From: Bacteroidales bacterium
Lineage (GTDB): Bacteria; Bacteroidota; Bacteroidia; Bacteroidales; P3
Assembly (NCBI GenBank): GCA_017934545.1
Contig: JAGBJI010000001.1
Span: 186,001 to 250,000, forward strand
Direction: 5' to 3'
Length of the DNA stretch: 64,000 nucleotides
Below the pieces are notes generated by a model. That model ran no database searches. It saw nothing but the letters and a program-made list of their open reading frames with translations, and was not told the origin of the DNA. Position numbers and translations under genes: made by a program. Shown here one piece after another: positions 1 to 64,000 of this stretch. The first letter of the stretch is position 1. Each line of letters opens with the position of its first letter.

Positions 1-89
1 TAAAAACATTGGAATAAAGTATTATTTTTATAAGATTATTTAATTAATAATCAAAAAATTGTAACTTTTGTTCGTTTTAAAACTATAAA

Positions 90-135
90 TTTATTCGCTG
101 GTATCAAATAAATTTGTATCTTTGCAGCGAATAAA
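90..135 (+). promoter_or_regulatory. promoter -7 box inside an 11-bp inverted repeat
   Basis: A TATCTTTG box (117-124) matches the Bacteroidetes -7 consensus TAnnTTTG, 26 bp before the ATG at 150. It is bracketed by a perfect inverted repeat, TTTATTCGCTG (90-100) and CAGCGAATAAA (125-135), with a 24-bp spacer. The geometry suggests an operator over the promoter of the ATPase gene. No clear -33 element was found. Confidence 0.5.
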
Positions 136-149
136 TATCTTTATATAAG

Positions 150-1370
150 ATGGTAACACGGCAGATTATAGCTCAAGCGATTGACAATCAGAGAAAAGAA
201 TTGGAAAACACTTCTTTGGGAATACAACGTGAGGTTTTTGACTTATTGCCTCAAGTTGATAATTTTGCAACTATAGTAACGGGATTGCGTAGGTGCGGAA
301 AAAGTACATTGTTATTGCAAAAAATACGGCAAAATCCTGAAAACGTTTTGTTTTTGAACTTTGATGATATACGTTTAAGTGATTTTGATACCTCGGATTT
401 CAGCCGTTTGCATTTAGAAATACAAGAAAGAGGTGTCAAGTCTATCTTTCTTGATGAAATTCAAGTAATTGATAAATGGGAAATATTTGTGCATCAACTG
501 TTGCGTGAAAACTATAAAGTATTTATAACAGGCAGCAACGCAACTCTTTTAAGTGTTGAACTATCCACGCATTTGACAGGAAGAAACCTTAGTTTTGAGT
601 TGTTTCCATTCTCTTATAATGAATTCTTGCGATTTAAAAATTTATCTGCTAATGAAGATACTGCAACGGAATATTTGTTAAAAGGCGGAATGCCAGAATA
701 TTTGAAAACCAATCAAAGCCTTGTTCTTTCGCAGTTGGTAGATGATATTTTGTTGAAAGATATAGCCGTAAGGTATGGGGTAAAGGATGTTTCTTCTTTA
801 AGGCAGATGGCGGTATATCTGCTCTCTAATGTAGGTAATTATCTTTCTGCTAATAAATTGCGGGGAATGTTTAATATCAAATCCGTTTCCTCTTTAACGG
901 ATTATCTTTCCTTTATGGAGAATGTATATTTGTTTTATTTTGTACCTGTTTTTGATTATTCGTTGCGTGTTCAGCAACGCAACCCCCGTAAAATCTATTG
1001 CGTGGATTCCGGAATGGTCAGCGTTATATCGCAATCTTTTTCAACGGACTATGGTCATAGATTGGAGAATTTAGTGTTTATGCACTTAAGGCGTAAAACC
1101 AAGCGGATATATTATTATAAGGGTAGAGGAGAGTGTGATTTTGTTGCGGTTTTCAATCAAGGCAAAAAAACTTTGACGCAAGTGTGTGCGGAATTGACGG
1201 ATTTTAATTTAGATAGAGAAATAAACGGTATGTTTGAAGCCCTTGACGATTTATCCGAAACAAAAGGCACAATAGTAACAATCAATCAAACGGACGAATT
1301 TACAAAAGACAGCAAAACCATTAAAGTAGTACCATTATATAAATTCCTAACGGGTAGCACAGAATTATAA
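150..1370 (+). CDS. AAA ATPase with DUF4143-type C-terminal half
   Basis: A 406-aa P-loop ATPase of the widespread bacterial AAA_14/DUF4143 group, whose cellular role is not established. Walker A is GLRRCGKST (residues 45-53), Walker B is the FLDE stretch near 100-103, and a sensor-like ITGSN follows near 126. The C-terminal half, with a GGMPEYL stretch and a late VDSGMVS-like segment, fits DUF4143. A later region (YYYKGRGECDFVAVF) resembles the nuclease-like end of such proteins. The gene stands alone behind its own promoter and converges on the AbiEii operon. A second member of the family lies at 2711-3904. The region is AT-rich relative to the housekeeping blocks, which fits an accessory island. 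Confidence 0.85.
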   Translation: MVTRQIIAQAIDNQRKELENTSLGIQREVFDLLPQVDNFATIVTGLRRCGKSTLLLQKIRQNPENVLFLNFDDIRLSDFDTSDFSRLHLEIQERGVKSIFLDEIQVIDKWEIFVHQLLRENYKVFITGSNATLLSVELSTHLTGRNLSFELFPFSYNEFLRFKNLSANEDTATEYLLKGGMPEYLKTNQSLVLSQLVDDILLKDIAVRYGVKDVSSLRQMAVYLLSNVGNYLSANKLRGMFNIKSVSSLTDYLSFMENVYLFYFVPVFDYSLRVQQRNPRKIYCVDSGMVSVISQSFSTDYGHRLENLVFMHLRRKTKRIYYYKGRGECDFVAVFNQGKKTLTQVCAELTDFNLDREINGMFEALDDLSETKGTIVTINQTDEFTKDSKTIKVVPLYKFLTGSTEL

Positions 1371-1444
1371 AGACAATCAGTCTATTATGTAGACAAAATA
1401 ATCACTTGAAAAAAGTTTTCCGTTTGATAATAATGCTACAAAGT

Positions 1445-2077
1445 TTATAACTTACTAAAAACATTATTTGGATTATCCTGCATTTTTAATAGCCTTGCAG
1501 CAACTTTTTTCCAAGAATAATTGCCGTCAAGTACCAATAACGGTTCTTCAAAATTAATCTCATCAAAGAAAGTTAAACCCTTTAATGGCATAAGTGTTGA
1601 AGAATGATATTTTTCTTCATAAAAAGATAACATCATATTCAAAGAAAATCTATCAGACAGATAGGCTATATCCACAAAGTCCTTTATCCTTGTTCCGTTT
1701 GAAGATATGGCGTTGAGTTTCATTGCAATTATGTCTTCAATACTTGCAAAACGTATGTTATCCTCTGTTTTAAACTCTCTAATCCAAGGATAGTAATGCG
1801 TAAGGCAATCTATCTGTACATTGTTTATAGTTCCCTTTATTGTATCTTGTGCTTCAAATTCAGCAATAAATCCGTATTTCTTCTGCAAGTGTCTTTTTAA
1901 TGTTTGTGTATCAAAACTATTTTCCGTAAACAGGTCAATATCCACACTTTTACGGTGTCCTATCTGCAAAGCAAGTGATGTTCCGCCTACAAGAACAAAA
2001 TCCTTTAATAATTCTTCGGACATCAGTTGTTTTATGAGTTCCAATGTCGTGTTGTTGACTGTTGAGAGGTATAGCAT
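1445..2077 (-). CDS. AbiEii-type nucleotidyltransferase (toxin family)
   Basis: A 210-aa protein of the AbiEii/DUF1814 nucleotidyltransferase family, the toxin half of type IV toxin-antitoxin and abortive-infection systems. The start MLYLSTVNNTTLELIKQL is typical of the family. The nucleotidyltransferase signature is visible: GGTSLALQ at 31-38, then D46 and D48 in SVDIDLF. The coding region overlaps the end of the upstream DUF6922-like gene by 46 bp, so the two are probably translationally coupled. In Bacteroidetes this domain often pairs with a small DUF6922-like protein rather than with classical AbiEi. Toxicity here is inferred from the family, not shown. Confidence 0.85.
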   Translation of the reverse strand: MLYLSTVNNTTLELIKQLMSEELLKDFVLVGGTSLALQIGHRKSVDIDLFTENSFDTQTLKRHLQKKYGFIAEFEAQDTIKGTINNVQIDCLTHYYPWIREFKTEDNIRFASIEDIIAMKLNAISSNGTRIKDFVDIAYLSDRFSLNMMLSFYEEKYHSSTLMPLKGLTFFDEINFEEPLLVLDGNYSWKKVAARLLKMQDNPNNVFSKL

Positions 2078-2349
2078 TTCAAATCTTCTTTTTTTAAATT
2101 AAACAATGCGCAAACGAAAGACATATCTTTTTTATTCAAATAAGGGATATTTTTTACTGTATGTATAATATCATTGTAATCATATAAGTTAAACATAGCA
2201 TAAAAATCGGAAACAAATCCTCTTTCTATCACACGCTGTACGACAATAGGCTTCATCTTCTGCCAATCAAACCTATTCATATCGTATTCCCAAAACAGAT
2301 TTTTCCTTATCGTTGCATCCTTATGTTGTAAATAATCCTCAAAAAACAT
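2032..2349 (-). CDS. DUF6922-like small protein, putative AbiEii partner
   Basis: A 105-aa protein resembling the small DUF6922 proteins encoded just before AbiEii nucleotidyltransferases in Bacteroidetes; the assignment is from memory. The N-terminal part has the pattern RKNLFWEYD, then IVVQRVIERGF, then the segment where these proteins contact or resemble antitoxin-like domains. Its 3' end overlaps the AbiEii gene by 46 bp, and it starts 30 bp after the 95-aa gene. An antitoxin role is an inference from position and pairing. No DNA-binding helix-turn-helix was evident by eye. Confidence 0.7.
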   Translation of the reverse strand: MFFEDYLQHKDATIRKNLFWEYDMNRFDWQKMKPIVVQRVIERGFVSDFYAMFNLYDYNDIIHTVKNIPYLNKKDMSFVCALFNLKKEDLKCYTSQQSTTRHWNS

Positions 2350-2378
2350 AATTCAAATATAAAATATATTTTAATATT

Positions 2379-2666
2379 TCATTGTCCAAAATTTATACTC
2401 TTTGAAAAATCGTACTTTATTGAGCGTGCTAATGAGTTAAAGAAATTTTTATTAATATTCTTTTGTTTATATTTAGCATCAAGTGTCAGAAAGATATTAT
2501 CATCTACATTTTGATTCACTTTTTTTATTATTGCATTGATAGCGTCATTTATATTAGACTCTTTAATATTATATGAACAATTGTAAAACAACCAATCAAA
2601 TAAGATTTTACACTCTGAAATATCTTTATATTGTTCTAAACTTTGACAAACCACTCTTATATCCAT
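2379..2666 (-). CDS. hypothetical protein, first gene of the AbiEii operon
   Basis: A 95-aa, asparagine- and lysine-rich protein that I do not recognise. It has two cysteines in a hydrophobic stretch (ILFDWLFYNCSYN, about 22-34), no signal peptide and no membrane segment. It is predicted mostly helical, with NINDAINAIIKKVNQNV in the middle. It is the promoter-proximal gene of a three-gene minus-strand operon with the DUF6922-like and AbiEii genes, and a TAATTTTG -7 box lies just upstream. It could be an extra regulatory component of the toxin-antitoxin pair or an unrelated small gene. Confidence 0.55.
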   Translation of the reverse strand: MDIRVVCQSLEQYKDISECKILFDWLFYNCSYNIKESNINDAINAIIKKVNQNVDDNIFLTLDAKYKQKNINKNFFNSLARSIKYDFSKSINFGQ

Positions 2667-2693
2667 AATATTTATAACATTTTATCTATTTTG

Positions 2694-2701
2694 CAAAATT
2701 A
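2694..2701 (-). promoter_or_regulatory. -7 box of the AbiEii operon
   Basis: On the minus strand this reads TAATTTTG, followed by C, an exact match to TAnnTTTG, 28 bp before the start codon at 2666. No convincing -33 element was found. Confidence 0.4.
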
Positions 2702-2710
2702 CAAAAAGTT

Positions 2711-3904
2711 TTAACTATTGATTAGCCAATTGGCAATATCTATAACTTTTATACCTTGATAATCCGTTTCAGAATGACGTGTTCTTGCTATAAGTATTTT
2801 AGGATAAGCATCTTTAATAGATAACAACGGTGCAACCTCTCTTTCAAATGTAACATCATCCGAAATATTATCACTTACTTGAATATAAAACTTTTCATTG
2901 CCTTTCATTGCAACGAAATCCACTTCTTTTTGATATAACTTTCCTATATACACATCATATCCACGTCTAATTAACTCTATATATATAATATTTTCATAGA
3001 CACGTCCCCAATCCATATTTCTTTTACCAAGTAACGCATATCTAAACCCTGTATCAACCAAATAATATTTATTAAGAGATTCTAAATATTTCTTACCTCT
3101 TATATCATATCGGTCTGCTTTATAAAAGACAAAGGCTTGACTTAGATACTTCAAATATTTACCTATACTAACATGATTAGTTGAAAATTTATTTGCAGAC
3201 AGGTTGTTTGCAATATTACTCGGTGAAGATATATTGCCGATATTGTCCATAAGATATTCTGATAAATGCAGTAAAACCAGATTATCCGATATATTGTACT
3301 TTTGAGTTAAATCACGGGTTATAATAGTATTAAAAACCTGTTTAATATATTCCTGTTTGTCTTTATCATCTGAATATACATACGAACCGGCTAAGCCTCC
3401 TTCCGTTACATAATTATCAAAACATTCTTGCGGATTGTCATAATTATAGTAAGTGCAATATTCTCTAAAACTAAAAGGAAAGACCTGCATCTCTATATAA
3501 CGACCTGTAAATAATGTTGCCAAATCTGCACTCAAAAGAAAAGCATTAGAACCTGTTAAATAGATATCATACTCTCCACTTGCGTATAAAGAATTGATGG
3601 TCGTTTCAAAATTCGGACACATTTGAACTTCATCAATCATAAGATAGTTATTCTTCCCAACTTGCTTATGCTTAATGATATAATCATTAAGAGAATGATA
3701 TTCTTTCAATACCTCAAATTCAAGTAAAGTAAAGTCAATAAATATAATATTCGCTTTCGCATCCGTAGACTGAATATAAGATATAAATGCTTGTAGAATT
3801 TTTGATTTTCCACAACGTCTTATACCTGTTATTATTTTTATATCAGGTGTTCCTTTTAAACGAATAAGTCTATTCAAATAATCTTGTCTTTCAATCAGTT
3901 TCAT
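2711..3904 (-). CDS. AAA ATPase with DUF4143-type C-terminal half
   Basis: A 397-aa P-loop ATPase of the same broad family as the gene at 150-1370. Walker A is GIRRCGKSK (27-35), Walker B is YLMIDEVQ and a sensor-like LTGSNAFLLS follows. The C-terminal half ends in a region (KEVDFVAMKGNEKFYIQV) that fits the DUF4143 domain. The N-terminus MKLIERQDYL is typical. A TAATTTTG box on the minus strand at 3953-3960 may be its promoter. The two ATPases are clearly diverged, so this is not a recent tandem duplication. They bracket the AbiEii operon. Their function in bacteria is not settled. Confidence 0.85.
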   Translation of the reverse strand: MKLIERQDYLNRLIRLKGTPDIKIITGIRRCGKSKILQAFISYIQSTDAKANIIFIDFTLLEFEVLKEYHSLNDYIIKHKQVGKNNYLMIDEVQMCPNFETTINSLYASGEYDIYLTGSNAFLLSADLATLFTGRYIEMQVFPFSFREYCTYYNYDNPQECFDNYVTEGGLAGSYVYSDDKDKQEYIKQVFNTIITRDLTQKYNISDNLVLLHLSEYLMDNIGNISSPSNIANNLSANKFSTNHVSIGKYLKYLSQAFVFYKADRYDIRGKKYLESLNKYYLVDTGFRYALLGKRNMDWGRVYENIIYIELIRRGYDVYIGKLYQKEVDFVAMKGNEKFYIQVSDNISDDVTFEREVAPLLSIKDAYPKILIARTRHSETDYQGIKVIDIANWLINS

Positions 3905-3998
3905 ATCTACACTTTCAAAACTTTAAAATTTTTACACTTTTGAAACTGATTGCAAAATTACAAAAAGTTTTTCGTTAATCATAATATAATAATTAAAA

Positions 3999-4030
3999 AT
4001 GAGTGCCGAAGTGAAAACTTCAGCACTCAT
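3999..4030 (-). terminator. intrinsic terminator of the T9SS protein gene
   Basis: An ATGAGTGC/GCACTCAT stem with an inner GAAGT/ACTTC stem and a GAAA loop. On the minus strand it is followed by ATTTTTAATT. It lies 40 bp past the stop codon at 4070. Confidence 0.75.
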
Positions 4031-4069
4031 CGTTATAAGAAAAGTTGTTAACGGTCAAACATTATTTAC

Positions 4070-5062
4070 TTATTTCTCTATTATTACTTTTTTAGTTACA
4101 TTTCCGTTTTTGATGTAATAAACTCCGTTCTCCAAGTCGGAAACGTTTATCTCTTTGATACCTCTGATACCGTTGAGAGTTTTAACGACTTGTCCTGCGT
4201 TATTGATTACGGTAATATCTCCCTTACCTTCTATCGTTATTTGTTCGTTTGCAGGATTAGGATAAACGGAAAAGACATTACCTTCTTCAACGTCTTCAAT
4301 ACCTACACCTCCGCAATCTTCTGCGATTTTAAACCATTTCCATTCGGGAGTTGCTTGGTATACTACTTTCTGACCGCAAGGAACTGTACAAGTAATATTA
4401 CTTGGTGTCAGACCTTCAAAAGCATACTTTGCTAAATCTGCAGGTATGTTAGCTTTACAATATATATACGTTAAAGAATTGCAGCCGACAAATGCATTAG
4501 AACCAATATATGATACATTTTTTCCTATAGTCAGTTCCTTAAGTTTAGAACAATCATTAAAACAGTTATCAGCTATCGTTGTAACATTATACGATTGTCC
4601 GTTATATGTTATATTTTCATCAATAGTTATATCCCTTGCATTTTGTTCATAATCTATAACTGCAGCTTCATTAGTGGTATTTGAAATCATAGCATAATAC
4701 AAATTACCTACTTTTATACCCGTGAGTGTTGTGAATGTTCTTAATTCTGCGCCATAAATCAATTCATTGCTACTAATCTCTGCTGCAGTATAAACTGTGT
4801 ATGTTGTATTCGGTTGTAAACCAGTAAAAATAACGTAATAAATTCCATCTATATAGCTATACTCTTTGTATATTTTTGTACCATTAGTACTTATTGCAAC
4901 AAGACCACTTCCAATATGTGCTGCATCGGAATTTGAGATATTTGTTATGGTAATTGTTGCTGAAGTCCTTGTAACCCCCGATAACGTAACAGTTGTACTA
5001 AAAACATTGCTGCTTATGACCATTGCAATTACTATTGCAAAAAACTTTACTAATTTTTTCAT
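4070..5062 (-). CDS. secreted BspA-type leucine-rich-repeat protein with T9SS sorting domain
   Basis: A 330-aa secreted protein. The start at 5062 gives a clean signal peptide (MKKLVKFFAIVIAMVISSNVFS) behind a GGAGGA ribosome-binding site at 5071-5076, so the longer in-frame start at 5131 is rejected. Order of parts: a fibronectin-III-like segment (about 23-115) with the PNTTYTVYT pattern, a BspA/LRR_5-like stretch (TIADNCFNDCSKLKELTIG, IGSNAFVGCNSLTYIYC), then a type IX C-terminal domain with the YPNPANEQITI motif and a final KKVIIEK. It is probably exported and anchored to or released from the cell surface. Its start lies one base after the stop of the 208-aa gene, so the two form an operon. 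No strong clue to ligand or partner. Confidence 0.85.
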   Translation of the reverse strand: MKKLVKFFAIVIAMVISSNVFSTTVTLSGVTRTSATITITNISNSDAAHIGSGLVAISTNGTKIYKEYSYIDGIYYVIFTGLQPNTTYTVYTAAEISSNELIYGAELRTFTTLTGIKVGNLYYAMISNTTNEAAVIDYEQNARDITIDENITYNGQSYNVTTIADNCFNDCSKLKELTIGKNVSYIGSNAFVGCNSLTYIYCKANIPADLAKYAFEGLTPSNITCTVPCGQKVVYQATPEWKWFKIAEDCGGVGIEDVEEGNVFSVYPNPANEQITIEGKGDITVINNAGQVVKTLNGIRGIKEINVSDLENGVYYIKNGNVTKKVIIEK

Positions 5063-5063
5063 T

Positions 5064-5690
5064 TTATTGTTCCTCCGTAATTTTAATTGAACCGTTAATA
5101 TCTTTTCCTGTAAGCCACAAGTACCAATCAATTTCTCTGAAAGAGTACTTGTCTAATTTGTAATACGTCTGAAAGACTTTGTAAACTTCAACGTATTTTG
5201 CGTAATTCTTTAAATCTCCGTTGGAAAACTTAAAGAATTTGTCCCTGTTGCGAAACTTCCTTAGCATATCATCTGCTATGGAGTCGTAGATAGGAAATGC
5301 TTCCTTGTTATGTTGACAACAAAACTTGGTTGCAAAGGAATAGAAGTTGATAATCTTTGTTCCTCCTGTTTTGTTGTCATGAACCTTTACGGGTGTAAGT
5401 TCTTTAACTAAAGAAATATCGCCTTGCTGAAGACGTTTTCCTAAATCTTTAACCGTTTTGTAATGTTTCATAACTGCCCAAACATCTCTGATATTTGTAC
5501 TATAGAAATCATTAAGCACAGCGGTTTTAATCATCAAGTCACTTTCGTCCAAAAAATGCGACTTGTTATTAAACACCCGTGCGACTGCGTCCTCCGTCGG
5601 ACCGTATGCACTTTGTTTTTTGTACTTTTCCCACCAAGAGAGTGTATTTCCGATGTCTTTTGTGGGGTTCTGAGTAGTTAATTCTCCCAT
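5064..5690 (-). CDS. conserved hypothetical protein (208 aa)
   Basis: I do not firmly recognise this 208-aa cytoplasmic protein. It has no signal peptide or membrane helix and is rich in aromatic and charged residues. Visible landmarks are SWWEKYKKQSAYGPTEDAV near the N-terminus, FYSTNIRDVWAV (about 68-79), a central INFYSFATKFCCQHNKEAFPIYD (about 114-136) and a C-terminal SFREIDWYLW. The central segment resembles one I recall from uncharacterised proteins often found in accessory regions, possibly distant helix-hairpin-helix glycosylase-like folds, but this is weak. The next gene, the T9SS protein, starts one base after its stop. The leader upstream is highly structured (5811-6064). Confidence 0.6.
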   Translation of the reverse strand: MGELTTQNPTKDIGNTLSWWEKYKKQSAYGPTEDAVARVFNNKSHFLDESDLMIKTAVLNDFYSTNIRDVWAVMKHYKTVKDLGKRLQQGDISLVKELTPVKVHDNKTGGTKIINFYSFATKFCCQHNKEAFPIYDSIADDMLRKFRNRDKFFKFSNGDLKNYAKYVEVYKVFQTYYKLDKYSFREIDWYLWLTGKDINGSIKITEEQ

Positions 5691-5810
5691 ACTTTAAATG
5701 TTTATCTCTTTTGCAGAGAACGGAATCCTTAGTTCCTTGTCTTTTATTGATTAATAACCATGTTTATTTTGGCAAGTAACTAATGAATCTCGGCGGGAAA
5801 GAAATAATAC

Positions 5811-6064
5811 AAAACAAAAGAGGTGTGAAAACTTCTTTTCGCATCTCGGGTAAAAGCATAGGAGAAATACCCTCGTATAATTCATTACTGACCATCAGAA
5901 GTTCACACCATAAGGTGTTTTTCTGTTGACACGAATTATACGTTCCCCTTAAACTTTTACCGCTTAAGTATTATTTCCGAAAAATATCAAATATAAAGGT
6001 TCCTATGCTTTATTTGATGATGCGAAATAATAGTCGTATGCCAAATTTTTTATTTGCACTATTG
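5811..6064 (-). ncRNA. candidate structured RNA or 5' leader
   Basis: No ORF is supported here, but the region is packed with complementary segments. Plus-strand coordinates: 5822-5836 with 5897-5909 (13 bp, two bulged A); 5847-5856 with 5954-5962 (about 9 bp); 5874-5883 with 5933-5942 (10 bp, perfect); 5801-5810 with 5968-5977 (10 bp, perfect); 5853-5863 with 6001-6011 (11 bp, perfect); and a local hairpin at 5986-6018. The first pair crosses the second and third, so it needs a pseudoknot or an alternative fold. A local ACACC/GGTGT hairpin (5904-5917) competes with it. On the minus strand the stem ending at 5822 is followed by a T-rich run, like a terminator. It could be a small RNA or a cis-regulator of the genes at 5690 and 5062. 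It matches no RNA family I know. Confidence 0.4.
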
Positions 6065-6070
6065 CAACAG

Positions 6071-6100
6071 CAAAAATACAAAGAAATATTTACAAAACAA
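6071..6100 (-). promoter_or_regulatory. candidate promoter for the structured RNA
   Basis: On the minus strand TATTTTTG (6071-6078) fits the -7 consensus, with TTG (6098-6100) 19 bp upstream. The predicted start, near 6064, is just before the structured segment. The -33 part lies inside the hairpin at 6094-6147. Confidence 0.35.
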
Positions 6101-6147
6101 GCAAATTCTTGCAAGTTTTTGCAAAATAGCAAGAATTTGCTTGTTTT
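6094..6147. repeat. perfect 19-bp inverted repeat (hairpin)
   Basis: AAAACAAGCAAATTCTTGC (6094-6112) is exactly reverse-complementary to 6129-6147, with a 16-nt loop. It is AT-rich with only moderate T-runs, so it could be a terminator, a cruciform-type site or an attenuator. The next 240 bp (6148-6391) are AT-rich, and I see nothing else in them. Confidence 0.6.
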
Positions 6148-6391
6148 ATAAAGATTGAATATGATTAAAATTTGTTTAAATCTATCTTAAAAACAGACGT
6201 TTATCATGTTTTTACTCCCAAAAACGTAATTTTTAAATGTCGGCAACTTATAATAAATTTGCAATACACAACAAAATGTTCATATTTTTATATTTTTTCA
6301 AAAGTAAAAATTGATTTCTTGGTATTATTATGTGTTAAAACCGAAATAAAACGCCGTTTTATTTTTAGTTAAGTAACGTTGTGTAAATTTC

Positions 6392-6535
6392 TTTTCTGAA
6401 AACAATTTATTTTGAACCGTCCGAAATATAAGTTTGAACCGTCCAAAACTACATTTCAGACGGTCTGAAATATGGTTTCGGACGGTCTGAAATAATTTCT
6501 TTTCAGAATTAGATTTTTTCCATTCAGAAAAGAAT
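6392..6535. repeat. 22-bp periodic array, GACGGT core
   Basis: Units start at 6392, 6414, 6436, 6458, 6480, 6502 and about 6523, a 22-bp step. The four central units carry ACCGTCC (6414, 6436) or its inverse GACGGTC (6458, 6480), so the array is near-symmetric about 6457. Outer units carry TTTTCTGAAAA or TTCAGAA, the boundary motif also seen in other arrays. It lies between the typA terminator and the structured region, with no supported gene. Confidence 0.7.
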
Positions 6536-6598
6536 TTTTTTAAATGTTGTTTTTATTTTAACAACTTGTGATTTGGTGATATTATAAATGAATAAATA

Positions 6599-6632
6599 AA
6601 ACGGCAGAAGGTTATTTTTGCTTCTGCCGTTT
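6599..6632 (-). terminator. intrinsic terminator of typA
   Basis: Stem AAACGGCAGAAG (6599-6610) with CTTCTGCCGTTT (6621-6632). On the minus strand it is followed by TATTTATTC. It lies 36 bp past the typA stop. Confidence 0.8.
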
Positions 6633-6667
6633 GTGATATTAATGTATTGAATTTATGTTTTAATTCA

Positions 6668-8488
6668 TTATTCGCTTAATGCGGCTTTGGCTTGAGCGGC
6701 ACGTTTGCGTTGGGTTTCGTCAAGGATGATTTTTCTTATACGCAGATGGTTCGGAGTTATCTCCAAATATTCATCATCTTTGATATATTCCATTGCTTCT
6801 TCCAAAGAAAACTTAACGGCAGGGGCAATATTGTTCTTTTCATCGCTACCTGCGGCACGCATATTCGTTAATTTCTTCGTAATTACAAGATTGACGACAA
6901 TATCATCAGGACGCAATCCTTCGCCGACAACCATTCCCGTGTATATCTCATCGCCCGACTCCACGAAAAACTTACCTCTGTCCTGTAACTTGTTCAAAGA
7001 GTAGTCTATTACCGAGCCTGTTTCCTTGGCAATCAACGCTCCCATACGTCTTGACGGCATATCGCCTTTCCAAGGTTCAAAACCTTTGAGTTGATGTGCC
7101 ATAATGGCTTCGCCTTCGGAGATTGTCAAAATGGTATTAGTCAATCCGATAAGACCGCGTGACGGAATGGTAAATTCAATGTGCTGTCTATCGCCGCGCG
7201 GTTCCATAGAAAGCAATTCACCTTTGCGTGCAGTAACCTGTTCAATGATTTTGCCTGCAAATTGTTCGGGCGTAACGATTATAAGTTGCTCAACAGGTTC
7301 GCATTTCTTACCGTCAATCTCTTTGATTATAACTTTAGGCTGACCGACCTGCAATTCGTAGCCCTCCCTGCGCATTGTTTCAATCAAAATACTCAAATGC
7401 AAGACGCCGCGTCCGTATACAATCATAGTATCGGGCGAATCAGTATCTTCAACTCTCAACGCAAGGTTTTTCTCTAACTCTGCATGCAGACGGTCGCGCA
7501 AATGGCGGGAAGTAACAAACTTTCCCTCTCTGCCGAAGAACGGAGAATTGTTGATAGTGAATAACATGCTCAGCGTAGGTTCATCAACCTTAATAGGTTT
7601 CAACGGTTCGGGTTCTTCTTTATCGCAGACCGTGTCGCCGATGTCAAAATTCTCTATTCCCAACAGTGCAACGATTTCACCTGCTTGTACAGGCGTTTTT
7701 ATCTTTTCCTTTGCCAATCCCTCAAAGACATACAATTCTTTAATCTTACTCGTATATCTTTCGCCGTTTGCTTTACACAGCGTAATATCCTGTCCTGCCT
7801 GCAATGTGCCACGGTGTAATCTTCCCACGGCTATACGTCCTACATAAGAGGAATAATCCAACGAGGAAATCATCAGTTGAGTGTTGCCCTCAATGTGCGG
7901 GTATTCGGGTATATATTTAATAATGGTGTCAAGCAAATAAGAAACGTCTGTCGTAGGTTTGGTATATTCTTCAGCCATCCAACCTTCCTTTGACGAACCA
8001 TAAACAGTAGGGAAATCCAATTGGTCTTCCGTTGCACCCAATGCACACATCAAATCAAAGACTTTCTCTTGTGTTGCAATAGGGTCGCAATTGGGTTTAT
8101 CAACTTTATTAATTACAACGATAGGTTTCAAATTCAATTCAATGGCTTTCTGCAATACAAAACGTGTTTGCGGCATCGGTCCCTCAAAAGCATCAACAAC
8201 CAAAAGCACTCCGTCAGCCATATTAAGCACACGCTCAACCTCACCGCCGAAATCACTGTGTCCCGGGGTGTCAATGATGTTTATCTTAAAATCTTTGTAA
8301 CGTATGGAAACGTTTTTGGAAAGAATGGTAATACCTCTTTCTCTTTCCAAATCGTTGTTATCAAGTATCAATTCCTTTTTCTCTTGGTTGTCGCGGAATA
8401 GTTTAGCTTGGTAAAGCATCCTATCAACCAATGTCGTTTTTCCATGATCAACATGAGCTATTATTGCTACGTTGCGAATATTCTGCAT
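6668..8488 (-). CDS. typA: translational GTPase TypA/BipA
   Basis: A 606-aa ribosome-binding GTPase of the elongation-factor superfamily, involved in ribosome assembly and stress or cold adaptation. The GTP-binding motifs are all present: G1 AHVDHGKT (11-18), G2 RGITI (51-55), G3 DTPGH (73-77) and G4 NKVD (127-130). The EF-G-like and TypA-specific C-terminal domains follow, for example [10 protein letters not shown] and the [11 protein letters not shown] segment. Length is normal. The gene lies 104 bp downstream of alaS on the same strand and ends at a clear terminator. Confidence 0.97.
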
Positions 8489-8591
8489 CTTTCTTTTGTT
8501 TTATATTAATTAAAATTATCATCACTATATTGTAATTGAACAGAAATAAAACGCTGTTTTTATTTCCGTCTAATTGCAACAGTATTTTGTT

Positions 8592-11204
8592 TTATACCCC
8601 TTTTACTTGTTCTTTGATGTAGTTCAGGGCGGTGGATATGCCGTCTTTGTCTTTGCCTCCTGCTGTTGCGTAGAATTTTTGACCTCCTCCGCCGCCTTTG
8701 ACGAATTTGGCTGCCTCGCGTACTATCTTGCCTGCATCCAATCCTTTTTCTACCATACTGTCGCTTAACATCACAGTCAGCATTACCTTATCGCCCACAA
8801 TGTTTGCTCCTGCAAAACAAAATTCTTTGTATTCTCCGCGGAACCGATACGCAATATCTTTCATTGTGTCGGCATCAACCGGCAGGCAAGCTTCAAAATA
8901 ATTTATTCCGTTGATATTTTCTGCTTTTTCTTTGACAGTTTGATAAATGTTTCTTGCGGCTTGCTGTTTGAAATCATCAACTTGTTTTTTCAGGTTGGCA
9001 TTTTCTTCCACTGTCTTTTGAATTGATTTGACTAAATCGGGCGATGCTTCAAAGAAAGAGCGTAATTGTTGCATTATGTCTTGCAATTTGTACATGTAAT
9101 TCTCAAATTCCTCGCCCGTAACGGCCTCAATACGGCGTATTCCTGCGGCAACAGCACTCTCGTTTATGATTTTAAACATTCCTATTGTGCCTGTACTCTT
9201 TACATGTGTACCTCCGCAAAGTTCAATACTCTCTCCGAAACGGATAACACGCACACTGTCGCCGTATTTCTCCCCAAATAGTGCCATTGCTCCCATTTGT
9301 TTAGCCTCTTGAATAGGAACGTTGCGGTGGTCATCGGCCTTGAAGTTCTCGCGTATCATTTGATTGACCAATTTCTCGGCATTACGGATTTCTTCATCGG
9401 TAAGTTTGCTGTGATGTGAGAAGTCAAAACGCAGACGTTTGTCATCAACATAAGAACCTTTCTGTTCAACGTGATTACCTAACACCTTTCTTAACGCAAA
9501 ATGCAATAAGTGGGTAGCCGTATGGTTTCTCTCTATATTATGTCGGCGGGTTGCGTTAACCTTTGCAGTTAATTCGGCAGTAACATCAGAAGGTAACGCC
9601 TTGGTTATATGAATAGGAAGATTGTTTTCCTTTTTTGTATCAATTACCGTTACTTTCTCTTCGCCTGAAATCAAAACTCCTTGGTCGCCGATTTGGCCTC
9701 CCATCTCGGCATACATAGGAGTACGGTCTAAAACTATTTGATAAAGAGATTGTCCTTTGGTTTCAACTTGGCGGTAACGAACTATATGGCACTGACATTC
9801 CAATTCATCATAACCGACAAAGTTTTCATCTTTGAAATCTTTGATAATCTCAACCCAATCTCCCGCTTTAACGCTCGCAGCATTCTTGCTGCGTTCTTTT
9901 TGTTTCTTTAGATTGTCCTCAAATGCAGCCATATCAACCTCACGTCCCTGTTCCTTTGCTATAAGACAAGTTAAATCAACAGGAAATCCGTAGGTGTCAA
10001 ACAATTCAAAGGCAAAACCGCCGTCAATCTTACCTTGAGGATTGTCTTTTATGTATTTATCAAATTTTTGTATGCCTCCTGCAAGAGTTTTCAAAAACGC
10101 ACTCTCTTCTTCTTTGATTACCTTAACAATAAGTTCGTGGTTCTTGTTTAGTTCAGGGAATTGATGACCCATTTGCTCAACCAAAGTGTCCACAAGCATG
10201 AACATAAACGGTTCATTGAACGAAAGGAAAGTATAACCGTACCTAACAGCGCGGCGAAGTATTCTTCTAATAACATAACCTGCCTTGTTGTTGGACGGCA
10301 TAAGCCCGTCAGCGATAGCAAATGTAACTGCACGCAAATGGTCTGCACAAACACGCATCGCAATGTCCTTTTTGTCGTCTTTACCGTATATATTATTAGA
10401 CAGAGATGCAATCTTTTGAATTAAAGGTTGGAAAACATCGGTATCATAATTGGATTTCTTGCCTTGCAATACCATACAAAGTCTTTCAAACCCCATACCG
10501 GTATCAATATTCTTCTCTTTCAAAGGTTCAAGGCTCTTGTCGGCTTTGCGGTTAAACTCCATAAAGACAAGATTCCATATCTCAATAACTAAAGGATTGT
10601 CTTTATTAACCAAATCTGCCCCTTTAATCTGTTGTTTTTCCTCCTCAGAGCGCAAATCTATATGAATCTCAGAGCAAGCACCGCAAGGACCGGTTTCTCC
10701 CATCTCCCAGAAGTTGTCATGTTTGTTGCCGGGAAGTATATGACTGTCCTCACAGTACTGTTTCCAATACTCATGGGCTTCTTCGTCGGCTTTAAGACCT
10801 TCTTTCTCATCTCCGCCGAAATATGTTACGTAAAGGATGCGTTTATCTATCTTATAAACCTGCGTAAGTAACTCCCAAGCGAACTGAATAGCCTCCTTTT
10901 TGAAATAATCTCCGAACGACCAGTTGCCAAGCATCTCAAACATAGTGTGATGATACGTGTCGTGGCCGACTTCTTCCAAATCGTTGTGTTTACCGCTCAC
11001 GCGAAGACATTTTTGCGTGTCTGCGGCACGGTTGTACGGCTTTTCAACGTTGCCCAAGAAGATGTCTTTGAATTGGTTCATGCCCGCATTGGTAAACAAT
11101 AACGTCGGGTCGTTTTTAACAATCATGGAACTTGACGGCACTATGGTATGCCCCTTGCTTTTAAAGTATTCAATGAATGCCTGTCTTATTTCGTTAGAAG
11201 TCAT
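8592..11204 (-). CDS. alaS: alanyl-tRNA synthetase
   Basis: An 870-aa class II synthetase that charges tRNA-Ala. The start at 11204 (MTSNEIRQAFIEYFKSKGH) is chosen over an in-frame one at 11249, because it matches the usual N-terminus and gives normal length. The catalytic core carries FTNAGMNQFKD and GPCGACSEIH. The editing domain has its zinc residues in NHTATHLLHF and CGGTH. The glycine-rich C-terminal DHHA1 end (FVKGGGGGQKFYATAGG) is intact. A TAACTTTG promoter box lies at 11287-11294, and a 22-bp array lies upstream. Confidence 0.97.
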   Translation of the reverse strand: MTSNEIRQAFIEYFKSKGHTIVPSSSMIVKNDPTLLFTNAGMNQFKDIFLGNVEKPYNRAADTQKCLRVSGKHNDLEEVGHDTYHHTMFEMLGNWSFGDYFKKEAIQFAWELLTQVYKIDKRILYVTYFGGDEKEGLKADEEAHEYWKQYCEDSHILPGNKHDNFWEMGETGPCGACSEIHIDLRSEEEKQQIKGADLVNKDNPLVIEIWNLVFMEFNRKADKSLEPLKEKNIDTGMGFERLCMVLQGKKSNYDTDVFQPLIQKIASLSNNIYGKDDKKDIAMRVCADHLRAVTFAIADGLMPSNNKAGYVIRRILRRAVRYGYTFLSFNEPFMFMLVDTLVEQMGHQFPELNKNHELIVKVIKEEESAFLKTLAGGIQKFDKYIKDNPQGKIDGGFAFELFDTYGFPVDLTCLIAKEQGREVDMAAFEDNLKKQKERSKNAASVKAGDWVEIIKDFKDENFVGYDELECQCHIVRYRQVETKGQSLYQIVLDRTPMYAEMGGQIGDQGVLISGEEKVTVIDTKKENNLPIHITKALPSDVTAELTAKVNATRRHNIERNHTATHLLHFALRKVLGNHVEQKGSYVDDKRLRFDFSHHSKLTDEEIRNAEKLVNQMIRENFKADDHRNVPIQEAKQMGAMALFGEKYGDSVRVIRFGESIELCGGTHVKSTGTIGMFKIINESAVAAGIRRIEAVTGEEFENYMYKLQDIMQQLRSFFEASPDLVKSIQKTVEENANLKKQVDDFKQQAARNIYQTVKEKAENINGINYFEACLPVDADTMKDIAYRFRGEYKEFCFAGANIVGDKVMLTVMLSDSMVEKGLDAGKIVREAAKFVKGGGGGQKFYATAGGKDKDGISTALNYIKEQVKGV

Positions 11205-11286
11205 CGTTGTATATATTTTATTATTAAGGTTCTTTACAAAAATATGCATCGGTCTGCACCTTTAGCATTTAACTTTTTTTAATCTG

Positions 11287-11316
11287 CAAAGTTACGAAAA
11301 ATGAGCGAAATGCAAA
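11287..11316 (-). promoter_or_regulatory. alaS promoter
   Basis: On the minus strand TAACTTTG (11287-11294) follows TTTG (11313-11316) after 18 bp. The box is 83 bp before the chosen alaS start, which supports the shorter protein because transcription would begin near 11280. Confidence 0.55.
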
Positions 11317-11437
11317 AGGAAAGCCCGCTTTTCTTTTCATTTTGGAATGCAAAGTAAGTTCGGCGGAGTAGAAGTTGCTAAAAAAAAACAGCCTTTTCAT
11401 ATAATGCCGCCGCCTTTTTGCATTTAATTTTTGCCCC

Positions 11438-11540
11438 TTGTGAAAGTAATCTCAAAAAAATCACATTTTTTTACTCAAAAAACCTATTTTTTTACATTAA
11501 AAAATCAGATTTTTTTGCATTTACTTGCGCAAAGGGCGGA
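11438..11540. repeat. 22-bp periodic array, poly-T/poly-A type (inverted copy)
   Basis: Units start at 11438, 11460, 11482, 11504 and 11526, exactly 22 bp apart. Central cores are ATCACAT, ACCTAT and ATCAGAT, each followed by a T-run, with an A-run about 11 bp further on. Read on the minus strand the order is ATCTGAT, ATAGGT, ATGTGAT, the same as on the plus strand at 25141-25191. Imperfect flanking inverted repeats (TTTTGCCCCTTG on the left, GCGCAAAGGGCGG on the right) enclose it. The rest of 11317-11713 holds no supported gene. Confidence 0.75.
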
Positions 11541-11713
11541 CATCAATTGCGAATGGGCATAGGTAAAGCATAAAAAGGCAGCCATTTTTTTAGTATACGG
11601 CAAGGGTACAGAGCAAGGAAACGACAATAAAACTGCGGTTAATAAAAATAAAACGGGCAGAAATGATAAATATGTATAAAAGATTTTGCCGACGGAAGTA
11701 AAAATAAAAAAGC

Positions 11714-11748
11714 AAAGGGGCAATCAACCATAGGTTGATTGCCCCTTT
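11714..11748 (-). terminator. intrinsic terminator of the 41-aa lipoprotein gene
   Basis: A strong stem, AAAGGGGCAATCAACC (11714-11729), pairs with 11733-11748, with a 3-nt loop. On the minus strand GCTTTTTTATTTT follows. It lies 17 bp past the small gene's stop. Confidence 0.85.
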
Positions 11749-11765
11749 GAAATAAATCATTTTGT

Positions 11766-11891
11766 TTACCGCAAAATTTCTCTCGTATAATAGTGCGATG
11801 ATTTATAAGCATCGCATTTATGCGACGAACATCCTGCAAATCCCATTGCCACTATTACAATTGCAATTAAGGTTAAAATCAATTTTTTCAT
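11766..11891 (-). CDS. small lipoprotein (41 aa)
   Basis: A 41-codon gene. It starts with ATG at 11891 and encodes a signal MKKLILTLIAIVIVAMG, then a lipobox FAGC at about 17-20, then a short tail with SSHKCDAYKSSHYYTREILR-like content (two cysteines in all). The C-S-S-x-K-C-D-A-Y pattern recalls small lipoproteins common in Bacteroidetes. It should be a lipid-anchored peptide of about 20 residues after processing; function unknown. A proper terminator follows at 11714-11748, and it lies 50 bp downstream of nth on the same strand. Confidence 0.75.
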   Translation of the reverse strand: MKKLILTLIAIVIVAMGFAGCSSHKCDAYKSSHYYTREILR

Positions 11892-11941
11892 ACTTTAGGT
11901 TATGTTTTTATAATTATTAATTCTTTTAACGCCGAAATATA

Positions 11942-12607
11942 TTATTTTATTGTATCGGTTGGTGTCTTATTGATTTCTTTTGAGTAAAAAACGCAACAGT
12001 CTGTGAGGCGGCATCGCGTGCAAAGAGGTTTGCGGGCTTTGCATGTGTACCTGCCGTGCAGTATAAGTTGATGGTGAACCGCCGCTACATCGTCCAAAGG
12101 AATGTTTTTCATCAGTTGGTCTTCAGTTTGACGCACCGTTTTTGCGTTTTTTGTCAAGCCGATACGCCTGCAAACTCTGTGAACATGCGTGTCTACTGGC
12201 ATCTTTGCCTGTTTGAACACTACGGATGCTATAACGTTGGCGGTCTTGCGGCCTACTCCTTGAAGCGTTTGCAGTTGCTCAACGTCGGAGGGTACTTGTG
12301 AGTTGAACTTTTCAACCAATTGTCTTGCACAGTTGACCAAATACTTTGATTTACTGTTGGGGTACGATATGCTTTTGATATACGGAAATATTTCCGTGCT
12401 GTCCGCCTTTGCCATAGCCTCGCATGTTGGATATTTTTCAAACAATGCGGGCGTTACGGTGTTGACCCGTTTGTCCGTACACTGTGCCGAAAGTATTACG
12501 GCTACAAGCAACTGAAAGGTATCGGTATATTCCAACTCCGTTTGGGCGTCGGGATACATCAAAGCCAGGTTTTGCAACGCAAGGGTATATCTTTGTTTGG
12601 TTGTCAT
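11942..12607 (-). CDS. nth: endonuclease III
   Basis: A 221-aa DNA glycosylase/AP lyase that removes oxidised pyrimidines in base excision repair. The helix-hairpin-helix LQGVGRKTAN holds the catalytic Lys121, and Asp139 sits in VDTHVHR. The [4Fe-4S] cluster ligands are C189, C196, C199 and C205 (C-x6-C-x2-C-x5-C). Length is normal. Its ATG overlaps the stop of the upstream EEP-family gene (ATGA type), so the genes are co-transcribed and probably coupled. Confidence 0.96.
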   Translation of the reverse strand: MTTKQRYTLALQNLALMYPDAQTELEYTDTFQLLVAVILSAQCTDKRVNTVTPALFEKYPTCEAMAKADSTEIFPYIKSISYPNSKSKYLVNCARQLVEKFNSQVPSDVEQLQTLQGVGRKTANVIASVVFKQAKMPVDTHVHRVCRRIGLTKNAKTVRQTEDQLMKNIPLDDVAAVHHQLILHGRYTCKARKPLCTRCRLTDCCVFYSKEINKTPTDTIK

Positions 12608-13683
12608 TGCTTTTTGATTTTAAATTTCACCAATACAGGATAGTGGTCTGACAAATCCAATGGTTCGGATATGTATTCAACGGCTTCCAATCTGGATTGC
12701 TTGTAAAAGATGTAGTCTATGCGGTAAGCGGGGAACACTCCGTTGTACGAACGTCCTATTCCGTTGCCTTTGGCTGTGAATGCGTCTTTGTAAAGTTTGG
12801 AAAAACGGCGGTAAGTGTTGGAAAAAGGGTGGTCGTTGAAATCTCCGGCAACTATGACGGGCATCGCAGAATTTTCAACGGCGGGTATGATACGGCGTAC
12901 CTGCTTTGCACGGCGTTTGTTTGCCGATAAAAGTTTGTGGACTATGTTTCTGCCGGCCGTATCGGACACTTTGCCTTTGATAATTGCGGAATAATCGCTT
13001 TGTTCCTGCACTCCGAGCATATACGACGCCAAGTGCAGGTTGTATATTCTGACTTTCTGAACGGGAGTCTGCACATCGGCAAAAATATATGAGTGTTGGT
13101 TAGCATCACCGGGCAATACGCTGCCTGCATTTGTTATCGGATATTTGGAGTATATGATACAGTTATTGTTGCGTGAGGCTTGAACGCCCGCAGCATAGAA
13201 ATGGTTGTAACCGAGCGAATCCGTCATCTGCTCATGAAACCCTTTGCGTTGTTTGAAATTCAACGTACAGTCCTGATAGCACACAACGTCGGCTTGGGTA
13301 CGCCTTACATATTCAATGATTGAGTCTTGGATTTGACCGATTCGCTTTACGTCAAATTTGTCCATGTTGTGACGGAAATCGTTTACGTTGTAAGTCAGCA
13401 CCGTTAAGTCTTTGTCTTTGCCAGACGAACTGAAGTTAATCAGCCTCGGTACATAAGAAAAACGTATTAAGATAAAAGCCAGCGGCAACAGTACATGACG
13501 CGGTTTGACAAACAACCAAATAACAATAAAAGCTATATTGATTGCAAGCAAAAGAGGATAGGCATAACCCAAAAGCGAAACCGAAGGGACAATATCCTGC
13601 GGAATGAACGCAGGTATATAAGTTGCGGCAAGCAAAAGCGAAGCTATTATATTAATTATATAAAGTATCTTGCGTATCAGCAT
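12604..13683 (-). CDS. membrane-anchored endonuclease/exonuclease/phosphatase family protein
   Basis: A 359-aa protein with about three N-terminal membrane helices (residues 1-75) and a C-terminal EEP hydrolase domain, likely facing outside the membrane. Metal and catalytic motifs are present: TYNVNDF (N99), NLHL, GDFND, RIDYIF and SDHYPV. One oddity is that the usual metal-ligand glutamate in the LQE-type motif is aspartate here (CYQD, about 135-138). This could change activity or be a conservative swap. The 5' end overlaps the preceding lipoprotein gene by 32 bp, and the 3' end overlaps nth. The substrate (nucleic acid, lipid or other phosphodiester) cannot be told. Confidence 0.85.
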   Translation of the reverse strand: MLIRKILYIINIIASLLLAATYIPAFIPQDIVPSVSLLGYAYPLLLAINIAFIVIWLFVKPRHVLLPLAFILIRFSYVPRLINFSSSGKDKDLTVLTYNVNDFRHNMDKFDVKRIGQIQDSIIEYVRRTQADVVCYQDCTLNFKQRKGFHEQMTDSLGYNHFYAAGVQASRNNNCIIYSKYPITNAGSVLPGDANQHSYIFADVQTPVQKVRIYNLHLASYMLGVQEQSDYSAIIKGKVSDTAGRNIVHKLLSANKRRAKQVRRIIPAVENSAMPVIVAGDFNDHPFSNTYRRFSKLYKDAFTAKGNGIGRSYNGVFPAYRIDYIFYKQSRLEAVEYISEPLDLSDHYPVLVKFKIKKQ

Positions 13684-14134
13684 AATCAGTGTCTTGTATT
13701 ATTTGTGTAACAGTTTGCGATGCCATTTGGTTGACAGGCAGCGGCTTTATGTCATGCAACGGCATGGCTTTGGAAGAATTGTAACTGTTTATCTTCCATT
13801 GGTCGTTGACTTTAATCAAATCCCATTTGAATTGCATGTTGTTGGAATACATGTCAACGGTTTCAACCGTCACCACGGCCAAATCGGCGGTGATTTCAAT
13901 GTCGGTGATTGTGTATTTTTTGTATTTAACCAAGTTTATATCCGAATCTTTGAATTTTCTGATAAGATTTTTCATGTTGTCACTGCAATGCGATTCGGCT
14001 TCTTTGAAATTGTTTTTGTTTATATCCTTGTAAAACGCATATACCGTCTGTTCTATACTGTCTTCGTCGGCTTTTTGTTGTGAACATGCCGCAAAAAACA
14101 ATAAAATCAGAACCGTGTAAATATATTTAGCCAT
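13652..14134 (-). CDS. lipoprotein, DUF4878/SnoaL-like
   Basis: A 160-aa predicted lipoprotein. The signal is MAKYIYTVLILLFFAACSQQK, with the lipidated cysteine at about 17. The mature part begins with a helix (DSIEQTVYAFYKDINKNNFKEA), followed by strands and a WDLIKVNDQWKINSY segment. That layout resembles DUF4878 and other NTF2-like cone folds. It is the first gene of the lipoprotein-EEP-nth run, overlapping the next by 32 bp. Function unknown. Confidence 0.75.
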   Translation of the reverse strand: MAKYIYTVLILLFFAACSQQKADEDSIEQTVYAFYKDINKNNFKEAESHCSDNMKNLIRKFKDSDINLVKYKKYTITDIEITADLAVVTVETVDMYSNNMQFKWDLIKVNDQWKINSYNSSKAMPLHDIKPLPVNQMASQTVTQIIQDTDYADTQDTLYN

Positions 14135-14156
14135 CGTCGGTCGGTAAATGTTTGAA

Positions 14157-14187
14157 CTTGCAAAGTTAATATATTTTTGTAATTTTG
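14157..14187 (+). promoter_or_regulatory. yggS promoter
   Basis: TTG at 14158-14160, a 19-bp spacer and TAATTTTG at 14180-14187, followed by C: a full Bacteroidetes-type promoter. The start codon is at 14216. Confidence 0.75.
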
Positions 14188-14215
14188 CACCTTATAATAT
14201 ATAAATTTTGTTGTT

Positions 14216-14890
14216 ATGGACATTTCTGATAATATCAATGCAATCAAAGCCCAATTGCCCGAAGGCGTTACACTCATTGCCGTATCCAAAACCAAGCCCG
14301 AAGCGGATATAATGCAGGCTTACAACGGCGGACAGCGTGTGTTCGGCGAGAACAAGGCACAGGAGATGAAGCAAAAGCATGAAAATCTGCCCGAAGATAT
14401 ACAGTGGCACTTTATAGGACATCTTCAGGAGAATAAAATCAAATATATAATCAATTATGTGACGATGATTCACTCCGTAGACTCGCTTAAACTGCTTGCG
14501 GAGATAAACAAACGCGCTGCAATGTGCAACCGCACGGTTGACTGTTTGTTTGAAATGGATATATCGCACGAAGCAAGCAAGTTCGGGTTGAGCCGAGAGG
14601 AGCTTTGTATGCTTTTGGAAAGCGAAACATTTAAAACCTTGGGCAATGTCCGCATTTGCGGCCTTATGGGTATAGGAAGCATAACCCAAGACCGCAATCA
14701 GACCCGCAAAGAGTTCAAGCAGTTGAGGGAAATGTTTGTTTGCATAAAAGAAAAATACTTTGCGGACAAACCTTACTTTAAAGAAATTTCTATGGGTATG
14801 ACAGGCGACTATGACATTGCCGTTGAAGAGGGTGCAACCTTTGTCCGCATAGGCAGCAAGATATTCGGACAGCGTAATTATGCAGTTTGA
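14216..14890 (+). CDS. yggS: YggS-family pyridoxal-phosphate homeostasis protein
   Basis: A 224-aa PLP-binding protein (PLPBP/YggS/PROSC family), a TIM-barrel fold resembling the N-terminal domain of alanine racemase, implicated in vitamin B6 and amino-acid balance. The PLP lysine is K25 in AVSKTKP. Other family signatures are FGENKAQE, WHFIGHLQENK, HSVDSLKL and the C-terminal SMGMTGDYDIAVEEG segment followed by VRIGSKIFG. Divergent from the lipoprotein-EEP-nth operon, with its own promoter. The stem-loop at 14954-15016 probably ends transcription. Confidence 0.95.
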   Translation: MDISDNINAIKAQLPEGVTLIAVSKTKPEADIMQAYNGGQRVFGENKAQEMKQKHENLPEDIQWHFIGHLQENKIKYIINYVTMIHSVDSLKLLAEINKRAAMCNRTVDCLFEMDISHEASKFGLSREELCMLLESETFKTLGNVRICGLMGIGSITQDRNQTRKEFKQLREMFVCIKEKYFADKPYFKEISMGMTGDYDIAVEEGATFVRIGSKIFGQRNYAV

Positions 14891-14953
14891 CGTTAAAAAG
14901 TTATTCCCGTAAAAAAGTTTTTTGGCTTTTCAGTATTGATTTTATATCATTAT

Positions 14954-15016
14954 TTTTCCGCTTCGGAAGGATTGATTCTCTTTAAACCCTGAAAACAACC
15001 CGTCCGAAGCGGAAAA
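14954..15016 (+). terminator. stem-loop after yggS
   Basis: TTTTCCGCTTCGGA (14954-14967) pairs perfectly with 15003-15016 across a 35-nt loop. The sequence ATTTATTCTTTTTC follows. A terminator is likely, although the loop is long. Confidence 0.5.
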
Positions 15017-15028
15017 TATTTATTCTTT

Positions 15029-15156
15029 TTCAAAACCTAAAAATAAAAAACATATGTTTTTGAAACGAAAAACATATGTTTTTTGATTAAAATTCATATG
15101 TTTTTTTATAAAAATACATATGTTTTTTAAAAACGGATTCAGAAAAGAAATTTTTA
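15029..15156. repeat. 22-bp periodic array, CATATG core
   Basis: Four CATATG hexamers lie at 15051, 15073, 15095 and 15117, exactly 22 bp apart. Each is followed by T5-T7 and, half a unit later, an A-run. A weaker TTTTTCAAAA unit sits in register at about 15029. A TTCAGAAAAGAAATTTTT boundary unit starts at 15138, like the right end of the 6.4 kb array. It lies between yggS and the tmRNA promoter. Confidence 0.8.
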
Positions 15157-15205
15157 AAACATAGTGTGAAAATGATTGTGTAAGAAAATAAATCGGTGTT
15201 TTTTC

Positions 15206-15236
15206 TTTGCAGGTAAAGAGAATTGTTGTAATTTTG
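15206..15236 (+). promoter_or_regulatory. tmRNA promoter
   Basis: TTTG (15206-15209), 19 bp, TAATTTTG (15229-15236), then C. The predicted start near 15243 is about 30 nt before the mature tmRNA 5' end, consistent with a processed leader. Confidence 0.75.
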
Positions 15237-15271
15237 CAGTCTGTTTTGCAGGAGTTATATTTAATAATCTT

Positions 15272-15670
15272 GGGGTTGGGTTGGTTTTGACAGCAAGGTA
15301 AAGGCTCAAGCAAGCACGCAGTTATACGCAACAGATAACTTTAAACCCGGTTGCAAAAAATTAATTGGCGAAAATACTTACGCTCTTGCTGCGTAACCGA
15401 AGTACAGTAAGTTACTCTTTATCAGCACAAGGTGTTGAGCAAGACGCTCCTCCGACGGTTAGAAACTCTTGGCTAAGGATTAAAGGGGTGCATCATTCAA
15501 AGAGTTTAGTCTGCGGTTTTCTTCGCACTGCGGATGAAAATTGAGAAGATAAGATAAATTTCAGCGAGTCTGTCCGCAGGGTTTATCCGACAATTTAAGG
15601 CAGAATAAGCGTGTAGAAAACTTCGGTTTTTCTTGTTTGGACCAGGGTTCGAATCCCTGCAGCTCCACCA
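15272..15670 (+). ncRNA. ssrA: tmRNA (transfer-messenger RNA)
   Basis: Rescues stalled ribosomes by trans-translation with SmpB (not in this window). The 5' end GGGGTTG pairs with CAGCTCC at the 3' end to form the acceptor stem, and CCA is encoded. The tRNA-like TTTTGACAGC and GGTTCGAATCC segments are present. The tag ORF at 15367-15396 reads GGC GAA AAT ACT TAC GCT CTT GCT GCG TAA, that is GENTYALAA, close to the GENNYALAA tag I recall for Bacteroides. One-piece form; length 399 nt. Confidence 0.96.
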
Positions 15671-15682
15671 AGCATTAAAAAG

Positions 15683-15715
15683 AAGAAAAGACCGTCACTG
15701 TGACGGTCTTTTCTT
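15683..15715. terminator. bidirectional terminator between tmRNA and sodB
   Basis: AAGAAAAGACCGTCA (15683-15697), loop CTG, then its exact complement at 15701-15715. The A and T ends let it act on both strands. The convergent sodB ends at 15736. Confidence 0.88.
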
Positions 15716-15735
15716 TGTAATATAAAAATCGGAAA

Positions 15736-16320
15736 CTATGCTTGGAATTGTTTTTCTATAAACTGCCAATTGACAATTGCCCAATAAGATTCAATATATT
15801 TAGCCCTTGCGTTTTGTTTGTCCAAATAGTAGGCATGTTCCCACACGTCTATTACCATTATCGGCGTTTTGCCCAAAGTAAGCGGATTGCCTGCGTTGGA
15901 CATAGGTATTATCTCCAATTTGCCTTCTGCGTTTTTTGCCAACCAAAGCCATCCCGAGCCGAACAATGCAGTCGCCTGTTTGGTGAACTCCTGAACGAAA
16001 TTGTCAACGCTGCCGAAATCACGTATCAAGGCTTCTTTTAATTGGCCTTGAGGACTGTTTTGCAGTTTGTCGGTCAGACAATTCCAATAGAAAGTGTGGT
16101 TCCATACCTGTGCGGCGTTGTTGAATATTCCGCCGTCGGAAGTTTTGATTATTTCTTCCAAACTTTTGTCTTCGTATTCCGTGCCTTCAACCAACTTGTT
16201 TAAGTTGTCAACATAGGTTTGGTGATGTTTGCCGTAATGGAATTCCAATGTTTTTTGACTTATGTGCGGTTCCAATGCGTTGAGAGCATACGGAAGTGAC
16301 GGTAATGTGAATTTTGCCAT
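15736..16320 (-). CDS. sodB: superoxide dismutase (Fe/Mn)
   Basis: A 194-aa cytoplasmic enzyme that converts superoxide to peroxide and oxygen. Metal ligands are H28 (FHYGKHHQTY), H75 (WNHTFYW), and D158 and H162 (DVWEHAYYLD). The AAQVWNH motif with Q71 is the marker of iron-type enzymes, although related Bacteroidales enzymes can use either metal. Length and domain order are normal. Single gene, convergent with the tmRNA. Confidence 0.95.
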   Translation of the reverse strand: MAKFTLPSLPYALNALEPHISQKTLEFHYGKHHQTYVDNLNKLVEGTEYEDKSLEEIIKTSDGGIFNNAAQVWNHTFYWNCLTDKLQNSPQGQLKEALIRDFGSVDNFVQEFTKQATALFGSGWLWLAKNAEGKLEIIPMSNAGNPLTLGKTPIMVIDVWEHAYYLDKQNARAKYIESYWAIVNWQFIEKQFQA

Positions 16321-16454
16321 AACTGAAATATTTTAAAATTTTAATAAATATTGATTTCTTTTGTATTACAGTGTGCAAAGATAGAAATAAAATCAATACA
16401 ACCTTATTTTTTAACCCTTACTTTTTCTTTTGATGTCATGTTTTTGTGAAATAA

Positions 16455-16486
16455 TTTGGCAGGTTCAAAAATTATTATTATTTTTG
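16455..16486 (+). promoter_or_regulatory. promoter of the DUF4837 gene
   Basis: TTTG (16455-16458), a 20-bp spacer and TATTTTTG (16479-16486). Transcription from about 16493 supports the ATG at 16552 rather than an in-frame start at 16456. Confidence 0.65.
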
Positions 16487-16551
16487 TAGCCTATTTTTTT
16501 ACGGATACATGCAAAAAAAGTTTGCTTTGTATTACTAAACATACGCAATAT

Positions 16552-17556
16552 ATGAAAAAACTGTACATAATAATGGTTGCATGCGGCTTGTTGTTGATTA
16601 CAGGCGGGTGCAAAAAACAGGAAAATGCTAAAGACAGTCTGACTAAAGGTTTGTCTACATCGGGAGGAAAAACACTTGAAATGATAGTTGTTGCAAGCGA
16701 TGAGGTGTACAACGGAGCATTGAGGGATTCCATAGGATACAATTTTGAAATACCGCAGCAAGGACTGAATCAAAAAGAACCTTTGTTTGACGTAGTCCAT
16801 CTTAAACCCGAAGGATTTATACATTCGGATATGTTGCAAAAGCACCGCAATATATTGATTATAGATTTCAAAAAGGGCAATCCTAACAAGATGTACAGCG
16901 AAATAAACCAACGTGTATACCCGCAGGCAGTATACAAACTTATGGTGGATAACCGTGACAGTATGTTCAGTATATTGTCACGTTTTTATTTTACTATAAA
17001 ACATCAATTCTATGCAAACGAACATGACCGTGTGTATACGGTGTTCAAAAAGGACGAAAACGTCAAATTAGACAAACAGATAAAAGACAATTTCGGCATC
17101 AATCTGACAATATCCGCAGACTTTTATCTTGCCAAAAAGACCGACGACTTTTTTTGGATAAGAAAAGAAACCGATCATGAGAGTTACGATATTATGATAT
17201 ACAAGATGCCTTTTACGGGCAACGGATTGTACGGTCAAGAAAAAATAATAGACATACGTGACCAAATATCGCAGAAAAATATTCCGGGACCTGCCAACGG
17301 TTCGTACATGGGTACGGAAAAACGCTTTGACATAGTGTCCGACACAATCAAGGTTAACGGAATATTGATGGTGGAAACAAGGGGCTTGTGGCGGTTGTTC
17401 GGCGATTTTATGGGCGGTCCGTTCGTCAATTACGCATTCTGTAATCCCGCTACGGACGATTTTGTTATGATAGATTGTTTCTTGTATTCTCCTAAAAAAT
17501 CAAAAAGGGATTTGCTTATTCAGTTGGAGAGTATAGTATACAGCATAAACAGATAG
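16552..17556 (+). CDS. DUF4837 family lipoprotein
   Basis: A 334-aa predicted lipoprotein. The signal MKKLYIIMVACGLLLITGGC ends in a lipobox with the cysteine at 20. The segment GGKTLEMIVVASDEVYNGALRD and the later HRNILIIDFKKGN are characteristic of DUF4837, a Bacteroidetes-specific family of unknown role. The start at 16552 fits the signal and the promoter at 16455-16486. It is followed 65 bp later by the methylmalonyl-CoA epimerase gene, possibly by chance. Confidence 0.85.
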   Translation: MKKLYIIMVACGLLLITGGCKKQENAKDSLTKGLSTSGGKTLEMIVVASDEVYNGALRDSIGYNFEIPQQGLNQKEPLFDVVHLKPEGFIHSDMLQKHRNILIIDFKKGNPNKMYSEINQRVYPQAVYKLMVDNRDSMFSILSRFYFTIKHQFYANEHDRVYTVFKKDENVKLDKQIKDNFGINLTISADFYLAKKTDDFFWIRKETDHESYDIMIYKMPFTGNGLYGQEKIIDIRDQISQKNIPGPANGSYMGTEKRFDIVSDTIKVNGILMVETRGLWRLFGDFMGGPFVNYAFCNPATDDFVMIDCFLYSPKKSKRDLLIQLESIVYSINR

Positions 17557-17621
17557 AAAAACCGACTGCCGTTACAGTGCAGTTGATATATAATGTATGT
17601 TTAATTAAAAATAAAAAACAC

Positions 17622-18032
17622 ATGAAGCCTACACACATTGAACACATCGGAATAGCCGTAGAAAATTTACAGCAGGCTATTAAGTATTGGGAAGAAGTAA
17701 TGGGATTGAAATGCTACAACATAGAAGAAGTAGCAGACCAAAAAGTAAAAACGGCATTCTTCAAAATAGGGGATGTGAAGATTGAGTTGCTTGAACCGAC
17801 AAGCGAAGACAGTACCATTGCCAAATTCATAGAGAAAAAGGGACAGGGAGTACACCATGTTGCTTTTGCGATGGAAGATACTGACAAGGCATTGGAAGAA
17901 GCCAAACAAAAAGGCGTACGTCTTATAGACGAACACTCACGCAAAGGTGCGGAAGAGTTGATGATAGGCTTTTTGCATCCGAAATCAACGATGGGCGTGT
18001 TGACGGAATTTTGTTGTAAAAAGAATGATTGA
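17622..18032 (+). CDS. mce: methylmalonyl-CoA epimerase
   Basis: A 136-aa vicinal-oxygen-chelate enzyme that interconverts the (R) and (S) forms of methylmalonyl-CoA, linking succinyl-CoA to propionyl-CoA. The start at 17622 (MKPTHIEHIGIAVENLQQA) gives the standard length. The two half-barrels are visible: HIGIAV at the start and GVHHVAFAM in the middle, with the likely metal ligands H, H and the late E in GVLTEFC. It is the first gene of the decarboxylase operon, 54 bp before mmdA. Confidence 0.93.
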   Translation: MKPTHIEHIGIAVENLQQAIKYWEEVMGLKCYNIEEVADQKVKTAFFKIGDVKIELLEPTSEDSTIAKFIEKKGQGVHHVAFAMEDTDKALEEAKQKGVRLIDEHSRKGAEELMIGFLHPKSTMGVLTEFCCKKND

Positions 18033-18086
18033 TAAATATTGCGTTATACATCAGATTTATTATTATTTTTATAAATATTTAACGAG

Positions 18087-19646
18087 ATGGCATTTGAAGA
18101 AAAAATAAAACAATTGTTGGATTTGAGAGTGCAGACCAAACTCGGCGGCGGTGAAAAACGTATAGAAGCCCAGCACTCCAAAGGAAAACTGACGGCAAGG
18201 GAAAGAATAGCCTTGTTGTTGGACGAAGGCAGTTTTGAAGAATTTGATATGTTTGTTACCCACCGTTGCACAAACTTCGGTATGGAGAAAAAAGAATTTC
18301 TTTCGGACGGAGTTGTTACGGGTTACGGTACGATAGACGGAAGATTGGTTTACGTATTTTCGCAGGATTTTACCATATTGGGCGGTTCATTGGGCGAAAG
18401 CTTTGCAAGAAAGATATGCAAAGTGATGGACCAAGCTATGAAAGTCGGAGCTCCGGTTATAGGATTGAACGATTCAGGCGGGGCAAGAATACAGGAAGGC
18501 GTTAACTCGTTGGCAGGATATGCGGAAATATTTGAAAGAAATATTTTAGCCAGCGGCGTGATACCTCAAATCAGTGCGATATTCGGCCCTTGTGCTGGCG
18601 GAGCTGTATATTCCCCTGCGTTAACAGACTTTATTCTTATGAGTAAAGAGAATTCTTATATGTTTATAACGGGACCGAAAGTTGTTAAAACCGTAACGGG
18701 TGAAGATGTAGACGAAGCACGTTTGGGCGGAGCGCAGGTACACGCTTCAAAGAGCGGTGTTGCACATTTTGTTTCCGAAAATGAACAGGAAGGTATTCAG
18801 ATGATAAGAAAACTTATCTCCTACATACCGTCCAACAATTTGGAAGAACCGCCTGTGTTTGATTGCAACGACCCGATAGACAGATTGGAAGATTCTCTGA
18901 ATCATATTATCCCTGACGACCCTAACCAACCTTACAACGTTAAAGACGTTATAACGGGCGTTATAGACAACGGAGAATTTTTTGAAGTACACGAAAAATT
19001 CGCTCCTAACTTGGTTGTAGGTTTTGCAAGAATGAACGGAATGAGCGTAGGTATTGTTGCAAACCAACCTAACTACATGGCAGGAGTGTTGGATATAAAC
19101 GCTTCAAGAAAAGGAGGAAGATTTGTCCGTTTCTGTGATGCGTTCAATATTCCTATTATAACCTTTGTTGATGTGCCGGGATTTTTGCCTGGAACGGGAC
19201 AGGAATACGGCGGAATCATAGTACACGGTGCCAAGATGTTGTATGCTTACGGTGAAGCAACGGTGCCAAAGGTTACGGTTACGTTGAGAAAATCTTACGG
19301 CGGAGCCCACCTTGTTATGTCCTGCAAGCAGTTAAGGGGAGATATAAACTACTCTTGGCCGATGGCGGAAATAGCTGTTATGGGTGCAAGCGGTGCAACT
19401 GCAATATTGTACGGAAGCGATTTAAAGAAAATGGAGAGCGAAGAAGAGAAAGCAAAATTCATTGCAGAGAAGCAAAAAGAGTACGAAGACAAATTCTCCA
19501 ACCCTTACAATGCAGCTAAATACGGTTATATAGACGATGTAATAGAACCGCGTAACACACGGTTCAGAGTAATACGTGCTTTGCAGGCGTTGGCAACCAA
19601 GAAAGACAATAATCCTATGAAAAAACACGGAAACATTCCGCTATAA
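18087..19646 (+). CDS. mmdA: methylmalonyl-CoA decarboxylase carboxyltransferase (alpha) subunit
   Basis: A 519-aa acyl-CoA carboxyltransferase. It moves the carboxyl of methylmalonyl-CoA to biotin on the carrier subunit; the related propionyl-CoA carboxylase beta chain runs the reverse. The two crotonase-like domains are present, with [10 protein letters not shown] and [13 protein letters not shown] in the first and [18 protein letters not shown] and [13 protein letters not shown] in the second. With the Na+-pump subunits downstream, decarboxylation coupled to sodium export is the best reading. Confidence 0.95.
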
Positions 19647-19659
19647 AAACATAATAAGT

Positions 19660-20580
19660 ATGGATAAAATAAGGAAAACATTATTCATTGCGATATTGTG
19701 TGTTATTTGCGGGTACACCGTGGGTTATGCACAGGACGACCCGTTGATACCGCAATCGTTTGCAGTGGATTCAAGAACCGGTACATACGCAGTTATTGAT
19801 GCACCGGAGAACACCATAGCGATATTGAAACGGACTGACGGCGGATTTAAAATAGTTAACGAAGTATTGGTTGACAAAGTAATAAAACGTCACGACGTTC
19901 AATTTATATACAGACCTATGAGTGTGGCTATATATGAACAAAATATCATATACCTTGCTTCAAACCGCGACTCTTGTTACTTCAGAGTTATGGATATGAA
20001 GGGAAATGATATTTATGTATCTCCGAGATTTGCGGGCAATGCTTCCGCTTTTTCATATGACAAAGAGTATAAACATTTGTATATTGCAGGATTGAACGCT
20101 TCGGGTTACAACGTGTTTGACATAGATGTTTCAAACGGTTTTTCGGATATAAAGATTGACACCGCATCCAACGAAAAGGCGGCACATTTCAATTACCGTG
20201 TTCCGAAGAAATCAGAAGAAATAGCCAAGCATGACGGACACGGAATAGGCCTTACCTTGATTGCAATGCTTACTGTATTTTTTGCATTGATGTTTATATC
20301 CATAGTTCTTATGGGATTTGCAAAGATTTTGCGTAATATGCAGAAAAGCAAAGCAGGAAAATCATTTCCGACAAAAGAGCAAGGCTTGCAGGCGGTCAAA
20401 GATTTCAAGGCAGGAGGCAATCTGTCGGGCGATTCATTGGCTGCAATTGCCGCTGCAATACATTGTTACAACGATGAATTGCATGATGAAGAGCCGACAA
20501 TACTTACCATTGTCAAAGTGGAAAGACGCTATTCACCTTGGAGTAGTAAATTACATAATATGAATGTTTACAGAAGATAA
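19660..20580 (+). CDS. OadG-like subunit with a large extra N-terminal domain
   Basis: A 306-aa protein. Residues 1-24 are a signal peptide (MDKIRKTLFIAILCVICGYTVGYA). Residues about 30-180 form an exported, strand-rich domain that resembles beta-propeller or NHL-like repeats (TYAVIDAPENTIAIL, NIIYLASNRDS, KHLYIAGLNASGYNVF). A single membrane helix (about 195-222) and a cytoplasmic tail follow, as in the gamma/delta OadG subunit that assembles the Na+ pump. Typical OadG is under 100 residues. Bacteroides versions carry an N-terminal extension, which I recall as lamin-tail-like rather than this type. It lies 13 bp after mmdA. Confidence 0.75.
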   Translation: MDKIRKTLFIAILCVICGYTVGYAQDDPLIPQSFAVDSRTGTYAVIDAPENTIAILKRTDGGFKIVNEVLVDKVIKRHDVQFIYRPMSVAIYEQNIIYLASNRDSCYFRVMDMKGNDIYVSPRFAGNASAFSYDKEYKHLYIAGLNASGYNVFDIDVSNGFSDIKIDTASNEKAAHFNYRVPKKSEEIAKHDGHGIGLTLIAMLTVFFALMFISIVLMGFAKILRNMQKSKAGKSFPTKEQGLQAVKDFKAGGNLSGDSLAAIAAAIHCYNDELHDEEPTILTIVKVERRYSPWSSKLHNMNVYRR

Positions 20581-20591
20581 GGAAAAAGAAT

Positions 20592-21020
20592 ATGAAAAAT
20601 TATAAATTCAAAATAAACGGTAACACATATTCCGTAGATATAAACAGCACTGAAGGAAATATTATAGAATTGGAACTTAACGGAACTCCTTACAAAGTGG
20701 AAGTTGACCGCGAAATGAAGCCCGTTAAAACGGTTGTCCGTCCGTCTGTTGCCAATGCAGCACCTAAACCGCAGCAACAGGCTAACAAATCCGCAGCAGG
20801 CAATGCCACTTCGGTCAAAGCACCTCTGCCCGGAACTATATTGGACGTTTACGTAAACGAAGGCGATACTGTAAGCGAAGGACAGAAAATAGTTCTTTTG
20901 GAGGCAATGAAGATGGAAAATCAAATCAATGCGGACAGAAGCGGTGTAGTTAAGTCAGTAAAAGTCAGAAAAGGCGACGTTATTATGGAAGGTGACGTCC
21001 TTGTAACGATAGGAGAGTAA
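20592..21020 (+). CDS. mmdC: biotin carboxyl carrier subunit of methylmalonyl-CoA decarboxylase
   Basis: A 142-aa biotinylated carrier that shuttles the carboxyl group between MmdA and the membrane pump MmdB. The C-terminal biotinyl domain contains EAMKMEN with biotin on K107. An alanine/proline/glutamine linker (about 51-74) separates it from the N-terminal part. Length and order are standard. It lies 11 bp after the OadG-like gene and 3 bp before mmdB. Confidence 0.94.
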   Translation: MKNYKFKINGNTYSVDINSTEGNIIELELNGTPYKVEVDREMKPVKTVVRPSVANAAPKPQQQANKSAAGNATSVKAPLPGTILDVYVNEGDTVSEGQKIVLLEAMKMENQINADRSGVVKSVKVRKGDVIMEGDVLVTIGE

Positions 21021-21023
21021 ACC

Positions 21024-22196
21024 ATGACATTACTTGATGCACAAATGAGTTTTTTGGACTTTGTCCAAAACCAGTTTGTCCAATTTTTTGAATACACATC
21101 GTTCGCCAACTTCACGGTAGGTCATATTGTGATGTTGCTTATAGGCTGTGTGTTCATATTTTTGGGCGTTAAGAAAGAGTATGAACCGTTGTTGCTTATA
21201 CCTATCGGCTTCGGAATGTTGATTGGTAATATTCCGTTTTTTCCGGGATTGAAAATAGGTATATACGAAGACGGTTCGGTACTGCACTATCTGTATCACG
21301 GCGTACAAAACGGCTGGTATCCTCCGTTGATATTCCTCGGCATAGGAGCCATGACCGATTTTTCCGCATTGTTGTCCAACCCTAAACTTATGTGGATAGG
21401 AGCTGCGGCACAGTTCGGTATTTTCGGAGCATATACTGCCGCACTTGCGTTGGGCTTTGCACCTAACGAAGCGGGAGCAATAGGCATAATAGGAGGAGCT
21501 GACGGCCCTACGGCTATCTTTATTTCTTCGCAGCTTGCCCCTGAATTGATGGGAGCCATAGCCGTGTCGGCCTATTCATATATGGCATTGGTACCTGTGA
21601 TTCAACCGCCTATCATGCGGCTTTTGACAACCAAGAAAGAACGTGTGATACGTATGAAAGCACCGCGTCAGGTTTCAAAAACGGAGAAAGTAATATTCCC
21701 TATAATAGGAATCGTTTTGACATGTACCATAGTGCCGTCGGGTATTCCGTTGTTAGGAATGTTGTTCTTCGGAAACTTGCTTAAAGAATCGGGCGTTACC
21801 AAACGTTTGGCTACCACTGCATCCAACGCAATTATAGACATTGTTACTATATTGATTGGATTGACCGTGGGTTGTTCCACACAGGCAACGACATTCCTTA
21901 CGGCAAAAAGTATAGGTATATTCTTCTTGGGAGCGTTCTCGTTCATTATAGCAACGACGATGGGTGTGTTGTTCGTTAAATTTATGAACCTGTTCTTAAA
22001 AGAAGGCAACAAAATCAACCCTCTTATCGGTAATTCGGGCGTAAGTGCCGTACCTGATTCGGCACGTGTTTCCAACAATGTGGGAATGGAATACGACAAG
22101 ACCAACTATTTGCTTATGCACGCAATGGGTCCGAACGTTTCGGGTGTAATCGGTTCGGCTGTTGCAGCAGGTATACTGTTGGCATTCTTAAAATAG
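21024..22196 (+). CDS. mmdB: sodium-ion-translocating decarboxylase, beta subunit
   Basis: A 390-aa integral membrane protein of the OadB/MmdB family, about ten or more helices. It decarboxylates carboxybiotin and exports two sodium ions. Family signatures are GGADGPTAIF (about 157-166) and the later NVGMEYDKTNYLLMHAMGPN. It ends the operon, followed by a strong terminator. The operon converts methylmalonyl-CoA to propionyl-CoA with energy capture, which fits a propionate-forming fermentation together with the fumarate reductase at 28-32 kb. Confidence 0.95.
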   Translation: MTLLDAQMSFLDFVQNQFVQFFEYTSFANFTVGHIVMLLIGCVFIFLGVKKEYEPLLLIPIGFGMLIGNIPFFPGLKIGIYEDGSVLHYLYHGVQNGWYPPLIFLGIGAMTDFSALLSNPKLMWIGAAAQFGIFGAYTAALALGFAPNEAGAIGIIGGADGPTAIFISSQLAPELMGAIAVSAYSYMALVPVIQPPIMRLLTTKKERVIRMKAPRQVSKTEKVIFPIIGIVLTCTIVPSGIPLLGMLFFGNLLKESGVTKRLATTASNAIIDIVTILIGLTVGCSTQATTFLTAKSIGIFFLGAFSFIIATTMGVLFVKFMNLFLKEGNKINPLIGNSGVSAVPDSARVSNNVGMEYDKTNYLLMHAMGPNVSGVIGSAVAAGILLAFLK

Positions 22197-22217
22197 AAAT
22201 TCAGTTTTATTGCACTG

Positions 22218-22247
22218 AAAAGACGGATATTTGTTTATCCGTCTTTT
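22218..22247 (+). terminator. intrinsic terminator of the mmd operon
   Basis: AAAAGACGGATA (22218-22229) with TATCCGTCTTTT (22236-22247), a 6-nt loop and a T-run. It lies 22 bp past the mmdB stop. Confidence 0.88.
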
Positions 22248-22405
22248 TTCTTGTATACACCGCATTGCAATGGCTTTTTATAATAGATAAAACGTCTTTT
22301 TGTTTGATAAAAAAGAATCACTGCAAAAAAAGAAACGGCAATTAAAGAATATAAAAATAAAAAAAAGCAGATTGAAACTTTCTTTCAATCTGCCGCTTTT
22401 TGCTG

Positions 22406-22479
22406 CGCCCCTTCAAGGACTTGAACCTTGGACCCCATGATTAACAGTCATGTGCTCTAACCAACTGAGCTAAAGAGGC
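22406..22479 (-). tRNA. tRNA-Asn(GTT)
   Basis: A 74-nt cloverleaf on the minus strand. The acceptor GCCTCTT pairs with AAGGGGC (one G-T pair), discriminator G. The anticodon loop CTGTTAA lies between CATGA and TCATG. The T-arm is CAAGG, TTCAAGT, CCTTG. CCA is not encoded. It stands alone between the mmd operon and the PAP2 gene; I see nothing else in 22480-22644. Confidence 0.95.
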
Positions 22480-22644
22480 GTGTTTCTCAAAACGTTTGCA
22501 AAATTACATCATATTTTCGTTCTGACAAAATATTTTGCGATATTTTTTTGTGATTTCAATGTTTTTTATCACTATGTTGTTGAAATATAACGCTATAATT
22601 TTGCTTTTGAATATGCTCTTAACTGTATAAAAAGGCAATAGAAC

Positions 22645-23256
22645 CTATTGAATACGCTTCTTTTCAAGTCTTTTTGCAAGATAATTTATAAACATTGCAA
22701 CAAAATACCCGATTATTACGCCGAGCAATGCTCCGCAAATAACGTCACCCGGGTAATGATAGCCGCAATATACCCTTGAATAGCCTGCCGCAAGACCCCA
22801 AATCAACATCAACAAAAGCATCTTCAGATTTTTCTTCTGTTTAAACCCGCCCGAACAACCAAAACATGCCGTTATGACGGCAAAGATATTCGCTGCATGC
22901 GAAGAAACAAAGCCGTACAATCCGCCCTTGTAGCCGTATATCAGTTTCCAATGCAAAAACCTGACCGTCGTTACATCTTCCAACGCATGCGAAGGTCTTA
23001 ACCTGCACACCGTGTCCTTGAAACACATCACGCTAATCCTGTCTGCCAAAAGAAAACAAAGCCCTACCATCAAAATATACAGCCACCAACTTTTCCATTG
23101 ATTTTTTTTCATTACCGCTGCAGTGAAAACCACTACCATTACGGCAATAAAAACCTTTGACGATATGATTGCAAACACGCAATCCGCAAACGGACTGCGT
23201 GCGTTGTTTATTAACCTGAAAAGGTCGGTGTCCCAACTAATCAAAGTGTCAAGCAT
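22645..23256 (-). CDS. PAP2-family membrane phosphatase
   Basis: A 203-aa integral membrane phosphatase with about five or six helices. It probably removes phosphate from a lipid phosphate such as undecaprenyl diphosphate, phosphatidylglycerol phosphate or lipid A. The three PAP2 motifs are present: K80 to RLRP at 86-89, SSH at 118-120, and [12 protein letters not shown] with R161, H167 and D171. The start overlaps the obg stop by 8 bp, so it is co-transcribed with adk-obg. Confidence 0.9.
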
Positions 23257-24244
23257 TGTCGGTCAACATTCGGTAAATAGTGTCTTTTAACTGCGTCAAT
23301 CCCGTTTGGCTTACCGAAGAGATAAACACCACGGGGCAGTCTGCGTCGATTTCTTTTTGCAATTCTTCCTGCATCTGCATGTCTATCATGTCGCATTTTG
23401 TGACTGCCAGCAAACGTTGTTTGTCCAACAGTTCGTGGTTGTAGTTTTTGAGTTCGTCAAGCAATATTCTGTACTGCATGTTTATATCGTCCGCATCAAC
23501 GGGAACCATAAACAAAAGAATACTGTTGCGTTCAATATGCCTCAAAAATCTCAATCCCAAGCCTTTTCCTTCGGATGCTCCCTCTATAATGCCGGGTATG
23601 TCAGCCATTACGAACGATTTGTCGTCACGGTATTTCACTATACCCAAGTTAGGCACCAAAGTAGTGAACGGATAGTCGGCAATAGCGGGTTTGGCTGCCG
23701 AAACTACGGAAAGCAGCGTTGATTTGCCTGCATTGGGAAAACCCACCAAACCTACGTCGGCCAATATCTTTAATTCTATTATTATCCATTTCTCCGTTCC
23801 CTCTTCGCCCGGTTGGGCAAAACGCGGGGTACGCATCGTGGAAGACTTGAAAAAATCGTTGCCCTTGCCGCCTCTTCCGCCTGCAAACAATATTTTTTGT
23901 TCTCCGTCGGCGGTTATCTCGCACAGTTGTTCACCCGTTTCGGCGTCTTTGACCACGCAACCCAACGGAACCTCAATTATTTTGTCCGTTCCGTTGGCTC
24001 CGTGTTTTAAATTCTGACCTCCGCTTTCGCCGTCCTGTGCAAAAACATGTTTGGTATACTTCAAATGCAACAAAGTCCACAATTGTGCGTTGCCTTTGAG
24101 TATTATATGACCGCCTCTTCCGCCGTCGCCGCCGTCAGGACCGCCTTTGTATTCTTTGGCTGCATGCAACAGATGCATACAACCTGCACCGCCCTTGCCG
24201 CTGCGGCAGAATATTTTTACGTAATCAACAAAATTGCTTGTCAT
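23249..24244 (-). CDS. obg: GTPase Obg/CgtA
   Basis: A 331-aa ribosome-assembly and stress GTPase. The glycine-rich Obg fold fills the first about 155 residues ([19 protein letters not shown]). The GTPase domain follows: G1 GFPNAGKST (168-176), G3 DIPG (215-218) and G4 TKCD (282-285). The variable C-terminal domain of some homologues is absent, as is common. It starts 22 bp after adk. Confidence 0.96.
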
Positions 24245-24266
24245 CTGTGCTTATGCGGTAACGTCG

Positions 24267-24836
24267 TTACAGATTTTCAATGGTTTTGCACAGCAATACG
24301 CTTATCTGTTCGGGTGTTCCGTGTTCTCCGTCCAACTCTACGTATGCGTTTTTGGCTTTGTAATAGTCGGCAACTGCAGCCGTTTTGGCTTCGTATTGTG
24401 CAAAACGTTCTTTTATCGTGGTTTCGTTGTCGTCTTTTCTGCCCTCTATCTCGGCACGTTTCAACAACCGCTGCATCAACACCTCTTTGTCAACTTTCAA
24501 CTCTATTACCGTAGCATTGCCGCGGTTTTGCGATGCAAGTATACCGTCCAATGCACGTGCCTGTTGCTCCGTTCTCGGAAATCCGTCCAACAACAAATCT
24601 TCGTTCGGGTGCGACTCTATAAACGATTGTATCATGCCTACAATTATTTCGTCCGAAACCAACTGTCCTTTGTTTATTATTTCTTCGGCTTGTTTGCCCA
24701 ATTCCGTTTGTTTTTTTATTTCGCTGCGCAATATCTCGCCCGTAGAGATGTAAGCAAAGGCAAATTTTTCTCTTATGATTGCACTTTGGGTTCCTTTGCC
24801 TGCACCCGGAGCGCCGAATAAGATTATGTTTTTCAT
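24267..24836 (-). CDS. adk: adenylate kinase
   Basis: A 189-aa short-type enzyme that equilibrates ATP, ADP and AMP. The P-loop GAPGAGKGT is at 8-16, the AMP-site DGFPRT at 84-89, and a short LID (AEIEGRKDDNET) without zinc cysteines is typical of the group. A minus-strand TATCTTTG box at 24892-24899 may be the promoter of the adk-obg-PAP2 operon. Confidence 0.97.
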   Translation of the reverse strand: MKNIILFGAPGAGKGTQSAIIREKFAFAYISTGEILRSEIKKQTELGKQAEEIINKGQLVSDEIIVGMIQSFIESHPNEDLLLDGFPRTEQQARALDGILASQNRGNATVIELKVDKEVLMQRLLKRAEIEGRKDDNETTIKERFAQYEAKTAAVADYYKAKNAYVELDGEHGTPEQISVLLCKTIENL

Positions 24837-25093
24837 CGTGTTATGAAATTTTGTTTGTTTTTTTTGTTATATTGCAAATGTAAATACGTTGCAAAGATAC
24901 GAAAAAAATTGATATGCCTTATTTTAAGAAAACAAACCGCAAAATAAATCTCCCGCTTTTTTTATTACTGTCCTTTATTTTTTTTCCTCCATTCCGCTCT
25001 TTTTTTCAACTAACAAGCCTTTATTACCTCTAATATTTCTCCTAATCTCCGTTTTTTCTCCCCTCACCGCTGCCCTGCCTCATTATGCCTCTG

Positions 25094-25238
25094 CCCAACG
25101 GTAATTTACTTTTGCCCTTTCAGAAAGTAATCTCAAAAAAATCTGATTTTTTGCCTCAAAAAAATAGGTTTTTTCAGTGAAAAAATGTGATTTTTTTAAA
25201 ACTCTTTTCAGAAAGGGCGGCGACATAATGCCGTTGGG
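25094..25238. repeat. 22-bp periodic array, poly-T/poly-A type, with flanking inverted repeat
   Basis: Units start at 25119, 25141, 25163, 25185 and 25207, exactly 22 bp apart. The outer two begin TTCAGAAAG. The central cores are ATCTGAT, ATAGGT and ATGTGAT, each with a T-run and an A-run about 11 bp apart. An imperfect inverted repeat flanks the array: the left side has GCCCAACGG, then 12 nt, then GCCCTTTCAGAA. The right side, reversed, has GCCCAACGG, 12 nt, then GCCCTTTCTGAA. It lies between divergent adk and the secreted-protein operon; 24900-25093 otherwise holds only pyrimidine-rich sequence. Confidence 0.8.
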
Positions 25239-25269
25239 CAAAATTTTATTACGAAAGGGCGGGAGATTT

Positions 25270-25301
25270 TTTGGTGGATTAAAAATAAATTTGTATTTTT
25301 G
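25270..25301 (+). promoter_or_regulatory. promoter of the secreted-protein operon
   Basis: TTTG (25270-25273), a 20-bp spacer, TATTTTTG (25294-25301), then C. A second box, TATCTTTG at 25397-25404, has TTG 18 bp upstream, so two start sites are possible. Confidence 0.6.
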
Positions 25302-25614
25302 CAGTGATAAAATGTAAAATTGATTGTTAACAAAACTCATTTTATGAAAAATAAAAATACCATATTATCTTTTAGTTGTTCATTTTGTGTGAATTATATC
25401 TTTGTTTTAGGTAAAAACAATTTGCTGATATTTTAGCATCTTGCAAACCCGAAAGTTTTTTTCCTGCAAGGTGCGAGTGATAAATTTCTTTCTTTTACCA
25501 ACCAAAAGAAATATTTTTATTGCGAAAGATTTATTTACAGATTTTATTTGTGGAAAAAACGCAGACAAAGAAAAGATTTTAAATAATTAATAACACAATA
25601 AAAATTGATTTAAT
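25302..25614 (+). other. long 5' leader with a short ORF
   Basis: About 310 bp without a clear gene lie between the promoter and the ATG at 25615. A 30-codon ORF at 25344-25436 starts MKNKNTILSF. The segment CATCTTGCA/TGCAAGGTG (about 25437-25477) could form a short stem. No known riboswitch was recognised. Confidence 0.3.
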
Positions 25615-26946
25615 ATGAAAAGAATTAAGTATTTATTATTTTTCGCAGCACTGATATTATTAGTAAGTGCAGCACACGGGCAAATAAGTTATACATCTGC
25701 AGTATCTGCCCAAAGGTTAAATTATTATTACAGTATTGACACAAGTTTTGCACCTAAAGTAATGTGCGTACCGGATAATCTGGATTTAGTCATAACTCTC
25801 GCACATGAAACAGGAAATACTAATTCTTTGTTATTTCTCACACAAGAAGGGACTAATGTCGTAAATGTTGTCAGAATTTCAAACTATTTAATTACGGATT
25901 TTGATATTTTTTACAACTATATTGTTTTTTGCGGAGAATCTCCTTCATCACCTCTATATCCTACCATCATTAAATCAGTCGGCGTGGAGGATTATATGAG
26001 TTTATTTGCGGGAAGTAGTGCTATTAGCACTATGGATTTACCCTCAAATCTCCCGTTTGGTAAATTAAAGAAAATACGTGCATATCAAAATGACGGAATA
26101 ATGAAGCTTGCGGCAATAACAGATTCTACATATTTTTTAGATATTGATTGGACAAATCAGTATTTTGACGCATTTAGAGCTCACTCCGACTTGAATGATA
26201 TAATAGTAACTGAAGATTATGTTTCTGTTTTAGGAACTATTTCTACAACACAATGCTTTATTTTTGCACATGACAAGAATAATATGCAATCTTACAACGG
26301 AAATAGATTCAGAACTATATCAAAATATTTAGAGTCTAAATATTTTATTGAAGAAATGCCTGGCAGTGGGTTTTATGATAATTTCACAAACGGCAATCAG
26401 GCATTTATAGGATTTATGCGAGATGACCTAAAAGATGAATTTGCTATTATAGACCTAAATATAATGTATGTTTTAGACAATTTTGTCGTTGATTCCGTTT
26501 CCCGTCACAATATTCTTGACCTTTGTCACGACAATACTTATCATACAATTCATTGTCTGTCGCGGGGAGTACTTATCAATGATTATATTTATCAACCTTT
26601 TCCTCATAATAATTATTTAATGGCCGTATTACCGCTTGATACTATTCCTGCTTTTAATTACCATCTCAAAACCATAACTCCGCATTACAATTATTTTATT
26701 GCTGCAGGGCATTGTTATGGCTATGGAAGTTCATCCAATGATGCTGTCTATTGGTTTGATTCGCAAATCAACAACTACAATTCTTCCTGTTTTTCAACCA
26801 AGCTGTTGATAGAATCACCTGCTACCTCCTTCAGAAAATTAGGAAGTCTTACATATGACTATATCTATCTTTCAAATATTTTATCACCCAGTACAATATC
26901 ATCTATAATATTAAATGAATTTTATTCATATGAATGTCAAAATTAA
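25615..26946 (+). CDS. secreted protein of unknown function (443 aa)
   Basis: A 443-aa exported protein; the signal MKRIKYLLFFAALILLVSAAHGQ is clear. The mature part is strand-rich and aromatic, with repeated patterns of the type NDGIMKLAAITDSTYFLDID and EDYVSVLGTISTTQCFIFAHD. This suggests a propeller-like repeat fold, but I do not recognise a family. There is no T9SS sorting domain at its end, unlike the next gene, which starts 35 bp later. Base composition is more AT-rich than the adk and sdh neighbours, suggesting an accessory origin. Confidence 0.75.
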   Translation: MKRIKYLLFFAALILLVSAAHGQISYTSAVSAQRLNYYYSIDTSFAPKVMCVPDNLDLVITLAHETGNTNSLLFLTQEGTNVVNVVRISNYLITDFDIFYNYIVFCGESPSSPLYPTIIKSVGVEDYMSLFAGSSAISTMDLPSNLPFGKLKKIRAYQNDGIMKLAAITDSTYFLDIDWTNQYFDAFRAHSDLNDIIVTEDYVSVLGTISTTQCFIFAHDKNNMQSYNGNRFRTISKYLESKYFIEEMPGSGFYDNFTNGNQAFIGFMRDDLKDEFAIIDLNIMYVLDNFVVDSVSRHNILDLCHDNTYHTIHCLSRGVLINDYIYQPFPHNNYLMAVLPLDTIPAFNYHLKTITPHYNYFIAAGHCYGYGSSSNDAVYWFDSQINNYNSSCFSTKLLIESPATSFRKLGSLTYDYIYLSNILSPSTISSIILNEFYSYECQN

Positions 26947-26981
26947 ATTATTAATAAAAAAAATTAGAAAGGAACATAACA

Positions 26982-27938
26982 ATGAAAAAGTTAGTTTTAT
27001 TAGTACTAATCAGTATTACTACATTAAATGTATTCGGACAAATTGATACCAATACATATTTTCCGCATATCAATCAATACTTATTGCCACAGATATATCA
27101 GGGCGAAAATCCATGTATGAGTTTTGATCAAACTGTTTCTAATTACAGTGGTCGCTGGTTAAATGAATCAGTATCAAACAAAAGACGCATATCTGACTAT
27201 GCTCAACCGTATTATACAGAAAAACCGCTAACTGTAGTAGGAATTGCAGCGCTCATAGCAAAAACATATCAATCAGACTTTCCACCGTTCAGATTCGGTA
27301 TTATGGATACAAACATGAAATCATATGTTTATATTAAAGATTCTATTAGAGTAGTTGTTTCTACATCCGAGTCTGATTCAAAATTTTCTGAATATTTTTT
27401 CTATGACCCTATCAATGTAAAAGGATATTTCTATGTTTATCTCCAAAGTCCTAAACCCGGTAAAGATGGATATAATCAACATCCTGCATGCGAAGCATCA
27501 ATTGGCATCACTAATGATAAATGCAAAGAAAACTATACTAATTTCTTTCCCAAAATACAACAATTCGTGTATGAGAAAAACGGAGAATCATCAGGTAAAG
27601 ACGAAACGTGGAAAGATATAACAGACGGAAATGTACTTATGTTGTTTCCTATAATAGGTGAATACGACCCGTCATTATATGTGGCAGGACTGAACGACGC
27701 CGATATTGCAAAGTTTTCAAACGTTTATCCGAACCCAGCAACAAGTGAAGTGACTGTACAAAGTTCGTTCAATATTGAGTCAATAGAACTGTACAATATG
27801 ATAGGTCAACTTATTGACACAAAACCTGTCAACGCTTACAGCACATCATTAGATGTCAGCCTATACCCTAAAGGAAACTACACCTTGCTAATCCGCACCC
27901 GTCAAGGTTCCGCCAAAAAGAAATTGATTGTACAGTAA
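26982..27938 (+). CDS. secreted protein with T9SS type A sorting domain
   Basis: A 318-aa exported protein with signal MKKLVLLVLISITTLNVFGQ. The middle (about 25-235) has no family I recognise. The last about 75 residues form a type IX C-terminal domain: VYPNPATSEVTVQ, then IESIELYNMIGQLI and a closing AKKKLIVQ. It probably reaches the surface through the Por/type IX machinery. The operon with the preceding protein is inferred from a 35-bp gap. A terminator follows at 28002-28047. Confidence 0.85.
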   Translation: MKKLVLLVLISITTLNVFGQIDTNTYFPHINQYLLPQIYQGENPCMSFDQTVSNYSGRWLNESVSNKRRISDYAQPYYTEKPLTVVGIAALIAKTYQSDFPPFRFGIMDTNMKSYVYIKDSIRVVVSTSESDSKFSEYFFYDPINVKGYFYVYLQSPKPGKDGYNQHPACEASIGITNDKCKENYTNFFPKIQQFVYEKNGESSGKDETWKDITDGNVLMLFPIIGEYDPSLYVAGLNDADIAKFSNVYPNPATSEVTVQSSFNIESIELYNMIGQLIDTKPVNAYSTSLDVSLYPKGNYTLLIRTRQGSAKKKLIVQ

Positions 27939-28001
27939 TTTTTTCTTCTGTTTATACGGAACAATTTTACTACGGAAAAAAAACTAATTTAACATAAAAC
28001 C

Positions 28002-28047
28002 AAACGGACGGATGATTAAACCAAGTTGTTTAAAAATCCGTCCGTTT
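28002..28047 (+). terminator. terminator after the T9SS protein gene
   Basis: AAACGGACGGAT (28002-28013) pairs with ATCCGTCCGTTT (28036-28047), and TTTCTTTATT follows. Confidence 0.8.
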
Positions 28048-28108
28048 TTCTTTATTATAGTATAAAATTGTTCGGGCATAAGATTGCCGGCGGATAGAAG
28101 TACAAAAA

Positions 28109-28148
28109 ACAACGGAGTTTATTTGTTATTAACAATAAACTCCGTTGT
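28109..28148 (-). terminator. terminator of the fumarate reductase operon
   Basis: ACAACGGAGTTTATT (28109-28123) pairs with 28134-28148. On the minus strand it is followed by TTTTTTGTAC. It lies 21 bp past the sdhB stop. Confidence 0.8.
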
Positions 28149-28169
28149 CGGTTTTGAAAAGAAGAATGT

Positions 28170-28922
28170 TTATTCTTTTTCTGTTACTTTAGCACAGATG
28201 AATTCTCTGTTCATACGTGCTATATTTGTTCTCTTCAATTGTTTAGGACATTCTGCTTCGCATGCAAAGGTATTGGTGCATGAACCGAATCCCAATTCAT
28301 CCATCTTCTTTACCATCTTTAACACACGTTGTGCTGCTTCGGGTTTGCCTTGAGGCAGCAATGCGTATTGCGAAACTTTGCCCGATACGAACAACATAGC
28401 CGATGCGTTTTTGCAAGCCGCAACGCATGCTCCGCAGCCTATACAAGAAGCCGAATCCATAGCCTCATCGGCGTTTTTCTTTGAGATAGGTATTGCGTTT
28501 GCATCGGGTACACCGCCCGTTGTTGCCGACGTATAGCCGCCTTCCTGTATTATTTTGTCAAAAGCACTTCTGTCAACAACCAAATCCTTGATTACAGGGA
28601 ACGGTTTTGCACGCCACGGTTCAATGGTTATTGTATCTCCGTCTTTAAAACGGCGCATGTGCAACTGACAAGTGGTGATTCCGTCGTCTGGTCCGTGAGG
28701 ACGTCCGTTTATATACAGTCCGCACATTCCGCAGATGCCTTCGCGGCAGTCGTTATCAAAGCAAACGGGGTGGGCTATATTGTCGTTTATAAGATTTTCG
28801 TTAAGAATATCCAACATCTCCAAGAAAGAGCATTCCGGAGAAATATCTGTTATTTTATAGGTTTCAAAATGACCCTTTGCTGTGGCATTCTCCTGACGCC
28901 ATATTTTCAATGTAAGATTCAT
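28170..28922 (-). CDS. sdhB: succinate dehydrogenase/fumarate reductase iron-sulfur subunit
   Basis: A 250-aa electron-transfer subunit carrying [2Fe-2S], [4Fe-4S] and [3Fe-4S] clusters. The plant-type cluster motif [10 protein letters not shown] lies near 60-70. The second set is [13 protein letters not shown], and the last cysteine group is in [12 protein letters not shown]. It passes electrons between the flavoprotein and the membrane cytochrome b. Last gene of the sdhC-sdhA-sdhB operon, 6 bp after sdhA. In anaerobic Bacteroidales the complex works as fumarate reductase. Confidence 0.95.
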
Positions 28923-28928
28923 GGTTTT

Positions 28929-30869
28929 TTATTTATAATTTCTTGTTTGTACCTTAATAAATTCATAATTCAACTCTTCTTTATGCATTTGCGGCACTTC
29001 GTTTGCACCTTTGTACTCCCAAGCACCTACAAACATAAAGTTGTCGTCGTCACGTTTGGCTTCGCCCTCTTCGGTCTGATGTTCCTCACGGAAATGTCCG
29101 CCGCAGCTTTCTTCTCTTTGCAAAGCATCTCTTGCTATAAGTGAAGCCAACTCCAAATGGTCTGACAAACGCAATGCTTTTTCCAATTCAGGATTCAAAC
29201 ATTCGTTGCTTTCGTCCACTTTGACATCATTCCAAAATCTTTCTTTGACTTTTTCTATCAACGGAAGGGCTTTTTCCAATCCTTCTTTCGTTCTTCCCAT
29301 TCCTACATATTCCCACATGATGTGGCCGAGTTCCTTTTGCAAAGTGTCAACGGTCGTATTACCTTTGACGGAAAGAATTTTTGCTATTTTTTCTTTTACT
29401 TCGTTTTCCGCTTTTTCAAACTCTTCGTGCGTGGTAGGTATAGGCTGATTGTAAATTTCGGCAGCCAAATAGTTTTGAACGGTATAAGGCAAAACGAAAT
29501 AGCCGTCTGCCAAGCCCTGCATCAACGCCGAAGCACCCAAACGGTTTGCTCCGTGGTCGGAGAAGTTGCATTCGCCCGCTGCAAACAATCCCGGAATGGT
29601 TGTCTGCAACTCATAGTCAACCCAAAGCCCGCCCATAGTGTAATGCACTGCAGGGTATATTTTCATAGGAGTTTCGTATGGATTTTCGTCTTCTATCTTT
29701 TGATACATTTGGAACAGGTTGCCGTAGCGTTCAGCCACCTTGTCTTTGCCCAAACGTTTGATGGCAGCGGAGAAATCCAAGAATACTGCCTTGCCCGTTG
29801 AACCTACGCCGTAGCCTGCATCGCATCTTTCTTTAGCGGCACGTGATGCTATATCACGCGGAACTAAATTACCGAAAGCAGGGTAGCGTCTTTCCAAATA
29901 ATAATCTCTTTCTTCTTCAGGTATATCGTTAGCGGTCTTTCTGCCTTCGCGTATTGCCTGAGCGTCTTCTATGTTTTTCGGTACCCAAATACGTCCGTCG
30001 TTACGCAAAGACTCACTCATCAAAGTCAACTTGCTTTGGTAATCGCCGTGAACAGGAATACATGTCGGGTGAATCTGAACGTAGCACGGGTTAGCGAAGA
30101 ATGCTCCTTTTTTGTAGCACTGCACTGCAGCCGAACCGCTGCATCCCATTGCATTTGTTGAAAGATAGTAAACGTTTCCGTAACCTCCCGTTGCCAAAAC
30201 AACGCAATGTCCGAACCATCTTTCCGTTTCGCCGTTGATAAGGTTGCGGGTTATTATTCCCCTTGCTTTTCCGTCAATGATGACAAGGTTTTCCATTTCC
30301 CGTCTTGTGTACAATTTGACGGTTCCTTCTTTGATTTGTTTTGACAAAGCACTGTATGCACCCAACAACAACTGTTGTCCCGTCTGTCCTTTGGCGTAAA
30401 AAGTACGCGAAACCTGCGCTCCGCCGAAACTTCTGTTCGCTAAATAACCGCTGTAATCCCTTGCGAAAGGTACTCCTTGGGCTACGCATTGGTCAATAAT
30501 GTTGTTGCTTACTTCTGCCAAGCGGTATACGTTGGCTTCCCTTGCACGGTAATCGCCGCCTTTTATCGTATCGTAGAATAATCTTCCCACTGAATCGCCG
30601 TCGTTAGGGTAATTTTTAGCAGCGTTTATACCTCCTTGTGCTGCAATAGAGTGCGCACGGCGTGGAGAATCCTGGATGCAAAATACTTTTACGTTGAATC
30701 CCAACGCTCCTAATGAGGCTGCAGCCGATGCACCTGCCAAACCCGTTCCCACAACTATCACATCCAGCTTGCGTTTGTTCGCCGGATTTACAAGTTTTTG
30801 ACTTGCTTTATAATTTGTCCATTTTTCCGCCAAAGGTCCTTGCGGAATTTTGGAATTTAAAGTTGCCAT
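28929..30869 (-). CDS. sdhA: succinate dehydrogenase/fumarate reductase flavoprotein subunit
   Basis: A 646-aa catalytic subunit. The dinucleotide fold starts [12 protein letters not shown], and the covalent FAD histidine lies in [17 protein letters not shown]. The substrate site follows ([15 protein letters not shown] and HPTCIP). The ending KVQTRNYK-like region is normal. It interconverts fumarate and succinate on the inner face of the membrane. It is 54 bp after sdhC in the same operon. Confidence 0.96.
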
Positions 30870-30923
30870 ATCTTATTATTATTTTATTCTTTAATTAATG
30901 AAAAAACTTCCTGTCCTTTGTAA

Positions 30924-31787
30924 TCAGAACATTATTACATGTAAAGGAACCATTGCAAAGCCCAAAGGTATTACTATAGCATAGATAACAGCCAAGCAAT
31001 GGATGGCTTTTGCGTATTTTTCGTTCATAAGTCCGTAAGTTTGGAATACCGAAACAACGCCGTGGAACAAATGTATGCCCAATACTATAAACGCCAACAG
31101 GTAAATGATGACATAAAGCGGGTTGTGGAATTTGTCAATGGCCATATGATAAAAATCAGGTTCGTAATCTTTGAAATCTTCTCCGCAATAAGTTTGGACG
31201 TCTTGGCTTGTAAGATTTACAAAATATTTGAAATCCTGTGTGCGTTTGTCAGCAGGTATGGACTGAATGGCCATATATTGTTGCTGAAGTTTCTGCATTT
31301 GCTTTTCATCCATCTGTCCTTGTTGCAAAGCTTGTGCTTTTTGTTGGAACGCTTTGTCAACTTTCTCCACTTTTGCAACGTATTTTCCTTCTACAAGGCC
31401 TGTTTTTGCGAAGTAAAAGTCTACAAAATGTATTACAAGGAACACTAAAATGATGCAACCCGTGTAAATCATCCATTTACTTCCCGTGTGAGTCTTTGAT
31501 TTTTGGCTTACTGCATAACCCACAGGACGTGCTGATTTGTTTTCAACGGCAAGTACAACCGTAATTACAATGTGACAAACCACGCAAAGCAGAAGTATTA
31601 CTTCAAAAACTTTGACTATCCAGTTTGTACCCATAAAGTGACAAACGTTTCTGTACCATTCGCCGCCGTCTTGCCTAAGAATGCAGAAGTTCATTCCCAT
31701 GTGAAACGGAAGAAAGACCAGCAGGAATGCAGCCAATGCCCCTACTGCCAACTTCTTTGTGATTGATGATAATTTAATTAATTTCAT
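30924..31787 (-). CDS. sdhC: succinate dehydrogenase cytochrome b subunit with a large loop insertion
   Basis: A 287-aa membrane anchor of the dehydrogenase/fumarate reductase. It has about five helices and candidate haem histidines H72, H120 and H239/H242. Typical subunits of this type are near 220-230 residues. Here a hydrophilic, glutamine- and lysine-rich insert of about 75 residues (roughly 130-205), with heptad-like KQMQKLQQQ and a CGEDF stretch, lies between helices. The rest aligns in layout with the family. The insert is probably on the periplasmic side, inferred from the helix count. Own promoter at 31840-31870. Confidence 0.9.
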   Translation of the reverse strand: MKLIKLSSITKKLAVGALAAFLLVFLPFHMGMNFCILRQDGGEWYRNVCHFMGTNWIVKVFEVILLLCVVCHIVITVVLAVENKSARPVGYAVSQKSKTHTGSKWMIYTGCIILVFLVIHFVDFYFAKTGLVEGKYVAKVEKVDKAFQQKAQALQQGQMDEKQMQKLQQQYMAIQSIPADKRTQDFKYFVNLTSQDVQTYCGEDFKDYEPDFYHMAIDKFHNPLYVIIYLLAFIVLGIHLFHGVVSVFQTYGLMNEKYAKAIHCLAVIYAIVIPLGFAMVPLHVIMF

Positions 31788-31839
31788 GTCGTTTTTTTTG
31801 TTTGTATTTTTACTGTATTTATATTTTAAATATCAGTTG

Positions 31840-31870
31840 CAAAATTACAATAAATTTTCGTTGCGTGCAA
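31840..31870 (-). promoter_or_regulatory. sdhCAB promoter
   Basis: On the minus strand TTG (31868-31870), a 20-bp spacer, TAATTTTG (31840-31847), then C. The start codon is 53 bp downstream. The 31872-32224 stretch beyond is AT-rich, with GGTATCGG repeated at about 32034 and 32096 and several short palindromes, and no supported gene. Confidence 0.7.
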
Positions 31871-32224
31871 TTTTTATCCGTGTTTTATACATAGTCTGCA
31901 CCCGTAAAACAATAACATACGGGTGAAAATCAATTTTTTAAATTTTTATTCCGCCCGTTTTTTATTATTCTCTTTATATATTATATAGATGAATCATTAA
32001 TATATATTATATACACGCCGGATAATATGCGGGTATCGGTCTGTAATGCTAAAAGGAAGTAATATAATATCGGTATACCATTATATAATATATAGGTATC
32101 GGCGGAATTTTTAAGCAACAGGACGGAAAAAATTCGTAAAACACCCAAGAAAATTAAAAATAAGCCGAAAAAAATTCATAAAACGCCCAATAAATTCCGC
32201 CAAACGCCGTTTTAACTTCAAAAG

Positions 32225-32372
32225 GTGACACTTTTTGTATCAAACAGTTAGACCTTTCTTTCAAAAAGTGTGACTTTTCTTCAAAAAAGTCACACTTTTT
32301 GAAAGAAAAGTCAGATTTTTTATAAGAAAAGTGACACTTTTTTATATGAAATGTCTGACTTTTTGAAGTTTA
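32225..32372. repeat. 21-22-bp periodic array, GTnnnAC core, seven units
   Basis: Units start at 32225, 32247, 32268, 32289, 32310, 32331 and 32353, steps of 21 or 22 bp. Cores are GTGACAC, GTTAGAC, GTGTGAC, GTCACAC, GTCAGAT, GTGACAC and GTCTGAC. Each is followed by a T-run and, about 11 bp on, an A-run. GTGTGAC and GTCACAC are inverse forms, so the array mixes orientations. Short AACTTCAAAA and TTTTTGAAGTTT sequences close the two ends. It lies between the divergent sdh and Sua5-like genes. Confidence 0.75.
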
Positions 32373-32504
32373 TTCGGCCTCTGAAGGAATTTATCGGGCG
32401 TTTTTTGCAATAAAAAAGGCGGGTGAAGGCGGTAAGGAATTGAAAATATAGAGGTATGAGGCGGTTGCGTAGCATAAAAAAAGATGTTTTTGGAAATATT
32501 TGCG

Positions 32505-32512
32505 TATCTTTG
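32505..32512 (+). promoter_or_regulatory. -7 box of the Sua5/YciO-like gene
   Basis: TATCTTTG followed by C, 29 bp before the ATG at 32534. Transcription would start near 32519, which excludes the in-frame start at 32456. No good -33 match was seen. Confidence 0.45.
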
Positions 32513-32533
32513 CATTTGAGAAATACTTTGGCT

Positions 32534-33151
32534 ATGCTTATCAAGTTATATAACGGCTCTATAGGGGAAAAACAATTGGATTTAACCGTCAAAACTTTGC
32601 AGGACGGAGGCATTTGTATAGTGCCGACCGACACTTTGTATGCCATAGTTTGCGATATTGATAACCATAAAGCAGCAAAAAATTTGGCCGAATTGAAGGG
32701 TAAAAAGTTGGAAAAAAGCAATTTTTCCATACTTTGCAACTCTTTGTCTATGGCATCGCTCTATATTAAACCGCTAACCGACAGACAGTTCGCTTTTATC
32801 AAAGGTTTGCAAAGCGGAGGCTTTACTTTTATATTGCAGGCAGGCAAATTGACACCGAAAATATTTCAAAACAAGCGTAAAACTATAGGAATACGTATCG
32901 ATCAAAACCCCGCAGTATGCAGCATAATTGACCGTTTGGGGCGTCCGCTCTTGGTAACTTCGGTGGCAAGGGACGGCGAAAGGGAAGAAATTTATCAAAA
33001 TGCCGAATTGATTTACGAATATTACGAAGACAAAGCGGACATTGTGCTTGACGCAGGGCCTACTGCCGATGTGCCTTCAACGGTTGTTGATTTGACAGAC
33101 GCCGAAGAATACCGGATAATAAGGCAGGGTTTGGGCGTAATTGACAATTGA
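32534..33151 (+). CDS. Sua5/YciO/YrdC-family protein
   Basis: A 205-aa protein of the Sua5/YrdC/YciO fold. True Sua5/TsaC makes threonylcarbamoyl-adenylate for the t6A tRNA modification, while YciO-type relatives have uncertain roles. Family features are the GGICIVPTDTLYAIVCD strand-loop, SNFSILC, the GGFTFILQA core and a late GPTADVPSTVVDL. The KRXXXP-type segment of Sua5 is not obvious (ELKGKKLEKS instead), so a YciO-like role is as likely. The next gene starts 27 bp later. Confidence 0.85.
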   Translation: MLIKLYNGSIGEKQLDLTVKTLQDGGICIVPTDTLYAIVCDIDNHKAAKNLAELKGKKLEKSNFSILCNSLSMASLYIKPLTDRQFAFIKGLQSGGFTFILQAGKLTPKIFQNKRKTIGIRIDQNPAVCSIIDRLGRPLLVTSVARDGEREEIYQNAELIYEYYEDKADIVLDAGPTADVPSTVVDLTDAEEYRIIRQGLGVIDN

Positions 33152-33178
33152 TTGGCAAAAAACAAGGAAAACCGTCAT

Positions 33179-34645
33179 ATGAAACGCAGAATTTTTTACA
33201 TATTACTGTTGTTTTGTGCCGTGCAATCGGCTGCGGCACAGGACGGAACGGATTTTTGCGGACAGATAAGGCGGCAATTGGACATTCAGAACTATAATAC
33301 GGCGTTGCAAATACTCTATGCCGCAACGGAAGACGACTATTACGACATAGAATGCGTGCAACGTGCGGCTTGCGAAGCCTATTACATGACGGGAGATTAC
33401 GGAAAATGTGCGGAATTGTGCGGAAAACTTTACAATGAAGACGAATCTTCAACCTTTACCGACATGTTATACATGGTTGTAACGGCTAAACAAAGCCGCA
33501 AAAACGATTCTTTGGTGGCTGCAGTGGCGTATGATTTGGGTCAAAAGCCGCCTGACAAGAATATTTTGCAGCAATTGGCCGTAATTTCACAGCGTGACAT
33601 TGACAATGCAGCCGCTGCCGTAAGCCGTTACATAGTTAACAACGGCATTTCGCCCGATGAAGATTTGAAACCGTACAAAACCGTGCTTGCAATATTGTTT
33701 TTTGCGGCGGGACACTACAATGACTCTTACAATGCGTGCATTGATTATCTGACAATGGACAATTACCCGGTGATATATTACATTCTCGGAGTGATAAAGC
33801 AGCAAAACGCCGAATACAACTCGGCATTGTCGTTTTTCAATATGGCAATACGCAACGGATACAACCATTATGATGCGTATTTACGGCGTGCCGTATGCTT
33901 CGGATACGGAAAAGATTACGTGCGTTCAAACATTGATTTGGACACATGCCTGATGATTGACAGCAATTACTATGTTTTCTATCTCAAGGGTATAAATTAC
34001 AACTTTATGAAGCAATATCAGGACGCTATGAATTGTTTGGATTACAGCATAAGCCTGAACGATACCTTTGCAGACAGTTATAATTACCGCGGAATAGTGT
34101 TGAGCAACATGAAAGAGTACGCTTTTGCGGCTATGGATTTCAAAAATGCGGTGATTTTAGACCCTAAAACGCCGTTTGTCCACAATAATTACGGAATAGC
34201 ATTGGAAAAAACGGGCAAAATTCAACAAGCCATAGAGCAATACCGCATTTCCGTCAAGACAGAACCGCAGTTGTCGGATGCGTGGTATAATTTGGGACGC
34301 ATATATACGGATTTTAAACAGACGGATAAGGCGTTGAAGTATTTGAAACGGGCTGCCGAGCTTGACCCGGACATATCTGACACGTACTATTTGATGGGTG
34401 TCAACTATCAACGCAAGAATGACCGTCAGCGTGCGTGCATTATGTATCAGCAAGCGTTGGAATTGGAACATACCGAAGCAGGAAAAAAGATAGAATCTTA
34501 TTGCAATTCGGGCGTGCAACAGCAAACGGTTGCAAAAAAATCAAAGACTGACAAACGTATAAAGAAGAAAAAAGCTGAAAAATCGGCCGAAGAAGATGAG
34601 GAAAACGGCGGTTTTTCCGAAACGGATGAGCAAGAAGAAGAATAA
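33179..34645 (+). CDS. secreted TPR-repeat protein
   Basis: A 488-aa exported protein. The start at 33179 gives the signal MKRRIFYILLLFCAVQSAAAQ; a TTG at 33152 is less likely. The mature part is built of tetratricopeptide repeats from about residue 25 to 430, with clear late units such as VHNNYGIALEKTGKIQQAIEQY and AWYNLGRIYTDFKQTDKALKYL. A charged C-terminal tail (KKSKTDKRIKKKKAEKSAEEDEEN) follows. It probably acts as a periplasmic or outer-membrane-associated scaffold. Operon with the gene before; 27 bp before the GH92 gene. Confidence 0.85.
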   Translation: MKRRIFYILLLFCAVQSAAAQDGTDFCGQIRRQLDIQNYNTALQILYAATEDDYYDIECVQRAACEAYYMTGDYGKCAELCGKLYNEDESSTFTDMLYMVVTAKQSRKNDSLVAAVAYDLGQKPPDKNILQQLAVISQRDIDNAAAAVSRYIVNNGISPDEDLKPYKTVLAILFFAAGHYNDSYNACIDYLTMDNYPVIYYILGVIKQQNAEYNSALSFFNMAIRNGYNHYDAYLRRAVCFGYGKDYVRSNIDLDTCLMIDSNYYVFYLKGINYNFMKQYQDAMNCLDYSISLNDTFADSYNYRGIVLSNMKEYAFAAMDFKNAVILDPKTPFVHNNYGIALEKTGKIQQAIEQYRISVKTEPQLSDAWYNLGRIYTDFKQTDKALKYLKRAAELDPDISDTYYLMGVNYQRKNDRQRACIMYQQALELEHTEAGKKIESYCNSGVQQQTVAKKSKTDKRIKKKKAEKSAEEDEENGGFSETDEQEEE

Positions 34646-34672
34646 TAGGCGGAATTAATAAAATAATATACT

Positions 34673-37549
34673 ATGAAAAGATTGATGTTTTATGTTTTGA
34701 CAACGTTTACTCTGTTGTCTTACGCACAGAAAAGCAGTTTGGTTAATCCTTTTGTGGGAACTGACGCCCACGGACACACGTATCCCGGCGTTACTGCACC
34801 GTGGGGCATGGTGCAACTATCGCCTGACACGCGTCTTTCGGGTTGGGACGGCTGTTCGGGGTATCATTATTCGGACAGTGTGATATACGGCTTTTCGCAT
34901 ACGCACCTTTCGGGTACGGGATGCGAGGATTTGTGCGATATATTGTTCACTCCTACGGTGCATTCACGCACTTGGAAGGATTATACTCTAAAGTTTGAGC
35001 ATAAAAACGAGTTGGCGTGTGCAGGATTTTACTCCGTAATAGGATTCAACAAGGATTTTATCAAGACGGAATTGGCGTCTACCGAACGTATAGGACACCA
35101 TAACTATACTTATCCCGTAGGTGACACCATGGCAATGGTCATAAATCTGAAGCACCGTGACAAAACGTTGGATTATAACGTTGAAATAAGGGATGACAAT
35201 ACGGTTTTGGGTTACAGAAAAAGCAAATCCTGGAACGAACAACAGTCGGTTTATTTTGCCGTAAGATTCAGCACGAGCATACATCAGAGCTATTTAAACA
35301 CGGAAACGGGCGAATTGTATTTGTATTTCGGACAATCCACCGGCACAAAACATCAGGTTTATGCCCAAACGGCGTTGTCTTCGGTTGACAAAGAGGGGGC
35401 TTTGAAGAATTTGCAGCGGGGATTGCTGAAAAATTTCAAAGATGCAAAGAAGCAAAGCATTGCTTTGTGGGAAAAAGCATTGGGAGCAATTGACATAGAG
35501 GGCGGAACCAAAGAGCAGAGGCGTACGTTCTATACGGCATTGTACCATTGTATGACTTCTCCCAATCTGTATTCCGACGTTGATTACCGTTACCGCAGCA
35601 TGATAAACAACAATTTACAGAAAGGAAATTCGGTTGACGGCATAAAACCCGCCGACCCTATAGCGACAGCCGACGGTTACAACCGTTATACGGTCTTTTC
35701 GCTTTGGGATACATACCGTACTTTGAATCCTTTGATGACGATAATCCGTCCCGATAAGTGCCTTGAATTTGAAAAAACGTTCTTGGACTATTACAGACAG
35801 ACCGATGAATTGCCTGTTTGGGAGTTGTATTCGTGGGAAACCTACTGTATGATAGGACAGCACGGCATCAGCACGTTGGCAGAGTGGATTTTGAAAGGAA
35901 TAATTGTTGATAACGAAACGGCACTCAAGGCAATGATATCGGCAGCAAACAAAGAACGTGCAGGGTTGGGCGAATTCAACCGCAACGGTTATATTTCTTC
36001 GGAAAAAGAACACGAAAGCGTGAGCAAAACAGTGGAATATGCTTACAATATGTACTGCATTGCACAGGTTGCAAAGGCTATGGGCAAGGACGAAACGTAC
36101 AATGAATACATCAAACGGGCTCAATATTACAAAAATCTGTTCAATAATGAGAATAAATTTATACAGCCCAAGGAGAACGGCAGGTTTTTACCGGATTTTG
36201 ACCCCAAACAAGTGGACGTAAACTACACCGAAGGCAACGGATGGCACTATACGTTCTACGCACCGCAGGATATAAACACGTTGATTGCGTTGATGGGCGG
36301 AAAAAAAGCCTTTGAAGAAAAATTGGACGAATGTTTTAATTCGCAGGAACAGACAACGGGACGCATTCAGGCGGACATTACGGGTTTGATAGGGCAGTAT
36401 GCCCACGGTAATGAGCCGTCGCAGCACACGGCATACCTATATAATTATATCAACAAGCCGTTTAAAACCCAGAAAACAGTCCGTAAAATACTGACGGAAC
36501 TTTATTCCGATAAGCCTGACGGCATTTGCGGCAACGACGATTGCGGACAGATGTCGGCATGGTACGTAATGTCGGCTATGGGAATATATCCTGTCAACCC
36601 CGTAAGCGGAGAATATGTGATAGGTTCGCCGTTGTTTGACAAAGTAACGGTGCATATGCCAAACGGAAAAGACTTTGTAATCAAAAGCAAGCAGGGAAAA
36701 AACACTCCGTACGTAAAATCAATGAAATTGAACGGTAAAAAATATGAAAAACTCTTCATTTCGCATAAAGATATAGTCAACGGAGGAATGTTGGAAATGC
36801 AGATGACCGACGAAGGACACTTGTTTAAATCCGAAGCGGAGTCGTATAAAGCCCCTGTAAGCATGATTTCGGACAATTTAATAACGCCTGTTGCTTATTT
36901 AAAATATGACGGAACGGGAACATTCACCGATAAACTTAACGTTCAAACGGTATATCCTAACGCAGATTTCACTTCTTTTAGAACCGAAAACAGAATATTG
37001 ACCCAAACGGACAGCATAACGGTGATAAACAGATGCAATGCAGTTGCATCCAAACCCGTTACTGCACGTTTTTATAAGATTCCCAAGGGCAGAAGCGTTG
37101 ACTTGCTTACACAATACAACCCTCAATATACGGCAGGAGGCAAAGAAGCGTTGATAGATTTAAAAACAGGAACGGACAATTGGCGTTTGGGTTGTTGGCA
37201 AGGCTATTGGGGTGAAGACGTTGAGGCGGTTGTTGACTTGGGAAAGGTGCAAAACATTTCTTATGTGGGAGGACATTTTATCCAAGATATGAAAAGTTGG
37301 ATTTTTATGCCGCAGCAGGTTCGTTATTATATAAGCCAAGACGGAGAAAACTACTCTTTGTTGGGTGCGGTTGACAATGACACGGACCCGAAATACGACG
37401 GATGCGTGACCAAAACCTTTGATATAAATTGCAACGCACAAGCGAGATATGTAAAGATGAAAGCGGTGAACATCAAAACCGTACCTTCATGGCATATATC
37501 GGCAGGAGAGAAGGCGTGGCTGTTTATTGACGAAATTTTTATCAGATAA
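34673..37549 (+). CDS. glycoside hydrolase family 92 protein
   Basis: A 958-aa exported enzyme. The signal MKRLMFYVLTTFTLLSYAQ is followed by VNPFVGTDAHGHTYPG, the standard GH92 entry, then GCSGYHYSDSVIYGFSHTHLSGTGC. The catalytic domain ends with GNEPSQHTAYLYNY and GICGNDDCGQMSAWYVMSAMG. This family removes mannose from alpha-linked mannosides with calcium. After it (about 750-958) lies an extra C-terminal region ending in a discoidin-like segment (SWIFMPQQVRYYISQDG), which suggests glycan binding. It ends the three-gene operon, with a terminator at 37555-37585. Confidence 0.93.
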   Translation: MKRLMFYVLTTFTLLSYAQKSSLVNPFVGTDAHGHTYPGVTAPWGMVQLSPDTRLSGWDGCSGYHYSDSVIYGFSHTHLSGTGCEDLCDILFTPTVHSRTWKDYTLKFEHKNELACAGFYSVIGFNKDFIKTELASTERIGHHNYTYPVGDTMAMVINLKHRDKTLDYNVEIRDDNTVLGYRKSKSWNEQQSVYFAVRFSTSIHQSYLNTETGELYLYFGQSTGTKHQVYAQTALSSVDKEGALKNLQRGLLKNFKDAKKQSIALWEKALGAIDIEGGTKEQRRTFYTALYHCMTSPNLYSDVDYRYRSMINNNLQKGNSVDGIKPADPIATADGYNRYTVFSLWDTYRTLNPLMTIIRPDKCLEFEKTFLDYYRQTDELPVWELYSWETYCMIGQHGISTLAEWILKGIIVDNETALKAMISAANKERAGLGEFNRNGYISSEKEHESVSKTVEYAYNMYCIAQVAKAMGKDETYNEYIKRAQYYKNLFNNENKFIQPKENGRFLPDFDPKQVDVNYTEGNGWHYTFYAPQDINTLIALMGGKKAFEEKLDECFNSQEQTTGRIQADITGLIGQYAHGNEPSQHTAYLYNYINKPFKTQKTVRKILTELYSDKPDGICGNDDCGQMSAWYVMSAMGIYPVNPVSGEYVIGSPLFDKVTVHMPNGKDFVIKSKQGKNTPYVKSMKLNGKKYEKLFISHKDIVNGGMLEMQMTDEGHLFKSEAESYKAPVSMISDNLITPVAYLKYDGTGTFTDKLNVQTVYPNADFTSFRTENRILTQTDSITVINRCNAVASKPVTARFYKIPKGRSVDLLTQYNPQYTAGGKEALIDLKTGTDNWRLGCWQGYWGEDVEAVVDLGKVQNISYVGGHFIQDMKSWIFMPQQVRYYISQDGENYSLLGAVDNDTDPKYDGCVTKTFDINCNAQARYVKMKAVNIKTVPSWHISAGEKAWLFIDEIFIR

Positions 37550-37554
37550 CAACG

Positions 37555-37585
37555 AAGCGGGAACATCTAAAAAATGTTCCCGCTT
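37555..37585 (+). terminator. terminator after the GH92 gene
   Basis: AAGCGGGAACAT (37555-37566) pairs with ATGTTCCCGCTT, loop CTAAAAA, then TT. It probably also closes the convergent HsdR_N gene. Confidence 0.75.
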
Positions 37586-37624
37586 TTGCAAATCAAAATA
37601 TTCCTTATACAATATATTATTATA

Positions 37625-38014
37625 CTACTGCAAAACGGGCATGCTTTTTTGTTGAACGTAGCCTTTGGAAGTACGTCTGAACAAAACGGTTTGTTGTCCG
37701 TTGGTCAGCAGTATGTATTTGGCGTTGAGCGTAAGGTTGTACGACATGGCTTGTTGCAGTGTTTTTTCATTCAGATGTACGTTTGGGGCTTTGCATTCCA
37801 CAAGCATGAAAGGCAAAAAGTCCTTGTTGTATATGACAATGTCGTAACGTTTTGCAAGTTTGCCTACATTTATTTTGGCTTCCAGCGAAAACCGTGTGAC
37901 AGGATAGTGAAATTGCTGGGTTAAAACCGTAACCGTATGTTGCCTTACCTCTTCTTCGGGAGTTAAGGCAACATATTTACGTCTTATTTTGCAATATACG
38001 GTGTTATTCGTCAT
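37625..38014 (-). CDS. stand-alone HsdR N-terminal-type nuclease domain
   Basis: A 129-aa protein matching the PD-(D/E)xK nuclease domain found at the N-terminus of type I restriction HsdR subunits, as a stand-alone protein common in Bacteroidetes. The catalytic set is intact: D58 (RYDIVIY), E73 and K75 (VECKAP), and Q88/Y92 (QxxxY). The start MTNNTVYCKIRRKYVALTPEE is compact; relatives often have a longer lead-in, so the N-terminus may be short. It overlaps the end of the TonB-receptor gene by 11 bp. No other restriction genes are near. Confidence 0.75.
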   Translation of the reverse strand: MTNNTVYCKIRRKYVALTPEEEVRQHTVTVLTQQFHYPVTRFSLEAKINVGKLAKRYDIVIYNKDFLPFMLVECKAPNVHLNEKTLQQAMSYNLTLNAKYILLTNGQQTVLFRRTSKGYVQQKSMPVLQ

Positions 38015-40547
38015 AGTTTTCGCCCGAACCTGAGTAGGAATCGTCGTTTTGTCCTGCGGATTTCATCTTGTTACGCCGCATGTTTGCCGTTTTACCGAAG
38101 TTGTACGAGAAACTCAATCTTATGCTGCGTGAATAAGGGTGGCGTCTTGTGAACGATACGTATTGGTCTGTATAAGCATATCCGAATCCTCCGCGGGTGT
38201 CAAGCACATCCCTGAAGTTCAAAGATATGTTTCCCTGTTTGTTAAGTATTGATTTTTTAACCGCAAAGTCAATATCATAACGGGCATTGTCACGTCCTTG
38301 AATGGTTTTACGCGGTGCGTTGTAACGTCCCGACACCTGAACGGTGAAATTCTTCGGAAGAGTGAGCGTAGTGTTCAGTTTGGCGTTGTAGTTAAACGAT
38401 TTGACTGCATCGTATCCCAATCCCTGTCCGTCTTGGTAAGAACCGAAGAAGTTCATGCTTAAGTTGGCTTTCCACCAATTGGTTATATCGCGGTCAACTA
38501 TTACTTCTAATCCGTAATTTGAACTGTGTGCCAAGTTGACAAACGTTTGTGCCGTTATACTGTTTGCATCGTCATTGCTTGCAGCAGCCCATGCCCAGTC
38601 AAATCCGTACAAATGGGCGTTGGCTTCGTTCCAAAGAAATTGAAAACGGGTCATTCCGTTTGATACATAGCGGTAATAGGCCGACGTAAAGATGGTGGTA
38701 TTTTTGAACATAAGCGACCATCCTGCCTCAAAAGCGTTGGTGTACTCGGGGTCAATGTCGGGATTTCCGAACCTTAAGTATTCCTTGTTAGTTCGGTCTA
38801 TGTTAGGCATCATCGTCCACGGGTCAGGACGGCGTATACGGCGGGAATACGAAATTTGGAACGAATTCATTTGGTTGAGTTGGTAGGATATATGGACGGT
38901 AGGGTAGAGAGGATTGTAGTCTTTGTCAAATTTGATTTCGTTACCCGTGAAATCGGTCTTTTTGAAATCATTGTTCACTATTTCCTGACGCAGACCCAAT
39001 TGGGCGGAAAGTTTTTTGCCTATTTGGAAACCGTAGGTTGCGTAAAAGGCATGTATGAATTCTTCCCTTTCAAAATCGTAACTTTCTTTTGTGTTCAGCA
39101 CTCCGTTGTATGCCGTAGTGCTTGTTGAGGTTCCCTCGCTGTAATTTAAATTGTATCCTACTTCCAATTTTGAGTTTTCGTTCACAGGATACACGAAGTG
39201 AACGTCCGCAACGGCACGGTGGTTATTGCTTTCTGACGTATCACCACGGTAATAATCGGCAAAACTGTCGTCCGTATAGTTTATTTCGTCTTTTATCTTG
39301 CGGTTGAATTTACCCCAGTTCCAAGTAAACCCTGCATAAAACAATTCATCTTTTTTATCTTTGAATTCTTTTTGGTAAGTTACACCCAAATTGTTGAACT
39401 GTCCGTTGTTTTTACCCGAACTTTTGTCGGTGTTGTTTCTTTCGTCAACGTCTTTAAGCAGGTTTTGGTTTACTGTAGTGGAATAATCGTCGGGCGTGTT
39501 GTGAATGTGCGAGTTGAAGTTAAGGCTTAATGTGTTGTACTTGTTTATGTACCACTCACCGCCCAAGCGGAAACCGCCTCCCAATCCGGCTTCGCCGCCG
39601 TCACGTTTGCTTCGGATTAAATCAGTTACGTCGTTGCCGCCGTTGTTGAAGAACCTTAAGTTGTCGGTTACCATTCCCCGTTTGTCATAACGCATGTCAG
39701 CCGAAGCGGAAAGCGAAAACCGTTTGTCAGACCAATTCAATGTAGCGGCGATACTCTCTTTTGGCATCCATTTTTTCAGTGCCGTTCCGCTTGCAACGTT
39801 GATATTGCCGTTCAACCCCATGTTTCCCTTTTCTTTCAGCGTGATATTGATAATACCCGACATACCTTCTGGGTTGTATTTTGCCGAAGGGTTGGTTATG
39901 ACCTCTATCTTGTCTATTTGCGAAGCGGGTATTTGGGCCAAAACGCTCGGAACGTCGTTGCCGTAAAGCGTAGAAGGCTTGCCGTCTATCAAAAGCGTTA
40001 CGTTGGACGCCCCTCTCAAAGAGATGTTTCCCTCGTCGTCAACTTCAACGCTCGGAACGTCTTCCAAAACATCGCTGGCGTTGCCGCCCGCAGACACAAG
40101 GTTTTGGTCAACGTTGATTACACGTTTGTCCAATTTATATTCCATCATTTGCTTTGCACCGACGATGGTGACCTCTTCAAGATTTTCGCTTGAGGGTTCC
40201 AACTTCACCGTGCCGATGTTAACGTTTGCGGAGTTGACAGTAATTTCTTTGCTTACGTCTTTATATCCTACAAACGACAATTTTAAGATGTAGTTACCCG
40301 AATTTATGTTTTTGATGTTAAAAACACCCGAATCGTCGGTTATTCCTCCGTTGACAACCGAAGACTTTTGACCTGAAGTCATCAAAGCCACCGAAACATA
40401 AGGCAAAGGTTCGTTGCTGCGTGAGTCAATAACCTTTCCCGTTAACGAGTTTCTGCCTTGCGGCTTTTTAGTGTTTTGTGCAACCGCAGGCATCAAAGCA
40501 ATCAACACAAGGGTAAAGCAAATTGCCGTCAATGATTTTAATTTCAT
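38004..40547 (-). CDS. TonB-dependent outer-membrane receptor with carboxypeptidase-like N-domain
   Basis: An 847-aa outer-membrane beta-barrel receptor from the second methionine; an in-frame M lies two codons earlier. The signal MKLKSLTAICFTLVLIALMPAVAQ is clear. A carboxypeptidase-D-like domain follows (about 30-120: LTGKVIDSRSNEPLPYVSV), then a plug with DVLEDVPSVEVDDEGNISLRG and a large barrel. It resembles the outer-membrane-beta-barrel group rather than SusC, and no SusD lies nearby. The substrate is unknown. A 12-bp palindrome lies 55 bp upstream. Confidence 0.9.
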   Translation of the reverse strand: MKLKSLTAICFTLVLIALMPAVAQNTKKPQGRNSLTGKVIDSRSNEPLPYVSVALMTSGQKSSVVNGGITDDSGVFNIKNINSGNYILKLSFVGYKDVSKEITVNSANVNIGTVKLEPSSENLEEVTIVGAKQMMEYKLDKRVINVDQNLVSAGGNASDVLEDVPSVEVDDEGNISLRGASNVTLLIDGKPSTLYGNDVPSVLAQIPASQIDKIEVITNPSAKYNPEGMSGIINITLKEKGNMGLNGNINVASGTALKKWMPKESIAATLNWSDKRFSLSASADMRYDKRGMVTDNLRFFNNGGNDVTDLIRSKRDGGEAGLGGGFRLGGEWYINKYNTLSLNFNSHIHNTPDDYSTTVNQNLLKDVDERNNTDKSSGKNNGQFNNLGVTYQKEFKDKKDELFYAGFTWNWGKFNRKIKDEINYTDDSFADYYRGDTSESNNHRAVADVHFVYPVNENSKLEVGYNLNYSEGTSTSTTAYNGVLNTKESYDFEREEFIHAFYATYGFQIGKKLSAQLGLRQEIVNNDFKKTDFTGNEIKFDKDYNPLYPTVHISYQLNQMNSFQISYSRRIRRPDPWTMMPNIDRTNKEYLRFGNPDIDPEYTNAFEAGWSLMFKNTTIFTSAYYRYVSNGMTRFQFLWNEANAHLYGFDWAWAAASNDDANSITAQTFVNLAHSSNYGLEVIVDRDITNWWKANLSMNFFGSYQDGQGLGYDAVKSFNYNAKLNTTLTLPKNFTVQVSGRYNAPRKTIQGRDNARYDIDFAVKKSILNKQGNISLNFRDVLDTRGGFGYAYTDQYVSFTRRHPYSRSIRLSFSYNFGKTANMRRNKMKSAGQNDDSYSGSGENYDE

Positions 40548-40601
40548 ATACATTAATATATTATAAGGGTTATAAAAATTGTAATAATAAAAACTATAAA
40601 A

Positions 40602-40613
40602 CGTAAATTTACG
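40602..40613. promoter_or_regulatory. 12-bp palindrome upstream of the TonB-receptor gene
   Basis: CGTAAATTTACG is a perfect palindrome 55 bp upstream of the receptor start. It could be an operator, though an AT-rich palindrome of this length can also arise by chance. Confidence 0.25.
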
Positions 40614-40787
40614 GCATTTATTATATAATATATGACAGTAAAATGTGAAAAAAGTTTAAAAACACCGCCGCTGTAATGGGATAAAACATTGAAAACAACT
40701 ATATTTTTCGGACTTAAACGGATATTAATTCTGAAAAAACAAAATCACTGCCATAATTAATAAAAGCGTTTTTAGAAATAAAAATCC

Positions 40788-40897
40788 TGCAAGACGGTTT
40801 TGTAAACTCTGCAAAACCGTCTTGCAAGTGTTGCAAAACCGTTTTGCAGACATTACAAAACCGTTTTGCAGGGAATTGGTTTGCGAAAACATTTTTG
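40788..40897. repeat. 22-bp periodic array, palindromic AAAACCGTTTT core
   Basis: Four clear units start at 40788, 40810, 40832 and 40854, exactly 22 bp apart: GCAAGACGGTTTTGT, GCAAAACCGTCTTGC, GCAAAACCGTTTTGC and ACAAAACCGTTTTGC. Each core is itself near-palindromic. A weaker unit at 40876 is in register (TGGTTTGCGAAAAC). The area lies between the TonB-receptor gene and the tRNA promoter. Confidence 0.8.
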
Positions 40898-41114
40898 CGA
40901 ACTGTGGTTTAAGTTCTGTGTTTTCTGAAGAAATTGCGGAAATTTTGCAAAATCGGGGCAAAAAATTGAATTTTTTGAAAATTTAGACCCCGAAACAGTG
41001 TTTTACAACCTATATTTTGATAAAATACGGTGCGTGACGGCAAACTCCGAAAGAATTTTTTCTCCTTAAAAAACAACGCTTTATAAAAAAAGAATAAAAA
41101 AAAACGTGATTTTT

Positions 41115-41146
41115 TTTGGTGGGTATTCAAAAATGGTGTACTTTTG
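41115..41146 (+). promoter_or_regulatory. promoter of the tRNA-tuf-secE block
   Basis: TTTG (41115-41118), a 20-bp spacer, TACTTTTG (41139-41146), then C, 28 bp before the first tRNA. Confidence 0.7.
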
Positions 41147-41174
41147 CAAACGCCTTTTGAGAGGAATGTGAAAT

Positions 41175-41247
41175 GCCGATATAACTCAGTTGGTAGAGTA
41201 GCTGATTTGTAATCAGCCTGTCGGGGGTTCAAGTCCCTCTATCGGCT
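41175..41247 (+). tRNA. tRNA-Thr(TGT)
   Basis: A 73-nt cloverleaf. Acceptor GCCGATA with TATCGGC, anticodon loop TTTGTAA between GCTGA and TCAGC, T-arm with GGTTCAAGTCC. Discriminator T, CCA not encoded. First gene of the block. Confidence 0.95.
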
Positions 41248-41267
41248 CAAAGTAAAGTTCTTTTGAC

Positions 41268-41349
41268 GGGGAAGTCGCATAGTGGCAATTGCAACAGACT
41301 GTAAATCTGTCCTCTTCGGAGTTCGGTGGTTCGAGTCCACCCTTCCCCA
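41268..41349 (+). tRNA. tRNA-Tyr(GTA)
   Basis: An 82-nt tRNA with a long variable arm (CCTCTTCGGAG). Acceptor GGGGAAG with CTTCCCC, anticodon loop CTGTAAA between CAGA and TCTG, T-arm GGTTCGAGTCC. CCA not encoded. Confidence 0.95.
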
Positions 41350-41367
41350 CTGAAAGTAAATTATAAT

Positions 41368-41440
41368 GCGGGAATAGCTCATTTGGTAGAGCGATAGCCT
41401 TCCAAGCTATAGGTGGCGGGTTCGAGCCCCGTTTCCCGCT
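41368..41440 (+). tRNA. tRNA-Gly(TCC)
   Basis: A 73-nt cloverleaf. Acceptor GCGGGAA with TTCCCGC, anticodon loop CTTCCAA between ATAGC and GCTAT, T-arm GGTTCGAGCC. CCA not encoded. Confidence 0.95.
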
Positions 41441-41523
41441 CAAAACAGGGCTGATGGATGCCTTTTTTATGAGAGGAGGAGTTGTGTTCGGCTCGTCCGT
41501 ATCGTTGTAAATGTGAAGTCCAT

Positions 41524-41595
<72 letters not shown>

Positions 41596-41658
41596 CTTAA
41601 CAGTTTGAAATAAAATAAAACGGAAATTAATTAATAAACATTTAAATAAACATAAGTT

Positions 41659-42846
41659 ATGGCAAAAGAGAAATTTGAGCGTACCAAACCACATGTTAAT
41701 ATCGGTACAATCGGTCACGTTGACCACGGTAAGACAACTTTGACTGCAGCAATCACTAAAGTTTTGGCTGAAAAAGGTTTGTCAGAAGTTAAATCATTCG
41801 ATTCAATTGACTCTGCTCCTGAAGAAAAGGAAAGAGGTATCACTATTAATACCGCTCACGTAGAGTATCAGACTGAAAACCGTCACTATGCGCATGTTGA
41901 CTGTCCTGGTCACGCAGACTATGTAAAGAACATGGTTACGGGTGCAGCTCAAATGGACGGAGCAATCCTTGTTGTTGCTGCAACTGACGGTCCTATGCCT
42001 CAGACACGTGAACATATACTTCTTGCACGTCAGGTAGGTGTTCCTCGTATGGTTGTTTTCATGAACAAAGTTGACCTTGTTGACGACCCTGAGTTGTTGG
42101 ATTTGGTTGAAATGGATATAAGAGATTTGTTGAGCTTCTATGAATTTGACGGTGACAATACTCCTATCATCCGTGGTTCTGCTCTTGGAGCATTGAACGG
42201 CGAACCTCAATGGGAAGAAAAAGTTGTTGAACTTATGGATGCAGTTGATAACTGGATTCCTCTTCCTCAAAGAGATGTTGACAAAGATTTCTTGATGCCT
42301 GTTGAAGACGTATTCTCTATCACCGGACGTGGTACGGTTGCAACCGGAAGAATTGAAACCGGTATAATCAAAGTAGGTGACCCTGTTGACATCATCGGTA
42401 TGGGTGCTGAAAAACTTAAATCAACGGTTACGGGAGTTGAGATGTTCAGAAAACTTCTTGACGAAGGAGAAGCTGGAGATAACGTAGGTTTGTTGTTGAG
42501 AGGTATAGACAAAGACGAGATACGCAGAGGTATGGTTATCGCTAAACCTGGAACAATCACTCCTCATAAGAAATTCCAAGCTGAGGTTTATATCCTTAAG
42601 AAAGAAGAAGGCGGCCGTCACACTCCGTTCCAAAACAGATACCGTCCGCAGTTCTACTTCAGAACCACTGACGTTACGGGTGAAATATCATTGCCTGAAG
42701 GACGTGAGTTAGTTATGCCTGGTGACAACTTGACAATCACGGTTGAATTGTTGTCTGAAATTGCATTGAACCTTAACCTTCGTTTCGCTATCCGTGAGGG
42801 TGGAAGAACTGTAGGTGCAGGTCAGGTAACTAAGATATTGGATTAA
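41659..42846 (+). CDS. tuf: translation elongation factor Tu
   Basis: A 395-aa GTPase that delivers aminoacyl-tRNA to the ribosome. The motifs are GHVDHGKT (G1), [14 protein letters not shown] (G2), [12 protein letters not shown] (G3) and NKVD (G4). The later [23 protein letters not shown] is standard. Length is normal. It sits between a tRNA cluster and tRNA-Trp-secE, the common arrangement. Confidence 0.98.
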
Positions 42847-42895
42847 TGAATTATTTAGTACGGGCGGCTTATTAAAAGTAAGTTGCCCTTAATTT

Positions 42896-42966
42896 AGGGG
42901 TATGGTCTAATGGTAGAATAGCGGTCTCCAAAACCGTTGATGGGAGTTCGATTCTCTCTGCCCCTG
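42896..42966 (+). tRNA. tRNA-Trp(CCA)
   Basis: A 71-nt cloverleaf. Acceptor AGGGGTA with TGCCCCT, anticodon loop CTCCAAA between GCGGT and ACCGT, discriminator G. It lies between tuf and secE. Confidence 0.95.
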
Positions 42967-42992
42967 CTTTTAAAAGTAAAAACTGTACAGAT

Positions 42993-43211
42993 ATGGCGAG
43001 TAAAGTGGTGAATTATGTTAAAAGTTGCTATGATGAGATGCAAAAAGTGTCATGGCCGACAATGGATGAGTTGCTTAACAGTACCATCGTTGTCTTTGTT
43101 GCATCATTAATCATAGCCTTGATTGTTTTTATTATGGACATTGCTTTCGGAGTTCATCCGACTATGTTCTGGAAAGGATTGTTAGGATATTTGTATCAGT
43201 TGATGTCATAA
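42993..43211 (+). CDS. secE: preprotein translocase subunit SecE
   Basis: A 72-aa single-helix subunit of the SecYEG channel. The amphipathic start YVKSCYDEMQKVSWPTMDEL is diagnostic, followed by one membrane helix (about 30-53). It is the short single-helix type. It lies 27 bp after tRNA-Trp and upstream of nusG. Confidence 0.95.
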   Translation: MASKVVNYVKSCYDEMQKVSWPTMDELLNSTIVVFVASLIIALIVFIMDIAFGVHPTMFWKGLLGYLYQLMS

Positions 43212-43227
43212 CTTAAAAAGTTTATTA

Positions 43228-43282
43228 ATTTTTTATATCTTGCTTCCCAACTTATCCTCACGGATATTGAGATATAAAAAAT
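43228..43282. repeat. 13-bp perfect stem-loop between secE and nusG
   Basis: ATTTTTTATATCT (43228-43240) is exactly complementary to 43270-43282, with a 29-nt loop holding a short ATCC/GGAT stem. AT-rich; it may act as an attenuator or processing site in the secE-nusG transcript. Confidence 0.4.
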
Positions 43283-43340
43283 CTTAATAATGTTTTATTG
43301 TTTTTTGAAGATATAATTAATCAATACTGTTGTAACTACT

Positions 43341-43886
43341 ATGTCTGGGCAACCGAAGAAATGGTATGTTGTTAAAGCAATTGCCGGAAAAGAAAGAAAA
43401 GCAAAAGAATACATAGATAACGAAATCAATAGGTTGAACCTTACTGATTTAGTCAGCAATGTACTCATTCCTATTGAGAAGATTTATTCTGTAAGAAACG
43501 GAAAAAGAGTAAGCAAAGAACGTACTTTGTTTCCGGGTTATCTGTTTGTTGAAGCGTCTTTAGAAGGTGAAGTTGCTCATATAATTAAAAATATTCCTAA
43601 TGTGCTTGACTTTATCACCGAAAAGGGCGGACAGCCTATTCCGATGCAGGAAAGCGAAGTTAAAAGAATATTGAAAACAGTTGACAACAGCATTGACTCC
43701 AACGAAGAGATGGAAGAACACTTCATTGTAGGAGAGAATGTAAGAATAATTGACGGACCTTTTAAGAATTTTGACGGAGTTATTGAAGATGTCAATGAAG
43801 AAAAACAAAAACTTAAGGTTATCGTTAAAATATTCGGAAGAAAAACTCCTGTTGAATTGTCCAACTATCAAGTTGAGAAGAAGTAA
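43341..43886 (+). CDS. nusG: transcription termination/antitermination factor NusG
   Basis: A 181-aa factor that binds RNA polymerase and links transcription with Rho or ribosomes. The NGN domain (WYVVKAIAGKERKAKEYI, LFPGYLFVEA) is followed by a KOW domain (GENVRIIDGPFKNFDGVIEDV). Length is normal for the phylum. First gene of the nusG-rplK-rplA-rplJ-rplL series after the secE gap. Confidence 0.97.
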   Translation: MSGQPKKWYVVKAIAGKERKAKEYIDNEINRLNLTDLVSNVLIPIEKIYSVRNGKRVSKERTLFPGYLFVEASLEGEVAHIIKNIPNVLDFITEKGGQPIPMQESEVKRILKTVDNSIDSNEEMEEHFIVGENVRIIDGPFKNFDGVIEDVNEEKQKLKVIVKIFGRKTPVELSNYQVEKK

Positions 43887-43948
43887 TTGCATTTTCAAAA
43901 ATATATAAAACGAAAATAATTTATTAATATTTAATCGCAATAATTAAA

Positions 43949-44371
43949 ATGGCAAAAGAAGTTGCAGGATTAATCAAATTGCAAATCAAAGGAGGTGCAG
44001 CAAATCCAGCTCCGCCTGTAGGACCTGCGTTAGGTGCAAAGGGTGTGAACATAATGGAATTTTGCAAGCAGTTTAATGCCAGAACACAAAAACAGGCAGG
44101 ACAGATATTGCCTGTTATAATCAATGTGTATACTGACAAGAGCTTTGATTTCGTTGTTAAAACTCCACCTGTTGTTGTGCAGATACTTGAAGCAACAAAA
44201 GCAAAAGGAGGTTCCGGTGAACCTAACCGTAAGAAAGTCGCTTCTTTGACGCAAGACCAAGTCCGTGCTATTGCTGAAGCAAAGATGGTGGACTTGAATT
44301 GCTTTACAGTGGAAAGCGCTATGCGTATGGTAGCCGGTACTGCACGCAGTATGGGAATAACGGTAAAATAA
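43949..44371 (+). CDS. rplK: 50S ribosomal protein L11
   Basis: A 140-aa protein at the base of the L7/L12 stalk, binding the GTPase centre of 23S r[24 protein letters not shown] is the standard N-terminus, and the C-terminal RNA-binding domain ends in [16 protein letters not shown]. It lies 26 bp before rplA. Confidence 0.97.
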
Positions 44372-44397
44372 TTTAAATAGAAGATTGCAAAAGAAAA

Positions 44398-45093
44398 ATG
44401 GCAAAACAATCGAAGAAAACAGTAGAAGCCTTGAAAAAGTATGATTCTTCCAAAGAATATACGTTGCAGGAAGCTATAAAGGTTGTTAAAGATATAACTT
44501 TTACAAACTTTGATGCATCTTTTGACTTGGACGTCCGTCTTGGTGTAGACCCGAGAAAGTCCAATCAAATGGTAAGAGGTACTGTAACATTGCCTCACGG
44601 TACAGGAAAAACCAAAAAGGTTCTTGTTCTTTGTACCGAGGATAAGGAAGAAGAAGCAAAGGCTGCCGGAGCCGATTATTTTGGATTGGATGAATATATA
44701 GACAAAATAAAAGGCGGTTGGACGGATGTCGATGTAATAATAACAATGCCAAGCGTAATGCCAAAAATCGGTGCTTTGGGTAAAATATTAGGACCTCGCG
44801 GTCTTATGCCTAATCCGAAAACCGGCACAGTTACGATGGATATTGCAAAGGCAGTCCAAGAAGTAAAAGCCGGTAAAATAGATTTTAAAGTTGATAAGTA
44901 TGGAATCATTCATACAAGTGTAGCAAGAATGTCGTTTACGGAGGATAAAATCCTTGACAACACATTGGAAGTAATCCGTATGATAGAGAAATTGAAACCT
45001 ACTACGGCAAAAGGCACATATATGAAGAGTATTTCCGTATCCTCAACGATGAGTCCCGGCGTTAAAGTAGATGCAAAATCTATTAGTAAATAA
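44398..45093 (+). CDS. rplA: 50S ribosomal protein L1
   Basis: A 231-aa protein of the L1 stalk. The segments [20 protein letters not shown] and [18 protein letters not shown] are diagnostic. L1 can repress its own operon in other bacteria by binding the mRNA; that was not assessed here. Normal length. Confidence 0.97.
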
Positions 45094-45113
45094 TCTTTAG
45101 ACAATATTACAAC

Positions 45114-45632
45114 ATGAAGAAAGAAGATAAAGGAAGACTAATAGAACAAATCGGAGAGCAGATAAAAGAGTACCCGTACTTATATGTTGTAGATCTTGAA
45201 GGATTGGATGCAAAAGATACTGCAGCATTAAGAAGAATGTGCTTTAAAAGAGAGATAAAACTTTTAGTTGTAAAAAATTCTTTTCTTAAAAAAGCGGTGG
45301 AAGGATTGGAAACGGATTATTCCGCAATCGTTCCTACATTCAAAGGACAGACTTCTTTGATGTTATCCAAAATGAACAATGCTCCTGCAAAATTAATAAA
45401 GGAATTCAGAAATCAAAAAGAGAAGAAAGAAAAACCTTTACTTAAATCCGCTTATGTAGAAGAAGAATTTTATATAGGTGACGAGCATTTGAATGAACTT
45501 GTTGCAATAAAATCTAAGAATGAATTGGTTGCAGATGTTATTTCTGCATTATTATCACCGATACGGAATATTGTCAGTGGTTTGACCAATGAAGAACGTA
45601 AAGATAAGCAGCAGGAAAGTGTAGCAGAATAG
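45114..45632 (+). CDS. rplJ: 50S ribosomal protein L10
   Basis: A 172-aa stalk protein that holds L7/L12. The N-terminal KEDKGRLIEQIGEQIKEYPY and the middle VVKNSFLKKAVEG fit L10. The C-terminal helix carries the L12-binding end. It lies 41 bp before rplL. Confidence 0.95.
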   Translation: MKKEDKGRLIEQIGEQIKEYPYLYVVDLEGLDAKDTAALRRMCFKREIKLLVVKNSFLKKAVEGLETDYSAIVPTFKGQTSLMLSKMNNAPAKLIKEFRNQKEKKEKPLLKSAYVEEEFYIGDEHLNELVAIKSKNELVADVISALLSPIRNIVSGLTNEERKDKQQESVAE

Positions 45633-45673
45633 TTAAATTAAAGTTTTTGAAATTATTAAAAAATTAAAATAAA

Positions 45674-46045
45674 ATGGCAGATTTAAAAGCATTAGCAGAA
45701 CAGCTATATAATTTGACAATAAAAGAAGCTAAAGAACTTAGCGACATATTGAAAGATGAGTACGGAATTGAACCTGCAGTAGCAACAGTTGCAGTAGCAG
45801 CAGGTGAAGCAGGCGGTGCAGCAGCAGAAGAAAAAACATCGTTTGATGTAATCTTGGCAGAAGTAGGACCATCTAAATTACAAGTTGTAAAACATGTAAA
45901 AGACCTTTGCAGTTTAGGACTTAAAGAAGCAAAAGAATTAGTTGACAGCGCTCCTAAGCCATTGAAAGAAGGTGTATCAAAAGAAGAAGCAGAATCTTTG
46001 AAAGCTGCATTGGAAGAAGCTGGTGCAAAGGTTGAAATTAAATAA
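45674..46045 (+). CDS. rplL: 50S ribosomal protein L7/L12
   Basis: A 123-aa stalk protein. The helical N-terminus ([20 protein letters not shown]), an alanine-rich hinge ([13 protein letters not shown]) and the globular end ([22 protein letters not shown]) are in the standard order. It recruits translation GTPases. A stem-loop follows before rpoB. Confidence 0.97.
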
Positions 46046-46072
46046 GACATTTCACCGCAATCAATTGATATT

Positions 46073-46112
46073 GGAACAGGAATACTCTCATTTAGTTGAG
46101 AGTATCTGTTCC
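46073..46112 (+). terminator. stem-loop between rplL and rpoB (attenuator)
   Basis: GGAACAG plus ATACTCTCA (46073-46090) pairs with TGAGAGTAT plus CTGTTCC (46097-46112), with a two-base bulge. The following TTATTTATATAT is only weakly U-rich. Its place in the rplL-rpoB gap fits partial termination that sets the rpoB dose. Confidence 0.65.
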
Positions 46113-46193
46113 TTATTTATATATAGTTACGGGACGTTAACGACCCATAAGCAGTAGAAGTAATTATTTTTAACCTTTTTAAATTTTAATACC

Positions 46194-49100
46194 TTGGCAA
46201 AAAATAATTCAAATATAGTCAGTTTTGCGACTGTAAAAAAATTTGAATATCCTGATTTCTTGGATATTCAATTGAAATCATTCAGAGATTTTTTTCAATT
46301 GGAAACAGATTCTGAAAACAGAAAGAACGAAGGTTTATATAAAGTATTTTCAGAAAATTTTCCGATTAGCGATGCACGGAATAATTTTGTATTGGAATTT
46401 ATCGATTATTTCGTGGATGCTCCGCGTTATTCAATTGAGGAATGTATAGAACGCGGTTTGACGTTTTCTGTTCCTTTGAAAGCTAAATTAAAATTATATT
46501 GTACTGATGAGGAGCATGAAGATTTTGAAACCATAATTCAGGATGTCTATTTAGGAATGATTCCTTATATGACTCCAAAAGGTACGTTTGTTATTAACGG
46601 AGCAGAAAGAGTTGTTGTATCTCAATTGCACCGTTCACCAGGTGTATTTTTCGGCACATCAACGCATAATAACGGTATGCAACTTTATTCAGCAAGAATA
46701 ATTCCGTTTAAGGGATCTTGGATGGAATTTACTACTGATATAAATAATGTAATGTATGCATACATAGACAGAAAGAAAAAATTGCCTGTAACAACATTGT
46801 TGCGTGCAATAGGATATGAAACCGATAAAGATATTTTGGAGATTTTTGATTTAGCAGAAGAAGTCAAAGCTTCAAAAGTTAATCTTAAAAAATATATAGG
46901 AAGAAAATTAGCTGCAAGGGTTGTCCGTTCATGGGTGGAAGATTTTGTTGATGAGGATATAGGTGAGGTCGTATCAATAGAGAGAACTGAAGTTATTATT
47001 GACAGAGAGAAAACTTTGCAGTTAGAGGATATAGATAAAATTTTAGATGCAGGAATTAAGTCAATCTTATTACATAAAGAAGATACTGTATCAGCTGATT
47101 ACTCTATAATATTTAATACATTACAAAAAGATGCAGCTAATAATGCCAAGGAAGCTGTAGAATACATTTACCGTCAATTACGTTCAGCAGAACCTCCTGA
47201 TGAACAAACGGCACGCGATATTATAGATAAATTATTCTTCTCTGATAAACGTTATGATTTAGGTGATGTCGGACGTTACAAAATCAACAAAAAACTTGGA
47301 TTGCATGTTTCTTCGGATATCCGTGTTTTAACTAATGAAGATATTATTTCTATCATAAAATATTTGATAGAATTAATTAACTCTCAAACAGAAGTTGATG
47401 ATATAGACCACTTGAGTAACCGTAGGGTTAGAACTGTCGGAGAACAATTGCATTCTCAATTCGGAGTAGGTTTGGCAAGAATGGCAAGAACCATCAGAGA
47501 GAGAATGAATGTTAGGGATAATGAAGTGTTTTCACCTGCAGATTTGGTTAATGCAAAGACATTGTCTTCTGTAATTAATTCATTCTTTGGCACGAATCAG
47601 TTGTCCCAGTTCATGGACCAGACAAATCCATTGGCAGAGTTAACACATAAACGGCGTATATCAGCGTTAGGACCCGGAGGTTTGTCAAGAGAAAGAGCAG
47701 GATTTGAAGTCAGAGACGTGCATTACACACATTACGGACGTTTGTGTACGATAGAAACACCGGAAGGACCGAATATCGGATTGATTTCCTCATTGAGTGT
47801 TTTTGCCAAGATAAATACTTTAGGTTTTATAGAAACTCCGTACTATGCAGTTAAGAACGGTGTAGTTCAATATTCAGCTGACCCTGTTTATCTTACTGCG
47901 GAAGAAGAAGAAAATAAAATTGTAGGACAATCTGTAACGAAAGTTGACGGTGAGGGAATTATAACAGATAAAAGGGTAAAAGCAAGAAAACAAGCAGATT
48001 TTCCTATTGTTTCACCGGAAGATGTAGATTTATTGGATGTTGCACCTAACCAAATTGCATCAATAGCAGCTTCGTTGATACCGTTCCTTGAACATGACGA
48101 TGCAAACAGAGCATTGATGGGTTCAAACATGATGCGTCAAGCAGTTCCGTTGTTAAATCCTCAAATACCAATTGTAGGAACGGGAATAGAACCTTATGTT
48201 GCAATGGATTCAAGGAATTTGTTGGTGGCAGAGGCTGACGGTATTGTAGATTTTGTTGATGCAAGACAAATCGCCGTTATTTATGACAGAGAAGAGGATG
48301 AACGTTTAGTTTCATTTGATGATGACCGTAAAATTTATAATTTAGTTAAATTCAGAAAGACTAATGATTCTACGGTAATCAATCTTCGTCCTATTGTAAA
48401 GAAAGGTGATAAAGTAACAAAAGGTCAAATACTTTGTGAGGGTTATGCAACCAATAATGGAGTTTTATCATTGGGGCGCAACCTACAGGTTGCATTTATG
48501 CCTTGGAAAGGTTATAACTATGAGGATGCCATCGTTATTTCTGAAAAAGTAGTCAAGTTGGATTGGTTTACTTCCGTGCATGTTGATGAGTTTATCACAG
48601 AAGTCAGAGAAACTAAACGCGGATTGGAAGAATTGACAAAGGATATTCCGAATGTAAGCCTTGAAGCGACGAAAGACCTTGATGATAATGGCATGATTCG
48701 TATAGGAGCCATTGTTAAAGAAGGTGATATACTTGTCGGTAAGATTACTCCAAAGGGAGAAAGTGACCCAACACCTGAAGAAAAATTGTTGTCTGCAATA
48801 TTCGGAGATAAGGCCGGTGATGTAAAAGATGCTTCACTAAAAGTTCCGCCTTCTGTTGACGGAGTTGTTATAGACAAGAAATTATTTGAAAGATTTCTTA
48901 AAGACAAAGAGGAAAGACAGAAAGATAAGATTATATTGAAGCATTTGAAGGATAACTTTGAGATACAGGCTCAACAGTTGAAGAATAAATTAGTTGACAA
49001 ATTATTTATTCTTTTGACTGGAAAAATTTCAAACGGAGTTTATTCAAGTTATGCACAGGAGATTATTCCTAAAAAAGTTAAATTTAATCAAAAGTTGCTT

Positions 49101-49997
49101 TCTTCAATAGATTATCTTAATGTTAATCCTCATGATTGGACTGATGATGAACAAACAAATAATTTAATTAAGAAATTACTTAATAATTATAGTTTGGTAT
49201 ATAGAAATCTTCAGGGAAAATTAGCAAGAGAACAATTTGCACAGACAATAGGTGATGATTTACCTGCCGGAATTATAAAGATTGCCAAAATTTATATAGC
49301 AAAGAAGCGTAAATTAAAGGTTGGCGATAAGATGTCGGGTAGACATGGTAACAAAGGTATCGTAGCTAAGATAGTAAGGGAAGAAGATATGCCGTTTTTG
49401 TCTAACGGAAAACCTGTGGATATAGTTTTGAACCCATTGGGTGTGCCGAGTAGAATGAATTTGGGACAGATATTTGAAACTATTTTAGGTTGGGCAGGAC
49501 ACGAATTGGGAATAAGATTCCAAACGCCTATTTTCAACGGTGCTACGTTGGAGCAAGTCAACGAATATTTGGAGAAAGCAAATCTTCCTTTAAACGGTAA
49601 ATGTTTGTTGTATGACGGACAGTCGGGCGAACCGTTTGACCAACCTGCAACGGTAGGATATGTTTATATGTTGAAATTGCACCATATGATAGATGATAAG
49701 ATGCACGCCCGCAGCATAGGACCGTATTCACTTATAACCCAACAGCCGTTAGGCGGTAAAGCTCAATTCGGAGGACAGAGATTCGGAGAAATGGAAGTTT
49801 GGGCATTGGAAGCTTACGGTGCATCGCACGTATTGCAGGAGATGCTTACCGTTAAGTCTGATGATGTTGTCGGAAGAGCAAAAGCTTATGAAGCAATCGT
49901 AAAAGGTGACAATATGCCTGCTCCGGGAATCCCTGAATCATTTAATGTACTTGTACATGAGTTGCGAGGATTGAATTTGGAGGTTACATTTAATTAA
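46194..49997 (+). CDS. rpoB: RNA polymerase beta subunit
   Basis: A 1267-aa catalytic subunit. It starts with TTG at 46194 (TTG GCA AAA AAT), because no ATG fits and the protein begins [23 protein letters not shown], as in related proteins. The rifampicin-region stretch [33 protein letters not shown] is intact. The later [19 protein letters not shown] and the C-terminal [12 protein letters not shown] and LNLEV segments are present. Length is normal for Bacteroidetes. Confidence 0.98.
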
Positions 49998-50032
49998 TAT
50001 TTGGCAAAACTGATAAAATAGAAAGAGAAATT

Positions 50033-53000
50033 ATGGCTGTAATAAATAAAGAAGGTAGTTCAAATTCTTCATTTCGGTCAATGACAATATCATTGGCTTC
50101 GCCCGAATCTATATTAGAGCGTTCATGCGGTGAAGTTACAAAACCGGAAACAATCAATTACAGAACGTATAAACCTGAAAGAGAAGGTTTGTTTTGTGAA
50201 AGAATTTTCGGACCTGTCAAAGATTGGGAATGCAGTTGCGGTAAATATAAGAGGATTAGATATAAGGGAATAGTTTGTGACCGTTGCGGAGTAGAGGTTA
50301 CGGAGAAGAAAGTCAGAAGAGAGCGGATGGGACACATACAATTGGTTGTTCCTGTTGCTCATATTTGGTTTTTCAGGTCTTTGCCGAATAAGATAGGTGC
50401 GTTGATAGGTCTGCAGAGCAAAAAGTTAGAGCAGGTAATATATTATGAAAAATATGTTGTCATCAATCCCGGTATAAAAGAACAAGACGGGGTTAATAAG
50501 TTAGACCTTTTGGCAGAAGAAGAATATCAGGCAATATTGGATACATTGCCTGAAGAAAATCAGTTGTTGCCTGATGACGACCCGAATAAATTCGTGGCAA
50601 AAATGGGAGGAGAAGCTCTTTATGAATTGCTGCGTACAATAGATATAAACTCACTTTCATTCAAATTACGTGACTCTGCAAGCAGGGAAACTTCAATGCA
50701 GAGGAAAAAAGATACGTTGAAAAGACTTAACGTTGTGGAAGCGTTCAGAGAGGCTGCAATGAAGATGGAAGCAAGAGGATTGGAAAACCGTCCTGAATGG
50801 ATGATAGTAAAAGTTGTTCCGGTTATTCCTCCTGATTTGCGTCCGTTAGTTCCTCTTGACGGAGGAAGGTTTGCAACTTCTGATTTGAATGATTTGTACA
50901 GACGTGTTATTATAAGAAACAACCGTTTGAAGCGTCTTATTGAAATCAAGGCTCCGGATGTTATCATGCGAAATGAAAAACGTATGTTGCAGGAAGCCGT
51001 AGATTCATTGTTTGACAACTCAAGAAAAGTTTCTTCCGTAAGAAGTGATTCCAACAGAGCGTTGAAATCTTTGTCTGACAGTTTGAAAGGAAAACAAGGA
51101 CGTTTCCGTCAGAATTTGTTGGGTAAACGTGTGGATTATTCAGGTCGTAGCGTTATCGTGGTAGGACCTGATTTGAAAATGTACGAATGCGGATTGCCTA
51201 AAGATATGGCAACGGAGTTGTTCAAACCGTTTATAATAAGAAAAATTCTTGAACGCGGAATAGTAAAGACGGTTAAGAGTGCAAAACGTATCGTTGACAG
51301 AAAAGAACCCGTTGTTATTGAAATATTGGAAAATCTGGTTAAAGGACATCCTGTATTGCTGAACAGAGCCCCGACATTGCACAGATTGGGTATTCAGGCA
51401 TTCCAACCTAAATTGGTGGAAGGTAAAGCTATCCGTTTGCATCCGTTGGTTTGTACGGGTTTCAACGCCGATTTTGACGGTGACCAGATGGCTGTCCATC
51501 TTCCGTTGGGCAATGCCGCTATCTTGGAAGCACAACTGTTGATGCTTTCTTCGCACAATATATTGAATCCTGCCAACGGAGCTCCGATTACAGTACCTTC
51601 TCAAGACATGATATTGGGATTGTACTACATGACCAAAGAGAGAAAAAGCGACGGAGAAGCAAAAATAGCGGGAGAGGGTAAATCGTTCTACTCAATAGAA
51701 GACGTACAGATAGCATATAACGAAAAACAGGTTGATTTACATGCAGCGATAACTTTGTACCATAATAATAACGGTGAAAAACTTTCGCGTATAGAATATT
51801 TTGACAGAAAAAATAATGTAAACAATATCGGAATATGCATCGGGGAAGATGAGTATTTTGACCAAAGCGGACTTAAACTTGATATAACTTCGGAAGATAT
51901 AATTGAGAAAACCAACGGTGTGAAAACCACTGTAGGAAGAGTTTTGTTCAACAGATTGGTTCCCGATGAATACGGTTATGTCAATAAACTTATAAAGAAG
52001 AATGTCTTAAGGGATATTATCGGAGGAGTGCTTAAGACATGCGGTTCGGCAAGAACGGTTCAATTCTTGGATGACATCAAAGACAAAGGTTATTACATGG
52101 CATTTAAGGGAGGTTTGTCCTTTAATTTGGCAGATGTTATCGTACCTGAAGAAAAGGTTGACCTTATTGAGCAAGCCGAAGGACAGGTTGACGAAGTTAC
52201 GGGCAACTATCAGATGGGATTTATCACCGACCGTGAGAGATACAACCAAGTTATTGACATTTGGACAACGACCAACAGAACTTTGGCTAACCACGTTATG
52301 AAACAAATGTCGGCAGACAGACAGGGATTCAATGCAGTATACATGATGTTGGATTCAGGTGCGCGTGGTAGTAAAGAGCAGATACGTCAGTTGTCGGGTA
52401 TGAGAGGTTTGATGGCAAAACCGCAGAAAGCAGGAAGCGGCGGAGCGGAAATTATTGAGAACCCTATCATATCTAACTTCAAAGAAGGATTGAACGTGTT
52501 GGAATACTTTATCTCAACACACGGAGCAAGAAAAGGTTTGGCCGATACGGCTTTGAAAACAGCCGATGCAGGATACTTGACAAGACGTTTGGTAGACGTG
52601 GCACACGACGTTATCATCACCCAGGAAGACTGTGGAACGTTGAGAGGAATACCTACACGTGCGTTGGTGCGTAACGACGAGGAAGTTCAAAGTTTGTATG
52701 ACAGAATATTAGGAAGGGTAACCTTGCATGACATCATTCATCCGAGAACAGGAGAGATTATAGCACGCGAAGGCGATGAGTTGACGGAAGATATTTGTCT
52801 GAAGATTCAGGAATCGCCGATAGAAGAAGTGGAAATACGTTCGGTATTGACATGTGAAGCCAAGAAAGGTGTGTGTGCTAAATGTTACGGACGTAACCTT
52901 GCGACAGGCAAGTTGGTACAACGAGGCGAGTCCGTGGGCGTCATAGCGGCACAGGCTATCGGAGAACCGGGAACACAGTTGACTTTGCGTACATTCCACG

Positions 53001-54703
53001 TAGGAGGTGTTGCATCGGGAGATTCGGCTACAATCCACGCTAAATATGACGGAATAGTTCATTTTGAAAGTTCCAACCTTGTACCTGCATTTATCAGGGA
53101 CAAAGACGACAAAGGAAACTATTTCAGTAAAGAATACGTCAACGACAATGGCGTACGCATTTACAGGGAGATGGGTTCAACGTGCGAAATGCAGATAATA
53201 GACCAAAAAACCGGCAGCATACTTCAGCAGGCACACATCCAGTTCGGTACATATATACATGTACAGGACGGCGAAACGGTTGCAGCATCGCAGGCAATAG
53301 CCGTACCTGATTTGTATTCGTCGCACATAATTTCGGGCTTGGAAGGAAAGGTTAAATTCTTCAACATAATAGAAGGAACTACGTTCAGAAGCGAATCCGA
53401 TGCCCAGACGGGACTTATAGAAAAGATAATCACGGAAACCAAGCAAAAAGGTATAGTTCCGTCAATAGGAATAATAGGACGCAGTTACACCAAACCTAAA
53501 AATACGGCGTTGTTGGTTCAACCCGGACAGGAGATAAAAGCGGGAACGGTATTGTTCAAAACCGAAGACGCAGCGGAAGGTGTTAAAGAGATAACCACCG
53601 ATATAGCGGGCGTTGTAGATTTGAGCATTGACGGTGACGCAGATACCATTGAGGCAAAGAAATTGGATGTCAACATAGTGGTCAAAACATACGACATGCC
53701 TGCAGGAGCTCACCTTAGCGTTGAAGACGGCGAACATATAATGCCTACTATCACCCTTGCAACCAAAGCACGTGCAAGTGCAAAGGCAGGTGATATCACG
53801 GGAGGTTTGCCTCGTGTAACCGAATTGTTTGAAGCACGTAATCCGTCAGACCAAGCAGTGATTGCGGAAATAGACGGAGTGGTATCGTTCGGCAAAAAAC
53901 TTAAACGCGGCAACCGTGAAGTGATAATAACGGGCAAAACGGGTGAAACGGTTTCTTACCTTATACCTACATCGCGTCAGATATTGGCACAGGAAAACGA
54001 TTACGTAAAAGCAGGAACTCCTATATCCGAGGGTGAAATAGCACCGAGCGATATTTTGGACGTCTTGGGACCTTTGGAAGTTCAGAAATATATTGTCAAC
54101 GAAGCACAGGACGTTTACCGTTTGCAAGGTGTTAAGATAAACGACAAACACTTTGAGGTGATAGTACGTCAGATGATGCGTAAAGTGGAGATAGACGATG
54201 CGGGCGATACGCAGTTCCTTGAAGCCGAAGCGGTCAACAAGATAGACTTCCAGCAGGAAAATGATAAAATTTACGGTATGCAGGTTGTAACAGACCAAGG
54301 TGACAGTGAATTGTATCAGAACGGACAGATGATTACAGTGAGGGAATTGAGGGACGAAAACTCCTCTTTGATACGCCGTGACATGCGTCCGATGGAAGCA
54401 AGGGAAGCAAAACCTGCAACGGCACACCAAATATTGCAGGGTATTACCAGAGCGTCGTTGCAAACCAAGAGTTTCTTGTCGGCGGCATCGTTCCAGGAAA
54501 CGACCAAAGTGCTTACCGAGGCTGCAATCAATGCAAAAGAAGACAATCTTTTGGGTATGAAAGAAAATGTATTGGTAGGTCACTTGATTCCGGCAGGAAC
54601 GGGATTGAGGGAATACGAAAACGTTTTCGTTGCAGACAGGGAACAATTGGAGAAGATGACCAAACCGTCCATCCAACCTGTAAGAAGAGGACGTAAGAAA
54701 TAA
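50033..54703 (+). CDS. rpoC: RNA polymerase beta-prime subunit (long form)
   Basis: A 1556-aa catalytic subunit. The zinc site C67, C69, C82, C85 is present. The active-site NADFDGD (478-484) is intact. A second zinc site uses C867 and the group starting at C941 ([11 protein letters not shown]). The trigger loop and bridge-helix region is normal ([13 protein letters not shown]). The protein is about 120 residues longer than the roughly 1430 I recall for Bacteroidales; the surplus appears to sit in the sandwich-barrel hybrid region at about 1000-1250. Ends the operon at a terminator. Confidence 0.97.
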
Positions 54704-54733
54704 GATTAAAAAAAAGTAAAAATAATGTTGTTC

Positions 54734-54767
54734 AGGGCAGATGTAAATTAATCTGCCCTTTTTATTG
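54734..54767 (+). terminator. terminator after rpoC
   Basis: AGGGCAGAT (54734-54742) with ATCTGCCCT (54751-54759) and a TTTTTATT tail. It separates rpoC from the DUF3467 gene. Confidence 0.82.
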
Positions 54768-54794
54768 GAAACAATCAAATAAAATACACTGAAA

Positions 54795-55106
54795 ATGGAA
54801 AATAACAGTCAAGATGCAAAGTTGGATATTTCTATAAGCGAAGCGGTTGCGTCGGGTACGTACAGCAATTTGCAGATAGTTCAGCATTCACCTACGGAAT
54901 TTATAGTTGATTTCATTCAAATCATGCCCCATGTGCCTAAAGCACAGGTCAAATCGCGTATAATACTTCACCCCGTACATGCCAAGAAACTGTTGCATGC
55001 TTTGCAGGACAACATAGCACGCTACGAGATGACGTTCGGAAAGATAAAAGAAGACACGTCTTCTGCAGTGCCTTACGCAGAGATAAATCCTATGGGTAAA
55101 GCCTGA
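54795..55106 (+). CDS. DUF3467 protein
   Basis: A 103-aa cytoplasmic protein matching DUF3467, a small family often found directly after rpoC in Bacteroidetes. Features are ASGTYSNLQIVQHSPTEFIVDFIQ, the VKSRIILHPVHAKKLLHAL helix and a tail with YAEINPMGKA. Its function is not known. It is separated from rpoC by the terminator at 54734, so it may be read only by partial readthrough or its own promoter. Confidence 0.88.
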   Translation: MENNSQDAKLDISISEAVASGTYSNLQIVQHSPTEFIVDFIQIMPHVPKAQVKSRIILHPVHAKKLLHALQDNIARYEMTFGKIKEDTSSAVPYAEINPMGKA

Positions 55107-55143
55107 ACAAACCATACCGCCCTTTAATGTTTAAATTCAGCCG

Positions 55144-55280
55144 AACGGTATTTAATTTTTGCCCTTTCAGAATTTGTTGTCAAAAAAAATAGGTTTTTTG
55201 CCTCAAAAAATCTGATTTTTTTAATCAAAAAACCTATTTTTTTTGAGATTACATTCAGAAGGGGCGGCGGCGTTGGGGCG
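55144..55280. repeat. 22-bp periodic array, poly-T/poly-A type, third copy
   Basis: Units start at 55166, 55188, 55210, 55232 and 55254, exactly 22 bp apart. The outer two begin TTCAGAA. The central cores are ATAGGT, ATCTGAT and ACCTAT (inverse of the first), so the centre is near-palindromic. The flanks resemble the 25.1 kb element: GAACGG and GCCCTTTCAGAA on the left, TTCAGAAGGGGCGGC on the right. It lies just before a secreted-protein gene. Confidence 0.8.
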
Positions 55281-55340
55281 TAGGGCGGAGAGAAAATGCA
55301 AAAGGGCGGCGGAAAAACTAAAAGACAACAGCGTGGGTTG

Positions 55341-56075
55341 ATGAAAAAGGGGAAGATTTTTTTGATTTTGATGTTATCGGTGTGCGTAAGTGCTTTGGCA
55401 CAGACTGGAGTTTTGACATCGTATTGCCGTACGGATACCGTCAAGATAATAAAGGATACTGCGGATTGGTCGCTTATTGTCTACCGACCCGTAAATTGTT
55501 CGTTGGTGTTGAGTGCCAAACGTGCTGATTCTTCGGATTGCAATGTGGTGTTTGCCGCTCCTGCGGCGTTCACTGCCAAAAACTACACGGATATTGTGGG
55601 CGGATTTGTAGGCATTGACACCGTAATCAAAAATCCTACCGAACAGGAAACGGGATTGTGTACCTTGGACGGAAGCGATGTGTACATCGGCGGCATTGAA
55701 GATACGTCGGTTTATTTCCCTTTGGCTCTCAACAGCGGCACTATGTGCTATTTCCAACAGATGTTGCTCATACATTCATCCGAAAAAGTGCCTTGCACCA
55801 TATTCGGCAAGCAAAAACCAACGTTCAGACGTGCTTTGGCTGCAAAATACGGCAAAGTCTGTGTCATAGAATCGCTCGGCCGTATGGATATAGACAGTTT
55901 TACCGAGGCTATGTTGATTTTAGGAATCACCGATGCCATATATATGGATATGGGAACGTGGAGCGAGGGCTTTTTTGTGGATATTAATAATCAAAAAACC
56001 ATTATCGGACAGCTTAAACAAAACACCCGTTTTCAAACCAATTGGTTGTGGTTTGTCAAGGACGGTAAACAATGA
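55341..56075 (+). CDS. secreted protein, possibly phosphodiester-glycosidase-like
   Basis: A 244-aa exported protein. The start at 55341 gives the signal MKKGKIFLILMLSVCVSALAQ; an in-frame start at 55296 lies in the repeat flank. The mature part has NVVFAAPAAFTAKNYTDIVGGFVG, a mid NSGTMCYFQQMLLIHS, then FRRALAAKYGKVCVIESLGRMDIDSF and AIYMDMGTWSEGF. That arrangement recalls the NAGPA/phosphodiester glycosidase fold, but the similarity is by eye only. It lies 40 bp before the SulP gene. Confidence 0.65.
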   Translation: MKKGKIFLILMLSVCVSALAQTGVLTSYCRTDTVKIIKDTADWSLIVYRPVNCSLVLSAKRADSSDCNVVFAAPAAFTAKNYTDIVGGFVGIDTVIKNPTEQETGLCTLDGSDVYIGGIEDTSVYFPLALNSGTMCYFQQMLLIHSSEKVPCTIFGKQKPTFRRALAAKYGKVCVIESLGRMDIDSFTEAMLILGITDAIYMDMGTWSEGFFVDINNQKTIIGQLKQNTRFQTNWLWFVKDGKQ

Positions 56076-56115
56076 TAATTAAATATATAATGAATTAAAT
56101 AAAACGAAAAAAGAG

Positions 56116-57816
56116 ATGGCGTTTATTTCAACAAAAAACATTAAAGGGGATATATTCGGCGGAATAACCGCAGGTATAGTGGCACTGCCTTTGGCTTTGG
56201 CTTTCGGAATACAGGCTTTCAGCGGCATGGATTCACCGCAGGCAAGCTCAATAGGAGCAATGGCGGGCTTGACGGGAGCAATAATGCTGGGCTTTTTTGC
56301 TTCGCTTTTCGGCGGTACTCATTCCCAAATATCAGGACCTACGGGTCCGATGACCGTTGTTGCTGCACAGTTGATAGCGGCACAATGGCAGATGAGCAGC
56401 GGCAATCTTTCCGCCGTATTAATCACCATGGCTATGGCAGGATTGTTCTGCGGATTGTTTCAGGTGTTGTTCGGCATTATCCGTATAGGCAAATACATAC
56501 GCTACATTCCCTATCCCGTGCTGTCGGGCTTTATGTCGGGAATAGGAATAATCATCATATTGCAGCAGATATACCCGTTGTTGGGGCTTAAAGCCGGAGG
56601 CGATATGTTGCATTTGCTTGTCAACTTGCCGCAAAGCATAGCCCAGGGCTTTTCTTTGACGGCATTGTTATTGGGATTGGGAACAATATTGATTATAGTT
56701 CTGTTTCCGAAACTTACAACCAAAGTTCCTTCAACCTTGGTTGCCCTGATAGTTATGACCGTTGTTGCAGTTGTTGCGGGCATACCTGAATCTATGACCA
56801 TAGGCAATATACCGTCGTCACTGCCGTTGCCGTTTTTTGCCAAACAAGGGCTGGATTTGACGGGTATAGACTTTGTGCAGGTGTTGTCACATGCAGTTTT
56901 GCCGGGATTGACTCTTGCAGGATTGGGGTCTATTGACACCTTGCTTACAAGCGTTGTGGCTGACAATATCACCAAAACCCATCACAACAGCAACAAAGAG
57001 TTGGTAGGACAGGGTATAGGCAACGCCATGGCGGGATTGTTCTGCGGTTTGCCCGGAGCAGGTGCTACCATGCGTACGGTAGTCAACGTTAAGAGCGGCG
57101 GACGTACACAGTTGAGCGGAATGGTCCACGCTTGTCTGTTGTTGGCAATAGTTTTGGGCTTGGGAGCTTTTGTTAAATATGTTCCTTTGACGGTTTTGGC
57201 AGGAATATTAATCACTGTGGGTTGGGGAATCATAGATTTCAAAGGCTTTAAAGATTTGTTGAAAATACCCAGAGCCGATGCGGTGGTGTTGATAACGGTA
57301 TTGGTTATAACTATCTTCGTGGATTTGCTTACTGCGGTGGCAGTGGGAATGATTATAGCATGCGTACTGTTTATGAAACGTGCGGGCGACTTGGTGGAAG
57401 GGTCTTATTCTTCGCAGGAGATGCAGGCTTTTGACAAGGAATCGCCTTGGCACGACGAAAAAGGGTTGCCCGAGAACATTCTTCACAAGATATACATCCA
57501 GCGTTTGAACGGTCCTATATTTTTCGGCTCCATAACACGTTTCCAACAGGTGATGCACGACATACCGGACAACGTAAAAATAGTCATAATCCGCATGCGG
57601 TTGGTCAATTTTATGGACCAAAGCGGGTTGTATGCCATGGAAACGGCGGTCAAAGACTTGCAGGCAAGAGGCATCAAGGTGTTGATGACCATCATTCAAC
57701 CTCAGCCTATGTATATGTTGACCAAAATGAAGTTTATACCCGAAACTCTGCCAAAGGAAAACACCTTTGAAACCTTTGAACAGTGTACCGAGTATTTAAA
57801 ATCGTTGGATTGGTAA
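56116..57816 (+). CDS. SulP-family anion transporter with STAS domain
   Basis: A 566-aa integral membrane transporter of the SulP/SLC26 family, about 12-14 helices. The substrate is sulfate, bicarbonate or a dicarboxylate; not decided from sequence. Signatures are GGITAGIVALPLALAFGI near the N-terminus, QISGPTGPMTVV and PGAGATMRTVVNVKSGGRT. A cytoplasmic STAS domain (about 450-560) ends it, with PIFFGSITRFQQVMHD and FMDQSGLYAMETAVKDL. A long terminator stem follows. Confidence 0.93.
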   Translation: MAFISTKNIKGDIFGGITAGIVALPLALAFGIQAFSGMDSPQASSIGAMAGLTGAIMLGFFASLFGGTHSQISGPTGPMTVVAAQLIAAQWQMSSGNLSAVLITMAMAGLFCGLFQVLFGIIRIGKYIRYIPYPVLSGFMSGIGIIIILQQIYPLLGLKAGGDMLHLLVNLPQSIAQGFSLTALLLGLGTILIIVLFPKLTTKVPSTLVALIVMTVVAVVAGIPESMTIGNIPSSLPLPFFAKQGLDLTGIDFVQVLSHAVLPGLTLAGLGSIDTLLTSVVADNITKTHHNSNKELVGQGIGNAMAGLFCGLPGAGATMRTVVNVKSGGRTQLSGMVHACLLLAIVLGLGAFVKYVPLTVLAGILITVGWGIIDFKGFKDLLKIPRADAVVLITVLVITIFVDLLTAVAVGMIIACVLFMKRAGDLVEGSYSSQEMQAFDKESPWHDEKGLPENILHKIYIQRLNGPIFFGSITRFQQVMHDIPDNVKIVIIRMRLVNFMDQSGLYAMETAVKDLQARGIKVLMTIIQPQPMYMLTKMKFIPETLPKENTFETFEQCTEYLKSLDW

Positions 57817-57897
57817 AAACTTAAAAGCCGCCTTACAACAATTAAAATAAGGCAAAAAAGACTTCGGTATGGGTTATAAACTCGCCGACCGAAGCAC

Positions 57898-57952
57898 AAA
57901 AGGGTATGAACGGTAATATTGCCCAGGCAAATATTGCCGTTCATACCCTTTT
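57898..57952 (+). terminator. strong stem-loop terminator after the SulP gene
   Basis: A 23-bp nearly perfect stem, 57898-57920 with 57930-57952, one G-T pair, and a T-tail. It also works on the other strand, as AAAA precedes it. Confidence 0.85.
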
Positions 57953-58094
57953 TGTGTCAGTACGGTTTTTGTATTTCAACTTTGTTTTTTGTCCGTTACG
58001 AAAGTTTTATTGAAAAAAGTAAGAAAAAAACGGTTTTATTTCGCAAAAAATGCAATTGTATATATGAACGGAACTTATAAAGCAAAGATTGAAG

Positions 58095-58102
58095 TATATT
58101 TG
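58095..58102 (+). promoter_or_regulatory. -7 box of the ECF sigma operon
   Basis: TATATTTG, 86 bp before the sigma-factor start. No good -33 TTTG is seen, so the operon may use a variant or be read by its own ECF sigma factor. Confidence 0.4.
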
Positions 58103-58187
58103 TAGTGAAATAAAAAAGTAAAGAGGGAAAAAAAGTATGAATCAAAGGTGAGGTAAGTGTATGGAGTAAAGCAACAGTTGCGGTGCA

Positions 58188-58667
58188 ATGTCACAGGAAG
58201 AGTTTAAGTCATTAATCAGAGCGAATAAATCATCAATAGACAAAGTCTGTATGATGTACGGTGACGTAAAAGATTACAAAGATTTACGTCAGGAGATTTG
58301 TTGTGCCTTGTGGGTGGCGTTGCGTAAGAACCCGATGTTTGAAGACGAGCGAAGATTGCGTTCTTGGGTGTTTTCGGTGGCGTTGAACGTAGGCAGGATG
58401 CACTTACGCAAAGAGTATACCAAGAAACATTTTACTTTTCCGTTGACCGATGAGGTTGAAAACTCCGTGGCAACGCAGGACAGTGACGTTCAGTTGTTCA
58501 ATTCGGTGATGGAGTTTTTGTCGGACAGGGAAAGAGTGTTGCTGATGTTTAAGCTGGAAGAGTTAACGGACTTGGAGATAGCCCAAAACCTGAACATAAA
58601 AGAAAGCAAAGTACAAAAAGAGTGGAGAGAATTAGTAAAGAAAATAAAAAAGCAATTTAAAAAATGA
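58188..58667 (+). CDS. ECF-type RNA polymerase sigma factor
   Basis: A 159-aa sigma factor with only regions 2 and 4. Region 2 is seen in DLRQEICCALWVALRK and RLRSWVFSVALNVGRMHLRK. Region 4 is in FLSDRERVLLMFKLEELTDLEIAQNLNI and continues to the C-terminus. ATG at 58188 fits the promoter box upstream. Its last 4 bases overlap the next gene, so the two are coupled. The following gene lacks a membrane helix, so this is not the classical membrane anti-sigma arrangement. Confidence 0.88.
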   Translation: MSQEEFKSLIRANKSSIDKVCMMYGDVKDYKDLRQEICCALWVALRKNPMFEDERRLRSWVFSVALNVGRMHLRKEYTKKHFTFPLTDEVENSVATQDSDVQLFNSVMEFLSDRERVLLMFKLEELTDLEIAQNLNIKESKVQKEWRELVKKIKKQFKK

Positions 58668-58939
58668 TGCAAAATAAAAACTATACGGATGATTCCGCAT
58701 TAAACGGTGACAAACAGGAGCAACCGACGGACAGGGTGTTGCAGGAATTGAATTTTGAGGAAGATTTCAAACGTTTGAAAAACGTTTGGAACAAACAAAA
58801 TGCAATTCCTGCAGATATCCTTGCCGATACAGATGCAAGCTTGGAAACTCCGCAGGTATTTTGTTATGAATACCGTCATACAGATACCGATACATTGCCA
58901 TTTGAAATGCAGATACAAGGAGAATATATAAACATTTAA
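58664..58939 (+). CDS. small acidic protein coupled to the sigma factor
   Basis: A 91-aa acidic, soluble protein with no signal or membrane helix. It overlaps the sigma gene by 4 bp (ATGATG), a usual sign of paired expression. Landmarks are LQELNFEEDFKRLKNVWNKQ (helical, about 26-45) and a QVFCYEYRHTDTDTLPFEMQ tail. I do not recognise it; it could be a cytoplasmic anti-sigma or a regulatory partner. It ends 32 bp before the secreted-protein gene. Confidence 0.65.
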   Translation: MMQNKNYTDDSALNGDKQEQPTDRVLQELNFEEDFKRLKNVWNKQNAIPADILADTDASLETPQVFCYEYRHTDTDTLPFEMQIQGEYINI

Positions 58940-58971
58940 TTCAATCAAAATTTAATTAAAAATTTATTAAA

Positions 58972-59484
58972 ATGAAAAAATTAAGTTTAACGATTGCAAC
59001 ATTTGCAATCATTGGAATGATTGGCACAACATTCAGTGCCTGCAATGACGAACAAGATGTATTAGACGACAAAGTAATTTCTACAAAAGTCGCAGGACCA
59101 GAGCAAGACGGACCGTATGATATGGGAAAAATGTATGCCACAGGATGTACTTCTGAAACTTGTACAGACGAAGATCGTACTGATATGCATTGTCACTACA
59201 ATGAACGAGGAAATTGTTTCAGACCAGTGGTAATTTCCAGTACACAATCGGAGTTGTTAGTTGCTCTAAATAGTGCTGTTGATAGTGGGTATATTGCAAG
59301 ATTTGTCACTGATAACTTCTCTGATTTAGGCAATTGTTTTGATACAATTCTATTAAGAGAGGTAGAATTAGGTAATATTACAGTTACTTATCGAAATAGC
59401 AGAGTCGAAAATAAGTATTATTATATTTTCGCTGAAGTATCAACAGATTCTGTAGAAACAGTATATCCATTCATACAAAGGTAA
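58972..59484 (+). CDS. small cysteine-rich lipoprotein
   Basis: A 170-aa predicted lipoprotein: signal MKKLSLTIATFAIIGMIGTTFSAC, with the lipidated cysteine at 24. A cysteine/histidine cluster follows at about 59-82 (GCTSETCTDEDRTDMHCHYN then C), which could bind metal or form disulfides. The rest is a strand-rich 85-residue domain. I do not recognise the family. It lies in the ECF sigma operon. A stem-loop at 59491-59520 follows. Confidence 0.7.
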   Translation: MKKLSLTIATFAIIGMIGTTFSACNDEQDVLDDKVISTKVAGPEQDGPYDMGKMYATGCTSETCTDEDRTDMHCHYNERGNCFRPVVISSTQSELLVALNSAVDSGYIARFVTDNFSDLGNCFDTILLREVELGNITVTYRNSRVENKYYYIFAEVSTDSVETVYPFIQR

Positions 59485-59490
59485 AATAAT

Positions 59491-59520
59491 ATAGGAAGTA
59501 GGGGGATACCTACTTCCTAT
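59491..59520 (+). terminator. stem-loop between two lipoprotein genes
   Basis: ATAGGAAGTAGG (59491-59502) pairs exactly with CCTACTTCCTAT (59509-59520), loop GGGATA. There is no U-run, so it may reduce rather than stop readthrough into the next gene, whose start is 21 bp later. Confidence 0.5.
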
Positions 59521-59540
59521 TGCTTAATCCTATAATGCTA

Positions 59541-60641
59541 ATGAAAAGAATAGTATTGTTATTATATATTACTGGTATTTTCTATGCTTGTTCCTCTCAA
59601 GATACGAAATCATATCATATTGTTAATGAAATTGAGATACCGTATGCCAGAAGGTCAGGGCAATTTATTTGTAATGATTCGTTATTTCTGTTCAATGCAG
59701 AGCCAGTTTCCCATAAAATTATAAATATCTATGACTGTAACGGAGTAAAGGTGAAAGATATTTCGTTAAAAGGTTTGCAGTATTTGGAATATACAAATAG
59801 CATAGAGATAATTAATTTTGATTCGGTGTTTATTTACATAGGTACCCCGTGTCAATATTATTATTTAATAGACAGTGATGGTAATATTATCAACCAAAGA
59901 GCAATTCCAAGAGAGATAAAAAACGATTCATTGAGAGTTTCTTTGGATGCAGCAATCAGTAACTATTACAAAGGCAGTATTTATTTCAAACGGACAGTCT
60001 ATCCAATTGCAAAAGAAATGGGTAGCGGCCGGGCAAGAGTAAGGTCAAATGCATATGAAAGAGTATCACCTGCATATTATAAACTTTGTGTCAATGATTC
60101 TTCAGAATTACAAGGCTACGGTGAGAATTCATTTGAAAATATTTACCCTAACGATTCGCTTTACAGGGAAAGCGGAAAGAAGTATGTTTGTAACGGATAT
60201 TTATTCTTTATAACGGACATATATAAAATATTAGTGTTTGATTTGAACGTCAATAAACTTGTTTCAGTAATCAATCTACAAAGTTCATTTGCCAATGAAA
60301 CGCCGAATAAAGATATTATAGTGACAGAGAATAATTACGAAACAATACTGGACAACCGCCCTATAATTAAAGACAGAGGTATTGTTAGCGGAATAAGTTA
60401 CGACGCACAAACCAAACAATATTACATTCTTTTGTCATTGCTTAATAATCCGAAAAGCAAATATTTTATTGTGCAGACTTTTGATAAAGATTTTAATTTT
60501 CTGCGGGAGATAAAAATAAATGAAAAAGGTGAGGCGAGGGATATTTGTTGTTTTGACGGAAAAATCATTGTTAAATGTTTTAAACAAAATGAAAAAAACA
60601 ATAAGAGTATTGTGTATAAGTTGTATTCTGTTGATTTTTAG
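59541..60641 (+). CDS. propeller-type lipoprotein (DUF4221/6-bladed-like)
   Basis: A 366-aa predicted lipoprotein. The start at 59541 gives MKRIVLLLYITGIFYAC with the lipid cysteine at 17; TTG at 59520 and ATG at 59535 are alternatives. The mature part is strand-rich, with about 45-residue repeats such as FICNDSLFLFNAEPVSHKIINIYD and GYLFFITDIYKILVFDLN. That fits the 6-bladed propeller/DUF4221 type of Bacteroidetes operons with small lipoproteins. Its 3' end overlaps the next gene by 53 bp. Confidence 0.75.
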   Translation: MKRIVLLLYITGIFYACSSQDTKSYHIVNEIEIPYARRSGQFICNDSLFLFNAEPVSHKIINIYDCNGVKVKDISLKGLQYLEYTNSIEIINFDSVFIYIGTPCQYYYLIDSDGNIINQRAIPREIKNDSLRVSLDAAISNYYKGSIYFKRTVYPIAKEMGSGRARVRSNAYERVSPAYYKLCVNDSSELQGYGENSFENIYPNDSLYRESGKKYVCNGYLFFITDIYKILVFDLNVNKLVSVINLQSSFANETPNKDIIVTENNYETILDNRPIIKDRGIVSGISYDAQTKQYYILLSLLNNPKSKYFIVQTFDKDFNFLREIKINEKGEARDICCFDGKIIVKCFKQNEKNNKSIVYKLYSVDF

Positions 60642-61068
60642 TTTCAACAGTTGCTCGGTCAAAAAGAAAACGCAGAACGATACAATTATGTATTGTATTC
60701 ACAAGAATTTCAAGTCGGTTGATTTTAATAAACAGTGCCTTGTGTTTATTATAGGTGAGCAAGGTTGTATCAATTGCAACAGAGAATTGTCTAATCTTGC
60801 CAAGCAATTTGTGGATAATGACGGTGTGTATTATATAATCAACGCAACGGGAAATTTAGTGGATATTTCGCCGTATTGGGAAGCAAAAGGGCAGGAGAGG
60901 ATAAGCATGGATACATTGCAGTATCTGAATAAAAATAATTTAAAGTATTCATACGCTGTCTTTATTTCGGAAAACAAGATTGACACAGTGCTGGAAGCCA
61001 AAGCCGAAACGTTGCTTTTAGATAAAGAATATATAAAACAAAAAATACTTAATACAAAAACAAAATGA
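60589..61068 (+). CDS. thioredoxin-like lipoprotein
   Basis: A 159-aa predicted lipoprotein. The start at 60589 gives MKKTIRVLCISCILLIFSFNSC; an in-frame ATG at 60520 would remove the signal position. The mature part has a thioredoxin-like layout: strand LVFIIGEQ, then GCINCNRELSNLAKQF, where CINC is a CxxC redox pair. The cis-proline side is not clear. It overlaps the propeller gene by 53 bp, so the two are coupled. A thiol-redox role on the periplasmic side is inferred. Confidence 0.7.
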   Translation: MKKTIRVLCISCILLIFSFNSCSVKKKTQNDTIMYCIHKNFKSVDFNKQCLVFIIGEQGCINCNRELSNLAKQFVDNDGVYYIINATGNLVDISPYWEAKGQERISMDTLQYLNKNNLKYSYAVFISENKIDTVLEAKAETLLLDKEYIKQKILNTKTK

Positions 61069-61202
61069 TAAGTATATAACATATAAAAATGTTATGATGG
61101 ATTAAAACATGTTAACGGAGTGTTTGTATGCTATAATGAAGATGTTAGACAAGCAAGATGAATGATACCTGTAAAGATTGCAGATTAAAAAACTTTAAAA
61201 CC

Positions 61203-61239
61203 AAAGCCGGCGGATTAAAAAAGAAAATCCGTCGGCTTT
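61203..61239. terminator. bidirectional terminator
   Basis: AAAGCCGGCGGATT (61203-61216) pairs with 61226-61239 with one G-T pair and an A-rich loop. It separates the convergent thioredoxin-like gene and the phosphohexomutase gene. Confidence 0.75.
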
Positions 61240-61266
61240 ATGTTTGAAAATATATGAGTTGAGGTC

Positions 61267-63003
61267 TTATTCCAATGACAGTTCTTTTTTGATTTGTTCT
61301 ATTTTGTCAAGGGATTTTTGTTGCAAGGCGTTGAAATCGTCGCCGTAGTCAAACGCCGTCCTTACGCCGAAATAGAATTTAATCTTCGGTTCAGTACCTG
61401 ACGGACGCACGGAAATCTTGCTGCCGTCTTTTAAATACCACTGCAAAACATTGGATTTAGGAAGCAAAAGTTTTTCTTCTTTTTGTGCGGTTATATCTTT
61501 TGATATTCCCGTTTCGTAATCGTTGATTTTAACAACCTTTTGCCCAATTATTGTTTTCGGAGGGTTGTTTCTGAACGCCGTCATCATGTTTTCTATTTCT
61601 TCTGCACCCGTTTTTCCTTTGCGGACAATGGAAAGAAGACTTTCTTGGTAATATCCGTAGCGGTGATATATATCCAAAAGTATTTCGTACAGATTGCGTC
61701 CTTGTTGTTTAGCCCATGCAGCCATTTCAGCCAAAAGACAGCAGGTGGCAACCGCATCTTTGTCCCTTACGGTATCGTTCGGCATATAGCCGTAACTCTC
61801 TTCGCCGCCGCCTATGTATTTTTCTTTGCCCTCAAGTTCCAATACTTTTGCCGCAATCCACTTAAAGCCCGTAAGCACATCGTAACATTTGACGTTGAAA
61901 CTATCGGCTATAATTTTTATAAGCTCGCTTGTCACTATTGTTTTTATTACGTATTCTTTTCCTTTCAGACGCAAAAGTTCTTTGTTGCGTAAAAGAATGT
62001 AGTAAGTGAGAAGCGTTGCCGTTTGATTGCCGTTCAACAGGTGCATGTTGCCCTCGTTATCCCTTACGCACAGCGCTTCGCGGTCGGCATCGGGGTCTGT
62101 AGCCAAGACTATGTCGGCATTGTGCTTGTCGGCAGTCTTTAAAACCAAATCCAATGCAACCCTTTCTTCAGGGTTGGGCGAAAGACAGGTAGGGAAGTTG
62201 CCGTCGGGAACGGACTGTTCGCTTTGGCATACAATATTATTAAATCCCCATCTTCTCAATGCTTTTGGTACTATGTTGTAACCCGTTCCGTGCAACGGCG
62301 TATAGGCAATGCAGATGTTTTTGAATTGGTCTAAATGTGCCGTTGCCAAAGAAAGCGAATCCGTTTTCTGAAGATAGACCTCGTCAAAATCCTCTTCAAT
62401 AACGGTTATGTTAGTCATATCCTGTTGGATTTTGACTTGTGAAAAGTCGGTTATGGCATTAACACGGTCAATTACGTTTTTATCGTGCGGAGGCACTAAT
62501 TGACCGCCGTCGTTCCAATAGGCTTTGTAACCGTTGTACTCTTTGGGGTTGTGGGAAGCGGTAATCATAACTCCCGCATCGCACTTCAATTCCCTGACTG
62601 CAAAAGAAAGCAACGGCGTAGGGTGAATGTCTTTGAATATATAGACTTTTATGCCGTTGGCAGCAAAGACTTTAGCGGCTATAAGTGCGAATTCTTTGCT
62701 GTTGTTGCGTGAATCGAACGATATTGCAACCTTTATTTCCTGTTTGCCTTTGTTGCATTGCAATATGTAATCCGCAAATCCCTGTGTGGATTGGCTCACC
62801 ACCACGGTGTTCATTCTGTTTGAACCTATGCCCATCACACCTCTTAATCCGCCTGTGCCGAAAGAAAGTTTTTTGTAAAACGCATCGTTGAATTCGCTTA
62901 CGTTTTCTTTCTGCATCTTTATTATTCCGTCCTTGATGTCCTGCGGAACGGTGCTGTTTAACCACGCATTTGCATTTTGCAATGCAGTATTGTCTAATTC
63001 CAT
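61267..63003 (-). CDS. phosphoglucomutase/phosphomannomutase family enzyme
   Basis: A 578-aa alpha-D-phosphohexomutase that moves phosphate between C1 and C6 of a sugar. All four motifs are present: the phosphoserine loop TASHNP (148-153), the metal loop DPDADRE (303-309), the sugar-binding GGEESYGY and the phosphate-binding RPSGTEPK near the end. The length fits the long bacterial PgcA-like group. Phosphoglucomutase is the most likely main activity. It lies 9 bp after the Sel1-repeat gene, an operon. Confidence 0.93.
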   Translation of the reverse strand: MELDNTALQNANAWLNSTVPQDIKDGIIKMQKENVSEFNDAFYKKLSFGTGGLRGVMGIGSNRMNTVVVSQSTQGFADYILQCNKGKQEIKVAISFDSRNNSKEFALIAAKVFAANGIKVYIFKDIHPTPLLSFAVRELKCDAGVMITASHNPKEYNGYKAYWNDGGQLVPPHDKNVIDRVNAITDFSQVKIQQDMTNITVIEEDFDEVYLQKTDSLSLATAHLDQFKNICIAYTPLHGTGYNIVPKALRRWGFNNIVCQSEQSVPDGNFPTCLSPNPEERVALDLVLKTADKHNADIVLATDPDADREALCVRDNEGNMHLLNGNQTATLLTYYILLRNKELLRLKGKEYVIKTIVTSELIKIIADSFNVKCYDVLTGFKWIAAKVLELEGKEKYIGGGEESYGYMPNDTVRDKDAVATCCLLAEMAAWAKQQGRNLYEILLDIYHRYGYYQESLLSIVRKGKTGAEEIENMMTAFRNNPPKTIIGQKVVKINDYETGISKDITAQKEEKLLLPKSNVLQWYLKDGSKISVRPSGTEPKIKFYFGVRTAFDYGDDFNALQQKSLDKIEQIKKELSLE

Positions 63004-63012
63004 ATCTTTAAT

Positions 63013-64000
63013 CTATCGTTTTGATTTCTTTAAACGTATCGCTTCCAATTGGGCTAAATATTTTATGGCTTCTATGTTGCCCAATTCGGCTGCCTTTTTG
63101 TAGCATTCCAATGCCTCCTTGCTGTCTTGTTTTAAGTTTATACCGTAGTCATACTCCTTTGCCAAGATAAGCCATGACTCCGCACGGGTGATGTTTTTCA
63201 ATCCTATGTCGGTAAATCCGCTTATGTCATGGTTTTTGTTGTACATGTTGATAGCCGTTATCTCTTTTGCCAAAGAAAGATTCTGCTCGGAGGCAAGGTT
63301 GTAATATTCTGCGGCTTTGGCTTTGTCCTGCGTTACGCCCAAACCCTTGTCCAACATCTCGGCATAGGTAAACTGTGCCATCGGGTCGCCTGTTTGCAAA
63401 GGCGGTTCCAACAACTGCAAGGCTCTTTGGTAATCCGGTTTCACGCTTTTGTTGCACGACAATATGTAAGCCAGACATGCCATTGACGGAGTGTCGTTCT
63501 GTGCCGCTGCTTTCTCATACCAATAAGCCGCTTCCTGCATATTGGCTTCTACGGGGTCGCCTTCCAAATACATGTCGCCCAAACGCCGCATTGCATAGTT
63601 TTCCCCTCTTTCCGCACACACGCGGTACCACACCATAGCACGCGGAAGACTTTTTACAGTGCCTTGTCCTTGGTCAAACATCATAGCTGTTTTCAGTTGC
63701 GACGCCTCATTGCCGCGTTCGGCCGCTTTAAGATAATAGTTGAATGCGTTGGTATTGTTCTGCGTTACGCCCAAACCGTTTTCATACATGTAAGCCGTCT
63801 TGTGCATGCTCTGAACGTTGCCTTTGTCAGCCGCCTGCTTGTACCAAATAAACGCATCCTTGTACGATTGCAACATTCCTATACCGCTGTAATATTGGTT
63901 GGCCAGCTCGTACATGCTTCTCACGTTACCGCTTTTGGCTTTTTGCAACAGTCCCTGTGAATATGCTCCCGCACAGGTAAGAAAACAGATAAGTATAAAA
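63013..64000 (-). CDS. Sel1-repeat exported protein (5' end beyond the window)
   Basis: The reading frame stays open from 63948 to the edge, so the gene is cut. The residues read past the TTG at 63948 end in LICFLTCAGAYSQG, a signal-peptide-like stretch, so the true start lies beyond 64000. The visible part has about eight Sel1-type repeats of about 36 residues (AKSGNVRSMYELANQYYSG, ADKGNVQSMHKTAYMYENG, AERGNEASQLKTAMMFDQG, ...). It is probably a periplasmic or surface scaffold. It lies 9 bp before the phosphohexomutase gene. Confidence 0.85.
   Translation of the reverse strand, partial: FILICFLTCAGAYSQGLLQKAKSGNVRSMYELANQYYSGIGMLQSYKDAFIWYKQAADKGNVQSMHKTAYMYENGLGVTQNNTNAFNYYLKAAERGNEASQLKTAMMFDQGQGTVKSLPRAMVWYRVCAERGENYAMRRLGDMYLEGDPVEANMQEAAYWYEKAAAQNDTPSMACLAYILSCNKSVKPDYQRALQLLEPPLQTGDPMAQFTYAEMLDKGLGVTQDKAKAAEYYNLASEQNLSLAKEITAINMYNKNHDISGFTDIGLKNITRAESWLILAKEYDYGINLKQDSKEALECYKKAAELGNIEAIKYLAQLEAIRLKKSKR

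Follow-up and report, generated by a model that had tools for sequence, protein, structure and literature searches.

Why should seven non-coding regions of one chromosomal stretch carry motifs repeated at intervals of two helical turns, when the motifs themselves often differ between regions? The question was raised by the window, a stretch of 64,000 nucleotides from a Bacteroidales bacterium, in which a first-pass annotation had described seven intergenic arrays as one system. Bacteroidales are dominant gut bacteria, and to our knowledge little is known of how they keep neighbouring operons apart. We found that this gut-type Bacteroidales genome contains hundreds of short non-coding cassettes belonging to one genome-wide set, which consists of dispersed families with unrelated cores and one layout.

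Detection and genome-wide scale of the arrays

The array detector was run blind, using a cutoff of at least 28 of 44 identities at a lag of 20-23. In the window, precisely the seven loci noted before were returned (Table 1), and a laxer threshold of 27/44 added one match, a coding repeat at 45368. A total of 92 array calls were obtained in 459 kb, comprising the window and 20 further stretches, 14 of which were picked around matches of class B, the family described below. The remaining six (L023, L024, L028, L032, L034, L035) were picked blind and yielded 25 calls in 120 kb, with a few coding repeats among them. Markov shuffles of the same DNA gave 0 calls in the first run and 0-2 in each of 20 more, and four control lag sets gave 4, 1, 5 and 5. 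The autocorrelation of intergenic DNA had its maxima at 21-22, 42-43, 63-64 and 84-85 bp. Thus, the seven arrays are real, their period persists outside the window, and, for the main families, the suspicion that composition might produce the same signal was not borne out. Calls in coding sequence (7/96, of which inspection by eye showed most to be ordinary protein repeats and one an inserted array) and calls of short-period repeats (7-bp repeats in several named loci) would fit ordinary slippage minisatellites in AT-rich DNA, or a chance effect of base composition. Such an origin is very improbable in view of the shuffled and control counts, of the constant number and length of units seen in the main families, and of the unit-specific spacers common to different loci.

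Other genomes were sampled with about 6-120 kb each. Nine of ten sampled sister genomes of the genus showed 5-18 raw calls per 100 kb, part of them coding repeats (by eye 2/3 in G005); the tenth, with a sample of only 7.7 kb, gave no calls. For G013, up to 3 calls per control lag set were counted. By eye, several arrays in other Bacteroidales had no clear palindrome.

Table 1. Arrays in the window, with core steps and genomic setting.
Locus	Array	Position	Strand	Layout	Core steps (bp)	Setting
6392	ACCGTC/GACGGT array	6394..6530	.	4 cores, last two inverted; TTCWGAA boundary motifs at 6394, 6502, 6523	22, 21, 22	
11438	class B cassette, 189 bp	11391..11579	.	inner boundaries 11433-11537 (105 bp); central units TCACA-CCTA-TCAGA	23, 21 (search expression also caught motif 11 bp off)	between hairpin terminator of upstream gene (by eye) and AlaRS gene
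15029	CATATG cassette	15031..15145	-	CATATG at 15051, 15073, 15095, 15117; boundary TTCAGAA at 15138	22, 22, 22	upstream of tmRNA 15272-15670
25119	class B cassette, 189 bp	25072..25260	.	inner boundaries 25114-25218; units ATCTGA-ATAGG-ATGTGA	22.5, 21.5	between divergent adk (24267-24836) and gene 25615
32225	GTNNNAC-type array	32117..32420	.	seven cores; inverted arms with AACGCCC/GGGCGTT-type units on both sides (by eye)	22, 21.5, 21, 20.5, 21, 22.5	between divergent genes
40788	AAAACCGTTTT array	40773..40887	.	four cores; TTCTGAA at 40729 and 40923	exactly 22, 22, 22	upstream of tRNA-tuf operon
55166	class B cassette, 189 bp	55119..55307	.	inner boundaries 55161-55265; units ATAGG-ATCTGA-CCTAT	21.5, 22.5	downstream of rpoC and small conserved gene 54795-55106; measured outer right arm overlaps first bases of ORF 55296

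Cassette families, their layout and their physical properties

The first-pass annotation had the core usually changing from locus to locus. Unrelated cores do exist, but the loci at 11438, 25119 and 55166 share one family (class B), each with an inner span of 105 bp and an outer span of 189 bp between GCC/GGC motifs. Moreover, each core recurs elsewhere in the genome as sampled, so that a simple change per locus was dismissed; the core of the 6392 locus recurs in G004 and G009.

Class B is the commonest family and accounts for three of the seven window arrays. Three central units are flanked on each side by three weaker inverted units in mirror symmetry. The inner span was exactly 105 bp in 41/43 copies and the overall span exactly 189 bp in 28/32, at a mean identity of 80%. 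Using the pattern with the CCTA core, 100 matches were found genome-wide in the G000 assembly (reported contamination 8.1%), including duplicates from contigs C4 and C7, which carry identical matches at a constant offset; the control gave 0. In the sister species G001 (9/9) and G009 (3/3), whose stretches were likewise picked at class B matches, the span was exactly 103 bp and the cores were mostly other ones. For 41 copies, 386 parsimony substitutions were counted on a neighbour-joining tree, with a floor of 236, half of the spanning tree length of 472. Only 2 net length changes were seen in 43 copies despite abundant A6-A8/T6-T8 runs, compared to a rough calibration in related genomes of 8 indels per 38 substitutions, partly in coding DNA. 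We are aware that net length might hide compensating indels and that the copies, being related by descent, do not sample the register independently.

Other families keep the register as well. The CATATG pattern matched 162+148 times across the genome, with several matches in each element and 0 for the reversed control; its steps were at 22 bp in 29/29 cases (10 arrays) and its cores were kept exactly, and the TTTTCWGAAAA family had 23/23 steps at 21 bp (14 arrays). Smaller families were looser, with steps of 21.5-24 bp for ACCGGG and 21-23 bp for ACCGTC and AAAACCGTTTT. The proposal of a register conserved across unrelated cores was upheld, the main families having units of 21 or 22 bp. The best 8-pair dyad symmetry exceeded that of shuffles in class B (7.65 versus 6.37), CATATG (8.0 versus 6.64), ACCGGG (7.4 versus 5.9) and TTTTCAGAAAA (7.3 versus 6.5), and hardly so in the arrays classed as "other" (6.25 versus 5.97). 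Recurrence of TTCAGAA-like boundaries, also proposed before, was confirmed: a TTTCWGAAA-like boundary is common to four families and was found in 38/52 arrays versus 6/143 array-free intergenic windows. For CATATG, the motif lay one unit from the core in 13/14 occurrences. The shared boundary was absent from the ACCGGG (0/5), GTCCCAC (0/2) and "other" (0/12) arrays. Homogenisation within arrays held for CATATG and failed for class B: there, the cores of units 1 and 3 agreed in direct orientation in 0/46 cases and as inverted copies in 6/46.

Curvature had been suggested from the A- and T-runs. Using wedge parameters, the predicted bend was above that of shuffles in class B (96 versus 56 degrees, 40 arrays), CATATG (103 versus 55, 9 arrays) and ACCGGG (97 versus 54, 5 arrays), and below it in TTTTCAGAAAA (35 versus 56, 12 arrays), GTCCCAC (39 versus 50, 2 arrays) and AAAACCGTTTT (41 versus 51, 2 arrays). 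With an excess in 3/6 named families having at least two arrays, the suggestion stands for the former three only, and curvature was rejected as a common principle. A purely mechanical role, in which HU, gyrase or some other topology factor would act on curved or supercoil-absorbing sites without recognising the cores specifically, would agree with the two-turn phasing and with the three bent families. Given the three straighter families and the exactly kept CATATG cores, we judge it decidedly unlikely.

A role at the RNA level, as terminators or 3'-end hairpins in the manner of the E. coli BIME, was also considered. Folding of class B RNA scored far below that of shuffles (mean z -5.75, 20 tested of 44 copies), some convergent gaps are filled by arrays, and terminator-like hairpins occur in the GTCCCAC, ACCGGG and TTTTCAGAAAA arrays (hairpin sides in the three families 8/11, 4/4 and 3/4), so that some of the arrays may work at the RNA level. 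Against this, the arms within one copy matched no better than arms taken from separate copies (26.48 versus 26.42, p-value of 0.45), and pairing as RNA or cruciform was rejected for lack of arm-to-arm covariation. Moreover, a separate terminator-like hairpin lies ahead of the array at 18/31 class B 3' sides, arrays are about equally common in divergent (25/38) and convergent gaps (14/23), class B shows no orientation bias relative to tandem genes (8 with, 10 against), and RAYT was not found (see below). For the set as a whole, RNA function appears improbable.

HU-HIG proteins are numerous in the genus of the window, with 14 matches in G000. Their copy number correlated weakly with array density (Spearman 0.43, p-value of 0.014, 32 genomes, two copy-number cutoffs being mixed). 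However, G047 with 15 copies had 0 arrays in 60 kb, G054 with 18 copies had 1 in 80 kb, and G001 with 4 copies had 18-21 per 100 kb. Copy number thus fails to predict density, and HU-HIG was rejected as the binder. None of curvature, RNA pairing, RAYT, Mu-type transposase and HU-HIG accounts for the whole set.

Placement, turnover and copying

Using gene calls from a home-made hexamer method, 136 gaps no shorter than 100 bp were analysed. One array was found in 74, two in 3 and none in 59, where array segments less than 60 bp apart were merged and a fused two-family pair in L023 counted as one array. Simulation gave a mean of 15.6 gaps with at least two arrays and a minimum of 7 in 2000 runs. 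For the window and the six blind stretches, 25 gaps held one array, 24 none and 0 two, versus 4.3 gaps simulated (p-value of 0.002). The median distance of arrays was 96 bp from stop codons and 191 bp from start codons. Comparison with orthologous gaps, as proposed before, revealed turnover of families between species, the same gap in relatives holding a different family or no array. Since orthologous gaps can be empty, as are 59/136 here, no single array is indispensable.

On contigs C1-C5, 53/80 neighbours among the class B and CATATG arrays were of the same family versus 39.9 expected (p-value of 0.0015, or 0.074 if shuffled within contigs), and for all families in the sample 25/50 versus 18.0 (p-value of 0.007). 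Such regional clustering agrees in part with the earlier idea of "interchangeable addresses", but local copying would give the same picture. The best match lay within 12 kb for 6/44 copies versus 1.6 by chance (p-value of 0.01), and pairs less than 6 kb apart had a mean score of 101 (16 pairs) compared to 76 between contigs. Some best partners lie on other contigs, and local spread was rejected as a full account.

These data bear on the main rival explanation, namely selfish MITE-like elements without host function, to which we assign a substantial probability, well short of even. A trans-acting enzyme with multi-site, two-turn-phased binding would copy the cassettes, fixed length would reflect its substrate need or recent spread, and intergenic gaps would merely be tolerant. 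Similar copies dispersed in both orientations, presence/absence between species and the excess of nearby best matches all speak for it. Class B arms, about 63 bp long, are imperfect inverted copies of one consensus, and for this family they represent the terminal inverted repeats used to define MITEs. Past the third arm unit, class B conservation falls off at a fixed position instead of fading, which favours the mobile rival, and in the close pair of L021 similarity begins sharply at the outer unit. An in-frame array in a sugar-nucleotide epimerase gene, where it lies within a variable loop, points the same way; it was rejected as a clean empty site, as loop lengths vary among orthologues, indicating tolerance and not an exact insertion point. 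On the other side, target-site duplications of 3-9 bp showed no clear enrichment at the tested offsets of 32 copies (at best 4 where 1.2 were expected, many offsets having been tried; ends may be misplaced). At E 0.001, RAYT (Y1_Tnp) was found in 0/14 genomes of the genus, a set that includes several incomplete ones. G000 has no Mu-type C domain; G004 has four. With both enzymes missing from G000, a RAYT/REP or Mu/Tn7 origin was rejected. Furthermore, the rarity of two arrays per gap would require target immunity, and several unrelated families share the register and four a boundary. Two exact, narrow patterns gave 0 matches in viral_contigs, weak evidence for the absence of a phage origin.

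REP/BIME elements, which are associated with RAYT, form hundreds of intergenic mosaic repeats of discrete palindromic motifs. The arrays resemble them in number, intergenic position and mosaic build, and differ in lacking RAYT (14 genus genomes), in the 21-22 bp register and in being common in divergent gaps. Ends of Tn7 and Mu carry several 22-bp transposase sites in inverted arrangement; here, several 22-bp sites, some inverted, were likewise found, but no cargo, no duplication and, in G000, no Mu-type C domain. Iterons of plasmid origins are protein-bound direct repeats about two turns apart, a spacing shared by the arrays, which are, in contrast, chromosome-wide, intergenic, of mixed orientation and of several families. 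According to its description (PMC4596501), BrickBuilt of Porphyromonas gingivalis is a MITE of one family with 19 copies, a 23-nt unit, 1 to 22.8 repeats, mutually dissimilar leader and tail, IS5-like terminal inverted repeats, internal indels of 0-6% and one copy present/absent between strains. Both are intergenic in Bacteroidales (for our set, by the coding count given above), with a tandem unit of about two helical turns and dispersed copies with flanking segments. The arrays differ from it in comprising several families, the main ones with a unit of 21 or 22 bp and fixed in unit number and length, and in class B arms that mirror one consensus. The Porphyromonas repeats mentioned in the first-pass annotation may be BrickBuilt, which has another unit and layout.

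Proposed protein binding and its meaning

Two-turn spacing with differing motifs suggests a shared putative protein-binding layout. Our preferred explanation, tentative and given slightly less than an even chance, is that of phased dyad-site cassettes with mobile-like spread, whose register is held by cooperative binding of putative proteins between transcription units. Dimeric DNA-binding proteins would be loaded side by side on one helix face, at dyad-like sites two helical turns apart, and neighbouring bound dimers would hold one another. Entire cassettes would be copied into new intergenic sites, leading to families of similar copies per genome and different families at the same gap between species. 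They would occupy gaps, in cases judged by eye between the terminator of one gene and the next gene, and the bound assembly would form a boundary which insulates transcription units, stops read-through or the spread of supercoils, or organises the nucleoid. The register, the four-family boundary, the copy families, the near-absent net length change and the rarity of two arrays per gap were observed, as were same-gap turnover and class B without orientation bias; from these we infer putative protein binding, its cooperativity and a boundary role. The same-face binding every two turns suggested earlier is the best reading of the register, the binding itself being putative.

A more far-reaching version, a boundary code, is rather unlikely. 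In one Bacteroidales family, about half of the sizeable gaps would carry one cassette with protein dimers on one face; the register would be conserved between species while cores turn over like addresses through co-evolution of binder and site, providing region-specific labels in an insulator-like chromatin layer.

If the cassettes are selfish, they represent a mobile family that tolerates substitutions and almost no net length change, for which a mechanism would still be called for. If they form a boundary system, they would represent a bacterial equivalent of insulators. The fixed two-turn spacing combined with fast-changing motifs offers a direct handle on operon separation in these bacteria.

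Two-turn periodicity and array families

The period survey covered the window and 20 further stretches of the same genome (G000), 459 kb in total. Autocorrelation of intergenic DNA gave a self-match of 0.337 at lag 21 and 0.321 at lag 22 over a background of ~0.29, with further peaks at 42-43, 63-64 and 84-85 bp. A local repeat detector yielded 92 calls versus 0 in one Markov-shuffled sequence, 0-2 in each of 20 more shuffles, and 4, 1, 5 and 5 with control lags of 16-19, 25-28, 29-32 and 34-37, respectively, extending the period beyond the window. Within the window, exactly the seven loci described by the first-pass annotation as intergenic arrays of a 22-bp unit were picked out, with core-to-core steps of 20.5-23 bp, mostly 22. 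In other Bacteroidales, 7-base tandem repeats (L067, L076, L093, L117, L118) imitate a 21-bp period and need filtering out in any such survey.

Coordinates of arrays and array-bearing segments
Stretch	Position	Feature
Window	6392	array; hairpin terminator of upstream gene precedes it (by eye)
Window	11438	class B array; hairpin terminator of upstream gene precedes it (by eye)
Window	15029	array
Window	25119	class B array
Window	32225	array
Window	40788	array
Window	55166	class B array
Window	~25115-25700	class B cassette, promoter region and start of next gene
L025	~10690-11120	class B cassette, promoter region and start of next gene
L030	~16850-17280	class B cassette, promoter region and start of next gene
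L035	16022-16990	in-frame TTTTCAGAAAA array of three 21-bp units (seven codons per unit) within variable loop of NAD-dependent epimerase gene

Reading of the segments yielded the families class B (three units of A6-core-T6), CATATG x4, TTTTCWGAAAA x3, GTCCCAC, TACCCCC/ACCGGG, AAAACCGTTTT, ACCGTC and GTNNNAC. Genome-wide, the CATATG pattern gave 162+148 matches (several per element), a class B variant containing CCTA as core 100 and one TTTTCTGAAAA form 19, each with 0 for the reversed control. Because unit-specific spacers recur across the CATATG loci, these represent copies of a single cassette and not independent arrays. Class B cores, which occur in either orientation, are drawn from a small alphabet (mainly TCAGA, TCACA, CCTA, CTA and CCACA), and the most frequent combination is TCACA-CCTA-TCAGA (13/46).

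The proposed recurrence of TTCAGAA-like boundaries applied to four families only: TTTCWGAAA-like boundaries stood beside 38 of 52 class B, CATATG, AAAACCGTTTT and ACCGTC arrays versus 6/143 in the background, and were absent from ACCGGG (0/5), GTCCCAC (0/2) and other arrays (0/12). For CATATG, 13/14 boundary motifs are placed one unit away from the core, 11 of them at 21.5 bp and two at 22.5 bp. Dyad scores exceeded shuffles in the named families and hardly did so in the other arrays.

Length constraint in class B and other families

Class B is mirror-symmetric, with the same three 22-bp units on each flank read inward (GCCC...GCATT...). Mean information per 22-bp block past the boundary unit was 0.81, 0.60 and then at most 0.16 (88/92 arms anchored). 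The inner span between boundary motifs was 105 bp in 41/43 copies and 104 and 106 bp in the remaining two (boundary unrecognisable in 3/46), while the outer span was 189 bp in 28/32, 190 bp in three and 188 bp in one (outer unit unrecognisable in 12/44). All three window copies measured 105 and 189 bp. Ungapped identity among 41 copies averaged 0.80 (range 0.63-0.98). Parsimony on a neighbour-joining tree required 386 substitutions versus two net length changes; halving the spanning tree of 472 steps sets a lower bound of 236 substitutions. A rough calibration elsewhere in related genomes gave 8 indels per 38 substitutions. In the sister genomes G001 and G009 the class B span was 103 bp (9/9 and 3/3) with mostly other cores, CTA being one shared with G000. 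Steps were 22 bp in 29/29 for CATATG and 21 bp in 23/23 for TTTTCWGAAAA, and looser (21-24 bp) for ACCGGG, ACCGTC and AAAACCGTTTT. Drift in A/T runs should not produce such near-fixed length.

Placement between genes and turnover among relatives

The 136 gaps of 100 bp or longer comprised 74 with one array, three with two and 59 with none, whereas random placement by free length predicted 15.6 gaps with at least two (minimum 7 in 2000 trials). For the window and six blindly chosen stretches the counts were 25, 0 and 24, with 4.3 double gaps expected (p 0.002). Arrays occupied 38/75 tandem, 25/38 divergent and 14/23 convergent gaps, at a median of 96 bp from the stop and 191 bp from the start codon; class B ran with tandem genes in 8 cases and against them in 10. 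The class B cassette, along with the promoter region and start of the following gene, recurs on different contigs, a dispersed duplication (L025 versus L030 89% identical over 430 bp, window copy alike by eye). In the G000 assembly, for which a contamination of 8.1% is given, contigs C4 and C7 are near-duplicate pieces carrying the same matches at a constant 7440 bp offset.

Orthologous gaps were compared by eye. 5' of the tRNA-tuf operon, AAAACCGTTTT x4 is present in G000 and a class-B-type cassette in G001, with no array in G002 or G008. In the gap 3' of the small gene that follows rpoC, class B is present in G000 and a 21-bp array of its own in G008; G001 shows a few short units peculiar to it, G002, G004 and G006 contain short hairpins only, and G009 contains a hairpin; the gap is too short in G011 and G013. 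5' of AlaRS, no array is present in G009, whose enzyme is 97% identical and whose neighbour is the same, while G008 carries one of its own. A different gene lies upstream in G001, G002, G006 and G012, which precludes comparison there. This turnover, together with the defined ends of class B, supports the main rival explanation, a selfish cassette multiplied by a putative enzyme with the same phasing needs, which is weakened by missing target-site duplications and Y1 and Mu-type transposases but still plausible.

Raw densities per 100 kb were 18.4 (G001) and 10.0 (G009), both partly sampled at known matches, 12.7 (G002), 14.8 (G004), 13.1 (G005), 5.1 (G006), 11.8 (G008), 9.2 (G011) and 16.3 (G013), with 0 calls in 7.7 kb of G012 and 0-3 calls for each control lag set. 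Beyond the genus, G014, G016 and G024 of the same family were high and G015 and G018 had none; other sampled families mostly showed 0-5 per 100 kb (G042, 2 in 20 kb). Named Bacteroidales, including Bacteroides, Phocaeicola, Segatella and Porphyromonas pasteri, carry scattered arrays that have their own cores, many of them palindromic by eye, intermixed with coding and 7-bp repeats. In P. pasteri (L177, L178, L194, L090) steps are near 22-23 bp by eye, again with own cores. HU-HIG (PF18291) matches vary widely: each genome of the genus (G000-G013) has between 2 and 30 and G014 has 39, compared with 1 to 4 in nine genomes from other families of the order. In the listed titles and abstract starts of open-licence PMC articles, no multi-family 21-22 bp phased intergenic arrays were described for Bacteroidales; the literature covered included the BrickBuilt paper (PMC4596501) and PMC5771137.

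Proposed basis of the register

The constant feature is the two-turn register, while cores, curvature and arm pairing vary. Curvature, considered plausible from the window, fails as the common basis, being absent from the predictions for three families. Arm pairing was rejected since arms of one copy are no better matched than arms of different copies (p 0.45), and slippage since a fixed two-turn register does not follow from it. In the leading explanation, dimers would instead load cooperatively on successive dyads, all on one helix face; such loading predicts a fixed register with variable cores, curvature and arm pairing. From their placement between genes, we infer a boundary role of the arrays.
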